Source of the DNA: Pseudomonas sp. 10S4
GTDB lineage: Bacteria; Pseudomonadota; Gammaproteobacteria; Pseudomonadales; Pseudomonadaceae
Direction: 5' to 3'
Length of the DNA stretch: 64,000 nt
Assembly (NCBI RefSeq): GCF_034344865.1
Contig: NZ_CP133774.1
Span: 1,798,001-1,862,000, forward strand
This document shows positions 1-64,000 of the stretch, one piece after another; position 1 is the first letter of the stretch; each line of letters begins with the position of its first letter. The notes beneath the pieces are model-generated. The model saw nothing but the letters and a program-made list of their open reading frames with translations, did no database searches and had not been told where the DNA came from. The position numbers were made by a program, and so were the translations under genes.

Positions 1-540
1 ATCCTCGCGAATGTGATCGAACAGATATTGCTGGGCCTTGAACACCACTTCTTCGTCGAAATCGAGCTGATTGGTTCGCACGCAGGGCCCGGCTTGCAGC
101 ACTGAAGACATGTTGTGATACCAGGTCGGACGCACGTCCGGTTCGTCCCAGTTCACTGACCAGCCGTAGTCGGCCGGGTAAATATCGCTGGTCAGGCGTT
201 CTTCATAGCCGTGGAGTTGGTCCGGGCCACAGAAGTGCATCTTGCCCGACAGCGCGGTGCGGTAGCCGAGGCGACGCAGGTAGTGGGCATAAGTCGGTAC
301 GTCTGCGGGGAAATCGGCCGCGTTGTCGTAGGCGCCGATCTTGCTCGGCAACTGACCGCTGACCAAGGTAAAGCGCGACGGCGCGCAGAGTGGGCTGTTG
401 CAATACGCGGCGTCGAACACCACGCCTTCGGCGGCGAGGCGGCTGAGATTCGGGAGTTTGATTGGCGAAGGGCCGTAGAACGGCAACATTGGCGCGGCCA
501 TCTGATCGGCCATGATGAAAAGAATATTCTTGCGCTTCAT
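1..540 (-). CDS. betC: Choline sulfatase BetC (N-terminal 180 codons; gene runs off the window)
   Basis: Type I sulfatase hydrolysing choline-O-sulfate to choline and sulfate, feeding choline into glycine betaine synthesis. The reading frame is open to base 1, so the C-terminus is missing. The protein starts MKRKNILFIMADQM, typical of BetC, with the metal-binding Asp in the ADQ segment. The sulfatase signature CAPSR lies at about residues 52-56; its Cys is the residue expected to become formylglycine. An in-frame ATG at 558 would add six residues, but the start at 540 matches the usual BetC N-terminus. It is divergent from a LysR gene of the choline-sulfate regulator type. The identification rests on the signature, the N-terminus and the neighbour. 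Confidence 0.93.
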   Translation of the reverse strand, partial: MKRKNILFIMADQMAAPMLPFYGPSPIKLPNLSRLAAEGVVFDAAYCNSPLCAPSRFTLVSGQLPSKIGAYDNAADFPADVPTYAHYLRRLGYRTALSGKMHFCGPDQLHGYEERLTSDIYPADYGWSVNWDEPDVRPTWYHNMSSVLQAGPCVRTNQLDFDEEVVFKAQQYLFDHIRED

Positions 541-641
541 GTGATCGCGGCATTCCATAGTGAATATTTATGCGAGAGTGCTGCGATCGAGCATGTAGTC
601 CATGCCTTTTGCGGTAAAGCCCATGCACGGCAATGACTAGG

Positions 642-656
642 ATAAGCACAGCTTAT
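642..656. promoter_or_regulatory. Perfect dyad of LysR-box type overlapping the choR start codon
   Basis: ATAAGC-ACA-GCTTAT is a perfect 6-bp inverted repeat and contains T-N11-A, the classical LysR-type operator form. It lies in the betC/choR divergent spacer and its last two bases are the first two of the regulator ATG. This suggests autoregulation and control of betC. That is inference from position and symmetry only. Confidence 0.5.
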
Positions 657-1605
657 GTATGACGCCCTTGGTGATTTGTCTCTCGACTTGCTGCGTGCCT
701 TCGAGGCGGCGGCCCGTCAGCGCAGCTTTACCGCGGCGGCGGTGGAGCTTGGCACCACGCAACCGGCGATCAGTCAGCAGATCAAACGGCTGGAAGAACA
801 GCTCACTACGCGCCTGTTTGATCGCATCTATCGTGGTATCGAGCTGACGGAGGCGGGGGCGATTCTTTTCGAGCAAGTTCAGCTCGGTTTACAGAATATC
901 GACGCAGGATTGACTGCGATCAGCGCACAGCAGTCCCACGAAGTGCTGCAAGTCGCCACCGATTTCGCCTTCGCCGCCTATTGGTTGATGCCACGCCTGC
1001 ACCGTTTTCACGAAGCCAATCCCCAAGTCGATGTCAGCCTGGTCACCAGCGAACGCAATCACAACATGTTGCGTACCGATATCGACGTGGCGGTGCTGTT
1101 CGGTGACGGGCGCTTCAAGCAAGGCGAAAGCCATTGGTTGTTCAGCGAGGAAGTGTTCCCGGTGTGCAGCCCGCTGTTGTTGAAGGACCGTCCCCTGCCC
1201 TTGCCGGTCCAGTCGTTGCTCGATTTTCCACTGCTGCATCTGCGTGGGGAAAACAGCAGCAACTGGTTCGACTGGAGCGGAGTGTTCCGAGAGTTGGGGA
1301 TAACCTCGGCGCCGGCACCGGGACAGCTGCGTTTCGACAATTACACGTTGTTGATCCAGGCGGCGATTGGCGGCCAGGGCGTGGCCATCGGTTGGCGGCA
1401 CCTTGTGGATAACTTATTGGCCCAGGGTTTGTTGTGTCGGCCGATTGCCGACACGGTGATTTCACGGCTGGGTTATTACGTTGTCTTGCCTCAGCGCAAA
1501 CGTCGTGGTGTGTTGATTAAACAGTTTGTGGATTGGTTGATGGCAGAACAGGCCACCAGTGCGCAATCGTTGACTGGTTTGCCGTTTCCTTCGATTGCGG
1601 TGTGA
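655..1605 (+). CDS. LysR-family regulator of choline sulfate utilization
   Basis: A 316-residue LysR-type transcriptional regulator. The N-terminal winged helix-turn-helix covers about residues 7-65 (SFTAAAVELGTTQPAISQQI) and an effector-binding domain follows from about residue 95 to the end. The N-terminal sequence MYDALGDLSLDLLRAFEAA and the divergent betC identify it as the choline-sulfate utilization regulator often called ChoR. It probably activates betC in response to choline sulfate or a related quaternary amine; the ligand is not visible in the sequence. The ATG used is close behind a weak AGGA and lies inside the dyad at 642-656. Confidence 0.88.
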   Translation: MYDALGDLSLDLLRAFEAAARQRSFTAAAVELGTTQPAISQQIKRLEEQLTTRLFDRIYRGIELTEAGAILFEQVQLGLQNIDAGLTAISAQQSHEVLQVATDFAFAAYWLMPRLHRFHEANPQVDVSLVTSERNHNMLRTDIDVAVLFGDGRFKQGESHWLFSEEVFPVCSPLLLKDRPLPLPVQSLLDFPLLHLRGENSSNWFDWSGVFRELGITSAPAPGQLRFDNYTLLIQAAIGGQGVAIGWRHLVDNLLAQGLLCRPIADTVISRLGYYVVLPQRKRRGVLIKQFVDWLMAEQATSAQSLTGLPFPSIAV

Positions 1606-1611
1606 AAGCGC

Positions 1612-1652
1612 AAAGATCGCACCTGTAGGAGCTGCCGAAGGCTGCGATCTTT
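1612..1652. terminator. Convergent hairpin / REP-like repeat between choR and the SDR-type gene
   Basis: AAAGATCGCA and TGCGATCTTT form a 10-bp inverted repeat around a TGTAGGAGCTGCCGAAGG core. The core is a repeat type common in Pseudomonas intergenic DNA. It lies 7 bases after the choR stop and overlaps the stop codon of the opposing gene, so it can act as a bidirectional terminator. Confidence 0.6.
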
Positions 1653-2316
1653 ACGGTTCTGAAGCCGCCACAAAACTCACATGTTCACCGACATGCAGGT
1701 TCAACCGCAGCTCATCAGCGATCCCGACCGCCACACGATTTAGCCGTCGCAATGGCTCGGCCAGACCCGGCTCAAGGCTGCTGCTGACCTGACTGAAATG
1801 CTCGATGGTCAGCCCGGCCACCCCGTGCGGCACATCCACCAACGTCCAGTGCAGATCGCTGCCTTGCAGGGCTTCGAGGATTTCTTCGGCGGCATGGCGC
1901 TGAAGGTCATCCTCCACCCCCGGCTCGTCCAATTCCTCAAAATGCCCCACCACAAACAAACGGCCAATGCTGGCGGCCTGCAGACCGTCGATCAATGCAT
2001 CCACTGCCAGCACCTGCTCGACCGGGCCGGGCACGATGGTTTTCTCCACGTGTTCGCTGCTGATCGGCAGCCCTGGCGCGTCTAGTAGACAGATCACCGC
2101 CGAACAACCGGCCACGCTTTGTTTCACTCGTTGGGCGTCGAACAGGTCGCCATTCTTGGTGCGCAGTCCGGGTCGAGGCGCCAGCGCCGTCAGGTCATCG
2201 AGAATCGCGATCACTTCATGCTGGCGCCGCAGCATTTCAGCCATCAGCGCACTGCCCAGGCTACTCATGGCACCATAGAGCACCACTTTCACCACCGGGG
2301 TTTCGGCATTTTTCAT
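1651..2316 (-). CDS. NAD(P)-binding Rossmann-fold protein (NmrA/SDR-like)
   Basis: A 221-residue protein related to NAD(P)H-binding atypical short-chain dehydrogenases. The N-terminus has a beta strand and a glycine-containing loop (VVLYGAMSSLGSALMAEML) in place of the canonical GxxGxxG. A second strand with acidic residues follows (VIAILDDL). No catalytic YxxxK is evident, as in NmrA-like members. The longer frame from 2340 adds eight residues (MWETRNSA); the ATG at 2316 is preferred because the Rossmann strand begins close behind it. It converges with choR. The substrate is unknown. Confidence 0.7.
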   Translation of the reverse strand: MKNAETPVVKVVLYGAMSSLGSALMAEMLRRQHEVIAILDDLTALAPRPGLRTKNGDLFDAQRVKQSVAGCSAVICLLDAPGLPISSEHVEKTIVPGPVEQVLAVDALIDGLQAASIGRLFVVGHFEELDEPGVEDDLQRHAAEEILEALQGSDLHWTLVDVPHGVAGLTIEHFSQVSSSLEPGLAEPLRRLNRVAVGIADELRLNLHVGEHVSFVAASEP

Positions 2317-2400
2317 GGCTGAGTTCCTTGTTTCCCACATATATAGCGTGTGACCTGTAGGAAATGGTGAGGGTTCGACCGGATTTCAGGAGAGGTTCAG

Positions 2401-2757
2401 ATGCACAAGGATCACGTCCAACAGGCTCATGCCCAGCAGATCACGGGCTACCACGCTCACGTTTATTTCGACGCCAGCACCATCGATCAGGCACGGGCCT
2501 TGTGTGAGCAAGCGGCGCAATTGTTCCCATTGAAGATGGGCCGCATGCACGAGCGCCCGGTCGGTCCGCACCCGGACTGGAGCTGCCAACTGGCGTTTGG
2601 GCCGCAGCTTATCGGCGATGTGCTGCCGTGGCTGGTGCTCAATCGCAACGGCTTGGTGGTGTTCCTGCACCCGGACACTGGCGATGACTTGCTCGATCAT
2701 ACGGAGCACGCCGTCTGGATGGGTGCCATCCGCCCATTGGACCTGTCTATTTTCTGA
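2401..2757 (+). CDS. DOPA 4,5-dioxygenase family protein
   Basis: A 118-residue single-domain protein of the DOPA 4,5-dioxygenase-like family, small extradiol-type enzymes of the cupin/ferredoxin-like kind. The family histidines are visible in YHAHVYF near the N-terminus and FLHPDTGDDLLDHTEHAVW near the C-terminus; these are the likely iron ligands. A good ribosome site (AGGAGAGG) sits about 5 bases before the ATG. Its stop codon directly abuts the stop codon of the convergent GFA gene. The physiological substrate is unknown; most bacterial members are uncharacterised. Confidence 0.85.
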   Translation: MHKDHVQQAHAQQITGYHAHVYFDASTIDQARALCEQAAQLFPLKMGRMHERPVGPHPDWSCQLAFGPQLIGDVLPWLVLNRNGLVVFLHPDTGDDLLDHTEHAVWMGAIRPLDLSIF

Positions 2758-3159
2758 TCAGATCGTTTCTTCTGCTTCGCCGGGCAAGTGCTCATCCAGG
2801 TGCAGCCAGGGCAGGCGGCTGTCGGTCCAGATGTGCCGGTCGGCTGGAGCCCGCTCTGGATGATCGAGGGTGGCGATGGTCAGGTCGATGCTCTCGGGGC
2901 TGAGCAGCGTCAGTAGCGCCACCTGCGCCCCACAGGTCGGGCAGAAAAATCGCGCGCAGCTTTCAGAAGAGTCGTACCGAGTCGGTGTCCCGGCCAGCCA
3001 TTCAAAGGTCGAGGCGGGCACGGTGATCCAGGTGGTCACGATTCCGCCGCTGACTCGCCGGCAAATCGAACAATGGCAGTGGGCGATGTCGTGCAGCGAC
3101 CCACGAAACTGATAGCGCAGATGTCCGCAATGGCAACCGCCGGTATGAATGTCGTCCAT
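2758..3159 (-). CDS. GFA family (glutathione-dependent formaldehyde-activating-like) zinc protein
   Basis: A 133-residue member of the GFA/CENP-V superfamily. Zinc-binding cysteines are clear: CHC at residues 9-11, CHCSICRR at about 28-35, and CPTC in the C-terminal third. A longer upstream frame reaches 3306, but its extra 49 residues have no family character; MDDIHTGGCHCG is the normal N-terminus. Named for the Paracoccus enzyme, but most members have no proven formaldehyde activity. Confidence 0.87.
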   Translation of the reverse strand: MDDIHTGGCHCGHLRYQFRGSLHDIAHCHCSICRRVSGGIVTTWITVPASTFEWLAGTPTRYDSSESCARFFCPTCGAQVALLTLLSPESIDLTIATLDHPERAPADRHIWTDSRLPWLHLDEHLPGEAEETI

Positions 3160-3337
3160 GTTTTTACTTCCTGTGCAGTGTTTTCTGACGTTAAGCCCAT
3201 CCGACGACCGGTTGCCCATCTGGACAATGCTTTCGGCAGCGAAAGCTGGCTGAAAGCTTTCCCCATTAGGATCGCCCCCACTACCGGCAAGAGACCGGTT
3301 GGCCACGCGTGTGTTTTATCGCTCGCATGGCCCAATT

Positions 3338-3350
3338 AACAACAACAATG
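3338..3350 (+). promoter_or_regulatory. Candidate Crc/Hfq CA motif in the citrate transporter leader
   Basis: AACAACAACAA, immediately followed by TG to form an ATG, matches the AANAANAA catabolite-activity motif recognised by Hfq with Crc in Pseudomonas. It lies about 130 bases before the CitMHS gene and overlaps the start codon of a 26-codon leader ORF. Citrate transport is a plausible target of such control, but the link is inferred. Confidence 0.4.
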
Positions 3351-3428
3351 GTGATTCTGATGTCCTTTGCTACCCGCCCTTTCGCTGCAACTCCGCCCGT
3401 ACGCCTCGTGCTTCCTGTTCTGCGCTGA
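3348..3428 (+). CDS. Possible 26-residue leader ORF upstream of citN
   Basis: ATG at 3348 opens a 26-codon frame (MVILMSFATRPFAATPPVRL and six more residues) ending at TGA 3428, 49 bases before the citrate transporter ATG. The CA motif sits exactly on its start, but there is no clear Shine-Dalgarno. The rest of the 318-base spacer from 3160 to 3477 holds no other gene that I can support. It could be a regulatory upstream ORF or chance. Confidence 0.25.
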   Translation: MVILMSFATRPFAATPPVRLVLPVLR

Positions 3429-3477
3429 CCCACCCGGTTCGCCCATTCCCTAGCCGCGCTACGCCTGGAGTATTCCC

Positions 3478-4785
3478 ATGCTGACTTTCCTTGGCTTTGC
3501 CATGGTCATCACGTTCATGTTCCTGATCATGACCAAGCGCCTTTCCGCGCTGATCGCCCTGATCATTATTCCGATCATCTTCGCCCTGTTCGGTGGCTTT
3601 GCGCCGAAGATCGGCCCGATGATGCTCGAAGGCATCACCAAGCTTGCGCCGACCGGCGTGATGCTGATGTTCGCCATTCTGTACTTCGCCCTGATGATCG
3701 ACTCCGGCCTGTTTGACCCGGCCGTGCGCAAGATCCTCAAACTGGTCAAGGGCGACCCGTTGAAAGTTTCGGTCGGCACCGCCGTTCTGGCGCTCGTTGT
3801 TTCCCTCGATGGTGACGGCGCGACCACTTATATGATTTGCGTGGCCGCTATGCTGCCGCTCTACAGCCGCATTGGCATGAGCCCGCGAATCATGGCCGGC
3901 CTGATCATCCTCGCCGGCGGCGTGATGAACATGACCCCGTGGGGTGGCCCGACCGCCCGTGCCGCGAGCGCGCTGCATGTGGACCCATCCGACATCTTCG
4001 TGCCGATGATTCCGGCGATGCTGGCCGGTGTGGTGGCGATCCTGGCGATTGCTTACTTCTACGGCAAACGCGAGCGTGCTCGCCTGGGTGAACTGCACCT
4101 GGCCGGCGATGACGTGGACCACAGCGAAATCAGCGTTTCCCAGTACCCGGACGCCCGTCGTCCGAAGCTGATCTGGTTCAACGGCGCCCTGACCGTTGCC
4201 CTGATGTGCACCCTGATCGCTGGCCTGTTGCCGCTGCCGGTGCTGTTCATGGTGGCGTTCAGTATCGCGATGATCGTCAACTACCCGTGCCTGCAACAAC
4301 AGAAGGACCGCGTTGCGGCCCACGCCGGCAGTGTGCTGGCGGTGGTCGGGCTGATTTTTGCCGCGGGTATCTTCACCGGTATTTTGACCGGAACCGGCAT
4401 GGTCGATGCTATGTCGAAAAGCCTGTTGGCGGTGATCCCGGATTTCCTCGGCCCGTACCTGGCGGTGATCACGGCGCTGGTGAGCATGCCGTTCACGTTC
4501 TTCATGTCGAACGACGCGTTTTATTACGGCGTGTTGCCAGTGTTGGCCGAAGCCGCCAGTCATTACGGCATCACTGCGGTGGAAATGGCGCGTGCCTCGA
4601 TCGTTGGTCAGCCCGTCCACTTGCTCAGCCCACTGGTACCGTCTACATATTTGCTGGTAGCACTGGCCGGGATCGAGTTCGGTGACCATCAACGTTTTAC
4701 CCTGAAGTGGGCAGTACTAGTCTGCCTGTGCATACTGGTCGCCGCCTTGCTGTTGGGGACTTTCCCGCTGTTCAGCACTTTGTAA
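3478..4785 (+). CDS. CitMHS family citrate:H+ (Mg2+-citrate) symporter
   Basis: A 435-residue inner-membrane transporter with about 11-12 hydrophobic segments, the normal CitMHS size and start (MLTFLGFAMVITFMFLIMTK). Family landmarks include SLDGDGATTYMI and MNMTPWGGPTARAAS in the first half and SNDAFYYGVLPVL in the second. The family imports citrate complexed with divalent metal together with protons. The ribosome site CTGGAG is 8 bases before the ATG. There is no adjacent OprD-type porin or two-component system, so the gene is a single unit. Control may act through the leader at 3338-3428. Confidence 0.92.
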   Translation: MLTFLGFAMVITFMFLIMTKRLSALIALIIIPIIFALFGGFAPKIGPMMLEGITKLAPTGVMLMFAILYFALMIDSGLFDPAVRKILKLVKGDPLKVSVGTAVLALVVSLDGDGATTYMICVAAMLPLYSRIGMSPRIMAGLIILAGGVMNMTPWGGPTARAASALHVDPSDIFVPMIPAMLAGVVAILAIAYFYGKRERARLGELHLAGDDVDHSEISVSQYPDARRPKLIWFNGALTVALMCTLIAGLLPLPVLFMVAFSIAMIVNYPCLQQQKDRVAAHAGSVLAVVGLIFAAGIFTGILTGTGMVDAMSKSLLAVIPDFLGPYLAVITALVSMPFTFFMSNDAFYYGVLPVLAEAASHYGITAVEMARASIVGQPVHLLSPLVPSTYLLVALAGIEFGDHQRFTLKWAVLVCLCILVAALLLGTFPLFSTL

Positions 4786-4798
4786 CGGCATCAACTCA

Positions 4799-4832
4799 CC
4801 ACGCCGCCAGCTTACTGCTGGCGTCGTGGTTT
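4799..4832 (+). terminator. Hairpin terminator after the citrate transporter
   Basis: CCACGCCGCCAGC, loop TTACT, GCTGGCGTCGTGG: a 13-bp stem with one mismatch followed by a short T tract (TTT). It lies 13 bases after the citN stop and 23 bases before the terC ATG. It could end citN transcription or attenuate into terC. Confidence 0.65.
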
Positions 4833-4855
4833 AACACTCGCTCAAAGGAATACAC

Positions 4856-5623
4856 ATGGAATGGCTGACCAACCCTGAAATCTGGGTTGCCTTCTTCACC
4901 CTGACTGCCCTGGAGATCGTCCTGGGCATCGACAACATCATCATGATCTCGATCCTGGTCAGCCGCATGCCCAAGCACATGCAGGCGCGCACCCGGATCT
5001 TCGGTCTGGCCCTGGCCATGATCACGCGGATCCTGTTGCTGCTGTCGATCACGTGGGTCATGCGCCTCACTGCGGACCTGTTCGAAGTGTTCGGCCAGGG
5101 TATTTCCGGGCGAGACCTGATCCTGTTCTTCGGTGGTCTGTTCCTGCTGTGGAAAAGTTCGCAAGAGATGTACCACGCGCTGGAAGGTGAAGACGAAACC
5201 GGCGACGAGCCTTCGGGCAAGGGTGGCAACTTCCTTTACACCATCATCCAGATCGCGATCATCGACATTGTGTTCTCGCTGGATTCGGTGATCACCGCGG
5301 TCGGCATGGTCTCGCACGTGCCGGTCATGGTCGCGGCGATTATCGTGGCGGTGCTGGTGATGATGCTGGCGGCTGGCAAGATCAGTGAATTCATCGACAA
5401 GCACCCGTCGCTGAAGATGCTGGCGCTGGCGTTCCTGCTGGTGGTCGGTACCGTGCTGATTGCCGAGGCCTTCGGCGTACACGTGCCAAAAGGCTACGTC
5501 TACTTCGCCATGGCGTTCTCGCTGGCGGTAGAAGCGATCAACATCAAGATGCGCACCGCGATTGCGAAAAAGAAGAAACAGCAAGACCCGGTGAAACTGC
5601 GCAAGGATGTTCCGGGGCAGTAA
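4856..5623 (+). CDS. TerC family integral membrane protein
   Basis: A 255-residue TerC/Alx-like protein with about seven to eight membrane segments. The two conserved acidic intramembrane motifs are present: EIVLGIDNII in the first helix and DIVFSLDSVITAVGM in the middle. The cytoplasmic linker between them is acidic (EGEDETGDEPSGKGG). The C-terminus is lysine-rich. TerC-family proteins are linked to manganese export and metal loading of exported enzymes; the older tellurite name is not supported for this subfamily. No manganese riboswitch is evident in the short leader. Confidence 0.9.
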   Translation: MEWLTNPEIWVAFFTLTALEIVLGIDNIIMISILVSRMPKHMQARTRIFGLALAMITRILLLLSITWVMRLTADLFEVFGQGISGRDLILFFGGLFLLWKSSQEMYHALEGEDETGDEPSGKGGNFLYTIIQIAIIDIVFSLDSVITAVGMVSHVPVMVAAIIVAVLVMMLAAGKISEFIDKHPSLKMLALAFLLVVGTVLIAEAFGVHVPKGYVYFAMAFSLAVEAINIKMRTAIAKKKKQQDPVKLRKDVPGQ

Positions 5624-5648
5624 CCCGAATGCTGTAGCGCTGCAAACC

Positions 5649-5739
5649 CTGTGGGAGCGGGCTCGCTCGCGAAAGCGGTGTGTCATTCAACTGTGATGTC
5701 GACTGACACGACCTCTTCGCGAGCAAGCCCGCTCCCACA
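5649..5739. repeat. Inverted REP pair
   Basis: CTGTGGGAGCGGGCTCGCTC and its inverse GAGCAAGCCCGCTCCCACA face each other across about 45 bases, each extended by a CGCGAA/TTCGCG edge. This is a REP doublet downstream of terC. The 201 bases between it and the next gene start hold an ACTGT-N7-ACAGT dyad at 5785-5801 but no gene. Confidence 0.85.
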
Positions 5740-5940
5740 TTGGTTTTGCGCTGTTCGTGATTCCCTCTTTCATATCTGCATCAAACTGTTTTCATGACAG
5801 TTTTATTTCAATCGACACTTTAGCTATGCGATGCTGGCGCCCAGACCGTTAGCCAACTACAGCTTAAGTACAGAACGTAGAACGTCGCGCGGTACCGTCA
5901 ACTTGTCCCTTTGGGACGCTACCACCACAGGGGGCCCAGC

Positions 5941-7599
5941 ATGCTGACCCTGCTCAATTTGTTATCTGCCGTGACCTTGCTGATCTGGGGCACGCACATC
6001 GTCCGAACCGGCATCCTGCGGGTCTACGGTTCCAACTTGCGCCATGTGATTGGCCAGAATATGTCCAAGCGCGGGCTCGCGTTTGTCGCCGGCATCGTCG
6101 TGACCGCCATGGTCCAGAGCAGTAACGCCACGGCGATGCTCGTCACTTCCTTCGTCGGTCAGGGCCTGATGGCGCTGACCCCGGCCCTGGCGACCATGCT
6201 CGGGGCCGACGTCGGTACGGCGCTGATGGCGCGAGTGCTGACGTTTGACCTGTCGTGGCTGTCGCCGCTGCTGATCTTCCTCGGGGTGATTTTCTTCCTG
6301 TCGCGCAAACAGACCCGGGTCGGGCAGATGGGCCGGGTAGCAATCGGCCTGGGGCTGATCATCCTCGCGCTGCAACTGATCGTCGAAGCCGCCGCACCGA
6401 TCACCCATGCCCAAGGGGTGAAGGTGATCTTCGCCTCCCTGACCGGCGACATCCTGCTCGATGCCCTGATTGGCGCGCTGTTCGCGATGATCTCCTACTC
6501 CAGCCTGGCGGCGGTGCTGCTGACCGCGACCCTGGCCGGCGCCGGCGTGATCAGCCTGCCAGTGGCCATCGGCCTGGTGATCGGCGCCAACATCGGCAGC
6601 GGTGTTCTCGCTTTTATGAGCACCAGCATGCAGAACGCTGCCGGTCGCCAAGTCGCGCTGGGCAGTCTGTTGTACAAACTGATCGGCCTGCTGTTGATCA
6701 TCCCGGTGCTCGACCCGCTGGTGCACTGGATCGACAGCCTCGACTACAGCCCTCAGGAAATGGTCATCGGCTTCCACCTGCTCTACAACACCGCGCGCTG
6801 TCTGATCCTGCTGCCCAGCGTCGGGCCGATGGCTAGGCTCTGTGCCTGGCTGTTGCCGGAGCGGCCGGAACTCAACGGCATGGCCAAGCCCCGGCACCTG
6901 GACCCGACTGCACTGGTGACCCCGAGCCTGGCACTGGCCAACGCTGCCCGGGAAACCCTGCGCATCGGCGACCTGATCGACATCATGCTCGAAGCCATGC
7001 TCGACGTGCTGCACGGCAAGCAAACCGCCGTCACCCAGGAAATGCGCCGCATGACCGATGACGTCGAAGCGCTTTACAGTGCGATCAAACTCTATCTGGC
7101 GCAGATGCCCCGCGAAGACCTCAGCGATCAGGACAGCCGGCGCTGGGCGGAAATTATCGAACTGGCGATCAACCTCAAACTCGCCAGCGACCTGATCGAA
7201 CGCATGCTGCGCAAGGTCCAGCAGCAGAAGACCTCGCAACGCCGGTCGTTTTCCGAGGTTGGGCTGGAAGAGTTGGCGGGGCTGCACAGCCAACTGATTT
7301 CCAACTTGCGTCTGGGGTTGTCGGTGTTTCTCAGCAGCGATCCGGAAAGCGCCCGCCAGTTGCTGCGTGAGAAACGTCGTTTTCGCGCACAGGAACGACG
7401 CTTGGCCCATGCTCATGTCAGCCGATTGCAACGTAAGATCGTGCAAAGTATCGAGACCAGTTCGCTGCACCTGGAGCTGATCGCCGACATGAAGCGTCTG
7501 AATTCGCTGTTTTGCAGCAGCGCCTACGCGGTATTGGAAACGTCCGACACCGGTGCGCTGGAGTCGGACGATTTGGCTGACATCACACATTCGCCTTGA
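5941..7599 (+). CDS. Na/Pi cotransporter family protein with PhoU-like C-terminal domain
   Basis: A 552-residue membrane protein. The N-terminal half carries two QSSNATAMLV / SYSSLAAVLLT repeats characteristic of type II Na/Pi cotransporters, with about eight to nine membrane segments. From about residue 340 the protein is soluble and helical, rich in charged residues, and PhoU-like. E. coli YjbB has the same plan and exports phosphate. The ATG at 5941 is preferred over an upstream in-frame start at 5911 because family members begin MLTLLNLLSAVTLLIWGTH. Direction of transport is not shown by the sequence. Confidence 0.88.
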   Translation: MLTLLNLLSAVTLLIWGTHIVRTGILRVYGSNLRHVIGQNMSKRGLAFVAGIVVTAMVQSSNATAMLVTSFVGQGLMALTPALATMLGADVGTALMARVLTFDLSWLSPLLIFLGVIFFLSRKQTRVGQMGRVAIGLGLIILALQLIVEAAAPITHAQGVKVIFASLTGDILLDALIGALFAMISYSSLAAVLLTATLAGAGVISLPVAIGLVIGANIGSGVLAFMSTSMQNAAGRQVALGSLLYKLIGLLLIIPVLDPLVHWIDSLDYSPQEMVIGFHLLYNTARCLILLPSVGPMARLCAWLLPERPELNGMAKPRHLDPTALVTPSLALANAARETLRIGDLIDIMLEAMLDVLHGKQTAVTQEMRRMTDDVEALYSAIKLYLAQMPREDLSDQDSRRWAEIIELAINLKLASDLIERMLRKVQQQKTSQRRSFSEVGLEELAGLHSQLISNLRLGLSVFLSSDPESARQLLREKRRFRAQERRLAHAHVSRLQRKIVQSIETSSLHLELIADMKRLNSLFCSSAYAVLETSDTGALESDDLADITHSP

Positions 7600-7647
7600 A
7601 CGTCTGGCAGTGTGGTCAGTCAGTAACTGTGGTTCGGGTTCAAGATC

Positions 7648-7722
7648 ATCGCGAGCAGGCTCGCTCCCACAGTGGTTTTGTGAACGACTCAAATCAACTG
7701 TGGGAGCGAGCTTGCTCGCGAT
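7648..7722. repeat. Inverted REP pair
   Basis: ATCGCGAGCAGGCTCGCTCC and GGGAGCGAGCTTGCTCGCGA form an inverted doublet in opposite order to the one at 5649, with the GTGGGAGC ends facing inward. It occupies most of the spacer before the M16 peptidase gene. Confidence 0.85.
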
Positions 7723-7773
7723 GGCTGCCTGGAAAGCGACACGGATCTCCAATCAGCCGTATGGAAGCTCGTT

Positions 7774-9150
7774 ATGCGTTGTCTGTTGTTCGCCTGTCTG
7801 TTGCTCGGTTCATTCCCTTCGTTCGCCCTGGATCGTTTTCAGGTCGAAGGCTATGCGCTGCCCAACGGCCTGCAATTGCTACTCAAGCCCGGCACCGATC
7901 GTGGGCATGTGGCGATTCGGCTGGTGGTCGGCGTCGGTATCGATGACTTCAAATGTGATGACAAAGAGCTGCCCCACCTGCTTGAACACTTGCTGTTCAG
8001 CGGCATCGACGCCAGCGGCGAAGGTGGCCTGGAAGAGCGCATGCAGGCCCTGGGCGGTGAATGGAACGCCTACACCAGCAACGCCGACACGACGTTCGTC
8101 ATCGAAGCCCCGGCGAAAAACCAGCGCAAGGTTCTCGATCTGCTGCTGGCGCTGTTGACCCAGACCCGAGTCGACGACAACGCCATCAACGCCGCCAAGC
8201 AAGTGGTCGAGCGTGAGGACGGCGGCCACTACTCGCACTTGCAGCGGTGGATGGACCGTCAGGACCTCGGCCACACGGCCAGCAATCAGTTGGCCGTGGA
8301 ACTGGGCCTCAAATGCCCCGAGCGGGCCGAAGTCGATCACCTGACCCGCGAGCAACTGGATAAGGTCCGCAAAGCCTGGTACGCCCCCAACAACATGACG
8401 CTTATTGTGGTCGGCGACCTCGACAAGTTGTTGCCGGCCTATCTGGAACGGGCCTGGGGCGCGCTTGAGGCAGTCGATCCCACCGACCATTTGCCGTTAC
8501 CGGAAATCAACGCGAGTGCCGCCCATGAGCGCAGTCTGATTCATGGTTTTGTCGGCGGCGGTGCGAGGTTGCACTGGCTGGTGCCGGAGCCGGTGCTGGA
8601 AGACGTGCCTGATCAAACCTTCGACCTGCTCAAGGATTATCTGGATTGGGCGCTCTATCGGCAGATGCGCCTGGCCCATGGCTTGTCCTACGGTCCGTGG
8701 GCCGAGCGCGAGCTATTCGGCAGCGTCGGCTTCATGAGCCTGAACGCTGACCTTGAGCGCGAGAACGTCGCCGAGGCCGAGCAGGTGCTGGAAGACATGA
8801 AGGCCGAATTGCTCAAGAACGGTCTCGATGTCGAGACGTTCGAGCGCCTCAAGCAAGCCGCCATCGTTCGCCAGGCCTGGGCCGTGCAAGGCAACAGCGC
8901 CCTGGCCGATTACTACTGGAGCGCCCTGGGGGATTACGAGGACGGACAATTCACCGACCCGGCCAAGGAACTGCAAGGGGTGACGCTGGAGGAAGCGAAC
9001 AAGGCGATGCGCGAGTTGCTGCTGCAGCCGGGGTACTTGCGGATCGAGAAGCCGTTGATCAGCTATGACCAGTTGTTGTGGGCGTTGGGTGCGGTGTTCG
9101 GATTGCTGGTGCTGGGGTTGCTGGCGTGGCGCGTCCATCGCCGGAAGTAA
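7774..9150 (+). CDS. Membrane-anchored M16 family zinc metallopeptidase
   Basis: A 458-residue insulinase/pitrilysin-family protein. A signal peptide (about residues 1-19, ending SFALD) sends it to the periplasm. The inverted zinc motif HLLEH is at 68-72 and the third ligand Glu at 149, the same 78-residue separation as in pitrilysin, so it is probably catalytically active. The second inactive-like M16 domain spans about 185-420. The C-terminus is unusual: a single hydrophobic helix (LLWALGAVFGLLVLGLLAW) followed by VHRRK, predicting a membrane tail with a short cytoplasmic end. Substrate unknown. Confidence 0.87.
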   Translation: MRCLLFACLLLGSFPSFALDRFQVEGYALPNGLQLLLKPGTDRGHVAIRLVVGVGIDDFKCDDKELPHLLEHLLFSGIDASGEGGLEERMQALGGEWNAYTSNADTTFVIEAPAKNQRKVLDLLLALLTQTRVDDNAINAAKQVVEREDGGHYSHLQRWMDRQDLGHTASNQLAVELGLKCPERAEVDHLTREQLDKVRKAWYAPNNMTLIVVGDLDKLLPAYLERAWGALEAVDPTDHLPLPEINASAAHERSLIHGFVGGGARLHWLVPEPVLEDVPDQTFDLLKDYLDWALYRQMRLAHGLSYGPWAERELFGSVGFMSLNADLERENVAEAEQVLEDMKAELLKNGLDVETFERLKQAAIVRQAWAVQGNSALADYYWSALGDYEDGQFTDPAKELQGVTLEEANKAMRELLLQPGYLRIEKPLISYDQLLWALGAVFGLLVLGLLAWRVHRRK

Positions 9151-9176
9151 TCCAATTTGGCGGCATGAGCGCCTTT

Positions 9177-9328
9177 TGTGGCGAGCGAGTTTGCCTGTGG
9201 TGAGGGGGCTTGCCCCCGTTGGGTCGCGAAGCGGCCCCAAAACCTGTTAGCGCGGTGAGTCAGGCACGCCTCAAGCAATGGTTTTACGACTGCTTCGCAG
9301 CCGAACGGGGCAAGCCCCCTCGCCACAG
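9177..9328. repeat. REP pair of the GTGGCGAGGG type with a degenerate third half
   Basis: CTGTGGTGAGGGGGCTTGCC (from 9195) and GGGGCAAGCCCCCTCGCCAC (to 9326) are inverted around internal GGGTCGCGAAGCGGCCCC and GACTGCTTCGCAGCC segments. A partial further copy, TGTGGCGAGCGAGTTTGC, abuts the left side. It fills the 271-base spacer after the M16 gene. Confidence 0.82.
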
Positions 9329-9422
9329 GTAATCACCAGCCCTCTAGTCTTGTGTTCGCCCAAATTGATCGCCACGCAAGCGCCTCGGCGGTACCCTGTC
9401 GAGGATTTTTCCTACGACCAGT

Positions 9423-10463
9423 GTGAACCGCCGAATGCCTACCCTGCCTCCTTTCGTCCAGCGCATCCTCGAACTGATGAAGCGCTATCCGGGGGTCATT
9501 GCGCTCGGTGGTTTTATCTCCGGAGTTTGCAGCTTCATGCTGGTGGATCGCCAACAAGGCCTGGCGACCTGGATCACCACCATCATGCTGGTCAGCTGGG
9601 TCTGGCTGATGCTCGAAAACAGCCTCACCCGGTTGTTTACCCGCGTCTTCAAACGGGAAATCCCCCAGCCGTTGCTGCGTTATGCGACGCAGATGATCCA
9701 CCAGGAAAGCCTGTTTTTTGTCCTGCCGTTTTTCTTCATCACCACCACCTGGAACAGCGGCCAACTGGTGTTTACCGGGTTGCTGGGCATTGCGGCGCTG
9801 ATCTCCATCACCGACCCGCTGTACTACAAATGGTTGGCGCCACGTCGCTGGGCGTTCCTGGCGCTGCACACCCTGACGTTGTTCGCTGCGCTGCTGACCG
9901 CCCTGCCCGTCATCCTGCATCTGACGACGTCAGAGAGTTTCAAACTGGCGCTGGGCATCTCCGTGTTGTTGTCGTTCCCGAGCCTGGCATCGATCTTTCC
10001 GATCCGAACCGTGCGCAACGCCCTGGCGATTCTGAGCATCACGCTGGGCATCGGCGCGATGGGTTGGGTGCTGCGTTCGTGGGTTCCACCAGCGACGCTG
10101 TGGATGACCGACGTGGCCATCAGCACGCAAATGCAGGATCGCACCCCCGGCGATAGCCTGGAGCAAGTCAGCGCCGAGCAGATTCGCGGCGGCGGGCTCT
10201 ACGCCTACACTGCAATCAACGCGCCGCGCGGTCTGGATGAACGGATTTATCACGTGTGGCAGTTCAACGGCCAAGAGGTCGACCGCATCGCGCTGGATAT
10301 TCATGGCGGGCGCAAGGAAGGCTATCGGGCCTGGACCCACAAACAGAATTTTCCCGGCAACCCGGTCGGCGATTGGCAGGTCCGGGTGTTGACCGAAGAT
10401 GGGCAGGTGATCGGCGTGTTGCGCTTCGAGATCACGGACAGCACACCGACCAAAGAAAAGTAA
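9423..10463 (+). CDS. DUF5924/DUF2914 family membrane protein
   Basis: A 346-residue protein from a GTG start (342 from the ATG at 9435). About seven hydrophobic segments fill residues 20-220. A soluble C-terminal domain of about 100 residues follows, with GLYAYTAINAPRGLDERIYHVW, HGGRKEGYRAWTHKQNF and GDWQVRVLTEDGQVIG, matching the DUF2914 type. That domain probably faces the periplasm and looks like a beta-sandwich. Function unknown. It is 54 bases upstream of the lipid ABC operon with a dyad between, so co-transcription is uncertain. Confidence 0.75.
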   Translation: MNRRMPTLPPFVQRILELMKRYPGVIALGGFISGVCSFMLVDRQQGLATWITTIMLVSWVWLMLENSLTRLFTRVFKREIPQPLLRYATQMIHQESLFFVLPFFFITTTWNSGQLVFTGLLGIAALISITDPLYYKWLAPRRWAFLALHTLTLFAALLTALPVILHLTTSESFKLALGISVLLSFPSLASIFPIRTVRNALAILSITLGIGAMGWVLRSWVPPATLWMTDVAISTQMQDRTPGDSLEQVSAEQIRGGGLYAYTAINAPRGLDERIYHVWQFNGQEVDRIALDIHGGRKEGYRAWTHKQNFPGNPVGDWQVRVLTEDGQVIGVLRFEITDSTPTKEK

Positions 10464-10473
10464 TCCGGTTCGT

Positions 10474-10499
10474 GCTATTACGTAGATCTGCGTAACAGC
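10474..10499. promoter_or_regulatory. Long dyad upstream of the Mla-type operon
   Basis: GCTATTACGTAGATCTGCGT, continuing AACAGC, is a 26-bp near-palindrome with the inner 18 bp (TTACGTAGATCTGCGTAA) broken by one T-G position. It lies 10 bases after the previous stop and 18 before the STAS-permease ATG. There is no T tract, so an operator is likelier than a terminator. The regulator is unknown. Confidence 0.45.
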
Positions 10500-10517
10500 C
10501 GAACAAGCACGGAGCTT

Positions 10518-11666
10518 ATGACCAGCAGCACATTGCCCGGCAATGCCCAACTGGACACCACTCACACCCCTGCACAATTGCGGGTTACGGGTGACTGGAC
10601 GCTCGCCCATTACGCTGACCTCAAGCGCCTGGGCGACAAGCTTCGCGGCCAGTACGACGACAGCACCCACATTGATCTCAACGGCCTCGGCGCCCTCGAC
10701 ACCGCCGGTGCTTCGCTGCTGGTGGAGTTGCTGGGTTCCGAGCGCCTGGGCCGATCGGCCGAACACCCTGAGTGCACCCTTTCCACCGCCGATCGCGCGT
10801 TACTGCAAACCGTCTACCGCTCGCTGACCGATTTCTGCGTACCGCTCAAGGAACCGGAAATCAGCGTCGGCATTCAACTGCTGACGCGCATCGGTCGCGC
10901 CGTTGACGCGATCTGGCAAGACACCCTGCAACTGCTGGGTTTCGTCGGCCTGATTCTCGAAACCATCGCCCGCAATTTGTTTCGCCCCCAACGCTGGCGC
11001 ATTACGCCGATGGTCGCGCACATCGAACAGACTGGCCTCGACGCCGCGCCTATCGTCGCCCTGCTGACCTTCCTGGTGGGCGCGGTGGTGGCGTTTCTCG
11101 GGGCGACGGTGCTGGCGAGTTTCGGCGCGAGTATTTTCACCGTGGACCTGGTGGCGTTCTCCTTCCTGCGCGAGTTCGGTGTGTTGCTGACGGCGATTTT
11201 GATGGCCGGACGCACCGCCAGTGCGTTCACCGCGCAGATCGGCTCGATGAAGGCCAACGAAGAAATCGATGCGATCCGTACGTTGGGCCTCGACCCGATC
11301 GAGTTGCTGGTGGTCCCGCGGGTGCTGGCGCTGTTGGTGGCGCTGCCGATGCTGACCTTTCTGGCGATGATCTCCGGGATTATTGGCGGTGGCGTGGTCT
11401 GCGCGGTGTCGCTGGGGATTTCGCCGGCGATGTTCCTCTCGCTGCTGCAATCGGACATTGGCGTTCAGCATTTTCTGGTGGGGATCGTCAAAGCGCCGAT
11501 CTTCGCGTTCCTGATCGCGGCCATTGGTTGCCTTGAAGGCTTCAAGGTCAGCGGCAGCGCCGAATCCGTCGGCGCCCACACCACGTCCAGCGTGGTCCAG
11601 TCGATTTTCGTGGTGATCGTGCTGGATGCTGTCGCCGCGTTGTTTTTCATGGAGATGGGCTGGTGA
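10518..11666 (+). CDS. MlaE-type lipid ABC transporter permease with N-terminal STAS domain
   Basis: A 382-residue inner-membrane permease. Residues 1-110 form a STAS-like domain (LRVTGDWTLAHYADLKRLGD, HIDLNGLGALDTAGASLLVEL), which in E. coli is a separate protein, MlaB. The MlaE/permease domain covers about 130-382, with landmarks AIGxxE-like LREFGVLLTAILMAGRTASAF, GSMKANEEIDAIRTLGLDP and GCLEGFKVSGSAESVG. It heads a four-gene unit with an ATPase, an MCE protein and a lipoprotein; together they should move phospholipid between inner and outer membranes. It is a paralogous system, not the canonical mla/ttg2 operon, which has a separate MlaB and MlaC. Confidence 0.9.
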   Translation: MTSSTLPGNAQLDTTHTPAQLRVTGDWTLAHYADLKRLGDKLRGQYDDSTHIDLNGLGALDTAGASLLVELLGSERLGRSAEHPECTLSTADRALLQTVYRSLTDFCVPLKEPEISVGIQLLTRIGRAVDAIWQDTLQLLGFVGLILETIARNLFRPQRWRITPMVAHIEQTGLDAAPIVALLTFLVGAVVAFLGATVLASFGASIFTVDLVAFSFLREFGVLLTAILMAGRTASAFTAQIGSMKANEEIDAIRTLGLDPIELLVVPRVLALLVALPMLTFLAMISGIIGGGVVCAVSLGISPAMFLSLLQSDIGVQHFLVGIVKAPIFAFLIAAIGCLEGFKVSGSAESVGAHTTSSVVQSIFVVIVLDAVAALFFMEMGW

Positions 11667-12466
11667 GTCGTCTACCCCGAGCACCCTCCGAGGCGGTGAT
11701 CGAAGTCCGTGGGCTGTGCAATCGCTTCGGCAGCCAGAGCGTGCACGAGAACCTCGACCTGGATTTGTACAAGGGTGAAATCCTCGCCGTGGTCGGCGGC
11801 TCCGGCAGCGGCAAGTCGGTGTTACTGCGCAGCATTGTCGGTTTGCGTCGGCCCAGTGAAGGCGTGGTGAAAGTCTTCGGCAAAAACCTGCCGACGCTGT
11901 CGGAACATGAACGCTCGATGGTTGAACGGCGCTTCGGCGTGCTGTTCCAGAAAGGCGCGCTGTTCTCATCGCTGACCGTGACCGAGAACGTCGCCCTGCC
12001 CCTGATCGAACACGCCGGCCTGAGCCGTGCCGACGCCGAACACCTGGCAGCAGTGAAGCTGGCGCTGGCGGGACTGCCGTTGTCGGCGGCGGACAAGTAC
12101 CCCGCGTCCTTGTCCGGCGGCATGATCAAGCGTGCGGCACTGGCCCGGGCGCTGGCACTGGACCCGGACATCCTGTTTCTCGACGAGCCCACCGCCGGCC
12201 TCGACCCGATTGGCGCGGCGGCTTTCGATCAGTTGATCCTGACCCTGCGCGATGCATTGGGTTTGAGCGTGTTCCTGGTGACCCACGACCTCGACACGCT
12301 CTACACCATCACTGACCGGGTGGCGGTGCTGGCGCAGAAGAAAGTGCTGGTGGCGGATGCTATCGACAAGGTGTCCGAAACCGACGACGCCTGGATTCAC
12401 GAATACTTCCACGGCCCTCGCGGCCGCGCGGCGCTGACCGCCGCTCAACAGCTTAACGAGGTCTGA
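11663..12466 (+). CDS. ABC transporter ATP-binding protein (MlaF-like)
   Basis: A 267-residue ATPase with Walker A GGSGSGKSV at about residues 46-54, Q-loop FGVLFQKGALFSS, signature LSGGM, Walker B ILFLDEPTAGLD and H-loop LVTHD. The GTG start overlaps the permease stop by four bases, which indicates translational coupling. It drives the MlaE-type permease upstream. The FQKGALFSSLTV segment after the Q-loop is typical of MlaF/Ttg2A-type ATPases. Confidence 0.92.
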   Translation: MSRLPRAPSEAVIEVRGLCNRFGSQSVHENLDLDLYKGEILAVVGGSGSGKSVLLRSIVGLRRPSEGVVKVFGKNLPTLSEHERSMVERRFGVLFQKGALFSSLTVTENVALPLIEHAGLSRADAEHLAAVKLALAGLPLSAADKYPASLSGGMIKRAALARALALDPDILFLDEPTAGLDPIGAAAFDQLILTLRDALGLSVFLVTHDLDTLYTITDRVAVLAQKKVLVADAIDKVSETDDAWIHEYFHGPRGRAALTAAQQLNEV

Positions 12467-12467
12467 C

Positions 12468-13406
12468 ATGGAAACCCGAGCCCATCATGTATTGATCGGC
12501 CTGTTCACCGTGATTGTGGTGGCGGGCGCCCTGCTCTTCGGTCTGTGGCTGGCCAAATCCAGCGTCGACACCGAGTTCAAGGACTACGAAATTGTCTTCA
12601 ACGAGGCAGTCAGCGGCCTGTCCAAGGGCAGCGCCGTGCAGTACAGCGGGATCAAGGTCGGCGACGTGGTGACCCTGCGCCTCGACCCGAAAGACCCGCG
12701 CCGGGTGCTGGCGCGGATTCGTCTCGGCGGCGAGACGCCAATCAAGGAAGACACCCAGGCCAAACTGGCGCTGACCGGGATCACCGGCACCTCGATCATC
12801 CAGCTCAGTGGCGGCACACCGCAAAGTCCCAAGCTGCGGGGCAAGGACGGCGAGTTGCCGACGATTGTCGCGGCGCCCTCGCCTATCGCTCGCCTGCTGA
12901 ACGACAGCAACGACTTGATGGCCGGCGTGAACACGCTGATGCACAACGCCAATCAGATGTTTTCCGCGGAAAACGTCGAGCGCATCAGCAACACCCTTGA
13001 GCATCTGGAGCAAACCACCGGGACCATCGCCGACCAGCGTGGCGATATCCGCCAGGCCATGCAGCAACTGGCCTCGATCGGCAAACAGGCCAGCGCCACC
13101 CTTGAGCAAACCACCGCGCTGATGCGCAACGCCAACGGCCTGCTCAACGATCAGGGCAAGCAGATGTTCGGCAATGCCGGGCAGGCGATGAAATCGCTGG
13201 AACAGAGCACCGCGACCATCAACAAATTGCTGACGACCAATCAGGATTCGCTCAACAGCGGCATGCAGGGCCTCAATGGCCTGGCTCCGGCGGTGCGTGA
13301 ATTGCGCGACACCCTGACGTCGCTGCGGGCCATTTCCCAGCGACTGGAAGCCAACCCCAGCGGTTATCTGCTGGGCAGCGACAAGAACAAGGAATTCACG
13401 CCATGA
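12468..13406 (+). CDS. MlaD family MCE domain protein
   Basis: A 312-residue protein with one N-terminal membrane helix (residues 7-30), a single MCE domain at about 40-120 (YEIVFNEAVSGLSKGSAVQY, GIKVGDVVTLRLDP) and a long helical C-terminal region to about 300. The last part is rich in Gln, Ala and Ser, as in PqiB/Mla-like needle proteins. It should form a periplasmic oligomer bound to the permease and carry lipid. It begins one base after the ATPase stop codon. Confidence 0.92.
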   Translation: METRAHHVLIGLFTVIVVAGALLFGLWLAKSSVDTEFKDYEIVFNEAVSGLSKGSAVQYSGIKVGDVVTLRLDPKDPRRVLARIRLGGETPIKEDTQAKLALTGITGTSIIQLSGGTPQSPKLRGKDGELPTIVAAPSPIARLLNDSNDLMAGVNTLMHNANQMFSAENVERISNTLEHLEQTTGTIADQRGDIRQAMQQLASIGKQASATLEQTTALMRNANGLLNDQGKQMFGNAGQAMKSLEQSTATINKLLTTNQDSLNSGMQGLNGLAPAVRELRDTLTSLRAISQRLEANPSGYLLGSDKNKEFTP

Positions 13407-14029
13407 AGCCGACTCACCTCGCCCTCCTCGCCAGTTTTGCGCTGGTCAGCTCATGCTCGATCCTGCCGAAGTCCGAGCCGTCCGATGTCTACCGCTTGCC
13501 CTCGGCCCAGACCGCCGTAGCGGCCAGTCACGGCACGCCGCAACACTGGTCGCTACGCCTGACCAAGCCACAGGCCAGCGAGGCGCTGAACAGCCCGAAA
13601 ATCGCCGTGATCCCGCAGGGCGACCTGATCAGCAGCTACAAAGCCTCGCGCTGGAGCGATCCGGCGCCGGTGTTGCTGCGTAATCGGTTGCTGGACGGGT
13701 TTCAGCGCGATGGCCGGGTGTCGTTGTTGAGCACCGATGACAGCAACTTCCAGGCGGATCTGGAACTCGGTGGGAATCTGCAAGCATTCCAGACGGAGTA
13801 CCAAGGCACCGCTGCAAGCGTCGTTGTACGGCTGGATGCGTTGCTGGTGCGTGGCTATGACCAGCGAATCCTCGCCAGCCACCGCTTCGAAGTGCGCCAG
13901 CCGTTGAGCGATGTGAAGGTGCCGTCGGTGGTGGCCGGGTTTGGCCAGGCCAGCGACCAGTTGACGGCGCAGGTGGTGGCTTGGGCGGTGGAGCAAGGTC
14001 AGCAATTGGTCCCACCCGTTAAACCTTGA
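13403..14029 (+). CDS. ABC-type transport auxiliary lipoprotein (PqiC-like)
   Basis: A 208-residue predicted outer-membrane lipoprotein. The signal peptide ends in the lipobox VSSC at residues 15-18. The mature part begins SILPKSEPSDVYRLP and shows the VxxP...W and R...D features of the ABC_trans_aux family. The start overlaps the MCE gene by four bases. As the last gene of the operon it is the likely outer-membrane partner of the MCE protein, as PqiC is for PqiB. Confidence 0.88.
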   Translation: MKPTHLALLASFALVSSCSILPKSEPSDVYRLPSAQTAVAASHGTPQHWSLRLTKPQASEALNSPKIAVIPQGDLISSYKASRWSDPAPVLLRNRLLDGFQRDGRVSLLSTDDSNFQADLELGGNLQAFQTEYQGTAASVVVRLDALLVRGYDQRILASHRFEVRQPLSDVKVPSVVAGFGQASDQLTAQVVAWAVEQGQQLVPPVKP

Positions 14030-14043
14030 AGGTCCTGCGGACT

Positions 14044-14179
14044 CTGTGGCGAGGGGCTTGCCCCGTTGGGTCGCGAAGCGGCCCCTACATTCTTTCGGCT
14101 CCACCGGGTCGTTTGGATTTACGACTGCTGCGCAGCCGAACGGGGTAAACCCCCTCGCCACAAAAGCCCGCTCCCACAG
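14044..14179. repeat. REP pair plus a half REP of the other type
   Basis: CTGTGGCGAGGGGCTTGCCC (14044) and its inverse ending CCCCCTCGCCACA (14162) form a GTGGCGAGGG-type pair. The half element AGCCCGCTCCCACAG of the GTGGGAGC type follows at once (14165-14179). This resembles a GTGGGAGC element interrupted by the other type, as at 49778. Confidence 0.8.
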
Positions 14180-14189
14180 GGGGTTGTGG

Positions 14190-15419
14190 TTAACCGAAGA
14201 ACCAGTAGCAAACAAAGATCGCGCCGACCACCCCGGCAAACTCTGCCAGCAACGCACAGCCCACCGCGTGCCGCGCCCGCTGAATCCCCACCGCACCGAA
14301 GTACACCGCCAACACATAGAACGTGGTTTCGGTACTGCCCTGAATGGTCGCCGCCACCAACGCCGGGAAGCTGTCCACCCCGGAGGTTTTCATGGTTTCG
14401 ATCAGCATCGCCCGGGCGGCGCTGCCGGAGAACGGTTTGACCATCGCCGTCGGCAACGCATCGACGAAGCGCGTGTCCCAACCGGCCCACGCCACCAGAT
14501 GCCGAATCCCGTCCAGACCGAAATCCAAGGCGCCGGACGCTCGCAGCACGCCCACCGCACAGAGCATCGCCACCAGATACGGCAGCAGGTTCTTGGCCAC
14601 GTCGAAGCCTTCTTTGGCGCCTTCGACGAACGCTTCGTAGACCTTCACTTTGCGCAACGCGCCAATGATCAGAAACAGCATGATCAGGCCGAACAGCGTC
14701 AGGTTGCCGAGGATCGATGACAGGCCGGCCAGAGCGGTCGCCGAGAGCGTCGCCAGCAGCGCCATGAAGGCACCAAGGGCCAAGGCACCGGGAATCAGAT
14801 AGGCGAGCACCACCGGGTCCCAGATGCGCAGGCGCTGCATGAACGCTACCGACAGGAAGCCGACGATGGTCGAGCAACTGGTGGCCAGCAAGATCGGCAG
14901 GAACACCAGCGTCGGGTCCGGCGCACCTTGCTGGGCGCGGTACATGAAGATCGTCACTGGCAGCAGGGTCAGGGACGAAGCATTGAGCACCAGGAACAGG
15001 ATCTGCGCGTTGCTGGCGATGGTGGTGCTGGGGTTGAGCTCTTGCAGCGCCTTCATGGCCTTCAGGCCGATTGGCGTGGCGGCGTTGTCCAGGCCCAGGG
15101 CGTTGGCGGCGAAATTGAGGGTGATCAGGCCGATGGCCGGGTGACCGGGCGGGACTTCCGGCATCAGACGCAGGAACAGCGGGCCGAGGGCCTTGGCCAG
15201 CCAGTCGACGATCCCGGCCTTTTCGGCGATCCGCAGAAAGCCCAGCCACAGGGTCAGCGTCCCGAACAACAGGACCATGACCTCCACCGACAGCTTGGCC
15301 ATGGCGAAGATACTTTCCACCATCGCCGCGAAGATCCCGGCGTTGCCGCCGATCAGCCACTGCGCCAGCGCCGACACGGCTGCCACGATGAAGAAGCCAA
15401 GCCACAGGCCATTGAGCAT
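14190..15419 (-). CDS. Nucleoside-recognition (Gate) domain membrane protein, SpmA-SpmB-type fusion
   Basis: A 409-residue inner-membrane protein with two Gate domains in tandem. The first (residues 1-190) resembles SpmA with NFAANALGLDNAATPIGLKA; the second (about 230-409) resembles SpmB with AMVKPFSGSAARAMLIET and GSTETTFYVLAVYFG. In Bacillus these are two separate spore-maturation proteins. Here the organism does not sporulate, so the role is different and probably solute transport. It is a single gene, flanked by a REP pair downstream and the hairpin at 15472 upstream. Confidence 0.85.
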   Translation of the reverse strand: MLNGLWLGFFIVAAVSALAQWLIGGNAGIFAAMVESIFAMAKLSVEVMVLLFGTLTLWLGFLRIAEKAGIVDWLAKALGPLFLRLMPEVPPGHPAIGLITLNFAANALGLDNAATPIGLKAMKALQELNPSTTIASNAQILFLVLNASSLTLLPVTIFMYRAQQGAPDPTLVFLPILLATSCSTIVGFLSVAFMQRLRIWDPVVLAYLIPGALALGAFMALLATLSATALAGLSSILGNLTLFGLIMLFLIIGALRKVKVYEAFVEGAKEGFDVAKNLLPYLVAMLCAVGVLRASGALDFGLDGIRHLVAWAGWDTRFVDALPTAMVKPFSGSAARAMLIETMKTSGVDSFPALVAATIQGSTETTFYVLAVYFGAVGIQRARHAVGCALLAEFAGVVGAIFVCYWFFG

Positions 15420-15471
15420 CAGTTAAATCCCCCGAAGAATGCGGCGAATGATAGCGGGGTCGCCAGAAACG

Positions 15472-15500
15472 ACAAACCCCGGATTTCTCCGGGGTTTGTT
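15472..15500. terminator. Hairpin with 12-bp stem between gltP and the SpmAB-type gene
   Basis: ACAAACCCCGGA, loop TTTC, TCCGGGGTTTGT: a perfect 12-bp stem. It is downstream of gltP on the minus strand, beyond a REP pair, and 53 bases before the next gene. T tracts are short on both sides, so termination strength is uncertain. Confidence 0.7.
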
Positions 15501-15552
15501 TAGTACGGCGTAGGCCTCGTTAAGCCCAATGTCATGGGCTGGCCCCGATCCA

Positions 15553-15644
15553 CTGTGGGAGCGAGCTTGCTCGCGATGGCGGTATATCAGTCGACAACAA
15601 TGATAGCTGTCAGTCCGTCATCGCGAGCAAGCTCGCTCCCACAG
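15553..15644. repeat. Inverted REP pair
   Basis: CTGTGGGAGCGAGCTTGCTC and GAGCAAGCTCGCTCCCACAG are perfect inverses, each with a CGCGAT/ATCGCG inner edge, separated by about 45 bases. It starts nine bases beyond the gltP stop. Confidence 0.88.
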
Positions 15645-15652
15645 GGTTTTGC

Positions 15653-16984
15653 TTAGTTTTTGGAAGTCTCGCCAGCCGGCAGTTTTTCCTTGCTGCGCCA
15701 GTGCGGCAGGGAGTTCCAGTAGCGTTCGCCCTTGGCGTCGTCGTACATGCCTTCCCAGCGGGAGATAACCAGCACGGCCAGGGCGTTGCCGATCACGTTC
15801 AGTGCGGTACGCGCCATGTCCATGATGCGGTCGACACCGGCGATGAACGCCAGGCCTTCCAGTGGAATGCCAACGCTGCCCAGGGTGGCCAGCAGCACCA
15901 CAAAGGACACGCCCGGTACACCGGCGATGCCTTTGGAGGTGACCATCAGGGTCAGCACCAGCAGCAATTGCTGGCTGATCGACAGGTCGATGCCGTAGAG
16001 CTGGGCAATGAAGATGGCCGCGATGCTCTGGTACAGGGTCGAACCGTCGAGGTTGAACGAGTAACCGGTCGGCACCACAAAGCTGCAAATGGCTTTCGGC
16101 GCGCCGTAGGCTTCCATCTTCTCGATCACGCGCGGCAGCACAGTTTCGGAACTGGCGGTGGAGTAAGCCAGCACCAGCTCATCCTTGAAGATGCGCATCA
16201 GCCTGATCACCGAGAAGCCGAACAGGCGAGCAATCAGGCCCAGCACCACAAAGGCGAAGAAGGCAATGGCGAAGTAAACCAGCAATACCAGTTTGGCCAG
16301 CGGCAGCAAGGAGGCGAAACCGAAGTTGGCCACGGTCACCGCGATTAAAGCGAAAACACCAATAGGGGCGTAGTTCATGATCATGTGAGTGACCTTGAAC
16401 ATGCTCTCGGACACGCCCTGGAACATCTTCACCAGCGGCTCGCGCAGGTCCGATTGCAGGCTCGACAGACCGAGACCGAACAACACGGAGAAGAAGATGA
16501 TCGGCAGCATCTCGCCGCGGGCCATGGCCGCGAAGATGTTTGACGGGATCAGGTTGAGGATGGTTTCGATGAACGCATGTTCATGCTGAACTTCGGCGGC
16601 AGTCGCCTGGTACTTGGAAATATCCACCGTACCCAGGGTGCTCATGTCGATGCCGGTGCCCGGATGGACCACGTTGGCCAATACCAGGCCGACCAGAATG
16701 GCGATGGTGGTGACGACTTCGAAGTAGAGGATGGTCTTCAGACCGATGCGCCCGAGTTTCTTCGCGTCGCCCACACCGGCAATACCCACCACCAGCGAAG
16801 AGATCACGATCGGAATCACGATCATCTTGATCAGACGGATAAAGATATCGCCTGCAGGTTGCAGGACGTTGCTGATCCACCAGGCTTTTTCGGCACTGAA
16901 ATGGTTGAGCAGCGCACCGATTGCAATCCCCAATACCAGACCGATGAGGATCTGCCAGGCGAGGCTAAGCTTTGCCTTCTTCAT
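15653..16984 (-). CDS. gltP: Glutamate/aspartate:proton symporter GltP (DAACS family)
   Basis: A 443-residue sodium/proton-dicarboxylate symporter. Typical landmarks are GVFALIAVT, the serine-rich re-entrant loop SSETVLPRVIEKME, the GYSFNLDGSTLYQS segment and SKGIAGVPGVSF. In GltP-type proteins these build the substrate and cation sites. The N-terminus MKKAKLSLAWQILIGLVLGI is usual for the Pseudomonas protein. It takes up glutamate and aspartate, possibly C4-dicarboxylates. The gene stands alone with a long leader region containing a palindrome at 17175-17189. Confidence 0.9.
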   Translation of the reverse strand: MKKAKLSLAWQILIGLVLGIAIGALLNHFSAEKAWWISNVLQPAGDIFIRLIKMIVIPIVISSLVVGIAGVGDAKKLGRIGLKTILYFEVVTTIAILVGLVLANVVHPGTGIDMSTLGTVDISKYQATAAEVQHEHAFIETILNLIPSNIFAAMARGEMLPIIFFSVLFGLGLSSLQSDLREPLVKMFQGVSESMFKVTHMIMNYAPIGVFALIAVTVANFGFASLLPLAKLVLLVYFAIAFFAFVVLGLIARLFGFSVIRLMRIFKDELVLAYSTASSETVLPRVIEKMEAYGAPKAICSFVVPTGYSFNLDGSTLYQSIAAIFIAQLYGIDLSISQQLLLVLTLMVTSKGIAGVPGVSFVVLLATLGSVGIPLEGLAFIAGVDRIMDMARTALNVIGNALAVLVISRWEGMYDDAKGERYWNSLPHWRSKEKLPAGETSKN

Positions 16985-17353
16985 ATCATTACCCTTACTT
17001 CAGTTTGACTCGGGCAGATGCGCGAACTGGAACGCTCAATGGCGCAAAAGTCCTGTGCATCTGCCCCCGTATAAGGTGCCCCGAAGCGCGTAATTACAGC
17101 TCTTCGGCAGGCGAAAAAAGGCGCAACTATTCCGATGCAAGGAACCGACGTCTAATGCCGTAAACGCCTACCCTATGCCGAATCGGCATGAGCTTTTTCA
17201 AATGAAACTGGCGTCCCAAGCGGTTCGAATACGACATTTCGGCAGGCATAAGTGCCGTGAACCGGCCATTTCAGAGCAGGTTAGTTGTTTTTTGCGCAGG
17301 TGGATTACAGTCGAAACTTAGGAAAATGCCTACGTTTGACGGAGAAATCGCTT
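16985..17353. other. Upstream region of gltP with a palindromic operator candidate
   Basis: This is non-coding as far as I can see. ATGCCGA-A-TCGGCAT at 17175-17189 is a perfect 7-bp inverted repeat, with a further ATGCCG at 17156-17161. The looser dyad TTCGGC...GCCGTGAA lies around 17237-17262. Together they suggest a regulator array for gltP about 170-280 bases before its start. Confidence 0.45.
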
Positions 17354-17440
17354 ATGCCAAAAGTAGGAAGTTTCTCGATATACGGTCATAAGAAACACCG
17401 CGAAACGATTTTGCGGGGAATATGCAGCAGAAGGGAATGA
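17354..17440 (+). CDS. Possible 28-residue peptide ORF
   Basis: ATG at 17354 opens MPKVGSFSIYGHKKHRETIL plus eight residues, ending at TGA 17440. GGAG stands about 9 bases before the ATG. The peptide is basic with no membrane segment. It resembles nothing I recognise. The ribosome site is the only support. Confidence 0.2.
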   Translation: MPKVGSFSIYGHKKHRETILRGICSRRE

Positions 17441-17455
17441 GCGAAGTGCTCTAGA

Positions 17456-17620
17456 TCAACGTTTTGCACGTTGAAAGCTCTGCGCAAGTCCGTCGAGCCG
17501 CTCGGGGCCGGCGAACTTGCGTCGCAGCTTTTGCCTGACCCGGCCCTTGCGCAGACACTCCATGTGCCCGTAGGTCACTCCGACCCTGTAACAGTCAGAA
17601 CGTCCCGACCCCTTGGTCAT
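17456..17620 (-). CDS. Small hypothetical basic protein (54 residues)
   Basis: An ORF of 54 residues starting MTKGSGRSDCYRVGVTYGHM and ending SFQRAKR. The start at 17620 is preferred over 17674 because GAGGAAGG lies seven bases before it, a near-perfect ribosome site. Third codon positions are GC-rich as in the neighbouring genes. The protein is very basic (many Arg and Lys) with two cysteines and no signal peptide or membrane helix. It is 63 bases downstream of the Ivy gene on the same strand and could share its transcript. No family recognised. Confidence 0.42.
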   Translation of the reverse strand: MTKGSGRSDCYRVGVTYGHMECLRKGRVRQKLRRKFAGPERLDGLAQSFQRAKR

Positions 17621-17683
17621 GCGCCTGCCTTCCTCGGGTGGCGCACTGGAAAGAAGCGATGCTGCTCCTTTCATATTACGAAC

Positions 17684-18151
17684 TCAGTACCAGTTTGGAT
17701 CTTTCTTGAGTTGTTCCATCAACAGGTCCTGCATGCCTTGGTTCGGCTTCCCGAGGAAGCGGTAGTCGGCATGTCGCGTGGGTGACTTGTCGGCGGGCAG
17801 TCCCGCAGGCACTTCGACCAGCATCGCGTAGGCGTCCTTCTTGTTGAAGCTGAACGCCACGATCAAGCGTTTGTTCAGGCACGTCTGCTGTGTTTCGCAC
17901 AGTGGCCCGACCAGATACTTGCCGCCATTCTCTTCAACGGCATTCATTTGCTCGGAAGCACCGGACAGGTTCATCACCCATTCCGGCAGTCGTTCTTCCT
18001 TTTTCACGACTTTCGTCCAGGTATCACGGTACTGCGGGTCCGAGTTCAACAACTCGTTGGCCCGCGCCTGACCGTCATTGTTGGCGGCCATCGCCATGGC
18101 ACCACCGCCCAGAAGCAGGGCGGCTGCCAGTGTCTTCAACAAAACGCTCAT
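17684..18151 (-). CDS. Ivy-family inhibitor of vertebrate C-type lysozyme
   Basis: A 155-residue periplasmic protein with a signal peptide (residues 1-22, ending MAMAA). Ivy-family features are the segment PEWVMNLSGASEQM and the disulfide-bounded loop CETQQTC at 85-91 just before the conserved strand LIVAFSF. In E. coli Ivy the loop CKPHDC places a histidine in the lysozyme active site; here the loop is one residue longer and has no histidine. So lysozyme inhibition is likely but not assured. Other roles proposed for Ivy are control of lytic transglycosylases. It follows the DUF1328 gene by two bases. Confidence 0.8.
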   Translation of the reverse strand: MSVLLKTLAAALLLGGGAMAMAANNDGQARANELLNSDPQYRDTWTKVVKKEERLPEWVMNLSGASEQMNAVEENGGKYLVGPLCETQQTCLNKRLIVAFSFNKKDAYAMLVEVPAGLPADKSPTRHADYRFLGKPNQGMQDLLMEQLKKDPNWY

Positions 18152-18153
18152 GT

Positions 18154-18414
<261 letters not shown>

Positions 18415-18702
18415 TTAGAACACCCAACGTTCCTGACGGGGCATCTCATCCACAGGCTGAGCCTGGTCGACGTCCATCATTCGCATCGGGGCGCTGTCAG
18501 CCGGGTTGCTGCTCACGGCGCTGAAGTGGGTTTGGGTGGCGTGTTGAATCGACACGCGTGGCGCCTCTGGTTGCTGGCTCTGCTCCCAGCGAACGAATTG
18601 CTGGCCGCCGATCAAGGTGATCAGAAGGGCGAGCACGGCAAACAAGCCCTGCTGGATGTGCAGCGGCGAGATGCGCAATTGGGCGGCACGTTGGCGATTC
18701 AT
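18415..18702 (-). CDS. Hypothetical single-pass membrane protein
   Basis: A 95-residue protein with a basic N-terminus, one membrane helix at about residues 18-37 (QGLFAVLALLITLIGGQQFV) and a hydrophilic, probably periplasmic tail rich in Gln, Pro and acidic residues. GGAGGAGTTTC precedes the ATG, giving a fair ribosome site. No family recognised. It is the first of a run of small minus-strand envelope genes. Confidence 0.55.
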   Translation of the reverse strand: MNRQRAAQLRISPLHIQQGLFAVLALLITLIGGQQFVRWEQSQQPEAPRVSIQHATQTHFSAVSSNPADSAPMRMMDVDQAQPVDEMPRQERWVF

Positions 18703-19141
18703 CCTGAAACTCCTCCCACATTGGTGGTGATCTGGTTAAGGGCGTTCATTCCATAAATGCCCTGCGTTAACCAGACCATTGCAGCCTGCATGCCAGCTTT
18801 TCATAAGATAAATATTGTTTAAAAACAATGGCTTATGGTTGTGATGAAAATCGTTTCGCACGCATCCTGCACGATGGGCCCCTGAGGGTCGTGCGTAATG
18901 CACGATAGATTCGCAGGAACTTTCAAATTTTTTGAATTGAGAGGAGGGCATGGATGTCAGACGTTCACACGGGCAATCGCCGAAATGCCGGGTTTTTGAT
19001 AAAAAGGTAACGAAATCAGTTCATTAGCGAGAGGGGAGTAGATAACTGCCCCGTCATGGCTGGAATGGACCAGAATCAACCATGCAACTTGCCCGATTTG
19101 TCCGGGACTAACCAAAATCATTCATTAAGGAGCGTAGGAAA
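18703..19141. other. Intergenic region upstream of algB with an extended dyad
   Basis: This is mostly non-coding. CATAAG(18802), ATTGTTT-AA-AAACAAT (18814-18829) and CTTATG (18832-18837) form nested inverted repeats, the inner one perfect over 7 bp. A GAACTT at 18918 has no TCTGA-like partner at 16-17 bases. An ATG at 18950 behind GAGAGGAGGG opens a 25-codon ORF (to 19027) that I do not regard as proven. Confidence 0.5.
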
Positions 19142-20488
19142 ATGGAATCAGCCACTGAGCATCAAGGCCGCATTCTGCTGGTGGACGACGAGTCCGCCAT
19201 CCTGCGTACCTTCCGCTACTGCCTTGAAGACGAAGGCTATACCGTCGCCACCGCCAACAGTGCCGCCCAGGCCGATGCGTTGTTGCAGCGTCAGGTGTTT
19301 GATCTGTGCTTCCTGGATCTGCGTCTGGGTGAGGACAACGGCCTCGATGTGCTGGCACAGATGCGCATTCAAGCACCGTGGATGCGGGTTGTGATTGTCA
19401 CCGCCCATTCCGCGGTCGATACCGCAGTCGATGCGATCCAGGCCGGCGCGGCCGACTATCTGGTCAAACCTTGTAGCCCGGATCAATTGCGCCTGGCCAC
19501 CGCCAAGCAACTGGAAGTGCGCCAACTCTCAGCGCGTCTGGAAGCCCTCGAAGGCGAAGTGCGCAAACCCAAGGATGGCCTCGACTCCCATAGCCCGGCC
19601 ATGAAGGTGGTGCTCGAGACCGCCCGCCAAGTGGCCGGTACCGACGCCAATATCCTGATTCTCGGCGAGTCCGGGACCGGTAAAGGTGAGCTGGCCCGGG
19701 CGATCCACGGCTGGAGCAAGCGCGAGAAGAAATCCTGCGTGATCATCAACTGCCCGTCCTTGACCGGCGAACTGATGGAAAGCGAACTCTTCGGTCACAG
19801 CCGCGGTGCGTTTACTGGCGCCAGCGAAAGTACCTTGGGTCGTGTGAACCAGGCCGATGGCGGCACGCTGTTTCTCGACGAGATCGGTGATTTTCCACTG
19901 ACGTTGCAACCCAAGTTGCTTAGATTTATCCAGGATAAAGAATACGAGCGGGTCGGCGACCCGGTGACCCGACGCGCCGATGTGCGAATCCTCGCGGCCA
20001 CCAACCTGAACCTTGAGGACATGGTTCGCGACGGTCGTTTTCGTGAAGATTTGCTCTATCGCCTGAACGTCATCACCTTGCACCTGCCACCGCTGCGTGA
20101 ACGTAGCGAAGACATCCTGACCCTGGCCGATCGCTTTCTGGCCCGTTTCGTCAAGGAATACGCCCGTCCGGCTCGGGGTTTCAGCGATGAAGCCCGGGAA
20201 GCGCTGCTCAACTATCGATGGCCGGGCAACATTCGCGAGCTGCGCAACGTGGTGGAGCGGGCGAGCATTATTTGTCCACAGGAGCGGGTCGAGATCAGCC
20301 ACTTGGGCATGGCCGAGCAACCGGCCAATAACTCGCCACGGGTTGGCGCCGCGCTGAGTCTGGATGAATTGGAAAAAGCCCACATCGGCGCCGTACTGGC
20401 CACGGCCGGAACTCTGGACCAGGCGGCCAAAACGCTGGGCATCGATGCTTCGACCCTGTATCGCAAACGCAAGCAGTACAACCTGTGA
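19142..20488 (+). CDS. algB: AlgB, NtrC-family response regulator
   Basis: A 448-residue two-component regulator. The receiver domain (residues 10-125) has the acidic pair DD at 15-16, the phospho-acceptor D59 (CFLDL) and the conserved K of VKPCSPDQ. The AAA+ domain has GESGTGKGE, the sigma-54 contact loop GAFTGA and GGTLFLDEIGDF. A Fis-type helix-turn-helix ends the protein (DQAAKTLGIDASTLYRKRKQ). In P. aeruginosa AlgB activates alginate genes and light or quorum responses with KinB, which follows here. AAGGAG precedes the ATG. Confidence 0.95.
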   Translation: MESATEHQGRILLVDDESAILRTFRYCLEDEGYTVATANSAAQADALLQRQVFDLCFLDLRLGEDNGLDVLAQMRIQAPWMRVVIVTAHSAVDTAVDAIQAGAADYLVKPCSPDQLRLATAKQLEVRQLSARLEALEGEVRKPKDGLDSHSPAMKVVLETARQVAGTDANILILGESGTGKGELARAIHGWSKREKKSCVIINCPSLTGELMESELFGHSRGAFTGASESTLGRVNQADGGTLFLDEIGDFPLTLQPKLLRFIQDKEYERVGDPVTRRADVRILAATNLNLEDMVRDGRFREDLLYRLNVITLHLPPLRERSEDILTLADRFLARFVKEYARPARGFSDEAREALLNYRWPGNIRELRNVVERASIICPQERVEISHLGMAEQPANNSPRVGAALSLDELEKAHIGAVLATAGTLDQAAKTLGIDASTLYRKRKQYNL

Positions 20489-20498
20489 GCAACATCCG

Positions 20499-22289
20499 AT
20501 GAAACTCGCGATGAAGTTGCGGACCCGGCTCTTTCTAAGTATCTCCGCACTGATCACCGTGGCGTTGCTCGGGCTGCTGCTAGGGGTAGTCAGCGTGATG
20601 CAGATGGCCGGAACTCAAGAAGCGCTGGCCCGCAATAACTTTATCACCCTCGATTTGGGCCTTAAGTTGCGGCAGACGTTGGGCGACCAACTGATCATCA
20701 TGCTCAGCGAGAACGCTGATCCAGCGGCATTCGAGGCCTCCAAGCAGCATTACTTTCAATTGCTCGATGAAGGCATCGCCCATGAGCAATCGGGCGATGG
20801 CGCCCAGTACGGTTTCAGTCAAGCCAAGACGGATTACCTGAGTTTTCTCCAGGCATACAGCGAGTCCCGCGACCCGACGCATGTGCTGAATGGCAATGAA
20901 GCGCTCACGGAAAAATTCAACGCGTTGCGCAATGGCTTGATCTCCGAACACAAGCGCGCACTGGACAATATCAATGACACCCAGCAAAAGGCCCGTGATC
21001 GAGCGCTGCTGATCGCCGGCCTGCTCGGTTTGGTCGGGCTGGCGGTATTAATCATCGGTTTCATCACGGCCCACGCGATCGCCCGACGTTTCGGCGGGCC
21101 AATTGAAGCCCTGGCCAAGGCCGCGGACAACATTGGCCAGGGCAATTTCGAAGTAACGCTGCCGCTATCCTCGGCGGCGGAAATGAATCAGCTGACGCGC
21201 CGCTTTGGGATCATGGCCGAGGCCTTGCGTGAGCACCAAGCGACCAATGTCGACGAGTTGCTGGCCGGCCAGCAACGTTTGCAGGCGGTACTCGACAGCA
21301 TCGATGATGGTTTGCTGATGATCGACCGTCAGGGCCATCTGGAGCACCTTAACCCGGTGGCGCAGCGGCAATTGGGTTGGGACACCGAGCGTCTTGGCCA
21401 GGGGTTGGGTGCGGCGCTCGAACGTCCCGAACTGGATGAACAACTGCAATTGGTCTTGCGTGGCGGAACGCTGGAGCGGGCGCCGGAAGACCTGAGCGTC
21501 GAAGTCGATGGCGAGTCGCGGCTGTTGACCTACAGCCTGACCCCGGTCAGCCATACCCAGGGGCATATCCTTGGCGCGGTGATGGTGTTGCATGACGTCA
21601 CCGAGCAGCGGGCGTTCGAACGGGTACGCAGTGAGTTCGTATTGCGTGCCTCCCACGAGTTGCGCACGCCGGTCACCGGCATGCACATGGCGTTCGGCCT
21701 GTTTCGCGAGCGGGCGAAATTTCCGCAGGATTCACGCGAAGCGGACTTACTCGACACCGTGAACGAAGAAATGCAGCGCTTGATGCAGTTGATCAACGAC
21801 CTGCTGAACTTCTCCCGCTACCAGAATGGTTTGCAGAAGCTCACGCTGGGGCCGTGCTCCATCGAAGACTTGCTGGAGCAGGCGCAGGGCCGTTTTGCAG
21901 GGTCGGCCGCTGAGAGGGGCATCGACTTGCTGGTGGAAGTGCAGGGGCCATTGCCGCGTTTGCAGGCAGATCAGGCGCAGCTGGATCGAGTGCTCGATAA
22001 CCTGATCGACAATGCCTTGCGCCATACCGCCCAGGACGGGCAGATCCGCTTGCAGGCCCGGCGCCACGGCGAGCGGGTGATCATCAGCGTCGAGGATAAT
22101 GGCGAAGGCATAGCCTACGGCCAGCAAGGGCGGATCTTCGAGCCGTTCGTGCAGGTCGGTCGCAAAAAGGGCGGTGCCGGGCTGGGCCTGGCGTTGTGCA
22201 AGGAAATCGTGCAATTGCATGGCGGGCGGATGGGGGTTTATTCGCGGCCGGGGCAGGGCACGCAGTTCTATATGGCTCTAGCGGTATAA
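20499..22289 (+). CDS. kinB: KinB, sensor histidine kinase
   Basis: A 596-residue inner-membrane kinase, the same size as P. aeruginosa KinB. It has two membrane helices (about residues 10-35 and 165-190) enclosing a periplasmic helical sensor, then HAMP, PAS (about 265-370), HisKA with ASHELRTP as the phosphorylated His motif, and HATPase with N-box DNLIDNALRH, DNGEGIAYG and GAGLGLALCKE. It phosphorylates and dephosphorylates AlgB. The ATG at 20499 is 10 bases after the algB stop; the longer frame from 20364 lies within algB and is not used. Confidence 0.95.
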   Translation: MKLAMKLRTRLFLSISALITVALLGLLLGVVSVMQMAGTQEALARNNFITLDLGLKLRQTLGDQLIIMLSENADPAAFEASKQHYFQLLDEGIAHEQSGDGAQYGFSQAKTDYLSFLQAYSESRDPTHVLNGNEALTEKFNALRNGLISEHKRALDNINDTQQKARDRALLIAGLLGLVGLAVLIIGFITAHAIARRFGGPIEALAKAADNIGQGNFEVTLPLSSAAEMNQLTRRFGIMAEALREHQATNVDELLAGQQRLQAVLDSIDDGLLMIDRQGHLEHLNPVAQRQLGWDTERLGQGLGAALERPELDEQLQLVLRGGTLERAPEDLSVEVDGESRLLTYSLTPVSHTQGHILGAVMVLHDVTEQRAFERVRSEFVLRASHELRTPVTGMHMAFGLFRERAKFPQDSREADLLDTVNEEMQRLMQLINDLLNFSRYQNGLQKLTLGPCSIEDLLEQAQGRFAGSAAERGIDLLVEVQGPLPRLQADQAQLDRVLDNLIDNALRHTAQDGQIRLQARRHGERVIISVEDNGEGIAYGQQGRIFEPFVQVGRKKGGAGLGLALCKEIVQLHGGRMGVYSRPGQGTQFYMALAV

Positions 22290-22298
22290 AAGCCGCTT

Positions 22299-23915
22299 TT
22301 ACGCTTCGTCATCCAGCCGTCGGTTGCTCTGGCGGCGGCCACGGGTGATCAGCTCGATGAACTGCACGGCACTCAGCGCATGGGCGAACAGCCAGCCCTG
22401 ACCGAACTTCACGCCTTCGCTGCTCAGGAACGCCGCTTGGGCTTCATGCTCGATGCCTTCGGCGATCACCTTGAGTTGCAGGGCCTGGGCCATGTGAATG
22501 ATGTGCGGCGCGACACCGCTGCTGGCGGCGTCATGGCCCAGGGCATCGATAAAGGCCTTGTCGATTTTCAGGCAATCCACCGGCAAGGTTTGCAGATAGG
22601 CCAGGCTGCAATAGCCGGTGCCGAAGTCGTCGATCAACACCTGATGCCCGACATCACGCAAGGCTTGCAGGTTTTCCCGCGCTACCACCACATCAATCAA
22701 CCCGCGCTCAGTCACTTCGAAGGCAATCTGCTTGGCTGCAACCCGGTGCAAGGTCAGCAGGCGCGCCATCACTTGGCCGATACGCGGCACCATGACATCG
22801 CAAGCTGCGAGGTTGACCGAGATATACAGCTGCGGATTGGCCCGTAGCAGTTGCCCCAACTGTTCAAGCAGGCGCTGCAAGACGAAGTCGGTCATCTGGC
22901 GGATCTGCCCGGTGTTTTCCGCCATGGGGATAAACAGATCGGGGCTGGTCAGCGTGCCGTCCGGTCGTCGCCAGCGCAGCAGCGCTTCAGCGCCGACGCA
23001 GTGGCGGCTGTCGAGATCGAAGATCGGTTGATACAACACCTGCAACTCGCCACGGCGTATCGCGCCATGCAGTTCGGCATCCAGCGATTGACGCTGGCGC
23101 GCCAGCAGAAATACCAGGAAACCGACGAAAGCGCCGAGCGCCAGACTCGCTGGCACTAGCCACCACCAGACCGCAGGCACATGCATGCCGCTGCGTGGAG
23201 AGATCAGCACCAACTGGTACTCAGGATTGTTGGTGGGCATGCGGTAAATCAAACGGCTATGCGTCACTTGCAGCGCGTCGCTGCTCTTCGGTGGCCAGGG
23301 TTCCGTCGGTGGCCAGGCCTGCTCGACGCCCAGTACCGGAATCGCCCGGGTCCCATGATCGAGCACCACCAGCAGACTGCTGCCGGGCGAGAGGTCGACC
23401 ATGTCGGTCAAATGCCCGCGAGAGGTCGCCACCCGGAAATTGCCACGACCCAGCATCAGCGCCGCGCGGTTTTCATCGGGTTCGGTGGTGGTATTGAGCC
23501 AATAATTGTAGGTGGGGCCTTTGATGTCCGGCGGTCGTACTACCGACAGCCCTTCTTGGCGGGGGCGGTTGGAGCAGATCCGGGTGGCGTCCATATAAGC
23601 GGCTTCGTAGACGAAGCGGTAGCTGAAGCTGATCTGCTGCAAGGTGGCGATCATTTCGTCGTCGCAGGTTCGCAACGGCTGGGCTTCCAGATCATCGAGG
23701 CTTTCACGCAGTTGTCCGAACAGCTGTTCCAAACGAGCGAGGAAGCGCTCGCCCTGGGCGTTCATTTCCTGGCTTTCGTCTTGCTCGACTTGATGCATCG
23801 CCATAAACAGACTGGCAGCCATCAGCAGTGTTGCACTCAGGACAGCAGCCATCATCGCCAAAAACCAAGGGCGATAGAACCAACTACGCAACCTCTCTCG
23901 CGCTGCAGGCATCAT
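22299..23915 (-). CDS. CSS-motif EAL cyclic-di-GMP phosphodiesterase
   Basis: A 538-residue membrane enzyme. Two membrane helices (about residues 18-40 and 240-262) frame a periplasmic CSS domain with the cysteines CDD at about 83 and CSN at about 112. The EAL domain from about 278 contains GAEALLRW, the acidic metal ligands DDFGTGYCSL and LKIDKAFI, and EGIEHEAQ, so it is probably active. In the CSS family disulfide state controls activity through DsbA/DsbB, and dsbA is nearby at 27873. It converges with kinB with only nine bases between stops. Confidence 0.9.
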   Translation of the reverse strand: MMPAARERLRSWFYRPWFLAMMAAVLSATLLMAASLFMAMHQVEQDESQEMNAQGERFLARLEQLFGQLRESLDDLEAQPLRTCDDEMIATLQQISFSYRFVYEAAYMDATRICSNRPRQEGLSVVRPPDIKGPTYNYWLNTTTEPDENRAALMLGRGNFRVATSRGHLTDMVDLSPGSSLLVVLDHGTRAIPVLGVEQAWPPTEPWPPKSSDALQVTHSRLIYRMPTNNPEYQLVLISPRSGMHVPAVWWWLVPASLALGAFVGFLVFLLARQRQSLDAELHGAIRRGELQVLYQPIFDLDSRHCVGAEALLRWRRPDGTLTSPDLFIPMAENTGQIRQMTDFVLQRLLEQLGQLLRANPQLYISVNLAACDVMVPRIGQVMARLLTLHRVAAKQIAFEVTERGLIDVVVARENLQALRDVGHQVLIDDFGTGYCSLAYLQTLPVDCLKIDKAFIDALGHDAASSGVAPHIIHMAQALQLKVIAEGIEHEAQAAFLSSEGVKFGQGWLFAHALSAVQFIELITRGRRQSNRRLDDEA

Positions 23916-23988
23916 GGAATATCCGAAGTATTACCAATGAGTTATAGCTGCTGATTTGGATTTAGGGCTGACCGTCGGGCGGGCGTCA

Positions 23989-24768
23989 TTATTTTGTCTG
24001 ATTAAGCACCAAAAGCATGGCCGCGGTTTGCGCGTCCGGGATGCCGTCGAAACGCGAAGGGCGGAAATGCATCTGGAAGGCCGCCAGCACATGTCGGGTG
24101 GCCACATCCAGTTCGCCGGTCTGCGGCGTCGCGTAGCCCAGGCGCGCGAGCTCTTCCTGGAACCAGCCGATGCTCGGCAGTTCTGCCGCGAACTGTGCTT
24201 GGCGGCTCGCGACGGCTTGCTCGTTCGGCCAGATGCCCAGACCTTCAGCGGCCAGACGCTTCCAAGGGAACAGCGGCCCCGGATCAAGTTTACGCAGTGG
24301 GGCAATGTCGCTATGGCCGATGATGTGCCGGGGACTGATGCCGTTGCGTTTGCTGATGTCCTTGAGCAGTACGATCAAGGCCTGGACCTGAGCTTCGCTG
24401 TACGGATACCAGACGCGACCGGTCGGCGTGTCGCGGAAGCCCGGATTGACGATCTCGATGCCGATGGAGCTGGAGTTCAACCACGTCCGGCCTTGCCATT
24501 CACTTTCCCCGGCGTGCCAGGCGCGCAGGTTTTCATCGACCAGTTTGTAGACGGTCGCGCCCTTGTCATCACCGATCAAGTAGTGGCTGCTGACTTCGCC
24601 ATGGGTCAATAATTGCAGCGAACGCTCCAGCGACGCGTTGGTGTAGTGCACCACCACAAACTGCACGCGGCTGTCGTGATTGGCGGAAGGGTGGCTGGTG
24701 TCGAAACGAGGACCGCTGGCACAACCGGCCAGTAATAGCAGCGACACAACGAGGGCAATATATTTCAT
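23989..24768 (-). CDS. ampDh2: N-acetylmuramoyl-L-alanine amidase AmpDh2
   Basis: A 259-residue lipoprotein amidase of the AmpD family (Amidase_2) that splits stem peptides from muramic acid. The lipobox LAGC gives Cys16, placing it in the periplasm or outer membrane, unlike cytosolic AmpD. Zinc ligands are H41 (VVVHYTN), the His of GHSDIAP and the Asp of DPGPLFPW, with the catalytic Glu in GIEIVN. A small C-terminal peptidoglycan-binding-like segment follows (LARLGYATPQTGELDVATR). Gene order next to kinB matches P. aeruginosa ampDh2. Confidence 0.9.
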   Translation of the reverse strand: MKYIALVVSLLLLAGCASGPRFDTSHPSANHDSRVQFVVVHYTNASLERSLQLLTHGEVSSHYLIGDDKGATVYKLVDENLRAWHAGESEWQGRTWLNSSSIGIEIVNPGFRDTPTGRVWYPYSEAQVQALIVLLKDISKRNGISPRHIIGHSDIAPLRKLDPGPLFPWKRLAAEGLGIWPNEQAVASRQAQFAAELPSIGWFQEELARLGYATPQTGELDVATRHVLAAFQMHFRPSRFDGIPDAQTAAMLLVLNQTK

Positions 24769-24871
24769 GGCAGAAGGCAGTACGCGAAAGACGATAATGC
24801 AACAGTGTAACGTAATGCTTTGCTTGTCGACGGCAAAAGGGCTGCTTTAAACAAAATGAGACAACTGGGCT

Positions 24872-26983
24872 TTAGCCCAGCTCCACACGATTACGCCCGG
24901 CGTTTTTGGCCCGGTATAGCGCCTGATCGGCTCTTTTAAGCACCATGTCGCTATGCTCGCCGGGCTTGAACGCTGTGAGTCCCATCGAAATAGTGACGGT
25001 CACTCGCTCACCCTTGAAGTGAAAAGGGCAGGCTTCAATCGATGCGCGCAGGCTCTCCAGCAGTTTTGCCCCGACAGCCGGTACTGTGGCGGGCATCATC
25101 AAGACGAACTCTTCACCACCAAAGCGAGCAATAAAGTCCGACCCGCGCAGGCGTTTGCGCAGTACGCTCGCGATGATTTTCAGCACCTTGTCGCCGGCCA
25201 GGTGCCCATAGTTATCGTTGATGCGTTTGAAATGGTCGAGATCGAGCATGGCCAGCATTAACGTATTGCCATGCTGCTGCCACTCGCCTATCTCGTGTTC
25301 CAGTCGTTCGCTCCAGGCGGCGCGGTTGGGCAGGCCGGTCAGCGGGTCGATCAGGGCTTTTTGACGCTGCTCCTCAAGGTGCTCACGGTAGCCGAGCGCT
25401 TCCTGTTCCATGTGTGCGACCCGTTCGGCCAGGCCTTGCAGACGGGCCGCGACTTCTTGTTCGCGCTCGTCTCGCTGCTTTTGATGCTGGTCCATGGTGC
25501 CCAGCAAACCTTCGAGATGGTTTTCCAGTACGTGTTTGAGGTCTTCCAGGTCGGCCGCGTCCTGCATGCTCGTTTGCAAACCGTCGACTTGTTCGCGGAT
25601 CTGCGTGTCCATCTCCCGTGCGGCGGAGCGGTTATCGGCATGACCGGCGCTGGCGGCTTGCAGGTTGCTCTGAAATGACTCGAGGCGCTCGTTGAGCTGC
25701 TGCAAATACGCTTCGAATTCGTGCTGGCCGCTGTCGGTGATCGCCAGCATCAAGGTGGCCAGGTCGTCGAGGATCGGCAGCAATTCGTACCAGTTCAGAC
25801 CATTTTGCAGGCGACTGCGCATTGCCTCGGCTTGTGGGCGATGGCGTTCCGGCAGCGTCAAGTCGTCGAGCAGGCCCAGCAGTGTTTCTTCGATGTGCGT
25901 GGCGACGGAGCTGTAGGACGGCTCCGGTGAGTCGGGCAGGGCATAGAGGATATCTTCCTCGGGGTGCTCCGGATCAATCGCGGCCAGCGCCTGCGCCATG
26001 ACCAAAGGTAAGGGCAGGCTGTCGAGGAATACCGGTGTTTCAGAAACAGCCGCCGGGGTCAGTTCATCTGGGTTGATCGCCGGTTGAGCGGGAGCCGCAG
26101 GCGCGATGATCGATGGAGTCGCTTCGTGGGGCTGTTCAGCGGCAGGCAGCGATGCCGGGGCTTGGGCTGGCGCGCGCTCTATTTGCGGCTCCAGAACCGG
26201 TGGGACAAATGTTACGACTTCCGGTGTCGGTGTCGGTAATTGCTGCGGCGCCGGTGACTCTGGCATAGCGGCTGCAATCGGCGCCGCCAAGGCTGTCGGC
26301 GGCGTCTCCTGCGGCATATGGATGGTTGGCGCGGGCTCAGCCGTTGGCTGCGGTGCTTCGGCCACAGGAGCAGGAGCTGGCGGCTCCGCAGATTGCTGGG
26401 TCGGCGCCTGAGCCTGCGTGGCGGCGGGGGCAGCAACCGTTGGCGCTGATTCTTCCACTTCCCGACTGCCGAACAACCGTTGCAGCAAACCTGGGCGACC
26501 AGGCTCGGCCGGGTTCTCCAGCTGGTTCAGGGCTTTGCCTTGCAAGCCGCTCAGTTCGCTGAGCAACAAAGGAATCTCTCGGGCCTGGCCGACGCGCCCG
26601 TCCAGTTGTTTGGCAAAGGTCTTGAGGGGACGGCTGACTTCCCGAGGCAATGGCAATGCCTGGAGCTGCGTGACCAGCGCGTTCAGTGCAGCACTGACCT
26701 GATCAGCCCGGGTTTCGCGGCGCTGCTCGGAGTCGAGCACGGCTTTTTCCAGTCGAGGCAGTAACGCTGCAAGGCCGGCATCCATGTCATCAGTGCGCAC
26801 GACTTCGCGCATTTCCTTCATGCACAGGTCAACGGCGCGGTCGGTGCCCTCGGCCGCCAGAGTGCTGCGTACCAGCCCGCGTCGCAGCAAGTCGAGCCGG
26901 GCGTCCCAGCGACGTTCGAGCTTTTCCTGTTGTTCGATGCTTTTGAGGTACTTCTCTTTCCAGCGTTGTGCTTCGTCGCTCAT
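24872..26983 (-). CDS. dgcP: Diguanylate cyclase DgcP-like
   Basis: A 703-residue cytosolic protein. The N-terminal region (about 1-170) is helical and charged. The middle (about 175-320) is a low-complexity Pro/Ala/Glu linker. Next comes a helical coil with many Gln and Glu, and a C-terminal GGDEF domain from about 545 with the active-site GGEEF. The RxxD inhibitory site is not obvious. P. aeruginosa DgcP (PA5487) has the same neighbours and acts at the cell pole with FimV. It overlaps the next gene by four bases. Confidence 0.88.
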   Translation of the reverse strand: MSDEAQRWKEKYLKSIEQQEKLERRWDARLDLLRRGLVRSTLAAEGTDRAVDLCMKEMREVVRTDDMDAGLAALLPRLEKAVLDSEQRRETRADQVSAALNALVTQLQALPLPREVSRPLKTFAKQLDGRVGQAREIPLLLSELSGLQGKALNQLENPAEPGRPGLLQRLFGSREVEESAPTVAAPAATQAQAPTQQSAEPPAPAPVAEAPQPTAEPAPTIHMPQETPPTALAAPIAAAMPESPAPQQLPTPTPEVVTFVPPVLEPQIERAPAQAPASLPAAEQPHEATPSIIAPAAPAQPAINPDELTPAAVSETPVFLDSLPLPLVMAQALAAIDPEHPEEDILYALPDSPEPSYSSVATHIEETLLGLLDDLTLPERHRPQAEAMRSRLQNGLNWYELLPILDDLATLMLAITDSGQHEFEAYLQQLNERLESFQSNLQAASAGHADNRSAAREMDTQIREQVDGLQTSMQDAADLEDLKHVLENHLEGLLGTMDQHQKQRDEREQEVAARLQGLAERVAHMEQEALGYREHLEEQRQKALIDPLTGLPNRAAWSERLEHEIGEWQQHGNTLMLAMLDLDHFKRINDNYGHLAGDKVLKIIASVLRKRLRGSDFIARFGGEEFVLMMPATVPAVGAKLLESLRASIEACPFHFKGERVTVTISMGLTAFKPGEHSDMVLKRADQALYRAKNAGRNRVELG

Positions 26984-27858
26984 TCATGGGATCCGCGAGG
27001 GGCAGGACTCAACGCGGGCAATGCATCGGCCGTGAGCGAACCCGGCAGACGAATCTCTACCGCGACCGGCAGGTGATCGGAAATCGGTTGTGCCAGCACT
27101 TCGACCCTTTCAAGGGTCAAGGTCGGGCTAAGCAGAATATGGTCCAGGCAGCGCTGCGGGCGCCAGCTGGGGAACGTCGCTTCCAGCTGCGGCGCCAGCA
27201 GACCGAGGTCGCGCAGCGGAGAGTTTTGCAGCAAGTCACTGGCGTGGGTGTTCATGTCGCCCATCAGTACCTGGTGTTTGTAGCCGCCGATCAACTCGCG
27301 GATATAGGCCAGTTGCAGACTGCGTACACGGGCGCCGAGAGCCAGGTGCATCATCACGACGACCAATGCGTCCGGACCTTCGCCGAAACGCACCAGGATC
27401 GCCCCGCGGCCCTTTGGACCCGGTAGCGGATGGTCTTCAATCGCCCATGGGCGCAGGCGGCTGAGCACGCCATTGCTGTGCTGGCCGAAGCGACCGAGGT
27501 TGCGATTGAGTTGTTGATACCAGTAAGGGAAGGCGCCGAGCTGGGCCAGGTGTTCGACCTGATTGACGTAGCCTGATCGCAGGCTGCCGCCATCGGCTTC
27601 CTGCAAGGCGACCAGATCGAAGTCGCCGAGCAGATTGCCGATCTTTTGCAGATTGCCGGCACGCCCGGTGTGCGGCAACAGGTGTTGCCAGCCACGGGTC
27701 AGATAGTGCCGATAGCGCTCAGTACTGATGCCCACCTGGATATTGAAGCTGAGCAAGCGCAGACGGCTGTCTGCGGGCAGGCCCGTCGATTCCAGGTGAT
27801 GCGTGTTGATCTGCGGTTCATGCAGGCCAACCACGCGTTCAGTACCCCAGCGGCGCAT
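26980..27858 (-). CDS. Endonuclease/exonuclease/phosphatase family hydrolase
   Basis: A 292-residue EEP-superfamily protein. The fold motifs are LLSFNIQVG (metal-site Asn), ALQEADGG (catalytic Glu), VVVMMHLALG, GDMNTHA and a C-terminal SDHLPVAVEI with the catalytic Asp-His. No signal peptide. Members cleave phosphodiester or phospholipid headgroups; the substrate here is unknown. Coupled to dgcP by the four-base overlap and adjacent to dsbA as in P. aeruginosa PA5488. Confidence 0.88.
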   Translation of the reverse strand: MRRWGTERVVGLHEPQINTHHLESTGLPADSRLRLLSFNIQVGISTERYRHYLTRGWQHLLPHTGRAGNLQKIGNLLGDFDLVALQEADGGSLRSGYVNQVEHLAQLGAFPYWYQQLNRNLGRFGQHSNGVLSRLRPWAIEDHPLPGPKGRGAILVRFGEGPDALVVVMMHLALGARVRSLQLAYIRELIGGYKHQVLMGDMNTHASDLLQNSPLRDLGLLAPQLEATFPSWRPQRCLDHILLSPTLTLERVEVLAQPISDHLPVAVEIRLPGSLTADALPALSPAPRGSHE

Positions 27859-27872
27859 GGCAGGGGCCGCGC

Positions 27873-28514
27873 TTAGTTGGCAGCAGCCTTGTTAGCCGCT
27901 CGCTCTTGGGCGACCAGTTTGTCGGCCAGTTGCAGGGCTTGCTCGGCGCCGCCGGCGGAGCCCACGTCAAAGCGATACTTGCCGTTGACGATCATGGTTG
28001 GAACGCCGGAGATTTCATATTTCTTGGCCAGTTCACGGGCCTTGATGATTTGACCTTTGATGGCGAAAGAGTCAAATGTGGCCAGGAACTTGTCCTTGTC
28101 TACACCTTGGGTCGCCAGGAAGTCAGCCATGTCCTGTTTATCGATCAATTTCTTGTGTTCTTTCTGGATGGCTTCGAAAACCGCAGCATGGACCTTGCTC
28201 TCAACGCCCATGGCTTCCAGGGTCAGGAACATTTGACCGTGTGCATCCCAAGGGCCGCCGAACATGGCTGGAATACGCACGAAGTGTACGTCGGCCGGCA
28301 ATTTCGCAACCCAGGGATTGATCACCGGTTCGAAAGCGTAGCAATGCGGGCAGCCATACCAGAACAGTTCCACCACTTCGATCTTGCCAGGCTCGGCGAC
28401 CGGCACCGGGTTGGTCAATTCGACATAAGGTGCGGCGGGTGCTTCAGCGGCTTGTGCGGTCATGCCGAACAGGCTGGCAGCGACGAGTGCGGCGCTGATG
28501 ATCAGATTACGCAT
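27873..28514 (-). CDS. dsbA: Thiol:disulfide interchange protein DsbA
   Basis: A 213-residue periplasmic oxidase that introduces disulfides into exported proteins and is re-oxidised by DsbB. The signal peptide spans residues 1-22 (ending TAQAAE). The active site CPHC is at 55-58 and the cis-proline segment SGVPTM lies in the C-terminal third. Length is normal. It is downstream of the cytochrome c4 gene with a terminator between, so it has its own promoter. Confidence 0.96.
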   Translation of the reverse strand: MRNLIISAALVAASLFGMTAQAAEAPAAPYVELTNPVPVAEPGKIEVVELFWYGCPHCYAFEPVINPWVAKLPADVHFVRIPAMFGGPWDAHGQMFLTLEAMGVESKVHAAVFEAIQKEHKKLIDKQDMADFLATQGVDKDKFLATFDSFAIKGQIIKARELAKKYEISGVPTMIVNGKYRFDVGSAGGAEQALQLADKLVAQERAANKAAAN

Positions 28515-28608
28515 GCTTTACTCCTGGACAAATTGGGTCGCCTCGCGCGACCTGTTTTCAGACAGATCATGGCGGGCTTGAGTTCTGTAGTGTAACGGCA
28601 GCGGCCAC

Positions 28609-28636
28609 AAAAAGGGCGGCCAAAGCCACCCTTTTT
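28609..28636 (-). terminator. Rho-independent terminator of the cytochrome c4 gene
   Basis: On the minus strand AAAAAGGGTGGC, loop TTTG, GCCGCCCTTTTT forms a strong stem with one mismatch and ends in a T run. It lies about 80 bases after the c4 stop and upstream of dsbA. Confidence 0.8.
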
Positions 28637-28713
28637 ATGCTTGCATCGACGGATTAATCGAGCGTTAACGTTGCAGGAGATGTCCATCGCCCGCAACGCT
28701 CGATCCGCAGGCC

Positions 28714-29325
28714 TTAGTGCAGGCCTTGAATGTAGCTGGACACCGCTGCAATTTCTTCGTCGCTCATTTTTTTGGCGATGGTTTGCATGATTTTGGTATC
28801 GCCATCGTTGGTCCGGCCGCCTTCTTCTTTTCGGAAGTCGGTCAGTTGCTTGGCGACGTATTGAGCGTGCTGGCCACCCAGGTGCGGGAAGCCGGCGGCG
28901 GCATTACCTGCGCCATTCGGCGAGTGGCAACCGGTGCAGGCCGGCATGTTCTTGGTCAGGTCGCCACCACGGAACAGTGCTTCACCGCGAGCCACGACTT
29001 TAGGGTCGGCGGCGCCAACGCTGCCTTTCTGGCTGGAGAAGTAAGCGGCGAGATCGGCCAGGTCCTGATCGCTCAGGTTGGTCAGCAGGCCGGTCATTTC
29101 CAGTACCGTACGTTTACCGGACTTGATGTCGTGCAACTGCTTGTTCAGATAACGCTCGCCCTGGCCTGCCAGTTTCGGAAAGTTAGGCGCCATGCTGTTG
29201 CCATCCGGGCCATGACAGGCGCCACATACTGCGGCTTTCGCCTGACCAGCAGTTGCATCACCTGCAGCATGGGCAATGCCGGAGATCCCCACGGTCAACA
29301 GCAGACTCACGATCAATTTGTTCAT
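28714..29325 (-). CDS. Diheme cytochrome c4
   Basis: A 203-residue periplasmic diheme protein. The signal peptide ends IAHA at residue 20. The heme sites are CGACH at 34-38 and CTGCH at about 134-138, in two similar domains of about 90 residues, each with a methionine ligand segment (NSMAPNFPKL and GGDLTKNMPAC are near them). It carries electrons from the bc1 complex to terminal oxidases such as cbb3 and caa3. It follows the small cytochrome at 29372 with a 46-base gap. Confidence 0.93.
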   Translation of the reverse strand: MNKLIVSLLLTVGISGIAHAAGDATAGQAKAAVCGACHGPDGNSMAPNFPKLAGQGERYLNKQLHDIKSGKRTVLEMTGLLTNLSDQDLADLAAYFSSQKGSVGAADPKVVARGEALFRGGDLTKNMPACTGCHSPNGAGNAAAGFPHLGGQHAQYVAKQLTDFRKEEGGRTNDGDTKIMQTIAKKMSDEEIAAVSSYIQGLH

Positions 29326-29371
29326 CAGCTAATCCAACTACGGCTAAGGGTTAAAGAGTTATGGGCCGGGC

Positions 29372-29662
29372 TTACTCGCTCATCCAACGGATGATGGCTT
29401 GGTAATCCTCGGCACTGCAGTCCATGCACAAACCACGCGGCGGCATCGCCTTGAAACCCTGGGTCACGTGTTGCACCAGCGTCTCCATACCTTTCGCCAA
29501 CCTCGGCGTCCAAGCTTCCTGATCGCCCTTTTGAGGCGCCATGGGTAGTTGGCCGGAATGACAGGCACCACAAACACGGTTGTACACAGCTTCCGGATCC
29601 TGTGTAGCCTGCGCGCTGTAAAGCGGCATCAAGACCCCGGCAGCTAGCAGCCATTTCGTCAT
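29372..29662 (-). CDS. Small periplasmic c-type cytochrome (c5-like)
   Basis: A 96-residue monoheme cytochrome. The signal peptide ends SAQAT at about 20, the heme site is CGACH at 31-35, and the methionine ligand is probably in FKAMPPRGLCMDC. The extra cysteine pair CMDC is typical of the cytochrome c5 family, where it forms a disulfide. It is immediately upstream of cytochrome c4 and the two are probably co-transcribed. Confidence 0.9.
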   Translation of the reverse strand: MTKWLLAAGVLMPLYSAQATQDPEAVYNRVCGACHSGQLPMAPQKGDQEAWTPRLAKGMETLVQHVTQGFKAMPPRGLCMDCSAEDYQAIIRWMSE

Positions 29663-29853
29663 AAAACGACCTTTTCAGGGTTGAGAGCGTTCTGCGTTCT
29701 AGTGCGCAATCAAGGTCTATCGCTCTCGTGAACTTCATCCTACGCTGGGACAAAGCGCACACAAAATCTGCGGCATTATATACTGGCGTCACTGAAACGG
29801 AAACGACACCGCTTGCCGCGTCCATTCCCGGCGCCGCCCACATCGGAAATCCC

Positions 29854-30495
29854 ATGCAACTCAAGAACCCCATCCTCGGCCTGTGCCAACAGTCCACCTT
29901 CATGCTCAGCGCTGCCAAAGTCGACCAATGTCCGGACGACGAGGGCTTTGAAGTAGCCTTTGCCGGGCGTTCCAACGCTGGTAAATCCAGCGCGCTGAAC
30001 ACCCTGACTCACGCCAGCCTGGCGCGGACCTCGAAAACTCCGGGTCGCACGCAGTTGTTGAACTTCTTCAAGCTAGACGATGATCGTCGTCTGGTCGACC
30101 TTCCAGGCTACGGTTATGCAAAAGTACCCATCCCGCTGAAGCTGCACTGGCAGCGTCACCTGGAAGCTTATCTGGGCGGTCGCGAGAGTTTGAAAGGTCT
30201 GATCCTGATGATGGACATCCGTCATCCAATGACCGACTTCGACTTGCTGATGCTCGACTGGGCAGTCGCCAGCGGCATGCCGATGCACATTTTGCTGACC
30301 AAGGCCGACAAGTTGACCTACGGCGCAGCGAAAAACGTCCTGCTCAAAGTACAGGCCGATATCCGTAAGGGTTGGGGCGATACGATCAGCATCCAGTTGT
30401 TTTCGGCACCAAAACGCTTGGGCCTGGAAGACGCCTACACTGTATTGGCAGGCTGGATGGAATTGGCAGACAAAGGCGCCGAGATTGCCGAGTAA
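29854..30495 (+). CDS. engB: Ribosome biogenesis GTP-binding protein EngB (YsxC/YihA)
   Basis: A 213-residue essential-type GTPase acting in 50S ribosomal subunit assembly. All G motifs are present: P-loop GRSNAGKSS, switch [27 protein letters not shown] and FSAPKRLG. A longer frame from 29728 is not used because [16 protein letters not shown] is the usual N-terminus. It is divergent from the cytochrome genes and faces the ersA sRNA gene and polA, as in other Pseudomonas. Confidence 0.95.
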
Positions 30496-30509
30496 GGCTT
30501 TCTTACAGG

Positions 30510-30556
30510 CAAAAAAACCCCGGACTTCGTATGGGGAGGGGGAAGTTCCGGGGTTC
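30510..30556 (-). terminator. Rho-independent terminator of ersA
   Basis: On the minus strand AACCCCGGAACTT and AAGTCCGGGGTT pair around a C-rich loop and are followed by seven T. It also lies 14 bases after the engB stop and could terminate that gene in the opposite direction. Confidence 0.85.
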
Positions 30557-30641
30557 AAGTTCCGGACCGCTAGGGCGGGGTCCAGATATCTGCCAACACT
30601 TAACACAACATAGGAGCATCGAAGGGCTTCACCAGCCATTC
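30510..30641 (-). ncRNA. ersA: ErsA small regulatory RNA
   Basis: The engB-polA spacer is the site of ErsA in P. aeruginosa and of Spot 42 in E. coli. On the minus strand the transcript would start about 7-10 bases after the TCAGA box (near 30641) and end in the T run at about 30510, about 130 nt, close to the 132 nt I recall for ErsA. It ends in a long terminator with a C-rich loop segment CTTCCCCCTCCCCATACG, the kind of region that pairs with ribosome sites of targets such as algC. Ends are inferred, not mapped. Confidence 0.85.
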
Positions 30642-30647
30642 AGTTAC

Positions 30648-30675
30648 TCTGAGTTGCGGTTCACGGAATTAGTTC
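30648..30675 (-). promoter_or_regulatory. Sigma-22 (AlgU/RpoE)-type promoter of ersA
   Basis: On the minus strand GAACTA (30675-30670), 17 bases, then TCAGA (30652-30648). The AlgU/sigma-E consensus is GAACTT-N16/17-TCTGA, so both boxes match with one change each at correct spacing. This fits the known sigma-22 control of ersA. Confidence 0.8.
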
Positions 30676-30686
30676 AGAATTTTTTA

Positions 30687-30718
30687 AAATGCCTTTGGAA
30701 TAACCCGAGGCATTTTTC
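30687..30718 (-). terminator. Terminator of polA
   Basis: AAAAATGCC and GGCATTTT form a stem around about 14 bases, followed on the minus strand by an A/T-rich tail. It lies 71 bases after the polA stop and just upstream of the ersA promoter, separating the two transcripts. Confidence 0.65.
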
Positions 30719-30788
30719 GAACTAATAGCCCTTCGCCAGATTTTGCCGCGGTACCAGGCCGCAGCAGAAGCGCCCCTTTTCAGGCGGC

Positions 30789-33559
30789 TCAGTGAGCCTC
30801 ATCCCAGTTATTGCCTACGCCAACCTCTACCAGAAGCGGTACGTCCAGCTTCACGGCGTTGCTCATGTGGGCGCGAATCTCTTCGCGCACCTGATCAACT
30901 AGGTCCTCACGCACTTCAAGCACCAATTCATCGTGTACCTGCAGGATCACTTTGGCGTCCAGGCCTGACGACGTCAGCCAGTTATCCACTGCCACCATGG
31001 CTTTCTTGATGATGTCTGCCGCGGTGCCTTGCATCGGGGCATTGATCGCCGTGCGCTCGGCGCCTTTGCGCAGGGCCGGGTTTTTCGCGTTGATATCCGG
31101 CAGGTACAGGCGACGGCCGAAAATGGTTTCGACGAAACCCTGCTCGGCAGCCTGGGTGCGGGTGCGTTCCATGTACTCGAGAACGCCAGGATAGCGGGCG
31201 AAATAGCGATCGATGTACGCCTGGGACTGTTTGCGATCAACGCCGATCTGCTTGGCCAGGCCAAACGCGCTCATGCCGTAGATCAGACCGAAGTTGATCG
31301 CCTTGGCGCTGCGCCGCTGATCGGTGGTGACGGCCGTCAGTTCGACCCCGAAGACTTCGGCGGCGGTGGCTTTGTGCACGTCCAGGTCGTTGCGGAAAGC
31401 GTGCAGCAAGCCTTCGTCCTTGGCCAGGTGAGCCATGATCCGCAGTTCGATCTGCGAGTAGTCCGCAGCCAGCAGTTTGTAGCCTTTTGGCGCGACGAAC
31501 GCCTGACGAATCCGCCGACCTTCGGCAGTGCGGATCGGGATGTTCTGCAGGTTTGGATCACTGGACGACAAGCGCCCGGTCGCGGCGACGGCTTGATGAT
31601 AAGACGTATGAATCCGCCCGGTGCGTGGGTTGATCTGCTCCGGCAAGCGGTCGGTGTAGGTGCTTTTCAGCTTGCTCATCGAGCGGTACTGCATCAGCAC
31701 CTTGGGCAGTTGGAAATCCTGATCGGCCAGCTCCGCCAATACGGCTTCGGCGGTGGACGCCTGGCCTTTTGCGGTTTTGCTGAGGATCGGCAGGCCGAGT
31801 TTTTCGTACAGGATGGCGCCCAATTGCTTCGGCGAACCCAGGTTGAATTCTTCGCCGGCGAGGACAAACGCCTCACGCTCCAGCTCGACCATTTTCTTGC
31901 CCAGCTCAACGCTCTGAATACCCAGCAGTTCGGCATCGACCAGCGCGCCCTGACGCTCAATCCGCGCCAGTACCGGTACCAGTGGCATTTCGATTTCGCT
32001 CAAGACCTTGCTCAGGCTTGGGATCGCGTTGAGCTTTGCCTGCAAGGTTTGATGCAGGCGCAGCGTCACGTCGGCATCTTCGGCGGCGTAAGGCCCAGCC
32101 AGTTCCAGGGCGATCTGGTCAAACGTCAGTTGCTTGGCACCTTTGCCGGCAATGTCGGTAAAACCGGTGGTGGTGTGATTCAGGTACTTGAGCGCCAGGC
32201 TGTCCATGTCGTGGCGGGTCGCGGTGGAGTCCAGCACGTAGGACTCGAGCATGGTGTCGAAGGCAATGCCTTGCACGGTGATGCCGCAGCTCTGATCACC
32301 ACCGATGGCGCAGTTGGCCAGGATGTTCATGTCGAACTTGGCGTGCTGGCCGACCTTGAGCTTGCTCGGGTCTTCGAGGATCGGTTTCAGTGCCCGCAGT
32401 ACGGTGTCGCGATCCAGTTGCTCCGGCACGCCCATGTAGGAATGGGTCAACGGGATGTAGGCTGCTTCGTTGGCTTGTACTGCAAACGACAGGCCCACCA
32501 GTTGCGCCTGCTGTGCATCGACACCCGTGGTTTCGGTGTCGAAGGCCATCAATTTGGCGTCGTTCAACTTCTTCAGCCAGAGGTCGAAATCTGCCTGCGT
32601 GAGGATCGTCGTGTAGTTGAGTTCGGCTTCGACGACGGCTTCTTCAGCCACTGGCGCGACAACTGCCTGGCCGGAACGCTTGGCGTCGCGCTGGTTATCG
32701 TCGAACCAGCTCCTGAACTCGAGCAGGGTGTAGAGCTCGGCGAGTTTGTCGTGATCGGGCTGGCCCATTTGCAGATCGTCGAGGCCGATGTCCAGTGGCA
32801 CGTCGATCTTGATGGTCGCCAGCTTATAGGAGAGGAATGCCATCTCCTTGTGCTCTTCAAGCTTGGCCGGCAGGGTCTTGGCGCCGCGAATCGGCAGGGT
32901 CGGGACAATGTCGAGCTGCGCGTAGAGCTCGGTCAGGCCACCATTTACACCCACCAGCAGGCCGGAGGCAGTCTTCGGGCCAATGCCCGGAACGCCCGGA
33001 ATGTTGTCGGACGAATCGCCCATCAACGCCAGATAATCGATGATCTGCTCGGGAGCGACGCCGAATTTCTCCTTCACGCCCTCCACGTCCATGCTGCTAC
33101 CGGTCATGGTATTGACCAAGGTAATGTGCCCGTCGACCAGTTGCGCCATGTCTTTGTCGCCGGTGGAGATCACCACCGGGCGGTCGGCGGCCGCGCTGCT
33201 GCGGGCCAGGGTGCCGATCACGTCATCGGCCTCGACGCCTTCGACACACAGCAACGGGAAGCCCAGGGCGATCACGCTTTGGTGCAGCGGCTCGATCTGG
33301 ACGCGCATGTCGTCGGGCATGCTTGGGCGATTTGCCTTGTATTCGGCGTACATGTCATCGCGAAACGTCCCACCCTTGGCGTCGAACACCACGGCGAACG
33401 GGCTGTCCGGGTACTGCTTGCGCAGACTCTTGAGCATGTTCAACACACCCTTGACCGCGCCGGTAGGCAGGCCTTTGGAAGTGGTCAGCGGTGGCAAGGC
33501 GTGAAACGCGCGGTACAGGTAAGAAGAACCGTCCACCAGGACGAGGGGGCTTGGCTCAT
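30789..33559 (-). CDS. polA: DNA polymerase I PolA (start codon out of frame by one base in this sequence)
   Basis: With one base restored the protein has 923 residues, the usual length. The 5'-3' exonuclease domain begins LVLVDGSSYLYRAF; the 3'-5' exonuclease has FDTETTGVDAQQ near residue 350; the polymerase domain has DYSQIELRIMAH, RRSAKAINFGLIYG and QVHDELVLEV. The native ATG is at 33559 (MSQAP), but the G run at 33545-33549 is one base short, so as written the ATG reads MSQAPSSW and stops being PolA. The downstream frame is open all the way to 30789. Sequence error is the likely cause, since the frame is otherwise perfectly preserved. Confidence 0.93.
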
Positions 33560-33633
33560 GAGCAGGATCAACCTTTTCGGCGGGTCCGGCGCTAGAATAG
33601 CGGGACCGTTGACGACAAAGGGACAAGGTTATC

Positions 33634-33924
33634 ATGCGCACACTAAATCGCCTGTTGCTGGCTGGGTTGTTTGCAACCGTTCCGTTAGCCGTCATGGCGG
33701 CGGACGATGTGTCAAAGGCTGAGCCGGAAGTCACGATCCACACGGAAGGGGACAAGGTCATTCAGGAATACCGCCAAAACGGCTTCTTGTATGCGATTAA
33801 GGTCACGCCGAAGGGTGCACCGCCATATTTTCTGGTGCGCGCAGACGGGACCGATGCAAACTTCATCCGCTCGGACCAGCCGGATATGTTGATTCCGTCG
33901 TGGAAAATCTTTGAGTGGAAGTAG
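33634..33924 (+). CDS. DUF2782 family periplasmic protein
   Basis: A 96-residue protein with a signal peptide (residues 1-22, ending VMAAD). The mature domain carries the family pattern VTIHTEGDKVIQEYRQNG, LYAIKVTPKGAPPYFLV and a C-terminal SWKIFEW. Function unknown. It is divergent from polA with 74 bases between starts and probably cotranscribed with thrB, as in other Pseudomonas. Confidence 0.9.
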   Translation: MRTLNRLLLAGLFATVPLAVMAADDVSKAEPEVTIHTEGDKVIQEYRQNGFLYAIKVTPKGAPPYFLVRADGTDANFIRSDQPDMLIPSWKIFEWK

Positions 33925-33983
33925 TTTCTTAACTTTAATCGGCGCCGCTCGATCGCGGCGCCCGAACTGAGCAGTTTTTAACC

Positions 33984-34933
33984 ATGTCTGTGTTCACCCC
34001 CTGGCTCGGCCCGAGCTGGAAACCTTTCTCGCCCCATACGGGCTCGGCCGCCTGCTCGATTTCCAGGGGATTGCCGCCGGTAGCGAAAACACCAATTTCT
34101 TCATCAGCCTGGAGAAGGGCGAGTTTGTCCTGACCCTGGTCGAGCGCGGCCCGGTTCAGGAAATGCCGTTCTTCATCGAACTGCTTGATGTGTTGCACGA
34201 CGCTGACTTGCCGGTGCCTTACGCGCTTCGCACTACAGACGGCGTGGCCTTGCGCGAATTGGCGGGCAAGCCGGCGCTGTTGCAGCCGCGTCTGGCCGGC
34301 AAGCACATCAAGGACGCCAATGCCCAGCATTGTTCACAGGTGGGCGAGTTGCTCGGCCATCTGCACCTGGCGACCCAGGCCAACATGATCAAGCGCAAGA
34401 CGGATCGTGGTCTGGACTGGATGCTGGAGGAGGGCACGCAGTTGCTCTCGCACCTGAACGCCGAGCAAAGCGATCTGCTGCAACGGGCGCTGGACGAAAT
34501 CACTCAGCGAAAAGAGAAAATTCTGGCGCTGCCACGGGCGAATATCCACGCCGACCTGTTCCGCGACAACGCGATGTTCGAAGGCACGCACCTGACCGGG
34601 TTGATCGACTTCTACAACGCCTGTTCCGGGCCGATGTTGTACGACGTGGCGATTGCCTTGAATGACTGGTGTTCGGACGAACAAGGCTTGATCGACGGGC
34701 CGCGAGCCCGGGCCTTGTTGGGCGCCTATGCGGCGCTGCGCCCGTTTACTGCGGCCGAGGCCGAGTTGTGGCCGACCATGCTGCGAGTGGCGTGCGTGCG
34801 GTTCTGGCTGTCGCGGTTGATTGCCGCCGAGTCTTTCGCCGGGCAGGACGTGTTGATTCACGATCCGATGGAGTTTCAGCTGCGCTTGGCACAGCGGCAG
34901 AAGGTCAATACGCAATTGCCGTTCGCCCTTTAA
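33984..34933 (+). CDS. thrB: Homoserine kinase ThrB, Pseudomonas/APH type (one-base frameshift near the start)
   Basis: ThrB phosphorylates homoserine on the way to threonine. This form belongs to the aminoglycoside-phosphotransferase fold, with NIHADLFRDNAMF as the catalytic loop and GLIDFYNACSGP as the metal-binding segment. The gene starts MSVFTP at 33984, then the C run at 33997-34001 is one base short; restoring it gives LARPELETFLAPYGL and a 316-residue protein, the family length. Without the correction only an internal start at 34163 remains, which would lack the nucleotide-binding lobe. Confidence 0.9.
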
Positions 34934-34935
34934 AT

Positions 34936-35046
34936 TGTGGCGAGGGGGCTTGCCCCGTTGGAGTGCGAAGCGCTCCCATGCGATTTATCGACCGGCAATT
35001 TGGGGGCTGCTTCGCAGCCCAACGGGGGCAAGCCCCCTCGCCACAG
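34936..35046. repeat. Inverted REP pair of the GTGGCGAGGG type
   Basis: TGTGGCGAGGGGGCTTGCCC and GGGCAAGCCCCCTCGCCACA are inverted around GAGTGCGAAGCGCTCCC and GGGCTGCTTCGCAGCCC inner palindromes. It begins directly after the thrB stop and ends near the znuA stop. Confidence 0.85.
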
Positions 35047-35058
35047 GTTCTGTGTCGG

Positions 35059-35989
35059 TTACAACGACTCCAGGCACCCTGCCAAATCATTCCCCAACTT
35101 CTCCAGTACCTGCTCATACCCTTGAGCAGTCGCCGGGGTGTAGCCGCCCAGCGCATCCAGTTCTGCCAGTTTCACCGGCAGGCCAGCCACCAGGGTTTCC
35201 GCCAGGCGTGGCCGCAGCGGCGGTTCGCTGAACACGCAAGGTCTTGCCGACTTCCTGCAATCGGGTGCGCATCGCTGCGACATGCTGGGCGCCAGGCTGG
35301 ACTTCAGCTGCGACGCTGAACACGCCGGTGTGCTTGAGGCCGTAAGCGTCTTCGAAGTAGTCGAACGCTTCGTGGAACACGAAGTAAGGCTTGCCGGCGA
35401 TGCCTGCCAGGCGAGCCTTCAGGCGCAGGTCCAAAGCATCCAGACGCTCATCGAACGCCTTTAGGTTGCTCTGATAGCGCGGCGCGTTGTCGGGATCGGC
35501 GGCACTCAGGTCGGCGGCCATTTTCGTGGCGATCACCCGAGCATTCACCGGCGACAACCACAAATGCGCGTCCAGAGTCCCCGGACGATGATCGTGGTCA
35601 TGTTCGTCGGCATCTTCGGCGTGAGATTGGCTATCTTCGGCGAAGTGTCGCAGTTTCAGGTCAGGCAAATCCTGCACGGCGACAGTGGGCAGTGTGCGAC
35701 CTTTCAGCACGCGCGGCAGGAAACCTTCCATGTCCGGACCGATCCAGTACACCAGATCCACCGACTGCACTTTCCGTACGTCGGAGGGGCGCAAGGCGTA
35801 GTTATGCGGCGAAGCTCCCGGCGGCAGCAGCACCTCCGGAATCGCCACTCCGTCCTGCACCGCCGCCGCAATCAACTGCAGTGGCTTGATGCTGGTGAGC
35901 ACTGTGACTTGCGCTTGAGCCGAGCCAATCAGCAGGAAACTTGCGATAAATGCGACAGGGATAGAAAAAAGTCGGGACACGATGACCAC
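35059..35989 (-). CDS. znuA: Zinc ABC transporter substrate-binding protein ZnuA (one-base frameshift in the C-terminal part)
   Basis: A cluster A-I metal-binding protein that captures zinc in the periplasm. The signal peptide ends GSAQAQ. Zinc ligands are visible: His in ASPHNYALRP, the His-rich acidic loop EDADEHDHDHRPGTLDAHLW, and VFHEAFDYF. After GKT the frame breaks near 35238, where an extra A (T on the coding strand) is present. The remaining C-terminus (CVFSEPPLRPRLAETLVAGL to CLESL) continues in another frame. Corrected length about 309 residues. ATG 35989 or GTG 35980 could be the start. Divergent from zur with a candidate Zur box between. Confidence 0.9.
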
Positions 35990-36007
35990 TCGAAGAGGCG
36001 AGAACGG

Positions 36008-36020
36008 GTAACATAATAAC
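36008..36020. promoter_or_regulatory. Candidate Zur box in the znuA/zur divergent promoter
   Basis: GTAACATAATAAC resembles the gammaproteobacterial Zur operator (GTTATANTATAAC type): AT-rich with partial dyad symmetry. It lies 27 bases before the zur ATG and 19 bases before znuA. Assigned from location and resemblance only. Confidence 0.5.
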
Positions 36021-36046
36021 GTCTCTCACAAAACTCGTCGCCGCTC

Positions 36047-36529
36047 ATGCCTAAAACACCGATTGCCAGCCGTCCCCACGACCACTCTCATTGCGTTCAT
36101 AGCGCATTGTCTGAGGCCGATGCCTTGTGCGCACGTCAGGGTTTGCGCCTGACCGCCCTGCGCCGGCGGGTGCTGGAACTGGTCTGGCAAAGCCACAAGC
36201 CGCTGGGCGCCTACGACATCCTGGCGGTACTCAGCGAGCAGGATGGTCGACGCGCAGCGCCACCGACCGTGTACCGGGCGCTGGATTTCCTGCTGGATAA
36301 CGGCCTCGTGCACCGCATCTCGTCGTTGAACGCCTTCGTTGGCTGCAATCACCCGGAACACGCCCACCAGGGTCAGTTCCTGATTTGCCGCGAATGCCAC
36401 GCCGCGATTGAACTTGAACAAAAATCCATCAGCGACGCGATTGTCTTCAGCGCCAAGGATGTCGGATTTGTCGTGGAGGCCCAGACCGTTGAAGTGGTCG
36501 GGCTCTGCTCGGGTTGCCAGGGGGCTTGA
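36047..36529 (+). CDS. zur: Zinc uptake regulator Zur (Fur family)
   Basis: A 160-residue Fur-family repressor that shuts off zinc import when zinc is plentiful. The winged helix covers about 25-95 ([45 protein letters not shown]). Structural zinc cysteines are CREC at about 115 and CSGC near the C-terminus; regulatory histidines are in [10 protein letters not shown]. The stop overlaps the znuC ATG (TGATG), so zur, znuC and znuB form one transcript. Confidence 0.94.
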
Positions 36530-37314
36530 TGAGCAACGCGCTGATCCGTCTCGAACAGGTTGCAGTCACGTTTGCCGGGCAAAGCGTGCTGGAAAACATT
36601 GATCTGAGCGTCGAGCCAGGGCAGATCGTGACCCTGATCGGCCCCAACGGCGCTGGCAAAACCACTCTGGTGCGCGCCGTACTCGGCCTGTTGAAACCGG
36701 ACAGCGGTAGCGTCTGGCGCAAGCCGAAACTGCGCGTTGGCTACATGCCGCAAAAACTTCACGTCGATCCAACCCTGCCGCTGTCGGTGCTGCGCTTCTT
36801 GCGCTTGGTGCCGGGAGTGGACCGTGCTCGTGCGTTGTCGGCCCTCAAGGAAGTCGGCGCCGAGCATGTCATCGACAGCCCGGTACAAACGGTGTCTGGT
36901 GGCGAAATGCAGCGTGTGCTGCTGGCCCGGGCGCTGTTGCGTGAACCGGAACTGCTCGTGCTCGACGAGCCGGTGCAAGGCGTCGATGTGGCCGGTCAGG
37001 CCGAGTTGTACAGCCTGATCACGCGTTTGCGTGACCGTCACGGCTGCGGCGTGCTGATGGTTTCCCACGATTTGCACCTGGTGATGAGCACCACCGATCA
37101 GGTGGTTTGCCTGAATCGCCACGTCTGTTGCTCCGGGCACCCGGAACACGTCAGCGGCGATCCAGCCTTCGTCGAGCTGTTCGGCAAGAACGCACAAAGC
37201 CTGGCGATTTATCACCACCATCACGACCATGCTCATGACCTGCATGGCTCGGTGGTCAGCGCGACCGCGTCGGCCCAACCCCACGTCCATGGAGATAGCT
37301 GCAAGCATGGCTGA
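36529..37314 (+). CDS. znuC: Zinc ABC transporter ATP-binding protein ZnuC
   Basis: A 261-residue ATPase with Walker [10 protein letters not shown], signature VSGGEMQRV, Walker [13 protein letters not shown] and H-loop VSHDLH. The C-terminal tail is histidine-rich ([14 protein letters not shown] and [11 protein letters not shown]), usual in ZnuC, perhaps sensing or buffering zinc. The ATG overlaps the zur stop. It works with ZnuA and ZnuB. Confidence 0.95.
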
Positions 37315-38095
37315 TTTTCTGCTCTACGCCCTGCTTGCAGGTCTGGCCCTGGCCGTGGTCGCGGGCCCGCTGGGTTCGTTCGTGGTCTGGCGCCGGATGG
37401 CCTACTTCGGCGATACCTTGTCCCACGCCGCGCTGCTGGGTGTAGCCCTGGGCTTTCTGTTGGACGTGAGCCCGACCGTGGCGGTGACCGTCGGTTGCCT
37501 GCTGCTGGCGGTGTTGCTGGTGACTTTGCAGCAGCGTCAGCCGCTGGCGTCTGACACGCTTTTGGGAATTCTCGCACCGAGCACGCTCTCGCTGGGCCTG
37601 GTGGTACTAAGCTTCATGCATGAAGTGCGGATCGACCTGATGGCCTATCTGTTCGGCGACCTGCTGGCGATCAGCCCGACCGATCTGGCCTGGATCCTCG
37701 GCGGCAGTGCGGCGGTGCTGGCGTTGCTGGTGACGTTGTGGCGGCCATTGCTGGCGATCACCGTGCACGAAGAGTTGGCCACGGTGGAAGGTTTGCCGGT
37801 GGCAGCGTTGCGCCTGACGCTGATGTTGCTGATTGCCATAGTGATTGCCGTGGCGATGAAAATCGTCGGTGTGTTGCTGATTACCTCGTTGTTGATCATC
37901 CCGGCAGCTGCGGCACAACGTCACGCCCGCTCGCCGGAGCAGATGGCATTGGGCGCGAGCCTGCTGGGCATGCTCGCGGTGTGTGGCGGGTTGGCGTTGT
38001 CGTGGTTCAAGGACACCCCGGCGGGCCCATCGATTGTTGTGACGGCCGCCGCACTGTTTCTGCTGAGTTTTGTCCTGCCCCGTCGAGGGGTGTAG
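37307..38095 (+). CDS. znuB: Zinc ABC transporter permease ZnuB
   Basis: A 262-residue permease with about eight membrane segments. Landmarks are [43 protein letters not shown] and [20 protein letters not shown], typical of cluster A-I metal permeases. The ATG at 37307 overlaps znuC by eight bases; the longer frame from 37229 lies within znuC. Confidence 0.94.
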
Positions 38096-38132
38096 ACTTG
38101 CTCGTTTTTTGCGCAAATAGAGAGTCGCAGGA

Positions 38133-38849
38133 ATGAAGTCGTTCGCCTCCCGTTATCTGCTCCTTGTCGCATTTTCTCTGCTGCTGGGCGCTTGCCAAAG
38201 CACGCCACCGGCGGCCACCGAGGCCCCCGATGCACGGGCTGCGGCGATCGCACAACTGGAACAAAACCTGGCCAGCAGCGAGCTGGCCACCGCCGAAGAT
38301 CAACTGGCTGCCTTGCAGGCCCAGTCGCCCGACGACCCAAGCCTTGTGCAGTACCAACGGCAACTGGCCGAAGCCTATCTGCAACGCAGCCAGATTGTGT
38401 TGCAAAAAGGCGATGTAAACGCTGCCGCGACCGCCCTGAGCCGTGCCCGGGCATTGATGCCCAAGGCCCCGGCGCTGACCGGCGGGGTTAACAACGCCAT
38501 CGTCAATGCGCGCAAGGCTGAGCTGGACAAGGCTGAGGCAGCGCTCATGGCTGCTGAAGCCAAGCCGAAAGCCAAAGTTATCGACCCGACGGCGCAAAGC
38601 ACCACGGTGGCGTTGAACCTCACCGATATGAGCAAACTGCGTCGTCAACTGGATGCTATCGCCGCCGATGTGGTGAATTATGAATGCGATGTGAGCATTC
38701 AGGCGCCGCGTACTCAGGATTACCCTTGGTTGGCGACGTTGCTGACCAACCGGGTGAAGAAGCTTGATTCGGATTTCGATTTGAAGATCGAGAAGCAGAT
38801 CCTGCGCAATGTGCCGGCGCAGATGGTGTTGAGTCCGCGTAAGCCTTAA
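38133..38849 (+). CDS. Predicted outer-membrane lipoprotein (PA5502-like)
   Basis: A 238-residue lipoprotein with lipobox LLGAC (Cys about residue 20). Most of the mature protein to about residue 150 is Ala- and Gln-rich and helical, resembling tetratricopeptide or coiled-coil segments (AEDQLAALQAQSPDDPSLVQ). The C-terminal 75 residues look like a small mixed domain. It is 37 bases after znuB and keeps the same position in P. aeruginosa, but a zinc role is unproven. Confidence 0.75.
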   Translation: MKSFASRYLLLVAFSLLLGACQSTPPAATEAPDARAAAIAQLEQNLASSELATAEDQLAALQAQSPDDPSLVQYQRQLAEAYLQRSQIVLQKGDVNAAATALSRARALMPKAPALTGGVNNAIVNARKAELDKAEAALMAAEAKPKAKVIDPTAQSTTVALNLTDMSKLRRQLDAIAADVVNYECDVSIQAPRTQDYPWLATLLTNRVKKLDSDFDLKIEKQILRNVPAQMVLSPRKP

Positions 38850-38853
38850 AAGC

Positions 38854-38943
38854 TTCGCGGGCAAGCCTCGCTCCTACAGGGGCACGTCGTTCACACTATT
38901 GGCGAACGACATAAAACCTGTAGGAGCGAGGCTTGCCCGCGAA
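38854..38943. repeat. Inverted REP pair of the TGTAGGAGCGAGGC subtype
   Basis: TTCGCGGGCAAGCCTCGCTC (then CTACAGG) and CCTGTAGGAGCGAGGCTTGC (then CCGCGAA) are inverted across about 40 bases. The subtype differs from others in the window by GTAGG for GTGGG. It lies between the lipoprotein gene and katE. Confidence 0.85.
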
Positions 38944-38969
38944 GGCGCCCTCCCTAACGAAACACCTCT

Positions 38970-41107
38970 CTAGGCCGGAATCGCCTTGGCCTTAGGCTCC
39001 CTGTCCCAAACCCGATGCTGCCCAATCGCGGCAAAAAACGCCTTGAACAGCTTGGCATCCGCGCCAACGATCAACCCCGCATCCGCCTCCAGTTTCAACA
39101 CATCCAGCAATTGCCTGGCCTCGCCATGCAACGCAATCGCCTTCAGGTGCTTGTAGGCCTCCAGCAAGTAATGCAACGCCACGCCATCACCGCTCAACGC
39201 CTTGATCGACGCGGCGCCACCCGGCACGAACACCGCATCGAACGCCACCGACGGCAGACCTTCCATCGACGCATCCACCGGCAGTGACTTGCCATTGGCA
39301 GTTGTCACCGGCGCCGAAGTCGGCCCAAGCAATTTGGCGTGAGCACCCTCGGCGGTCAGCGCTTTCTTTATCGCCTCAATCGCTGCACCATCGACGCCGT
39401 TGGCCGCAAGAATCGCCACTTTCCGGGTTTTGATGTTTTCTGGCAGTAAATTGGCCTGACTCAGCGCTGGGGAGTGATCCAGCGACGTTTTGCGCACATC
39501 CACAGTCCCGGCTTTCGGCGCCGGCAGACCCAGGTTCTGCGCCACACGCTTGGCCAGTTCCAGATCGATATTGGCGAGGATCTCGTTAACTTGCCGCTCA
39601 CGAATCCACAACCGTTCAACCTTACCCAACTCGAAGCTGTAAGCCGAGATGATGTGTTCCTGCTCGTGCTTGCTCATGCTCTTGAAGAACAGCCGCGCCT
39701 GGGAAAAGTGATCGCTGAACGACTCGCTGCGCTGACGAATCTTGTTGGCGTCGATGCGTTCCGGATATGTCTCGAAGCCACCGTCCTTCGCCGCCGCGGG
39801 GTTTCTTTCGGCCAACCGCCATCAATCGAGTTGGGCTCGTAGGACGCGCGACCCTTGTCGATGGTGGTTCGGTGCAAGGCATCGCGCTGGCCGTTGTGGA
39901 AGGGAGTGACCGGGCGGTTGATCGGGATTTCGTGAAAGTTTGGGCCGCCGAGTCGGCTGATTTGCGTGTCGGTGTAGGAAAACAACCGACCTTGCAGCAG
40001 TGGATCGTTGGAGAAGTCGATGCCTGGGACGATGTGCCCAGGGCAAAACGCAACCTGCTCGGTTTCGGCGAAGAAATTGTCCGGGTTGCGGTTCAACACC
40101 ATTTTGCCCAGTGGTGTGATCGGGACGATTTCTTCCGGGATCAGTTTGGTCGGGTCGAGGATGTCGAAGTCGAAGCTGTGCTCGTTCTCTTCTTCGATAA
40201 TTTGTACGCCAAGTTCCCATTCCGGGTAGTCCCCGGTCTCGATGGCCTCCCAGAGATCGCGACGGTGGAAGTCAGTGTCTTTACCGGCGAGTTTCTGCGC
40301 CTCATCCCACACCAGCGAGCAAGTGCCGGCGGTAGGGCGCCAGTGGAATTTGACGAAGCGCGATTTGCCTTCGGCATTGATCAGCCGAAAGGTGTGGATG
40401 CCGAAGCCCTGCATGCTGCGCAGGCTTTTCGGGATCGCCCGGTCGGACATCGTCCAGATGACCATGTGTGCCGACTCGGGTTGCAGGGACACGAAGTCCC
40501 AGAACGTGTCATGGGCCGAGCCGCCAGTCGGCATATCGTTGTGGGGCTCGGGTTTTACCGCGTGGACGAAGTCGGGAAACTTGATCGCGTCCTGAATGAA
40601 GAACACCGGCATGTTGTTGCCCACCAGGTCGAAGTTGCCTTCGTCGGTGAAGAACTTCACAGCGAAACCTCGTACGTCCCGCACAGTATCGCCTGACCCG
40701 CGCGGGCCTTGAACGGTAGAGAAACGGGTGAATACCGGGGTTTTCTTGCCCGGCTCCTGTAGGAAACCAGCCTTGGTCAGAGCGGAGTGGTTTTCGTAGG
40801 TCTGGAAGTAGCCATGGGCGCCGGTGCCTCGGGCATGAACGATGCGCTCCGGAATGCGTTCATGGTCAAAATGCGTGATCTTTTCACGCATGATGAAGTC
40901 TTCCAGCAGCGACGGCCCGCGGGCTCCGACCTTCAAGCTGTTCTGGTTGTCCGAAACCTTCACGCCTTGGTTGGTGCGCAATGCCTGTTCAGTGGCATCG
41001 GAGCGAAATTGTTCCAGGCTATCGAGCTTGGCGTTGGTGTTGCCGCGGTCCAGGGTGTCGGTCCCGGCCAATGCGCTTTTGGGAGCGCCAGGCTTCTTGG
41101 TACTCAT
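38970..41107 (-). CDS. katE: Large-subunit catalase KatE/HPII type (one-base frameshift)
   Basis: A clade 2 catalase with about 712 residues once corrected. The catalytic His region is [19 protein letters not shown], with the Asn in [23 protein letters not shown], and the heme tyrosine in [12 protein letters not shown]. After GGWPKETP the G run at 39798-39801 is one base short; the remaining 280 residues ([17 protein letters not shown] onward) continue in the next frame. They end in the DJ-1/GATase-like domain of HPII ([14 protein letters not shown]). It degrades hydrogen peroxide in the cytoplasm. Not part of the znu or met units. Confidence 0.92.
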
Positions 41108-41372
41108 CAGTCGTAAACTCCTCGTTGCGATTCCTGCCGTAGCCAGGATTCTTGTGCAATTCCCCAGGCACGGCACCGGGGGCGTTTTCGAGTTGCCTAA
41201 TTAGTGACTGATGAGGTTTTTAGCCGTTCCTTTTTTATGACCTTTGATCGCGTTATTTCCAAATGAAAGGATGAATGCGGAATAAATGCTAATAACCTCT
41301 ATACGGACAGGCTAAAATGCGCGCCCGGCTAACCGCTGATCCTTTTCCAACGCGCCCCACAAGGTTCGCTAC

Positions 41373-42389
41373 GTGATCGAGTTTCAAAACGTCCATAAGA
41401 CTTACCGCGTCGCCGGTAAGGATATTCCCGCCCTGCATCCGACCAGTCTGACGATTGAGAACGGTCAGGTCTTCGGCCTGATCGGTCATTCCGGTGCGGG
41501 AAAAAGTACCCTGCTGCGTCTGATCAATCGCCTGGAAGAGTCCAGTGGCGGCAAGATCTTCGTCGATGGCGAGGAAGTCACGGCGCTGGATGCCAATAGC
41601 CTGCGACGTTTCCGTCAGCAAGTCGGGATGATTTTCCAGCACTTCAACCTGCTGGCGTCCAAGACTGTGGCCGACAACGTCGCGCTGCCGCTGACCCTGG
41701 CCGGTGAGTTGTCCCGCGGCGAGATCGACCAGCGTGTGGCTGAACTGTTGGCCCGGGTAGGTTTGTCCGACCACGCCAGGAAGTACCCGGCGCAGTTGTC
41801 CGGTGGCCAGAAGCAGCGCGTCGGCATCGCCCGCGCCCTCGCGAGCCAGCCCGCCAATCCTCCTCGCGCGACGAGGCCACGAGCGCCCTCGACCCACGAG
41901 ACGACCGCATCGAAGTGCTGCGACCTGCTGGCCCGGGATCAACCGGGAATTCGGTGCTGACGATCATGCGTGATCACGCACGAGATGGACGTGATCCAGA
42001 CGATCGCGAGCAAGGTCGCGGTGATGGACGCTGGCGTGATCGTCGAGCAAGGCTCGGTGGCTGAGGTGTTCCTGCATCCCAAGCACCCGACCACCAAGCG
42101 TTTCGTACAAGAAAGCGAGCAGATCGACGAAAGCGAACAGCGCGACGACTTCGCTCACGTGCCGGGCCGTATCGTGCGTCTGACCTTCCAGGGCGAAGCG
42201 ACCTACGCGCCATTGCTGGGTACCGTCGCTCGGGAAACCGGCGTGGACTACAGCATCCTGGCCGGTCGTATCGACCGCATCAAAGACGTCCCTTACGGGC
42301 AACTGACCCTGGCCGTCACCGGCGGCGACATGGAAGCGGCGTTCGGCCTCTTCACCGCGGCTGACGTCCACATGGAGGTGCTGCGCTAA
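41373..42389 (+). CDS. metN: D-methionine ABC transporter ATP-binding protein MetN (scrambled internal segment)
   Basis: The start is GTG at 41373 ([13 protein letters not shown]). Walker [11 protein letters not shown]-loop MIFQHFNLL and signature [18 protein letters not shown] are intact. From about 41850 to 41990 the sequence is corrupted: Walker [10 protein letters not shown] is read in a second frame, TTAS in the first, INRE in a third, and a TGA falls at 41958-41960. From 41975 ([20 protein letters not shown]) the original frame returns and includes the C-terminal NIL domain. The whole span is 339 codons, a few longer than MetN normally is. As written it could not make a working ATPase. 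Confidence 0.9.
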
Positions 42390-43063
42390 TGGAAGCCCTG
42401 ATGAGTTTCTTCGCCAATATCGACTGGCTCGAGATCTGGCTGGCCACCGGCGACACCCTGCTGATGCTCGGCGGTTCGCTGTTGTTCACGGTGTTGCTCG
42501 GCTTGCCGCTGGGCGTGTTGTTGTTCCTGTGCAGCCCGCGTCAGTTGCTCGAATCCAAAGGCATCTACGCTGTGTTGTCGCTGGCGGTGAACATCCTGCG
42601 TTCGCTGCCGTTCATCATTTTGCTGATTGTGATGATCCCGTTCACGGTGTTGATCACCGGTACTTCGCTCGGTGTTGCTGGCGCGATTCCACCGTTGGTG
42701 GTGGGCGCTACGCCGTTCTTCGCACGACTGGTGGAAACCGCCCTGCGTGAAGTCGATCGCGGCATCATCGAAGCGACCCAGGCCATGGGCGCGACTACCA
42801 AGCAGATCATCATCAACGCCCTGCTGCCAGAAGCCCGTCCGGGCATTTACGCGGCGATTACGGTGACGGCAATTACACTGGTGTCCTACACGGCAATGGC
42901 TGGTGTGGTCGGCGCCGGTGGCTTGGGCGACCTGGCCATCCGTTTCGGCTACCAGCGTTTCCAGACCGATGTAATGATCGTCACCGTGGTCCTGTTGCTG
43001 GTGCTGGTGCAGGTGCTGCAAATGGTTGGCGACAGGTTGGTCGTACACTTTTCCAGAAAATAA
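42389..43063 (+). CDS. metI: D-methionine ABC transporter permease MetI
   Basis: A 224-residue inner-membrane permease with five membrane segments. The EAA loop is EVDRGIIEATQAMGATTKQIIINALLPEARPG, and GVVGAGGLGDLAIRFGYQRF is conserved in MetI. The ATG shares one base with the metN stop (TAATG). It transports methionine isomers with MetN and the binding protein that follows. Confidence 0.95.
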   Translation: MEALMSFFANIDWLEIWLATGDTLLMLGGSLLFTVLLGLPLGVLLFLCSPRQLLESKGIYAVLSLAVNILRSLPFIILLIVMIPFTVLITGTSLGVAGAIPPLVVGATPFFARLVETALREVDRGIIEATQAMGATTKQIIINALLPEARPGIYAAITVTAITLVSYTAMAGVVGAGGLGDLAIRFGYQRFQTDVMIVTVVLLLVLVQVLQMVGDRLVVHFSRK

Positions 43064-43140
43064 ATGGTTCACATAACCAAGACATGAGCCGGCCATTCGC
43101 TGGCAGGCGCCACACGGGCGCCTCACAAGGAGTTAGCTGA

Positions 43141-43914
43141 ATGAAAAAACTACTCGTCGCGTTCGCAGCCGTTGCCGCGTTCTCTGCCCAGGCTGCTGAA
43201 ACCCTGACCGTCGCCGCGACGCCGGTTCCGCATGCGGAGATTCTGGAGTTCGTGAAACCGGCCCTGGCCAAAGAAGGCGTGGACCTGAAAGTCAAAGTCT
43301 TCACCGACTACATCCAGCCGAACGTGCAGGTCGCCGAGAAGCGTCTGGATGCCAACTTCTTCCAGCACCAGCCGTACCTGGATGAGTTCAACAAGGCCAA
43401 GGGTACCAACCTGGTTGCTGTTGCCGGCGTACACCTGGAACCACTGGGCGCTTACTCCAGCAAGTACAAAACCCTGGCTGAACTGCCTGGCGGCGCCAAC
43501 GTGGTGATCCCGAACGACGCCACCAACGGCGGCCGTGCGCTGTTGCTGCTGCAGAAGGCTGGCCTGATCAAGTTGAAGGATGCGAACAACATCCTGTCGA
43601 CCGTCAAGGACATCACCGAGAACTCCAAGGACCTGAAATTCCGCGAACTGGAAGCCGCGACCATCCCGCGCGTACTGACCCAGGTCGACCTGGCGCTGAT
43701 CAACACCAACTACGCGCTGGAAGCCAAGCTTGATCCGTCCAAGGACGCACTGGTCATCGAAGGCAATGACTCGCCTTACGTGAACATCCTGGTGGCCCGT
43801 CCAGACGACAAGGACAGCGACGCGATGAAGAAACTGGTTGCTGCCCTGCACAGCCCGGAAGTGAAAGCGTTCATTCTCGAGAAGTACAAAGGCGCGGTAT
43901 TGCCGGCGTTCTGA
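43141..43914 (+). CDS. metQ: MetQ/NlpA family methionine substrate-binding protein
   Basis: A 257-residue NlpA-family periplasmic protein. The signal peptide (residues 1-20) ends in AQAAE with no lipobox cysteine, so unlike E. coli MetQ it should be soluble. Family motifs include VAATPVPHAEILEFV, FQHQPYLDEFN and IPNDATNGGRAL; LALINTNYALEAKL lies near the ligand pocket. It is 77 bases after metI and followed by a strong terminator. Confidence 0.93.
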   Translation: MKKLLVAFAAVAAFSAQAAETLTVAATPVPHAEILEFVKPALAKEGVDLKVKVFTDYIQPNVQVAEKRLDANFFQHQPYLDEFNKAKGTNLVAVAGVHLEPLGAYSSKYKTLAELPGGANVVIPNDATNGGRALLLLQKAGLIKLKDANNILSTVKDITENSKDLKFRELEAATIPRVLTQVDLALINTNYALEAKLDPSKDALVIEGNDSPYVNILVARPDDKDSDAMKKLVAALHSPEVKAFILEKYKGAVLPAF

Positions 43915-43928
43915 TCTGCGGATGCAAC

Positions 43929-43962
43929 GAAAAAAGGGCGCATTCAATGCGCCCCTTTTTTG
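43929..43962. terminator. Bidirectional Rho-independent terminator after metQ
   Basis: AAAAAAGGGCGCAT and ATGCGCCCCTTTTTT pair around TCA, with an A run before and a T run after the GC stem. It lies 14 bases after the metQ stop. Confidence 0.9.
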
Positions 43963-43979
43963 TGCCTGAAACACCGACC

Positions 43980-44070
43980 CTGTGGGAGCGGGCTTGCTCG
44001 CGAAAGCGGTGGGTCAGCCGACATATATGCTGAATGACACACCGTATTCGCGAGCAAGCCCGCTCCCACA
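43980..44070. repeat. Inverted REP pair
   Basis: CTGTGGGAGCGGGCTTGCTC and GAGCAAGCCCGCTCCCACA are inverted across about 50 bases, with CGCGAA/TTCGCG inner edges. It separates the convergent metQ and SCO genes. Confidence 0.88.
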
Positions 44071-44091
44071 TTGGTGCTGTGTTAGCCCTAA

Positions 44092-44727
44092 TCATTGACG
44101 TTTAAGCATCACCGGCAACTGCGCCACCAACTTCACGTTGTTCAGCGGTGCGCGAATGAACCCGCGCTGCGTCCCGTCCGGCCCGATTACCGCGAGGTTG
44201 CCGCTGTGGTCGACCGTGTAGTTAGGCTTGCTGGTGTCCGCCGGAATAAACGGAATGCTCACCGCGTTGGCGAGTTTCTGGATGTCTTCCACCGACGAGG
44301 CGGTCAGTCCCTGGAACTGCGGGTCGAAGTAACCCAAATACTGTTTGAGCTGCTTGGGCGTGTCGCGGTTCGGGTCGACGCTGACCAGGATGATCTGCAA
44401 CTTGGCCGCCGCTTCTGGCGGCAGTTCGCTCTTGATCTGACGCAACTGGGCGAGGGTGGTCGGGCAGATGTCCGGGCAGAAGGTGTAGCCAAAGAACAGC
44501 AGACTCCACTTGTCTTTCAGCTCGTTGACCGCCACCGGTTTGCCGTCCTGGTCGGTCATCGTCACGCTCGGCAGGTTACGGCTTTGCGGCAGCAAGATGA
44601 TCCCGGCGTCGATCAGTGCCGTCGGGTCACCCTGGCCCTTGCCGGACAGCACTTTGTTGACGGTCAGGCCCAGCACAAGCGCGATCAGGGCAACGAGGAT
44701 GAAGACGGTTTTCTGAGTTCGAGTCAT
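44092..44727 (-). CDS. SCO1/SenC family copper chaperone of cytochrome c oxidase
   Basis: A 211-residue membrane-anchored protein with a helix at about residues 7-25 and a thioredoxin-like periplasmic domain. The copper site is CPDIC at 84-88 with the distal His in [11 protein letters not shown]. It delivers copper to the CuA centre of subunit II. The ATG at 44727 overlaps the ctaB stop by four bases; an upstream extension of the frame lies inside ctaB and is not used. It is the last gene of the oxidase operon. Confidence 0.93.
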
Positions 44728-45623
44728 AGGTTCAACAGTAAGTAGTGGTCTACGAGCAGGGCGATAAACAGCAGGAACAAGTACCAAATAGAGTACTTGA
44801 ACGTGTTGATCGCCGCGTGCGGCCGAGTGCCACGGTACAGCACCACGGCCCATTGCAGAAACCTCGCGCCCAGTCCCAAGGCACAAACGAGGTAGAGCAC
44901 ACCGCTCATGTGGATCACATAAGGCATCAGGCTGACCGCCAGCAGCGCGAAGGTGTAAAGCAGGATGTGGACTTTGGTGTAGTGCTCGCCGTGGGTCACC
45001 GGCAGCATCGGAATGTCGGCCTTGGCATATTCCTCTTTGCGGTGAATGGCCAGGGCCCAGAAGTGTGGCGGGGTCCAGGCGAAGATGATCAGCACCAGCA
45101 GCAACGGTTCGGCACCGATATGCCCGGTCGCGGCGGTCCAGCCGAGTAGCGGCGGGGCAGCGCCGGCGAGTCCGCCGATGACGATGTTCTGCGGCGTCGC
45201 GCGTTTCAGGAAACCGGTGTAGACCACTGCATAGCCGAGCAGGGAGGCAAGGGTCAGCCAAGCAGTCAGCGGATTGGTGAACGCCAGCAACAATGCCTGA
45301 CCGAGCAGCGCCAGCACCAAGGCAAAGGTCAACGCCGCTGCGGGTGACACCCGGCCTTCAGCCAGCGGTCGCTTGTGAGTCCGCGCCATCACCGCATCGA
45401 TCCGCCGGTCCACCACATGATTGACCGCCGCCGCGCCACCAGCACACAGGGCGATCCCCAGATTGCCGAACACCAGCACCGTCCACGGCACTCCGGCGCG
45501 GGTCGCGAGGAACATGCCCACCAAGGATGTGATGAGCATCAGCACCACCACTTTCGGCTTGGTCAGTTCCAGATAATCCCGCCAGATTGCCTGACTGTGA
45601 CGTTCGCCGATCAGAGTCGCCAT
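44724..45623 (-). CDS. cyoE: Heme O synthase (protoheme IX farnesyltransferase) CyoE/CtaB
   Basis: A 299-residue UbiA-superfamily enzyme with about nine membrane helices. It attaches farnesyl to heme b, giving heme o. The prenyl-diphosphate motif is [20 protein letters not shown] and the second conserved loop contains [17 protein letters not shown]. It overlaps the heme A synthase gene by 13 bases. Its position after ctaA indicates service to the aa3-type oxidase rather than a bo3 oxidase. Confidence 0.94.
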
Positions 45624-46690
45624 GGCATCTCTCCTTTTATTGTTATGGGCCCGGCGGAGTGTTTACGCAGGCTGAAACGCCAGCGCGCAGGGGATTGCTG
45701 CTTGACCCGAACCAGACTGGTTCGCGCGTGATAATTGACCAGCACCATCGTCAGCAACAACGTCGCACCGCCCGCGTTGTGGGCGACGGCAATCGGCAGC
45801 GGCAGGTGAAACAGCACGTTGCTGATGCCCAGGGTGATTTGTGCGCCGAGGGCGATCAACACAAGGCCTGCGAGACGAGTCATGCCGACCACTTTTAGCT
45901 GCCAGGCCAGGCCCAGCAGCACCAGCGTCACCAGTAGGGCGCCGATCCGGTGGGTCAGGTGAATCGCGGTGCGGGCATCGCTGTCCAGTTGCCCGCCGAG
46001 GTAATTGGGCCCGATGTGTTGGGTCAGGTGAAAACCGTTGGCGAAATCAGCTGGTGGCAGCCATTGGCCGTGGCAGGTCGGGAAGTCGATGCACGCCACT
46101 GCCGCGTAGTTGGAACTGACCCAGCCGCCGAGGGCGATTTGCAGGATCACCAGCAGCAAGCCGGCGGTCGCCCAGTACTGCAAGCGTTTTGGCACCGTTA
46201 GGGCCGGCAATACGCCGGACAGCCGTAGGGTCAGCAGAAACAACAAACTCAGGGTCGCGAACCCGCCAAGCAAATGCCCGGTGACCACTTGCGGCCAGAG
46301 CTTGAGCGTCACCGTCCACATGCCGAACGCCGCTTGGGCGAACACCACCGCCAACAGAAACAACGGCAATTTCACCGGTTGCCCCGGGTGACGACGATGA
46401 ACCCAGGCACGACCGGCCAGCACCGAGATCAACAGCCCCAGCGTGCCGGCGAAGTAGCGGTGGATCATCTCGTTCCAGCCTTTGTGGGCAACGACCGGCG
46501 TATCGGGGAAATGCAGTTCGGCATGGGCTAACTGGGCTTCGCTTTTTGGCACGCTGATAAAGCCGTAGCAACCCGGCCAGTCCGGGCAGCCGAGGCCGGC
46601 GTGGGTCAGGCGAGTGTAGGCGCCGAGCAACACCACAATCAGTGCCAGCAAGGTGGCAAACAGCGCGAGGCGAAATCCAGGTTTGGCCAT
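45611..46690 (-). CDS. Heme A synthase CtaA/COX15
   Basis: A 359-residue membrane enzyme with eight helices that oxidises heme o to heme a. Conserved heme-ligand histidines are in [31 protein letters not shown] and [11 protein letters not shown]. Two cysteines in [13 protein letters not shown] near the N-terminus mark the COX15 family. Start at 46690 ([20 protein letters not shown]). It follows the assembly-factor gene at 46701 by ten bases. Confidence 0.93.
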
Positions 46691-46700
46691 GACGATGCCC

Positions 46701-47294
46701 TTATCCGATGTTCGACAGTTTCAGCAGTTGACGCAGATCGTTCAGCAGGTCCTTGCCCTTGACCGTCGGGTCGTAGCGCAGCACCAGATTGCCGTGGGGG
46801 TCGATGATCCACAGCTGCGGCGCGGTCTTGTCCCCTGTTGTTTTACTGAACGTGGTCAAGTCCATGGGATAGCGCTGCAGTTGTGGATATTCGCGAGTCA
46901 GCTTGGCTTCATAGTCGGCGGTCAGCGGTTGCGCCGCTGCCAATGCATGACTGGCACGGGACGCATCGCGACCGAGGCCGATCTGGATTTGCCGCGCCAG
47001 GTACACCAGTTGCTGGCAGTCCACCAAGCAGTCCTTGGGCGCGGTCACCAGCATTTGCCAGCGATCCTCTTCGGCCTGCACGCCGAGGTCGGCGCGGGTC
47101 TGGCCGTTGCCGATCAGTTCGCCGTGATAACTGCGGCCGTCCGGCACCCAGAAATTCAGTTTGTACATGCCGGTGGCGAGGATCATCGGACCGATCACCC
47201 CGAGCAGGATCAGCAGCAGTTGCAAACGCCCCTTGCGCCGACTCGCCGGCGTTTTCGCCTCAGACATGCTGGGTGGATTCATGGCCGCTCCCAT
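46701..47294 (-). CDS. Cytochrome c oxidase operon accessory membrane protein (PA0111-like)
   Basis: A 197-residue protein with one N-terminal membrane helix (LQLLLILLGVIGPMILATG) and a periplasmic domain. That domain has thioredoxin-like features (WQMLVTAPKDCLVDCQQLVYLARQIQ, PQLWIIDPHGNLVLRYD), including the Cys pair CLVDC, so it may resemble SCO proteins and handle copper or thiols. The ATG at 47294 is preferred because AAAGGAG stands seven bases before it. It overlaps the SURF1 gene by 35 bases. Function inferred from the operon. Confidence 0.8.
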   Translation of the reverse strand: MGAAMNPPSMSEAKTPASRRKGRLQLLLILLGVIGPMILATGMYKLNFWVPDGRSYHGELIGNGQTRADLGVQAEEDRWQMLVTAPKDCLVDCQQLVYLARQIQIGLGRDASRASHALAAAQPLTADYEAKLTREYPQLQRYPMDLTTFSKTTGDKTAPQLWIIDPHGNLVLRYDPTVKGKDLLNDLRQLLKLSNIG

Positions 47295-48000
47295 GGTGTT
47301 TCTCCTTTGCGTTGTGCCAGCCGAGGTAGATAAAAAGGCCAAACAGGGCGATCGCCATGGCGAACCACTGCACGGCATAAGCGATGTGTTTTTCCGGTCC
47401 CATGGCCACCACCGGCCAATCGGCCTGGTAGGACGCGGGGCCGGTTTCTTCACGTAATTCGTAGGCGAAACCTTCGCGATTGAGCGAAGCCCAGAGCTTG
47501 GCCGGTTCGACGGCGGTGATCAGCTTCGGCCAGGTCGATGTCGTTGGATCGGCGTGTAATTGGAACGTCGCGCCGGGGGAAACGTAGACCCACGCGTCAA
47601 TGCTCTGCGCTTCGGTGGGTGTCTTGAATTGCGGTGGGGTGCGGCGCTCCGGCCACGGCAACCAACCGCGATTGACCAGCAACCAAAGCCCGGTCGCTTG
47701 ATCATGAAACGGTTGCAGCAACTCGACGCCGACCTTGCCGTTGCGCTGGCGGTTATCCAGCAACAAGCTGTGCTCGGCATCGAACTGGCCGTACAGGTGC
47801 ACCCGGCGAAAGGCCGGGTCCTGGGTGTGTTGCAGCGCGGTGCTGGCCATCGGTTCGGCCGCCCTGCGCTCGGCGTAGCTTTGCAGCAGCGCGCTTTTCT
47901 CTGCGCCTCGGCTCAGTTGCCAGAAGCCGAGCGACACCAGCAGCGGCAACAACAGCGCCACTACAATCGTCGGCACGATGCCCGGCCGAAAGCGCTTCAT
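47260..48000 (-). CDS. SURF1 family cytochrome oxidase assembly protein
   Basis: A 246-residue protein with membrane helices at each end (TIVVALLLPLLVSLGFWQLSR and YAVQWFAMAIALFGLFIYLGW) around a periplasmic domain. Conserved segments are FWQLSRGAEK, LLLDNRQRNGKVG, LLVNRGWLPWP and the C-terminal HIAYAVQWFAMA. SURF1 helps insert heme a into subunit I. The ATG at 48000 (MKRFRPG) is preferred; the longer frame to 48213 runs against the divergent DUF2909 gene. Confidence 0.93.
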   Translation of the reverse strand: MKRFRPGIVPTIVVALLLPLLVSLGFWQLSRGAEKSALLQSYAERRAAEPMASTALQHTQDPAFRRVHLYGQFDAEHSLLLDNRQRNGKVGVELLQPFHDQATGLWLLVNRGWLPWPERRTPPQFKTPTEAQSIDAWVYVSPGATFQLHADPTTSTWPKLITAVEPAKLWASLNREGFAYELREETGPASYQADWPVVAMGPEKHIAYAVQWFAMAIALFGLFIYLGWHNAKEKHHGSGHESTQHV

Positions 48001-48070
48001 GGCATCGCCAGAAAGTCGGTCATCGCGATAGCTATACTCAAATGCATCGCCTGTCCCCCGGAGTCTTACC

Positions 48071-48274
48071 ATGCTCAAAGCAGCCATCGTCCTGATGCTG
48101 ATTGCCACGGTTGTCAGCCTGTTCAGCGGCCTGTTTTTTCTGGTCAAGGACGACAGCAGCTCGAATCGCCTGGTGATCGCCTTGAGTGTTCGGGTTGCCT
48201 TGGCCGCCACCACCGTTGGCTTGATCGCCTGGGGTTTCTACAGCGGCCAGTTAGTGTCTACTGCGCCTTGGTAA
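48071..48274 (+). CDS. DUF2909 twin-transmembrane protein
   Basis: A 67-residue protein of two helices (AAIVLMLIATVVSLFSGLFFLV and ALSVRVALAATTVGLIAWGFY). It lies on the opposite strand inside the oxidase operon between SURF1 and subunit III, a placement kept in other Pseudomonas, and belongs to the DUF2909 family. Its stop is four bases from the coIII stop. Its role is unknown but may be oxidase assembly. Confidence 0.85.
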   Translation: MLKAAIVLMLIATVVSLFSGLFFLVKDDSSSNRLVIALSVRVALAATTVGLIAWGFYSGQLVSTAPW

Positions 48275-48278
48275 TGCC

Positions 48279-49165
48279 TCAAAGCACGTAGACGAAAACG
48301 AACAGCCCGATCCACACCACGTCGACGAAGTGCCAGTACCAACTCGCCGCTTCGAAGCCGAACTGGTGCTCGTTATCGAAGTGTCCGCGCATGATCCGCA
48401 TCAGCATCACGAACAGGATGATGGTGCCGATGGTCACGTGGGCGCCGTGGAACCCGGTGAGCATGAAGAACGTTGCGCCGTAGACGCCCGAACCGAGGGT
48501 CAGCCCCAGTTCGTGGTAGGCGTGTGTGTATTCTTCGGCTTGCAGCGCGAGGAACCCGCAGCCCAGCAGCACGGTGATCGCCAGCCAGATTTTAAGCGCG
48601 CCGCGATGGCCTTTTTCAAGGCGTGATGGGCGATGGTCACGGTGACGCTGGAGCTGACCAGCAAAATAGTGTTGATCAGCGGCAGGCCCCAGGGGCTGAT
48701 GACTTCTTTAGGTGGCGGGAACAGTTTCGGGTCCGGGGTGTGCAGCAGCGGCCAGGCGAATTGAAAGTTCGGCCAGAGCATGTGGGCGATGCCCTTTGGG
48801 CCTTCGCCTCCCAGCGCCGGGCCAGAGATGTGCCGCACGTAAAACAGCGCACCGAAGAAGGCGATGAAGAACATCACCTCGGAGAAGATGAACCAACTCA
48901 TGCCCCAGCGGAACGAGCGATCAAGCTGCGGGCTGTACAACCCCGCGCGGCTCTCCTTGATCACCGTGCCGAACCAGCCGAACAGCATGTAGGCCAGCAG
49001 CAGGCCGCCGACGAAAAAGATCAGCGGGCCGTGGGATTCCGGCCGTGCCGCTTTCAGGTCGTTGAACCAGGTGGCCAGGCCGTACACCGTGACCAGCATG
49101 CCGGCGGTGGCGATGATCGGCCATTTGCTCTGGGCGGGTACGTAATAGTGCTCATGAGTTGCCAT
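48279..49165 (-). CDS. Cytochrome c oxidase subunit III (one-base frameshift)
   Basis: A subunit with seven membrane helices, 295 residues when corrected. The N-terminal part (MATHEHYYVPAQSKWPI to VTIAHHALKK) reads in one frame; after the Lys pair a G is missing near 48610. Restoring it gives KKGHRGALKIWLAITVLLG and joins the C-terminal 97 residues (GFHGAHVTIGTIILFVM, FGFEAASWYWHFVDVVWI). It supports the core oxidase and proton uptake. Located between ctaG and the SURF1 gene. Confidence 0.93.
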
Positions 49166-49198
49166 TTATTGTTCTCCTTATCGGGCACGCTTCAACGC

Positions 49199-49753
49199 CT
49201 AGCCACCGGTGCTTGCAGCAGCCACGGGCGGATGACGTGCGGTGATATCGAACAGCGTGTAAGACAGCGTCAGGTGCTTCACATCCTTGGGCATGTCACG
49301 GTCAACGATGAAACGTACCGGCATCTCGATCCGTTGACCGGGCTGCAGCACTTGCTGGGTAAAGCAGAAACATTCGGTCTTGTGGAAGTACGCCGCCGCC
49401 TCGCTGGGCGCGATGCTCGGCACTGCCTGGGCGCTCATCGGGTGGTCGGTGGGGTTGTAGGCGACAAACAGCATTTCGCTCACCGCCCCGGGATAGGTGG
49501 TCAGTTCATTGCCCTTGGGATAGAACTCCCACGGCATGTCGGCGTTGTTCATCGACAGAAACTGCACGCGCACTTGCCGCGAGGTGTCGACCGTCTGTTC
49601 GCCTTCGTACTGCCCGGCGGTTTTGCCGTTGATGCCGAAGGCCTTGCACATCACGTCGTAGATCGGCACAAGGGCAAACCCGAATACAAACATCGCTACC
49701 ACCACCATCAGCAGGCGCGTGACCAGTTTTTTCAGAGAAATTGAATCAGCCAT
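49199..49753 (-). CDS. Cytochrome c oxidase assembly protein CtaG/COX11
   Basis: A 184-residue protein with one membrane helix near the N-terminus (RLLMVVVAMFVFGFALVPIYDVMC) and a periplasmic immunoglobulin-like domain. The copper-binding CFCFTQQVL motif is intact. It delivers copper to the CuB site of subunit I. The ATG at 49753 (MADSISLKK) is used; the longer frame from 49906 crosses the REP array. It follows ctaD after that array. Confidence 0.93.
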   Translation of the reverse strand: MADSISLKKLVTRLLMVVVAMFVFGFALVPIYDVMCKAFGINGKTAGQYEGEQTVDTSRQVRVQFLSMNNADMPWEFYPKGNELTTYPGAVSEMLFVAYNPTDHPMSAQAVPSIAPSEAAAYFHKTECFCFTQQVLQPGQRIEMPVRFIVDRDMPKDVKHLTLSYTLFDITARHPPVAAASTGG

Positions 49754-49777
49754 GATGTCTGCCCTCACGCCCAAGCC

Positions 49778-49905
49778 CTGTGGGAGCGAGCCTTTGTGGC
49801 GAGGGAGCTTGCTCCCGCTGGGCTGCGAAGCGGCCCCAAAAGCTTTGCGTCTGCTTCGCAGCCGAGCGGGAGCAAGCTCCCTCGCCACACAAGTTCGCTC
49901 CCACA
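49778..49905. repeat. Nested REP array: one REP pair inside another
   Basis: The outer halves are CTGTGGGAGCGAGC at 49778-49791 and TTCGCTCCCACA at 49893-49904. Between them, at 49795-49889, sits a full inverted pair of the other type (TGTGGCGAGGGAGCTTGCTC to GAGCAAGCTCCCTCGCCACA) with GCTGCGAAGC/GCTTCGCAGC inner palindromes. It lies within the oxidase operon, between ctaD and ctaG. Confidence 0.85.
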
Positions 49906-49918
49906 TGGGTTACAGCGT

Positions 49919-51515
49919 TCATTTCACTTCCGGCGGGGTGGTGAAGGTGTGATACGGCGCCGGTGACGGCACGCTCCACTCCAGACCTTCAGCCCCTTCC
50001 CACGGTTTGGCCGGTGCTGGCGGGCCGCCGCGAATGGTCTTGATCACGATGAACAGGAAGAACAGCTGCGTGGTACCGAACATGAACGCGCCAATCGACG
50101 ACACCATGTTGAAGTCGGCGAATTGCAGGTTGTAGTCCGGAATCCGTCGCGGCATGCCCGCCAGCCCCACGAAGTGCATCGGGAAAAAGGTCATGTTCAT
50201 ACCGATGAACGACAGCCAGAAATGCAGCTTGCCGAGAGTTTCGTCGTACATGTGGCCGGTCCATTTCGGCAGCCAGTAGTAGGCCGAGGCGAAGATCCCG
50301 AAGATCGCCCCCGGCACCAGCACGTAGTGGAAGTGCGCGACCACGAAGTAGGTGTCCTGGTACTGGAAGTCCGCCGGGGCGATGGCCAGCATCAGGCCGG
50401 AGAAGACGCCGCCGATGGAGAACAGGATGATCGAGACGCCACGGCGAACAGCATCGGCGTTTCGAAGGTCAGCGAGCCTTGCCACATGGTGCTGGCCCAG
50501 TTGAACACTTTCACGCCGGTCGGCACCGCGATCAGCAGCGTGGCGTACATAAAGAACAACTCGCCCACCAGCGGAATACCAACCACGAACATGTGGTGCG
50601 CCCAGACGATAAACGACAGGAACGCGATGCTCGCCGTGGCGTAGACCATCGAGGTGTAGCCGAACAGTGGCTTGCGCGAGAAGGTCGGGATGATCGAGCT
50701 GACGGCACCGAAGAACGGCAGCGCGATGATGTACACCTCGGGGTGGCCGAAGAACCAGAACAGGTGCTGGAACAGCACCGGGTCCCCGCCACCGGCGGCA
50801 CTGAAGAAACTGGTGCCGAAGTGGATGTCCATCAGCATCATCGTCACGCACCCGGCCAGCACCGGCATTACTGCGATCAGCAGGAACGCGGTGATCAGCC
50901 AGGTCCAGACGAACAGCGGCATTTTCATCAGCGTCATGCCAGGGGCGCGCAGGTTGAGGATGGTGGCGATCACGTTGATCGCGCCCATGATCGAGCTGAT
51001 GCCCATCAGGTGGATGGCGAAGATGAAGTAGGTCACGCTTTCTGGCGCGTAGGTCGTGGAGAGCGGGGCGTAGAAGGTCCAGCCGAAGTTTGGCCCGCCG
51101 CCTGGCCGGTGAACAAGGTCGAGATCAACAGGATGAACGCCGCTGGCAGTAGCCAGAAGCTGAAGTTGTTCATCCGTGGCAGGGCCATGTCCGGCGCGCC
51201 GATCATCAACGGGATCATCCAGTTGGCGAGGCCGACGAAGGCTGGCATCACTGCACCGAAGACCATCACCAGGCCATGCATGGTGGTCATCTGGTTGAAG
51301 AACGCCGGTTCGACGATTTGCAGCCCGGGCTGGAACAGCTCGGCACGAATCACCATGGCGAACGAGCCGCCAATCAGGAACATGGTGAACGCAAACCACA
51401 GGTACAGCGTGCCGATGTCCTTGTGGTTGGTGGTCAGCACCCAGCGCATCAGGCCCTTGGCGGGGCCGTGGGCATGGTCGGCGGCATGACCGTGGTCATC
51501 GATTACAGCGCTCAT
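49919..51515 (-). CDS. ctaD: Cytochrome c oxidase subunit I CtaD (two one-base frameshifts)
   Basis: The catalytic heme-copper subunit with 12 membrane helices, 532 residues when both breaks are corrected. Landmarks are [15 protein letters not shown] at the N-terminus, TMHGLVMVF with the low-spin heme His, [14 protein letters not shown] with CuB His and the cross-linked Tyr, WAHHMF and [10 protein letters not shown]. Breaks occur near 51104-51108 (after LFTG, before PGGGPNFGW) and near 50437 (after FAVA, before [10 protein letters not shown]). Each needs one base added at a short G or C run. The three frames join without loss of family sequence. Confidence 0.94.
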
Positions 51516-51597
51516 GGCCGTTCTCCCGAGAACGAATGGGCTGGGCAGGCCGGGGCGCGCTGCCCCGACCGGTTCCTTACGTACGCAATAGACCGGG

Positions 51598-52724
51598 TCA
51601 TTTGCTTTCCGCCTGTTTCAACTCCAGCACTTCTTTAGGCGTGACCATGTCGCCTTTGTTGTTGCCCCAGGCGTTACGTTCGTAGGTCACGACCGCTGCG
51701 ATATCGACTTCCGAGAGCTGCTTGCCGAACGCCGCCATGGCGGTGCCAGGTTTGCCGAAGTAAACGCGGTGCAGGTGGTCTGCTTTCGGTCCGGTAGCAA
51801 TCGGCGAACCTTTGAGCGCCGGGAACATTGGCGGCAAGCCTTGCCCTTCGGCCTGGTGACAGGCCACGCAGGTGGTGTGATAGATCTTGTCACCGCGCTC
51901 TTTGAGTTCGTCGAGGGTCCACTCCTTGGTTGTCAGCTCTTTGAGCTGCAAGGCTTCTGCCTTGCGATCGGCCAGCCACTTGTCGTAATCGGCCTTTTCC
52001 TTGACCTCGACCACGATCGGCATAAAGCCGTGATCCTTGCCGCACAGCTCGGCACACTGGCCACGGTAAATGCCGGGCTTGTCGATCCGGGTCCAGGCTT
52101 CGTTGACGAACCCCGGAATCGCATCGCGCTTGACCGCAAAGGCCGGCACCCACCAGGAGTGGATAACGTCGGCGGAAGTCACCAGGAAGCGCACCTTGGC
52201 CCCGATCGGCAGCACCAACGGTTTGTCGACCTCGAGCAAGTAGTGCTCGCCCTTGGCTTCCTTGTTGTGGATTTGATCCTGGGGGTGGCCAGGTTGCTGA
52301 AGAACTCGACGTCCTGGCCCAAGTATTTGTAGTGCCACTTCCACTGATAGCCGGTGATCTGGATATCGATATCCGGCTCACTGGAGTCATACATCTTGAT
52401 CAGGGTGGCTGTCGCGGGAACCGCCATGGCCACCAGAATGATGAAGGGCACGACAGTCCAGAGAATTTCTACGGTGGTACTTTCATGAAATTTTGCGGCC
52501 ACCTGCCCGGTCGAGCGGCGGTGGACCATCATCGACCAGAACATGGCGCCGAAGACGATGATGCCGATCACTACACAGATCCAGAAAATGGTCATGTGCA
52601 GGTCAAATACTGCGTGACTGATTTCAGTCGCTCCAGGCGCCATATTCACAGTCCAGGCGGCTTGCGCCTGGCTGAAAATCGACCACAACAGGAGGCCCAT
52701 CCAGACATGTGGATGTCGCATCAT
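51598..52724 (-). CDS. Cytochrome c oxidase subunit II with fused cytochrome c, caa3 type (one-base frameshift)
   Basis: A 375-residue protein when corrected. The signal peptide ends AQAAW, two membrane helices follow (DLHMTIFWICVVIGIIVFGA and VPFIILVAMAVPATATLI), then the CuA domain with CAELCGKDHGFMPI. A cytochrome c domain with CVACH closes the protein (methionine ligand probably in PGTAMAAFG). After NLATP the G run at 52281-52285 is one base short; restoring it gives QDQIHNKEAKGEHYLLEV. It is the first gene of the oxidase operon; 82 bases separate it from ctaD. Confidence 0.94.
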
Positions 52725-53095
52725 TGCGGGTTCCCCTTATCGTTCTTGTTATCCCGCCGGCTTTCACCTGCGGCAAGGGAGCGGCTTTTTCAGACTACGA
52801 ACTTGAATCGCCGAGCCTTGCTGCATATGCAGTCGGGCGTCATCAGCTAACTCCATTCAAAACCGAGTATAGACAGCGACCGCGACCTCGCAACGCGATG
52901 GCGTAAATCAGCTGAAACAGCTTGTACTTGCGTTCCAGGGCACGAATGGAGAAGGATGCAGACGAGTGGTGGCAAATCGATATAACTGCAATGTCTCAAG
53001 GATGAAATAATTATGACAAATGCGTCTTAGCATTTTTCATAAGCCAGCTAAGTTATGTTCTCCCTATTTCATTGCCTTTGTTTCCTGGAGTTTTC
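52725..53095. other. Divergent promoter region of the oxidase operon
   Basis: 371 bases without a supportable gene between coxB and the hypothetical gene at 53096. It contains the 12-bp perfect palindrome CTGCATATGCAG at 52821-52832 and an AT-rich stretch at 52985-53060 that may hold the promoter of the rightward gene. No further motif recognised. Confidence 0.5.
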
Positions 53096-53746
53096 ATGAG
53101 CACCGCCGCATTGCGCGAGCAGATCCAAAAAGCCCAACAACATGAGGCCGAGACCGGCCTGTTAACTCGTCAACTGGAAACTCAACTGCCGCACCTGCAT
53201 TCCGCCATCCAGCTACCGGATGTCGACGCCAAGGGCGTGATGACCCGTTTTGTGGCCGCTTATATAGAGCAAGTGCCGGACCTGTTGGACGCAGCCAATG
53301 ATGTCGCTCGGGAAGCGGGCATCGAATCACAGATCAAACCGGTGCTGAAAATCGCCGAGCAGTTCTTCCTCAAGCCGCCGGCGATCATGACCGGGCATAT
53401 CGGCCTGGACAGCCTGCTGGACGAAGCTTATCTGGCGCACCGGTTGGTCGAAGAGGTCAATGACCTGTACATCAAGCATTTTGGCCAGCCACTGATCCCA
53501 TTGGACATGACTGTCGCCAACCTGATTGCCCACCAATTGATCGGCGAAGAATTTGCCAACCAACTGGATGAGGCGGTGCATCACGCCGTGGACGAGATGC
53601 TTAACGAAGACAGTTTCGCGCTGGAGTCGGTGGAAGCCTACCGCGAGAAACTCAACAGCCCGGACACCGGCACCGCGTGGAAACGCTGGCCGTGTCTGTC
53701 GCGCCAGTTGGGCGTGGGCCTGGAGCTGGATCAACCGGCTGCTTGA
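53096..53746 (+). CDS. Conserved hypothetical helical protein (PA0104-like)
   Basis: A 216-residue soluble protein, mostly helical, starting MSTAALREQIQKAQQHEAET. CTGGAG lies five bases before the ATG at 53096; an upstream in-frame start at 53072 would add eight residues without a ribosome site. It has no signal peptide, no cysteine cluster and no motif I recognise; the central region (IMTGHIGLDSLLDEAYLAHRLVEEVNDLY) looks well conserved in style. It sits beside the oxidase and SulP genes, as in P. aeruginosa. Confidence 0.7.
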   Translation: MSTAALREQIQKAQQHEAETGLLTRQLETQLPHLHSAIQLPDVDAKGVMTRFVAAYIEQVPDLLDAANDVAREAGIESQIKPVLKIAEQFFLKPPAIMTGHIGLDSLLDEAYLAHRLVEEVNDLYIKHFGQPLIPLDMTVANLIAHQLIGEEFANQLDEAVHHAVDEMLNEDSFALESVEAYREKLNSPDTGTAWKRWPCLSRQLGVGLELDQPAA

Positions 53747-53767
53747 TCCATAGATCAACACAATCCC

Positions 53768-53859
53768 CTGTGGGAGCGAGCTTGCTCGCGATTGCGGTGG
53801 GTCAGTCAACATAGATGTTGGATGTTATGGCCCCATCGCGAGCAAGCTCGCTCCCACAG
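53768..53859. repeat. Inverted REP pair
   Basis: CTGTGGGAGCGAGCTTGCTC and GAGCAAGCTCGCTCCCACAG are perfect inverses with CGCGAT/ATCGCG inner edges, about 50 bases apart. It lies between two convergent genes. Confidence 0.88.
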
Positions 53860-53866
53860 TGTTGTT

Positions 53867-55393
53867 TTACCCTGTCGAACCCACTCCGGATGTGGTCCGC
53901 AACCGTCCTTCCAACCTGCGCTTCAACCCCCGCGCCTCAATCAGCAACTTCGAACCCTTGGCCGCATTCGCCCGGCCCCACTCCTCAAGCAGTTCCAGAC
54001 ACGAATGGTCGATGTAGCTCAGGTTATTGAGCGGCACATGCACCGTCGTGCCGGCCGGAATGGTGCCCAGCACCTGGGTCAACGCCGGTACCTTGAGAAA
54101 GGTCGCCGCGCCGATCAGCCGCAACTCCATTTCGCCGTCCTTGGGCAGGTCGATCAGGCTGATCTTCAGCCGTGAAGCCTTCCAGGCCAGTTTCGCCAGG
54201 GTCAGGCCGAAGCCGATCAGCACGCCAGTCAGCAGGTCGGTGAAGATGATCGCCAGGGCAGTCGCCGCATAGGTGAACATCGGCATCCGGCCATAACGCC
54301 CCAAGCCGCGAAAGGCCTTGAGGTCCACCAGTTTGAAACCGGTGGAGACCAAAACACCGGCCAGGCTCGCCACCGGAATGCTTTGCAGCACGCTGGACAG
54401 CAACAGCACGAACGCCAGCAACCACAGACCATGGAAGATCGCCGACATTCGTGTGGTCGCGCCGGCCTGGACGTTAGCCGAGCTGCGCACGATTACCCCG
54501 GTCATTGGCAATGCACCGAGCAAACCGCAGAGCATGTTGCCCACGCCTTGCGCCGACAACTCCCGGTCGAAGTCCGAACGCTGGCCGCTGTGCATGCGGT
54601 CGACGGCGGCGGCCGAGAGCAGGGTTTCGGCGCTGGCGATGAAGGCCACGGCAAACGCGGCGATCAGCAGCGTCGGGTCAGCCAGGTTGAGCAAGTCCGC
54701 GGGTTTGAGCCAGTCGATGGCTTCAGCCAGGTTGGCCGGGACCTCCACGCGTTTGACCTGCAAGGCGAGCATCAGGCTGGCAACCGTCGCCAGACCGACA
54801 CCAAGCAAGGCACCGGGAATGAATCGTAGCGAGTGCGGGCGGAATTTTTCCCACAGCCACATCACCGCAATCGTCGACAGTCCAAGCAAACCGGCCTGCC
54901 AGCCCAAGGATGGCAAGGCCTGAGCCACGGCGGCAGGGAACGCTGCGAGGTTATCCAGCCCTGACGGTTTGGGCACGGCGTCGAGCATCACATGCACTTG
55001 TGACAGCACGATCAACACGCCAATCCCGGCGAGCATGCCGTAGACCACCGCTGGCGCCGTCACCCGAAACCAGCAGCCCAGTTTCAAACGACCGGCCACC
55101 AGTTGCAGAAAACCGGCCAGCAGCAAAATCGGCCCGAGCATGGCGATACCGTGTTGGCGCACCAGCTCGAATACCAACACGGCCAGGCCCGCCGCCGGGC
55201 CGCTGACTTGCAACGGTGAGCCGGCAATCCAGCCCACCACCAAGCCACCGATGATCCCGGTGATCAGGCCTTTGGCCGGCGGCAAACCCGAGGCGATGGC
55301 GATGCCCATGCACAAGGGCAGGGCCACCAGAAACACCACCACCGAAGCCAGCAGCTCCCGTGGCAAAACAGCTTTTAGTTGCGCAGCACGCAT
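53867..55393 (-). CDS. SulP family inorganic anion transporter
   Basis: A 508-residue transporter with about 12-14 membrane segments and a C-terminal STAS domain from about residue 410 (GAATFLKVPALTQVLGTIPA, LSYIDHSCLELLEEWG). The N-terminal segment VVFLVALPLCMGIAIASGLPPAKGLITGIIGG is the SulP signature region. Next to carbonic anhydrase, it may import bicarbonate, as in SulP-CA pairs elsewhere; sulfate is the alternative. 90 bases separate it from the carbonic anhydrase start side, so one transcript is likely. Confidence 0.9.
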   Translation of the reverse strand: MRAAQLKAVLPRELLASVVVFLVALPLCMGIAIASGLPPAKGLITGIIGGLVVGWIAGSPLQVSGPAAGLAVLVFELVRQHGIAMLGPILLLAGFLQLVAGRLKLGCWFRVTAPAVVYGMLAGIGVLIVLSQVHVMLDAVPKPSGLDNLAAFPAAVAQALPSLGWQAGLLGLSTIAVMWLWEKFRPHSLRFIPGALLGVGLATVASLMLALQVKRVEVPANLAEAIDWLKPADLLNLADPTLLIAAFAVAFIASAETLLSAAAVDRMHSGQRSDFDRELSAQGVGNMLCGLLGALPMTGVIVRSSANVQAGATTRMSAIFHGLWLLAFVLLLSSVLQSIPVASLAGVLVSTGFKLVDLKAFRGLGRYGRMPMFTYAATALAIIFTDLLTGVLIGFGLTLAKLAWKASRLKISLIDLPKDGEMELRLIGAATFLKVPALTQVLGTIPAGTTVHVPLNNLSYIDHSCLELLEEWGRANAAKGSKLLIEARGLKRRLEGRLRTTSGVGSTG

Positions 55394-55483
55394 AGGGATT
55401 CTCCCGAAGTTTTTTCAGGCATGGCGAAGCCAGGCTGCTCAATCGGCAGCCTCGGCTAAACCACACAACGATTTAGGAGGTTT

Positions 55484-56214
55484 TTAGAAGCGCGCTTTGG
55501 GCGTCGCCACCGGAATCGGATGGCTGCCATCGAGCGGCAGGAAACGACCCTGATCCGCGTCGTACGCTTTGATTTCGCTGGTTTCGATGCTGTAGACCCA
55601 GCCATGGATAAACAGCTGACCGTTGGCCATGCGCGAGGCCACCGATGGGTGTGTGCGCAGATGCTGCAACTGGGCGATCACATTCTCTTCGGTGAGGATG
55701 TGCATGCTTTCGTTTTCGTCAGCGCAATGGCAGTTTTCCTGGACCATGGTTTTCGCCACTTCGGCATGCCGCAGCCAGGCTTTGACCGTGGGCATTTTTT
55801 CCAGGCTCTGCGGGTTGAGTACCGCGCGCATGGCGCCGCAATCGGAATGGCCGCAAATGATGATGTGTTGCACGCCGAGGGCCAGCACCGCGTATTCGAT
55901 CGCGGTGGAAACGCCGCCGTTCATTTGCCCATAAGGTGGCACAACGTTGCCGACGTTACGGGTCACGAACAGATCGCCAGGGGCGCTTTGGGTGATCAGT
56001 TCAGGAACGATGCGCGAATCGGCGCAGGCGATGAACATCGCTCTCGGGCTCTGGGCTGTGGCGAGTTTTTGAAGAGCTCTTCCTGCTGTGGAAAGACCTC
56101 GTGATGAAAATGCAAAAAGCCGTCAACGATATGCTTCAGCGCTGCATCGGCGGACTCCGCCTCGGGGTGGGCTGAAACCGACGCAGCCAACGGCTGTTTA
56201 TCCTTGTCACTCAT
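55484..56214 (-). CDS. Beta-class carbonic anhydrase (one-base frameshift)
   Basis: Interconverts CO2 and bicarbonate; 243 residues when corrected. The N-terminus (MSDKDKQPLAASVSAHPEAE to PQQEELFK) reads in one frame; the T run at 56066-56070 (A on the coding strand) is one base short. Restoring it gives FKKLATAQSPRAMFIACADSR. Zinc ligands are the Cys and Asp of CADSR and the His and Cys of CGHSDCGAM. It is coupled to SulP downstream, suggesting bicarbonate supply or pH control. Confidence 0.93.
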
Positions 56215-56456
56215 GATTCATCCTCTTTGACGGAGATTGGGAAGTGTCCCGTTTTGTCCGATATGAAGCCAGTGGCTGTTTAAAAAAATCCAGGTCGCAG
56301 ATCTCGACCCGTCAGTCACTCGATGAACAAGGTAGCCGGCGAAACTTAACTCAAACTGAATAAACCGCTCTAGAACGCACGTTCCAGGTCGCAAAAAACG
56401 TGACCGGGAATGACGGCGGCGGGTGTTTCCACTACTCAACCATAGGCCAATTGTCC

Positions 56457-57515
56457 TCAAATCAATGACATTTGGCGACCCGGTGGACAGAAGGCGTCGC
56501 AGTCCAGATTAAACCCTTCACGACGATTGAGCCCCAAGCGTTTGATGGTTTTGGCAAAGCGTTGCGCCAACAGGTCGGCGAATGGCCCTTCACCGCGCAT
56601 CCGCGCACCAAACCGGCTGTCGTAGAGCTCGCCGCCACGACTCTGCCGAATCAGGCTCAACACATGAGCCGCGCGCTGCGGGTAGTGGGCGGCCAGCCAT
56701 TCTTCGAACAACGGCGCCACTTCCAGGGGCAAGCGCAACATCATGTAGGCCGCGCTCTGGGCACCGGCCGCGTGGGCCTCGGTGAGCAGGCTTTCGAGTT
56801 CGCTGTCATTGATCATTGGAATCATCGGCGAGCACAAAACCCCCACCGGAATCCCGGCTTCGCGCATCACCCGAATGGCTCGTAATCGGGCCTTGGGCGC
56901 AGCGGCCCGGGGTTCGAGGATGCGTTTGAGTTCGTCGTCGAGTGTGGTGAGGCTGATCATCACGGCCACCAGGTTTTGCCGGGCGAGTTCAACCAGCAGA
57001 TCCAGATCACGAAGAATCAGCGAACCTTTAGTGATGATGGTCACCGGATGACGGTAACGCAGCAGCACTTCCAGGGTTTGGCGGGTGATTTTGTGTTCGC
57101 GTTCGATGGGCTGATACGGATCGGTGTTGGAACCCAGGTTGATCGGCGCGCATTGATAGCCGCGCTTGGAGAGTTGCTCCTCCAGCACGTCTGCAGCGTT
57201 GGTCTTGGCGATCAGTTTGGTTTCGAAATCCAGCCCCGGCGACATGTCCCAATAGGCGTGACTGGGCCGCGCGTAGCAATAGATGCAACCGTGCTCGCAG
57301 CCGCGATAAGGATTGATCGAGCGGTCGAAGGGCAAGTCCGGCGAGGTGTTGCGGGTGATGATGGTTTTCGCCGTCTCGATGCGCACTTCGGTGCCTTGGG
57401 TGACCGGCGCTTCCTGGTACCAGCCATCGTCCTCGGCCACCGAACGGTTCGGTGCGAAGCGGTTGTGCGGGTTGGTCGCGGTGCCGCGACCGCGTGGCGG
57501 AAGAGGAGTGGACAT
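56457..57515 (-). CDS. PA0069-family radical SAM protein
   Basis: A 352-residue radical SAM protein of the spore-photoproduct-lyase-related PA0069 family. The iron-sulfur motif CEHGCIYCY is at residues 73-81 (CxxxCxxC). Conserved flanks are SINPYRGCEHG, YARPSHAYWDM and LGSNTDPYQPIE, with a C-terminal CPPGRQMSLI. The reaction is unknown; DNA repair and nucleic-acid modification are only suggestions by homology. It is an isolated gene with about 240 non-coding bases on its right-end side toward carbonic anhydrase. Confidence 0.9.
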   Translation of the reverse strand: MSTPLPPRGRGTATNPHNRFAPNRSVAEDDGWYQEAPVTQGTEVRIETAKTIITRNTSPDLPFDRSINPYRGCEHGCIYCYARPSHAYWDMSPGLDFETKLIAKTNAADVLEEQLSKRGYQCAPINLGSNTDPYQPIEREHKITRQTLEVLLRYRHPVTIITKGSLILRDLDLLVELARQNLVAVMISLTTLDDELKRILEPRAAAPKARLRAIRVMREAGIPVGVLCSPMIPMINDSELESLLTEAHAAGAQSAAYMMLRLPLEVAPLFEEWLAAHYPQRAAHVLSLIRQSRGGELYDSRFGARMRGEGPFADLLAQRFAKTIKRLGLNRREGFNLDCDAFCPPGRQMSLI

Positions 57516-57585
57516 GAAAACGCCTCGATACTGGTTTTATATACAGTAACGAGGCGTCGTTCATCTGGCTAGTGCCGCTGGGCGA

Positions 57586-58890
57586 TCAGTTCTTCTGGGT
57601 GACCTGCCCCAGATCGTCGCCCGAGGTGGTTTTCATATCGTCCTTGCGCAGATCGGCCACGGTGCTTGCCTTGACGGGCTCGCCCTTGTTACCCCAACTG
57701 CTGCGAATGAAACTGACCACATCCGCCACTTCCTGATCCGACAACCGCCAGGCAAACGCTGGCATGGTGAAGGTCGACGGTGCCGTGTGAGTCGCCGGCA
57801 AGGTGCCGCCCTTGAGCACAACGTTAATCAGCGACGTCGGGTCTTGCGACTGCAACACCGGATTGCCCGCCAGCGCCGGGAACACTCGCGTGTAACCATG
57901 CCCGTCGGTACGGTGACAGGCCGCACAGTTGTCGATGTACACCGAGGCGCCAGGCTTGCTGTCATCACCCTTCCACAGCGCTTGGGCGACTTGTTTGTCG
58001 TACTTATGTGGCTGGTCGTTGGGGTCATTGGCCGGCAGGGACTTGAGGTAACGGGCAATTGCGGTCAGGTCGGCGTCGGTCATGTATTGCATGCTGTGGG
58101 TCACCACATCGCTCATGCCACCGAATACCGCACTGCGGTCGCTGCGCCCGGTCTTGAGGAATTGCACCAGTTGCGCCTCGCTCCAGCTGCCGAGGCCGTC
58201 CTTGTGGTCGCCGCGCAGGCTTTTCGCGATCCAGCCTTCCAGCGGCGCGCTGCCTGACAGAAAGGTGCTGCCATCGCCGGCATTCAGGGATTTTTCCTGC
58301 ATGGTCAGGGCTCTTGGCGTATGGCATGCGCCGCAATGTCCCAGGCCTTCCACCAGATAAGCCCCACGGCTGACTACCGCATCAGCGCCCGGTGCGGCTT
58401 TGTAATCCGCCACGGCCGGGGCAAACATCCAGCGCCAGCCCATCAGCGGCCAACGCATGCTCAAAGGCCAGGGAATGTCGCTGGCCTTGTTCTCCTGGGC
58501 GACCGGCGCCACGCCGTGTATGAAGTAGGCGTACAAGGCCTGCATGTCGGGTTCGGTGACGCTGGCGTAGGACGGATACGGCATCGCCGGGTACAAGGTG
58601 CTGCCGTTTTTGGCGACACCGTGGCGTACGGCTTTGTCGAAATCTTCGAAGCTGTAGTCGCCGAGGCCGGTTTTATCCGGAGTGATGTTGGTCGAGTAGA
58701 TCGTCCCGATTGGCGTTTCCATCGGCAGACCGCCGGCGAACGGCTTGCCGTCCTTCGCGGTGTGGCAGGCGATACAGTCACCGGCCCGGGCAAGGTATTC
58801 GCCTTGTTTGATCAGGTTTTGATCAACTTCTGCGGCGTTGATCGAGGCACTGCCGAGCAGGGCGAAGGTCGCGATAACGAGTGCTTTCAT
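57586..58890 (-). CDS. Triheme cytochrome c subunit of membrane gluconate-type dehydrogenase
   Basis: A 434-residue protein with a signal peptide (ending NAAEV, about residue 20) and three heme sites: CIACH at 39-43, CGACH at about 185 and CAACH at about 322. It carries electrons from the flavoprotein subunit to ubiquinone and anchors the complex at the membrane. It is 12 bases after the GMC gene in a three-gene operon. Gluconate 2-dehydrogenase or 2-ketogluconate dehydrogenase are both possible; the family also serves alcohol and sugar oxidation. Confidence 0.9.
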   Translation of the reverse strand: MKALVIATFALLGSASINAAEVDQNLIKQGEYLARAGDCIACHTAKDGKPFAGGLPMETPIGTIYSTNITPDKTGLGDYSFEDFDKAVRHGVAKNGSTLYPAMPYPSYASVTEPDMQALYAYFIHGVAPVAQENKASDIPWPLSMRWPLMGWRWMFAPAVADYKAAPGADAVVSRGAYLVEGLGHCGACHTPRALTMQEKSLNAGDGSTFLSGSAPLEGWIAKSLRGDHKDGLGSWSEAQLVQFLKTGRSDRSAVFGGMSDVVTHSMQYMTDADLTAIARYLKSLPANDPNDQPHKYDKQVAQALWKGDDSKPGASVYIDNCAACHRTDGHGYTRVFPALAGNPVLQSQDPTSLINVVLKGGTLPATHTAPSTFTMPAFAWRLSDQEVADVVSFIRSSWGNKGEPVKASTVADLRKDDMKTTSGDDLGQVTQKN

Positions 58891-58902
58891 GGTTATCGCT
58901 CC

Positions 58903-60687
58903 TTAAGCCTGAACCAGCGGGCCGGGGTTTTTCAGGTACTGCTCGCGGATCGCCCGCGCCGACCAGTAGGTCAACGCAGCCACCAGGCCTGTAGGGTTGT
59001 AACCCAAGCCTTGTGGGAAAGCCGACGCCCCAGGGACGAACACGTTGTGCACGTCCCAGCTCTGCAAGTAACGGTTCAGGGCGCTGGTTTTCGGGTTCGT
59101 GCCCATGATCGCGCCACCGTTGAGGTGGGTGGTCTGGTAGGCCGCGGTGTTGAAGTGATCACCGACCTGCTTGCCGATCACGGCGATAGCTTTGGGGCCC
59201 ATCGCTTCGGCGATCTTGCCCATTTTTTCGACCATGAAGCGGTTCATCTTGATGTCGTTTTCCTGCCAGTCGAAGGTCATCCGCAGCAGCGGCAAGCCGT
59301 AGGCATCGCGGTATACCGGGTCGAGATCCAGGTAGTTGCCGCGGTAGGACTGATGCGCGCCGTGTGAGTCCATCGACACCTGGTGGGTGTAGTAATCGGC
59401 GGTGGCGCGTTTCCACGCACTGCCCCAGGCCGGCGTGCCCGGCGGGTTCGAGGTCCCGGAGATTGGGCGGCTGCCGGCCTGGTTGACCCACATCGGCGAG
59501 CCGCCGACGAAGCCATGCGGCCCGTGGTCGAAGTTGTCGGCGTTGAAGTCATCGATCGCCACGCCGTTGCCGCCAGCCCCGATGAAGTTGTTGGTGTGGG
59601 TGTCCTTGTCGAAGAACGCCTTGATCGTGGCCATGTTCTGGTAGGCGAAGTTCTTGCCGACCACGCCTTCACCGCTGATCGGGTCGTAAGGCTTGCCGAT
59701 GCCGGAGAGCAACATCAACCGCACGTTGTGGAACTGGAACGCGCCGAGGATCACCAGATCGGCCGGCTGCTCGATCTCCCGGCCCTGGCCATCGATGTAG
59801 GTCACGCCGGTGGCTTTGGTCTTGGTGCTGTCGAGGTTGACCCGCAACACGTGGGAATTGGGCCGCAGTTCGAAATTCGGCAGCGGCTTGAGCGCCGGCA
59901 GAATGTTCACGTTGGGCGATGCCTTGGAGTACATGTAGCAAACGTAACCGCTGCAAAAACCGCAGAAGTTACACGGGCCCATTTGGGCGCCGTAGGGGTT
60001 GGTGTACGGGCCTGAGGTATTGGCCGACGGCAGGTTGTAGGGTTTGTAACCCACGGCTGTGGCCGCTTTCTGGAACAGCTGTGCGGAGACCGTATTTTTC
60101 TGGGATTCCAGCGGGAACGGGTTCGAGCGATCCGGTGCGTAAGGGTTGCCGCCCTTGCCTTCGCCGACCCGTTGACCGTTCACCGTCCAGGCTTGACCCG
60201 ACGTACCGAACACCTTTTCGGCGTAATCGAAGAACGGCTCCAGCTCTTCATAGCTGACGCCGAAGTCCTGGATGGTCATGTCCTTGGGAATGAAGTGTTT
60301 GCCGTAGCGTTCTTCGTAGTGACTGCGCATCCGCAACTCGATCGGGTCGACCCGAAAGTGCACGCCCGACCAATGCAGCCCCGCGCCGCCCACACCGTTA
60401 CCGGGCAGGAAAGCGCCGAGTTGGCGGTTCGGCAGTGCGATGTCATTCACGCTATGGCGAATGGTCACGGTCTCTTTGGAGATGTCCTGGAAGAGTTTCT
60501 TGCGAACGCTGTAGGTAAGTTCGTCGATCACCTGGGGATAGTTGCCGTCGGGGTAGGTGTCCTGCATCGGTCCGCGCTCCAGCGCCAACACGTTCAGGCC
60601 TGCTTCTGTCAGTTCTTTGGCCATGATCGCGCCGGTCCAGCCAAAACCGACGATGACTGCGTCGACCTTCTTCATAACTGTTGCCAT
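58903..60687 (-). CDS. GMC oxidoreductase, flavoprotein subunit of gluconate-type dehydrogenase
   Basis: A 594-residue flavoprotein. The FAD-binding Rossmann motif is VIVGFGWTGAIMAKELTEAG at about residues 12-31, with the GMC signatures GNGVGGAGLHWSGV and GASAFPQGLGYNPTGL. The His/Asn catalytic pair lies in TTHLNGG and NPTG. A Cys-rich patch CNFCGFCSGYVC near residue 240 fits the [3Fe-4S] site known in the related FAD-glucose dehydrogenase. It oxidises an aldonate or sugar in the periplasm, exported by the Tat signal of subunit 3. The stop and the cytochrome start are 12 bases apart. Confidence 0.92.
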   Translation of the reverse strand: MATVMKKVDAVIVGFGWTGAIMAKELTEAGLNVLALERGPMQDTYPDGNYPQVIDELTYSVRKKLFQDISKETVTIRHSVNDIALPNRQLGAFLPGNGVGGAGLHWSGVHFRVDPIELRMRSHYEERYGKHFIPKDMTIQDFGVSYEELEPFFDYAEKVFGTSGQAWTVNGQRVGEGKGGNPYAPDRSNPFPLESQKNTVSAQLFQKAATAVGYKPYNLPSANTSGPYTNPYGAQMGPCNFCGFCSGYVCYMYSKASPNVNILPALKPLPNFELRPNSHVLRVNLDSTKTKATGVTYIDGQGREIEQPADLVILGAFQFHNVRLMLLSGIGKPYDPISGEGVVGKNFAYQNMATIKAFFDKDTHTNNFIGAGGNGVAIDDFNADNFDHGPHGFVGGSPMWVNQAGSRPISGTSNPPGTPAWGSAWKRATADYYTHQVSMDSHGAHQSYRGNYLDLDPVYRDAYGLPLLRMTFDWQENDIKMNRFMVEKMGKIAEAMGPKAIAVIGKQVGDHFNTAAYQTTHLNGGAIMGTNPKTSALNRYLQSWDVHNVFVPGASAFPQGLGYNPTGLVAALTYWSARAIREQYLKNPGPLVQA

Positions 60688-60689
60688 GC

Positions 60690-61431
60690 TTATGCCCTCT
60701 CGCCGCGAATCGAAACTGCCGGGAAGGGGTATTGCTCGTTGCGTTCCACCCAGTCCATGAAATCGGCGCGGGCGCCGGGGAAGCCGATCATGGTCCAGCC
60801 GACCATGCCTTTGTTGCCGCCGTGGATCGGGTCGCAGAAGAACCCTTCCTTGGTGTTTTGCAGCAGCAGGTTGAAGAAAATCGTCGACGGAACGCTGTCG
60901 AAGTCAGGTTTTCCGGCTTCGAGTTGCTTCAGTAAATCGTCTCGGGTAGCGCTATCTTGGTCAGCAAATACTTTTCCGTTGACGGTTTTCGACCAGGAAT
61001 CCGTGGCGGCAATGCCCAAGCGATAGATCTCTTTAGGGACGAGTTTGCTCTGCCGAGCCCATTTCCGGCGGGGCGTCGGCGTTGAACGGCCCTTGCATGA
61101 ACCACAGCGCGCCGGCGGCGTACGGCGTGTTCATTTGCCGGTCGATGTATTCCGGCACGCCGGCTTCGAGTGCGCCTGGCCCTTGGGCATCGTTCGGGAT
61201 CAGTTGAGCGACGGCTGCCTTGATGAACGTCCATTCTTCGGCGGTGAAGTAGCTGGGTTCATAGACGCTGGTGCTGGCAGGGGTTTTGCCGGGACTGGAC
61301 GGCGCCGCTTCAGGCGCTGCGAGCAGGACGGAACTGCCCAGCGCGGTGCTGGCGACGGTGACCACCGGGATCAAGGTCAGGGATTTGCGCAAAAACTCAC
61401 GCCGCGGGTTGTCTCGATCTTGATCAGACAT
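60690..61431 (-). CDS. Gluconate 2-dehydrogenase subunit 3, Tat-exported (one-base frameshift)
   Basis: The small subunit, 246 residues when corrected. It carries the Tat signal RREFLRKSLTLIPVVTVAS at the N-terminus and exports the folded flavoprotein with it. After PPEMG the frame breaks near 61055, where an extra base is present; the continuation reads QSKLVPKEIYRLGIAATDSW and ends at 60690. The start is ATG 61431, with GAGG about 9 bases before it. It lies two bases before the GMC gene. Without correction the C-terminal half is lost. Confidence 0.9.
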
Positions 61432-61733
61432 GGGGGTGCACCTCATCAGGCATTGATGGTTTTCAGCCGTTTCAATGAACGGCTTTTCGTTTTGGCAGTG
61501 ATACGGGTGGACGATCAGTGAAAATGGCCACGTAACTGCAAACTTTGGTAACAAATGGTAGCAGGCTAAGAATCAGGATGAAGCGATTCAGCATAAATAA
61601 ACCGGGGTTTTGCGACGAAAGTAGCCTTGGGGTCGATCGATTCACGATTCTTTGACAGTCGGCTCACAGCCCTTTGACTGGTCAAGGTTGAAGCTAGCGT
61701 TATTCATCCGCATCTTTTTCACGGTCGCCCAGC
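61432..61733. other. Divergent promoter region between the dehydrogenase operon and the phosphatase gene
   Basis: 302 bases with no supportable gene. The dyad TTGAC-TG-GTCAA at 61673-61684 lies about 50 bases before the phosphatase ATG and could be an operator. No sigma-54 or AlgU-type promoter recognised. Confidence 0.45.
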
Positions 61734-62381
61734 ATGTCTAAAATCCGTCTTATCCCTGCGATGTGCCTGTCGTTGGTAGCCTTTTTCAATGTGTCGCTGG
61801 CCCTGGCTGACGACACGGTACCTGCGCGGCCTGCCGAATGGGCACAGTCGGTGGAGTCGAAATATAACCTCTACCAAATGTCCCCGACGCTCTACCGCAG
61901 TGCATTGCCGGACAGCGGCGCGGTGCCGCTACTGGAAAAACTCAAGGTTGGAACCGTTATCAACTTCCTGCCTGAGTCGGACAAGAGCTGGTTGTCGACG
62001 CCTGGCATCGACCAGGTGCAGCTGCCTTACCGCACCAATCATGTGGATGACGCTGATGTGCTCAAGGCGCTTCGCGCCATTCAGACCGCCGAGGCCAAAG
62101 GCCCGGTATTGATGCATTGCAAGCACGGCTCTGACCGCACCGGCCTGATGGCGGCCATGTATCGGGTGGTCGTGCAGGGCTGGAGCAAAGAAGACGCCTT
62201 GAATGAAATGACCCAAGGCGGTTTTGGCGACAGTACCCACTTCAAGGACGGCGTTCGCTACATGATGCAGGCCGATGTCGACAAACTGCGCACGGCTCTG
62301 GCCAATGGTGATTGCAGCACCAGCCCGTTCGCCATGTGCTCGATGAAGAGCTGGTTCAAATCGGCAAACGTCGAGAAGTAG
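61734..62381 (+). CDS. Periplasmic dual-specificity/tyrosine phosphatase (TpbA-like)
   Basis: A 215-residue protein with a signal peptide ending LALAD at about residue 25. The cysteine-phosphatase P-loop HCKHGSDRTG places the nucleophile at C129 and Arg at 135. The general-acid Asp is probably in HVDDADV before it. TpbA of P. aeruginosa, a periplasmic phosphatase acting on the diguanylate cyclase TpbB, has a similar plan, but there is no tpbB here, so equivalence is unproven. The gene starts MSKIRLIPAM. Confidence 0.82.
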   Translation: MSKIRLIPAMCLSLVAFFNVSLALADDTVPARPAEWAQSVESKYNLYQMSPTLYRSALPDSGAVPLLEKLKVGTVINFLPESDKSWLSTPGIDQVQLPYRTNHVDDADVLKALRAIQTAEAKGPVLMHCKHGSDRTGLMAAMYRVVVQGWSKEDALNEMTQGGFGDSTHFKDGVRYMMQADVDKLRTALANGDCSTSPFAMCSMKSWFKSANVEK

Positions 62382-62399
62382 GATAAAGGCAGGAGTGTC

Positions 62400-62431
62400 A
62401 CCTTCCACACCATTGCGGCGTGGAAGGTTGT
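62400..62431. terminator. Convergent hairpin between the phosphatase and yheV genes
   Basis: ACCTTCCAC and GTGGAAGGT form a 9-bp stem around an 11-base loop followed by TTGTG. It lies 18 bases after the phosphatase stop and 6 before the yheV stop. Confidence 0.6.
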
Positions 62432-62437
62432 GTTCAC

Positions 62438-62725
62438 TCAGAATTGCTCGTCAGGCTTTTTCTTCAGCTTCGGGTTCGGGAAGAATTGCACCGCCTGAAC
62501 CTTGGCGTCCGGCACTTTCAGCGCCGAAACGTTGACCCGCGTGCCCAATTCCTTGGGCACTGACAGACCTTGCTCATTGAGCGTGTCGGAGTAACCGCAG
62601 GCCACGCACTCACGGTGCGGGACCTCGTCTTCGTTCCACATCATCAATTTGTCCGGCTCGCTGCAGGCCGGGCAAACTGCCCCGGCGATAAAGCGTTTTT
62701 TTGTGATCACAGGCCCCTCGCTCAT
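62438..62725 (-). CDS. YheV family zinc-ribbon protein
   Basis: A 95-residue protein with four zinc cysteines: CPAC at 18-21 and CVAC at 40-43. This matches the YheV/DUF2387 zinc ribbon. The C-terminal half is basic and ends LKKKPDEQF. The role is unknown. It overlaps the prlC stop by four bases and is presumably co-transcribed with prlC, as in other Pseudomonas. Confidence 0.9.
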   Translation of the reverse strand: MSEGPVITKKRFIAGAVCPACSEPDKLMMWNEDEVPHRECVACGYSDTLNEQGLSVPKELGTRVNVSALKVPDAKVQAVQFFPNPKLKKKPDEQF

Positions 62726-64000
62726 GCTGCTGCGTCCTCACTCAGGCCGCTGTGGCGCAAGAGTGCGTCAATCGATGGCGCCCGGCCACGGAAGTCGACG
62801 AACAGCACCATCGGTTCCTGAGAACCGCCGCGAGCGAGGATCGCTTCACGGAAGGCGCGGCCGGTCTCGGCATTGAGCACGCCGTCTTCTTCGAACTTCG
62901 AGAAAGCATCGGCGGACAGCACTTCAGCCCATTTGTAGCTGTAGTAACCCGCCGCGTAACCGCCGGCGAAGATATGCGCGAAGCTGTTCGGGAAGCGGTT
63001 GTAGGCCGGCGGACGCATGACCGAAACCTCGTCGCGCACGCCTTCGAGCACTTGCAGCACGCTGCGGCCGTCGCCATGGGTGGCGTGCAGTTCGAAGTCG
63101 AACAACGAGAACTCGAGTTGGCGGACCATCATCAGGCCGGACTGGAAGTTTTTCGCCGCGAGCATTTTTCCCAGCAGGTCCTGAGGCAGCGGTTCGCCGG
63201 TTTCGTAGTGACCGGAGATCAGCGCCAGGCCTTCGGGCTCCCAGCACCAGTTTTCCATGAACTGACTTGGCAGTTCGACCGCATCCCAGGCCACGCCGTT
63301 GATGCCGGACACGCCAGCATGTTCGACGCGGGTCAGCAGGTGATGCAAACCATGGCCAAATTCGTGGAACAGGGTGGTGACTTCATCGTGGGTCAGCAAC
63401 GCAGGCTTGCCGCTGTCGGCCGGAGTGAAGTTGCACACCAGGTTCGCCACCGGGCTTTGCAGCACGCCTTCAGCGGTGCGGCGACGGTCACGAGCGCCGT
63501 CCATCCAGGCCCCGCCGCGTTTGTTGGCGCGGGCGTAGAGGTCGAAGAAGAAGCGGCCGACGTGTTGGCCGTTTTCCTTGATTTCGAACAGGCGAACATC
63601 CGGGTGCCAAGTGTCGAAGCCTTTCTGCTCGGCGATTTCGATGCCGTACAGGCGCTGAACGATAGCGAACAAGCCGCCGAGCACTTTGTCGATCGGGAAG
63701 TAGGCGCGAAGGGCTTCTTGCGCGACGCTGTAGCGCTGCTCGCGAAGTTTTTCACCGTAGAAACCACTGTCCCAGCTTTGCAGATCCGGGCAGCCCTGTT
63801 CGGCGGCGTAGGCCTTGAGTTGTTCCAGGTCCTGAGCCGCGAACGGTTTGCTGCGCTTGGCCAGGTCACGTAGGAAACTGAGTACCTGATCGCTGGATTC
63901 AGCCATTTTGGTCGCCAGACTCAGCTCCGAGAAGCTGGCGAAACCCAGTAGCTTGGCCAGCTCCTGACGCAGGTCGAGAATTTCTACCATCACCGGGCCG
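62722..64000 (-). CDS. prlC: Oligopeptidase A PrlC (C-terminal 425 codons; gene runs off the window)
   Basis: An M3-family zinc oligopeptidase that degrades peptides in the cytoplasm. The frame is open to the window edge, so the N-terminal part is missing. The zinc motif HEFGH is present with the downstream Glu in FMENWCWEPEG. Other family parts are RFFFDLYARANKRGGAWMDG, SGINGVAWDAVELPSQF and GGYAAGYYSYKWAEVL. Frame intact throughout the visible part, and it overlaps yheV by four bases. Confidence 0.94.
   Translation of the reverse strand, partial: GPVMVEILDLRQELAKLLGFASFSELSLATKMAESSDQVLSFLRDLAKRSKPFAAQDLEQLKAYAAEQGCPDLQSWDSGFYGEKLREQRYSVAQEALRAYFPIDKVLGGLFAIVQRLYGIEIAEQKGFDTWHPDVRLFEIKENGQHVGRFFFDLYARANKRGGAWMDGARDRRRTAEGVLQSPVANLVCNFTPADSGKPALLTHDEVTTLFHEFGHGLHHLLTRVEHAGVSGINGVAWDAVELPSQFMENWCWEPEGLALISGHYETGEPLPQDLLGKMLAAKNFQSGLMMVRQLEFSLFDFELHATHGDGRSVLQVLEGVRDEVSVMRPPAYNRFPNSFAHIFAGGYAAGYYSYKWAEVLSADAFSKFEEDGVLNAETGRAFREAILARGGSQEPMVLFVDFRGRAPSIDALLRHSGLSEDAAA

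Follow-up and report, generated by a model that had tools for sequence, protein, structure and literature searches.

Frame breaks in nine genes of a Pseudomonas window as very probable consensus errors of its assembly

In the long-read draft of Pseudomonas syringae 508, PGAP reported 1101 frameshifted genes, and 1234 pseudogenes made up 23.3% of the genes. In the passages of the Kastor paper that concern this draft (PMC12007338), deletions lie mostly at homopolymers, while insertions are less tied to runs and many of them follow A or T. Systematic Nanopore errors, as outlined in the Homopolish paper (PMC8011154), are mainly homopolymer indels, which shift reading frames and inflate pseudogene counts.

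The window analyzed here is a stretch of 64,000 bases (bases 1798001-1862000) from a Pseudomonas genome in one contig (7,270,762 bases), which belongs to a one-genome-per-species set and has a completeness of 99.55%. Nine genes in its right half carry frame breaks. With little room for doubt, we regard these breaks, and those found over the other examined parts of the genome, as small insertion and deletion errors left uncorrected in the assembly consensus.

The relatives set against the window were the genomes G005, G046, G049 and G053, plus G034. Their genes were aligned to it one by one at the nucleotide level, and a break had to be unanimous among the relatives covering it. G053 was the nearest relative found, with 89.9% nucleotide identity over 48 kb of the window. 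No conspecific genome was found in a search that may omit the window's own or very near records; the best match was 88% identical in the query protein. The breaks in polA and thrB lie too close to the gene starts for the automatic gene-by-gene test; they were added by hand and rest on local alignments, in the case of polA also on tblastn. Greedy chaining of tblastn matches was tried and dropped, as one run missed ctaD, ctaC and katE and both missed thrB, with listed open reading frames (ORFs) overlapping real genes. Three automatic sites of the window (17039, 19109 and 41147) were removed before the statistics, being due to longer ORF starts in one relative or to disagreement among the relatives. 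Three sites to the right of the window (69616, 69699 and 69809 in window numbering; shifts of +1, +1 and -2, which cancel) were retained. The final set held 62 breaks in 325,675 comparable bases within 464 kb around and including the window, and restriction to places with at least two relatives left 35 sites. The sequence examined for the spread of the breaks covered 864 kb of the 7.27 Mb (approximately 12% of the genome).

Ten break sites in nine genes of the right half

A sequence-only reading of the window had listed ten breaks in nine genes after 33.5 kb and none before, and all ten sites were visible in local alignments to relatives. When these genes were aligned with Pseudomonas orthologs, as that reading had suggested, eight sites were found against five of five relatives, the polA site against four of five, and the gluconate dehydrogenase site against three of three. 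Eight of the ten were also recovered by the automatic gene-by-gene comparison, seven of them against four relatives and the last against two. The features are as follows.

1..33500, no strand: no confirmed break here; within the 464 kb examined, the longest clean gap includes this stretch
30789..33571, minus strand: polA (DNA polymerase I), break near codon 8 at about 33547, net one base short (4/5 relatives)
33984..34933, plus strand: thrB (homoserine kinase), break near the start at about 33998, net one base short (5/5 relatives)
35059..35989, minus strand: znuA (zinc ABC transporter substrate-binding protein), break at about 35241, net one base long (4/4 relatives, automatic)
38970..41171, minus strand: katE (catalase HPII), break at about 39796, net one base short (4/4 relatives, automatic)
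48279..49165, minus strand: cytochrome c oxidase subunit III (CoIII), break at about 48611, net one base short (4/4 relatives, automatic)
49919..51515, minus strand: ctaD (cytochrome c oxidase subunit I), breaks at about 50433 and 51106, each net two bases long (4/4 relatives, automatic)
51598..52724, minus strand: ctaC (cytochrome c oxidase subunit II), break at about 52284, net one base short (4/4 relatives, automatic)
55484..56214, minus strand: can (carbonic anhydrase), break at about 56070, net one base short (4/4 relatives, automatic)
60690..61453, minus strand: gluconate 2-dehydrogenase subunit 3, break at about 61055, net one base long (2/2 relatives, automatic; 3/3 in local alignment)

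In the pieces scanned, NCBIfam and Pfam matches agreed with the gene names given earlier, though one of the two CoIII pieces had no match to an NCBIfam model. The proposed tally of eight missing bases and two insertions stood only in part. The alignments bore out the insertions in znuA and in gluconate dehydrogenase subunit 3 and the six sites that are one base short (polA, thrB, katE, CoIII, ctaC and can), but at each ctaD site the window has a net surplus of two bases over all four relatives, with the same effect on the frame as the proposed missing base. At polA, the fifth relative, G034, has the same shortened run.

Spread of the breaks and the clean left half

The 464-kb region that includes the window has 326 kb of coding sequence that could be compared, and its 62 breaks amount to 19.0 per 100 kb of that sequence. 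Before hand curation, the count was 63 unanimous breaks in 326 kb (19.3 per 100 kb), 32 of them against at least two relatives. By the same measure, the relatives gave far lower values: 6 breaks in 165 kb for G005 (3.6 per 100 kb; none against at least two relatives), 6 in 190 kb for G053 (3.2; one) and 10 in 238 kb for G046 (4.2; one). About half of the breaks of the window genome rest on one relative. Since the controls themselves gave 3 to 4 per 100 kb, some of the single-relative breaks should be differences or errors of the relative, and the net rate lies closer to 15 per 100 kb than to 19. Scaled up from about 12% of the genome, this would mean on the order of a thousand breaks genome-wide.

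Gene alignments and an ab initio model of coding frame also separated the window genome from these relatives. Against G046 genes, it showed 38 core breaks in 251 kb, compared with 2 in 64 kb for G005, 1 in 64 kb for G049 and 3 in 120 kb for G053; against G053 genes, it showed 19 in 131 kb, compared with none in G005 (62 kb), G049 (63 kb) or G046 (119 kb). By gene alignment, 15 of 125 and 33 of 238 genes that could be compared were broken in the window genome (12 and 14%). The coding-frame model, trained on the 464 kb around and including the window, found 40 strong frame switches in that region, or 8.6 per 100 kb; twenty 20-kb samples scattered over the genome also gave 40 (10.0 per 100 kb; 0 to 4 per sample). 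With the same model, G005 had 2 in 80 kb (2.5 per 100 kb), G046 5 in 400 kb (1.25), G049 3 in 80 kb (3.75) and G053 4 in 160 kb (2.5), presumably overlapping genes and false calls, while G034 reached 11.25 per 100 kb. A cluster of small gaps was also seen within one gene to the right of the window (69361-69809, window numbering), where three gaps cancel in comparison with all four relatives.

As had been claimed, no confirmed break precedes 33.5 kb: none of the G053 genes compared was broken in the left half. Where one or two other relatives differed in frame there, either their ORFs were longer or the gaps canceled out. At 1645-2709, for example, the ORF has 346 codons in G005 and 344 in G049 and is shorter in the window genome, G046 and G053; in G046 and G053 it has 221 codons, and two gaps there cancel.

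The sequence-only reading had concluded that the right half comes from separate, lower-quality sequence, in other words that the assembly has a seam near 33.5 kb and is good elsewhere. The counts within the window favor such a seam, with no break in the left half where 5.7 were expected (4.4 with two-relative coverage) and 10 in the right half where 5.4 were expected (4.2), and the best cut point within the window gave a P of 0.0055 (0.002 with two-relative coverage). Over the wider region, however, the density does not drop outside the right half as a seam would predict: the left half has no breaks, but outside the window there are 19.4 per 100 kb (52 breaks in 267 kb), compared with 17.2 in the window as a whole (10 in 58 kb). 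The scattered samples are similar in their density of frame switches. Breaks reappear 3 kb to the left of the window, and the density is similar on both sides. The longest clean gap starts 2979 bases to the left of the window and ends at 33547, and the largest gap attained such a size in 8.5% of random placements (18.7% when only places with at least two relatives were used).

When the 26 overlapping windows of the region were allowed for, the contrast between the halves had a P of 0.057 (0.036 with two-relative coverage). With the three doubtful sites retained (65 sites; 2 left, 11 right), P was 0.067 in the window and 0.68 over the 26 windows. Break counts in 15-kb bins of comparable sequence look Poisson, being hardly overdispersed (mean 2.76, variance 3.09). 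Substitutions specific to the window genome, counted where three or more relatives have the same base, were no more frequent right of 33.5 kb: at codon position 1 they numbered 143 of 8464 on the left and 115 of 6821 on the right (P 1.0), at position 2 58 of 8939 and 56 of 7177 (P 0.34), and at position 3 there were 511 of 5357 on the left, the higher share, and 388 of 4587 on the right (P 0.06).

Because the contrast lies near the edge of chance and the bins are Poisson-like, no seam is needed, and we consider a separate right half very unlikely. The contrast is a true count but there is no boundary in the genome. Some regional variation in quality may exist, and the clean left half is best explained as a long gap between errors.

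Essential genes, selection and sequence context

Eight essential gene families were searched over five genomes. In the window genome, three of the eight (rpoB, rpoC and leuS) are broken and five (dnaE, valS, ileS, alaS and gyrA) are intact, whereas all eight are intact in G005, G046 and G049 (24 of 24 genes). No second copy of rpoB, rpoC or leuS was found in these searches. The rpoB gene has 12 frame-changing gaps between gene nucleotides 1576 and 2091, all of them net insertions and found against each of three relatives; this count takes a new frame from 12 nt on, and the 40-nt rule used elsewhere gives 5 breaks. In total, the patch of approximately 515 nt holds 16 or 17 gaps and the rest of the gene none or one, with a whole-gene identity of 0.966 to 0.978 and aligned bases about 97% identical both inside and outside the patch. 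At about G000:C1:1054706-1055246, this patch looks like nearly raw read sequence. Separately, a second DNA polymerase III alpha-like gene (G000:C1:5854406-5857299) is split in two in the window genome and in G034; G005, G046 and G049 each have it as a single 1036-codon open frame.

Broken genes showed no sign of relaxed selection in the comparisons with G053 and G046. The median dN/dS was 0.056 in broken and 0.049 in intact genes against G053 (n = 33 and 174; P 0.57), and 0.058 in both against G046 (n = 36 and 198; P 0.87). The medians after the break (0.047 and 0.052) were no higher than those before it (0.064 and 0.080).

The sequence context was examined for 32 deletions and 25 insertions. 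A run of at least five bases lies within 20 nt of 17 of the 32 deletions, against a background of 2.5%, and of none of the 25 insertions. Six-base runs were one short in the window genome in 4 of 33, 4 of 17 and 2 of 13 cases against three relatives, compared with 0 of 19, 0 of 13 and 0 of 21 between relatives. Beyond runs, no context of the deletions was found among the short words tested. Both directions are common in the window genome, single-base breaks amounting to 15 and 15 of 38 in one count and 31 and 22 of 63 in another. Since insertions occur away from runs, the miscounting of runs alone fails to explain the set. The insertions are weakly enriched in TCG (13 of 25 vs. 22.8%; uncorrected P 0.0014), a signal that is lost once the 64 triplets are corrected for. 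That a modified base confused base calling at these insertions is improbable; if it did, a methylation motif of the strain would be readable from where the errors fall.

These results also bear on true gene decay, or a mutator strain that accumulates frameshifts in runs. Loss of mismatch repair would likewise favor changes in run length, and 17 of the 32 deletions do lie at runs. Against this stand the breaks in essential genes for which no second copy was found, the similar dN/dS of broken and intact genes, the share of comparable genes that are broken (15 of 125 and 33 of 238), and the 25 insertions away from runs. The breaks were not confined to dispensable genes under relaxed selection, as would be the case for pseudogenes, and decay or a mutator is extremely unlikely. 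Slippage at A or T runs is known in some insect symbionts, and some breaks do lie at A runs, but true frameshifts tolerated through transcriptional slippage or ribosomal frameshifting have a negligible probability here, as many breaks are away from slippery runs, the 12 frame-changing insertions of rpoB would be hard to rescue and the relatives lack the breaks.

The reading that remains, uncorrected consensus errors, agrees with breaks that are spread regardless of gene function, essential genes included, with enrichment at homopolymer runs for deletions (absent for insertions) and with unrelaxed selection. The earlier claim of sequence errors rather than decay is thus upheld by the essential genes broken in the same assembly, the unrelaxed selection and the bias of deletions to runs. 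Under this explanation, errors would occur roughly once every 5 to 7 kb in coding sequence; deletions would arise mainly from homopolymer runs counted one short and insertions would land outside runs, the right half having a modest excess and the left half, by chance, none. We infer sequencing and consensus calling as the cause, as well as the type of platform, the errors most likely stemming from long reads.

Comparison with other error-rich assemblies

The breaks of the right half are a data warning and very probably no true genomic feature. Gene absences, pseudogene counts and fused ORFs (for example, the 990-codon polA frame) taken from this assembly would mislead, and its 99.55% completeness score fails to reveal the split genes, rpoB, rpoC and leuS included.

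G034, of the same genus, 95% complete and in one contig, was taken for another error-rich assembly. Like the window genome, it is dense in breaks (14 in 65 kb and 12 in 66 kb; 21.5 and 18.3 per 100 kb), with rpoB, rpoC, dnaE and alaS broken and the polA run equally shortened. Unlike those of the window genome, almost all of its breaks have a net loss of one base (12 of 14 and 12 of 12). Shortening of six-base runs was seen in 0 of 2 and 0 of 4 cases in G034, in the few runs available.

An insertion-only pattern, as in the rpoB patch, is closer to raw PacBio errors. As far as the Homopolish paper describes Nanopore errors (PMC8011154), the window genome shares with them indels at homopolymers that shift frames, but differs in that 25 of its 62 breaks are insertions away from runs and in its insertion-only rpoB patch. 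With the P. syringae 508 draft, as presented in the Kastor paper (PMC12007338), it shares the genus, frameshifted genes across the assembly, and deletions tied to runs with insertions less so; it differs in having fewer broken genes (12 and 14% of those comparable) and an insertion context that is weakly TCG. Judged by analogy with what these two papers (PMC12007338, PMC8011154) describe, the mixture of deletions and insertions in the window genome appears to resemble that of their long-read assemblies.
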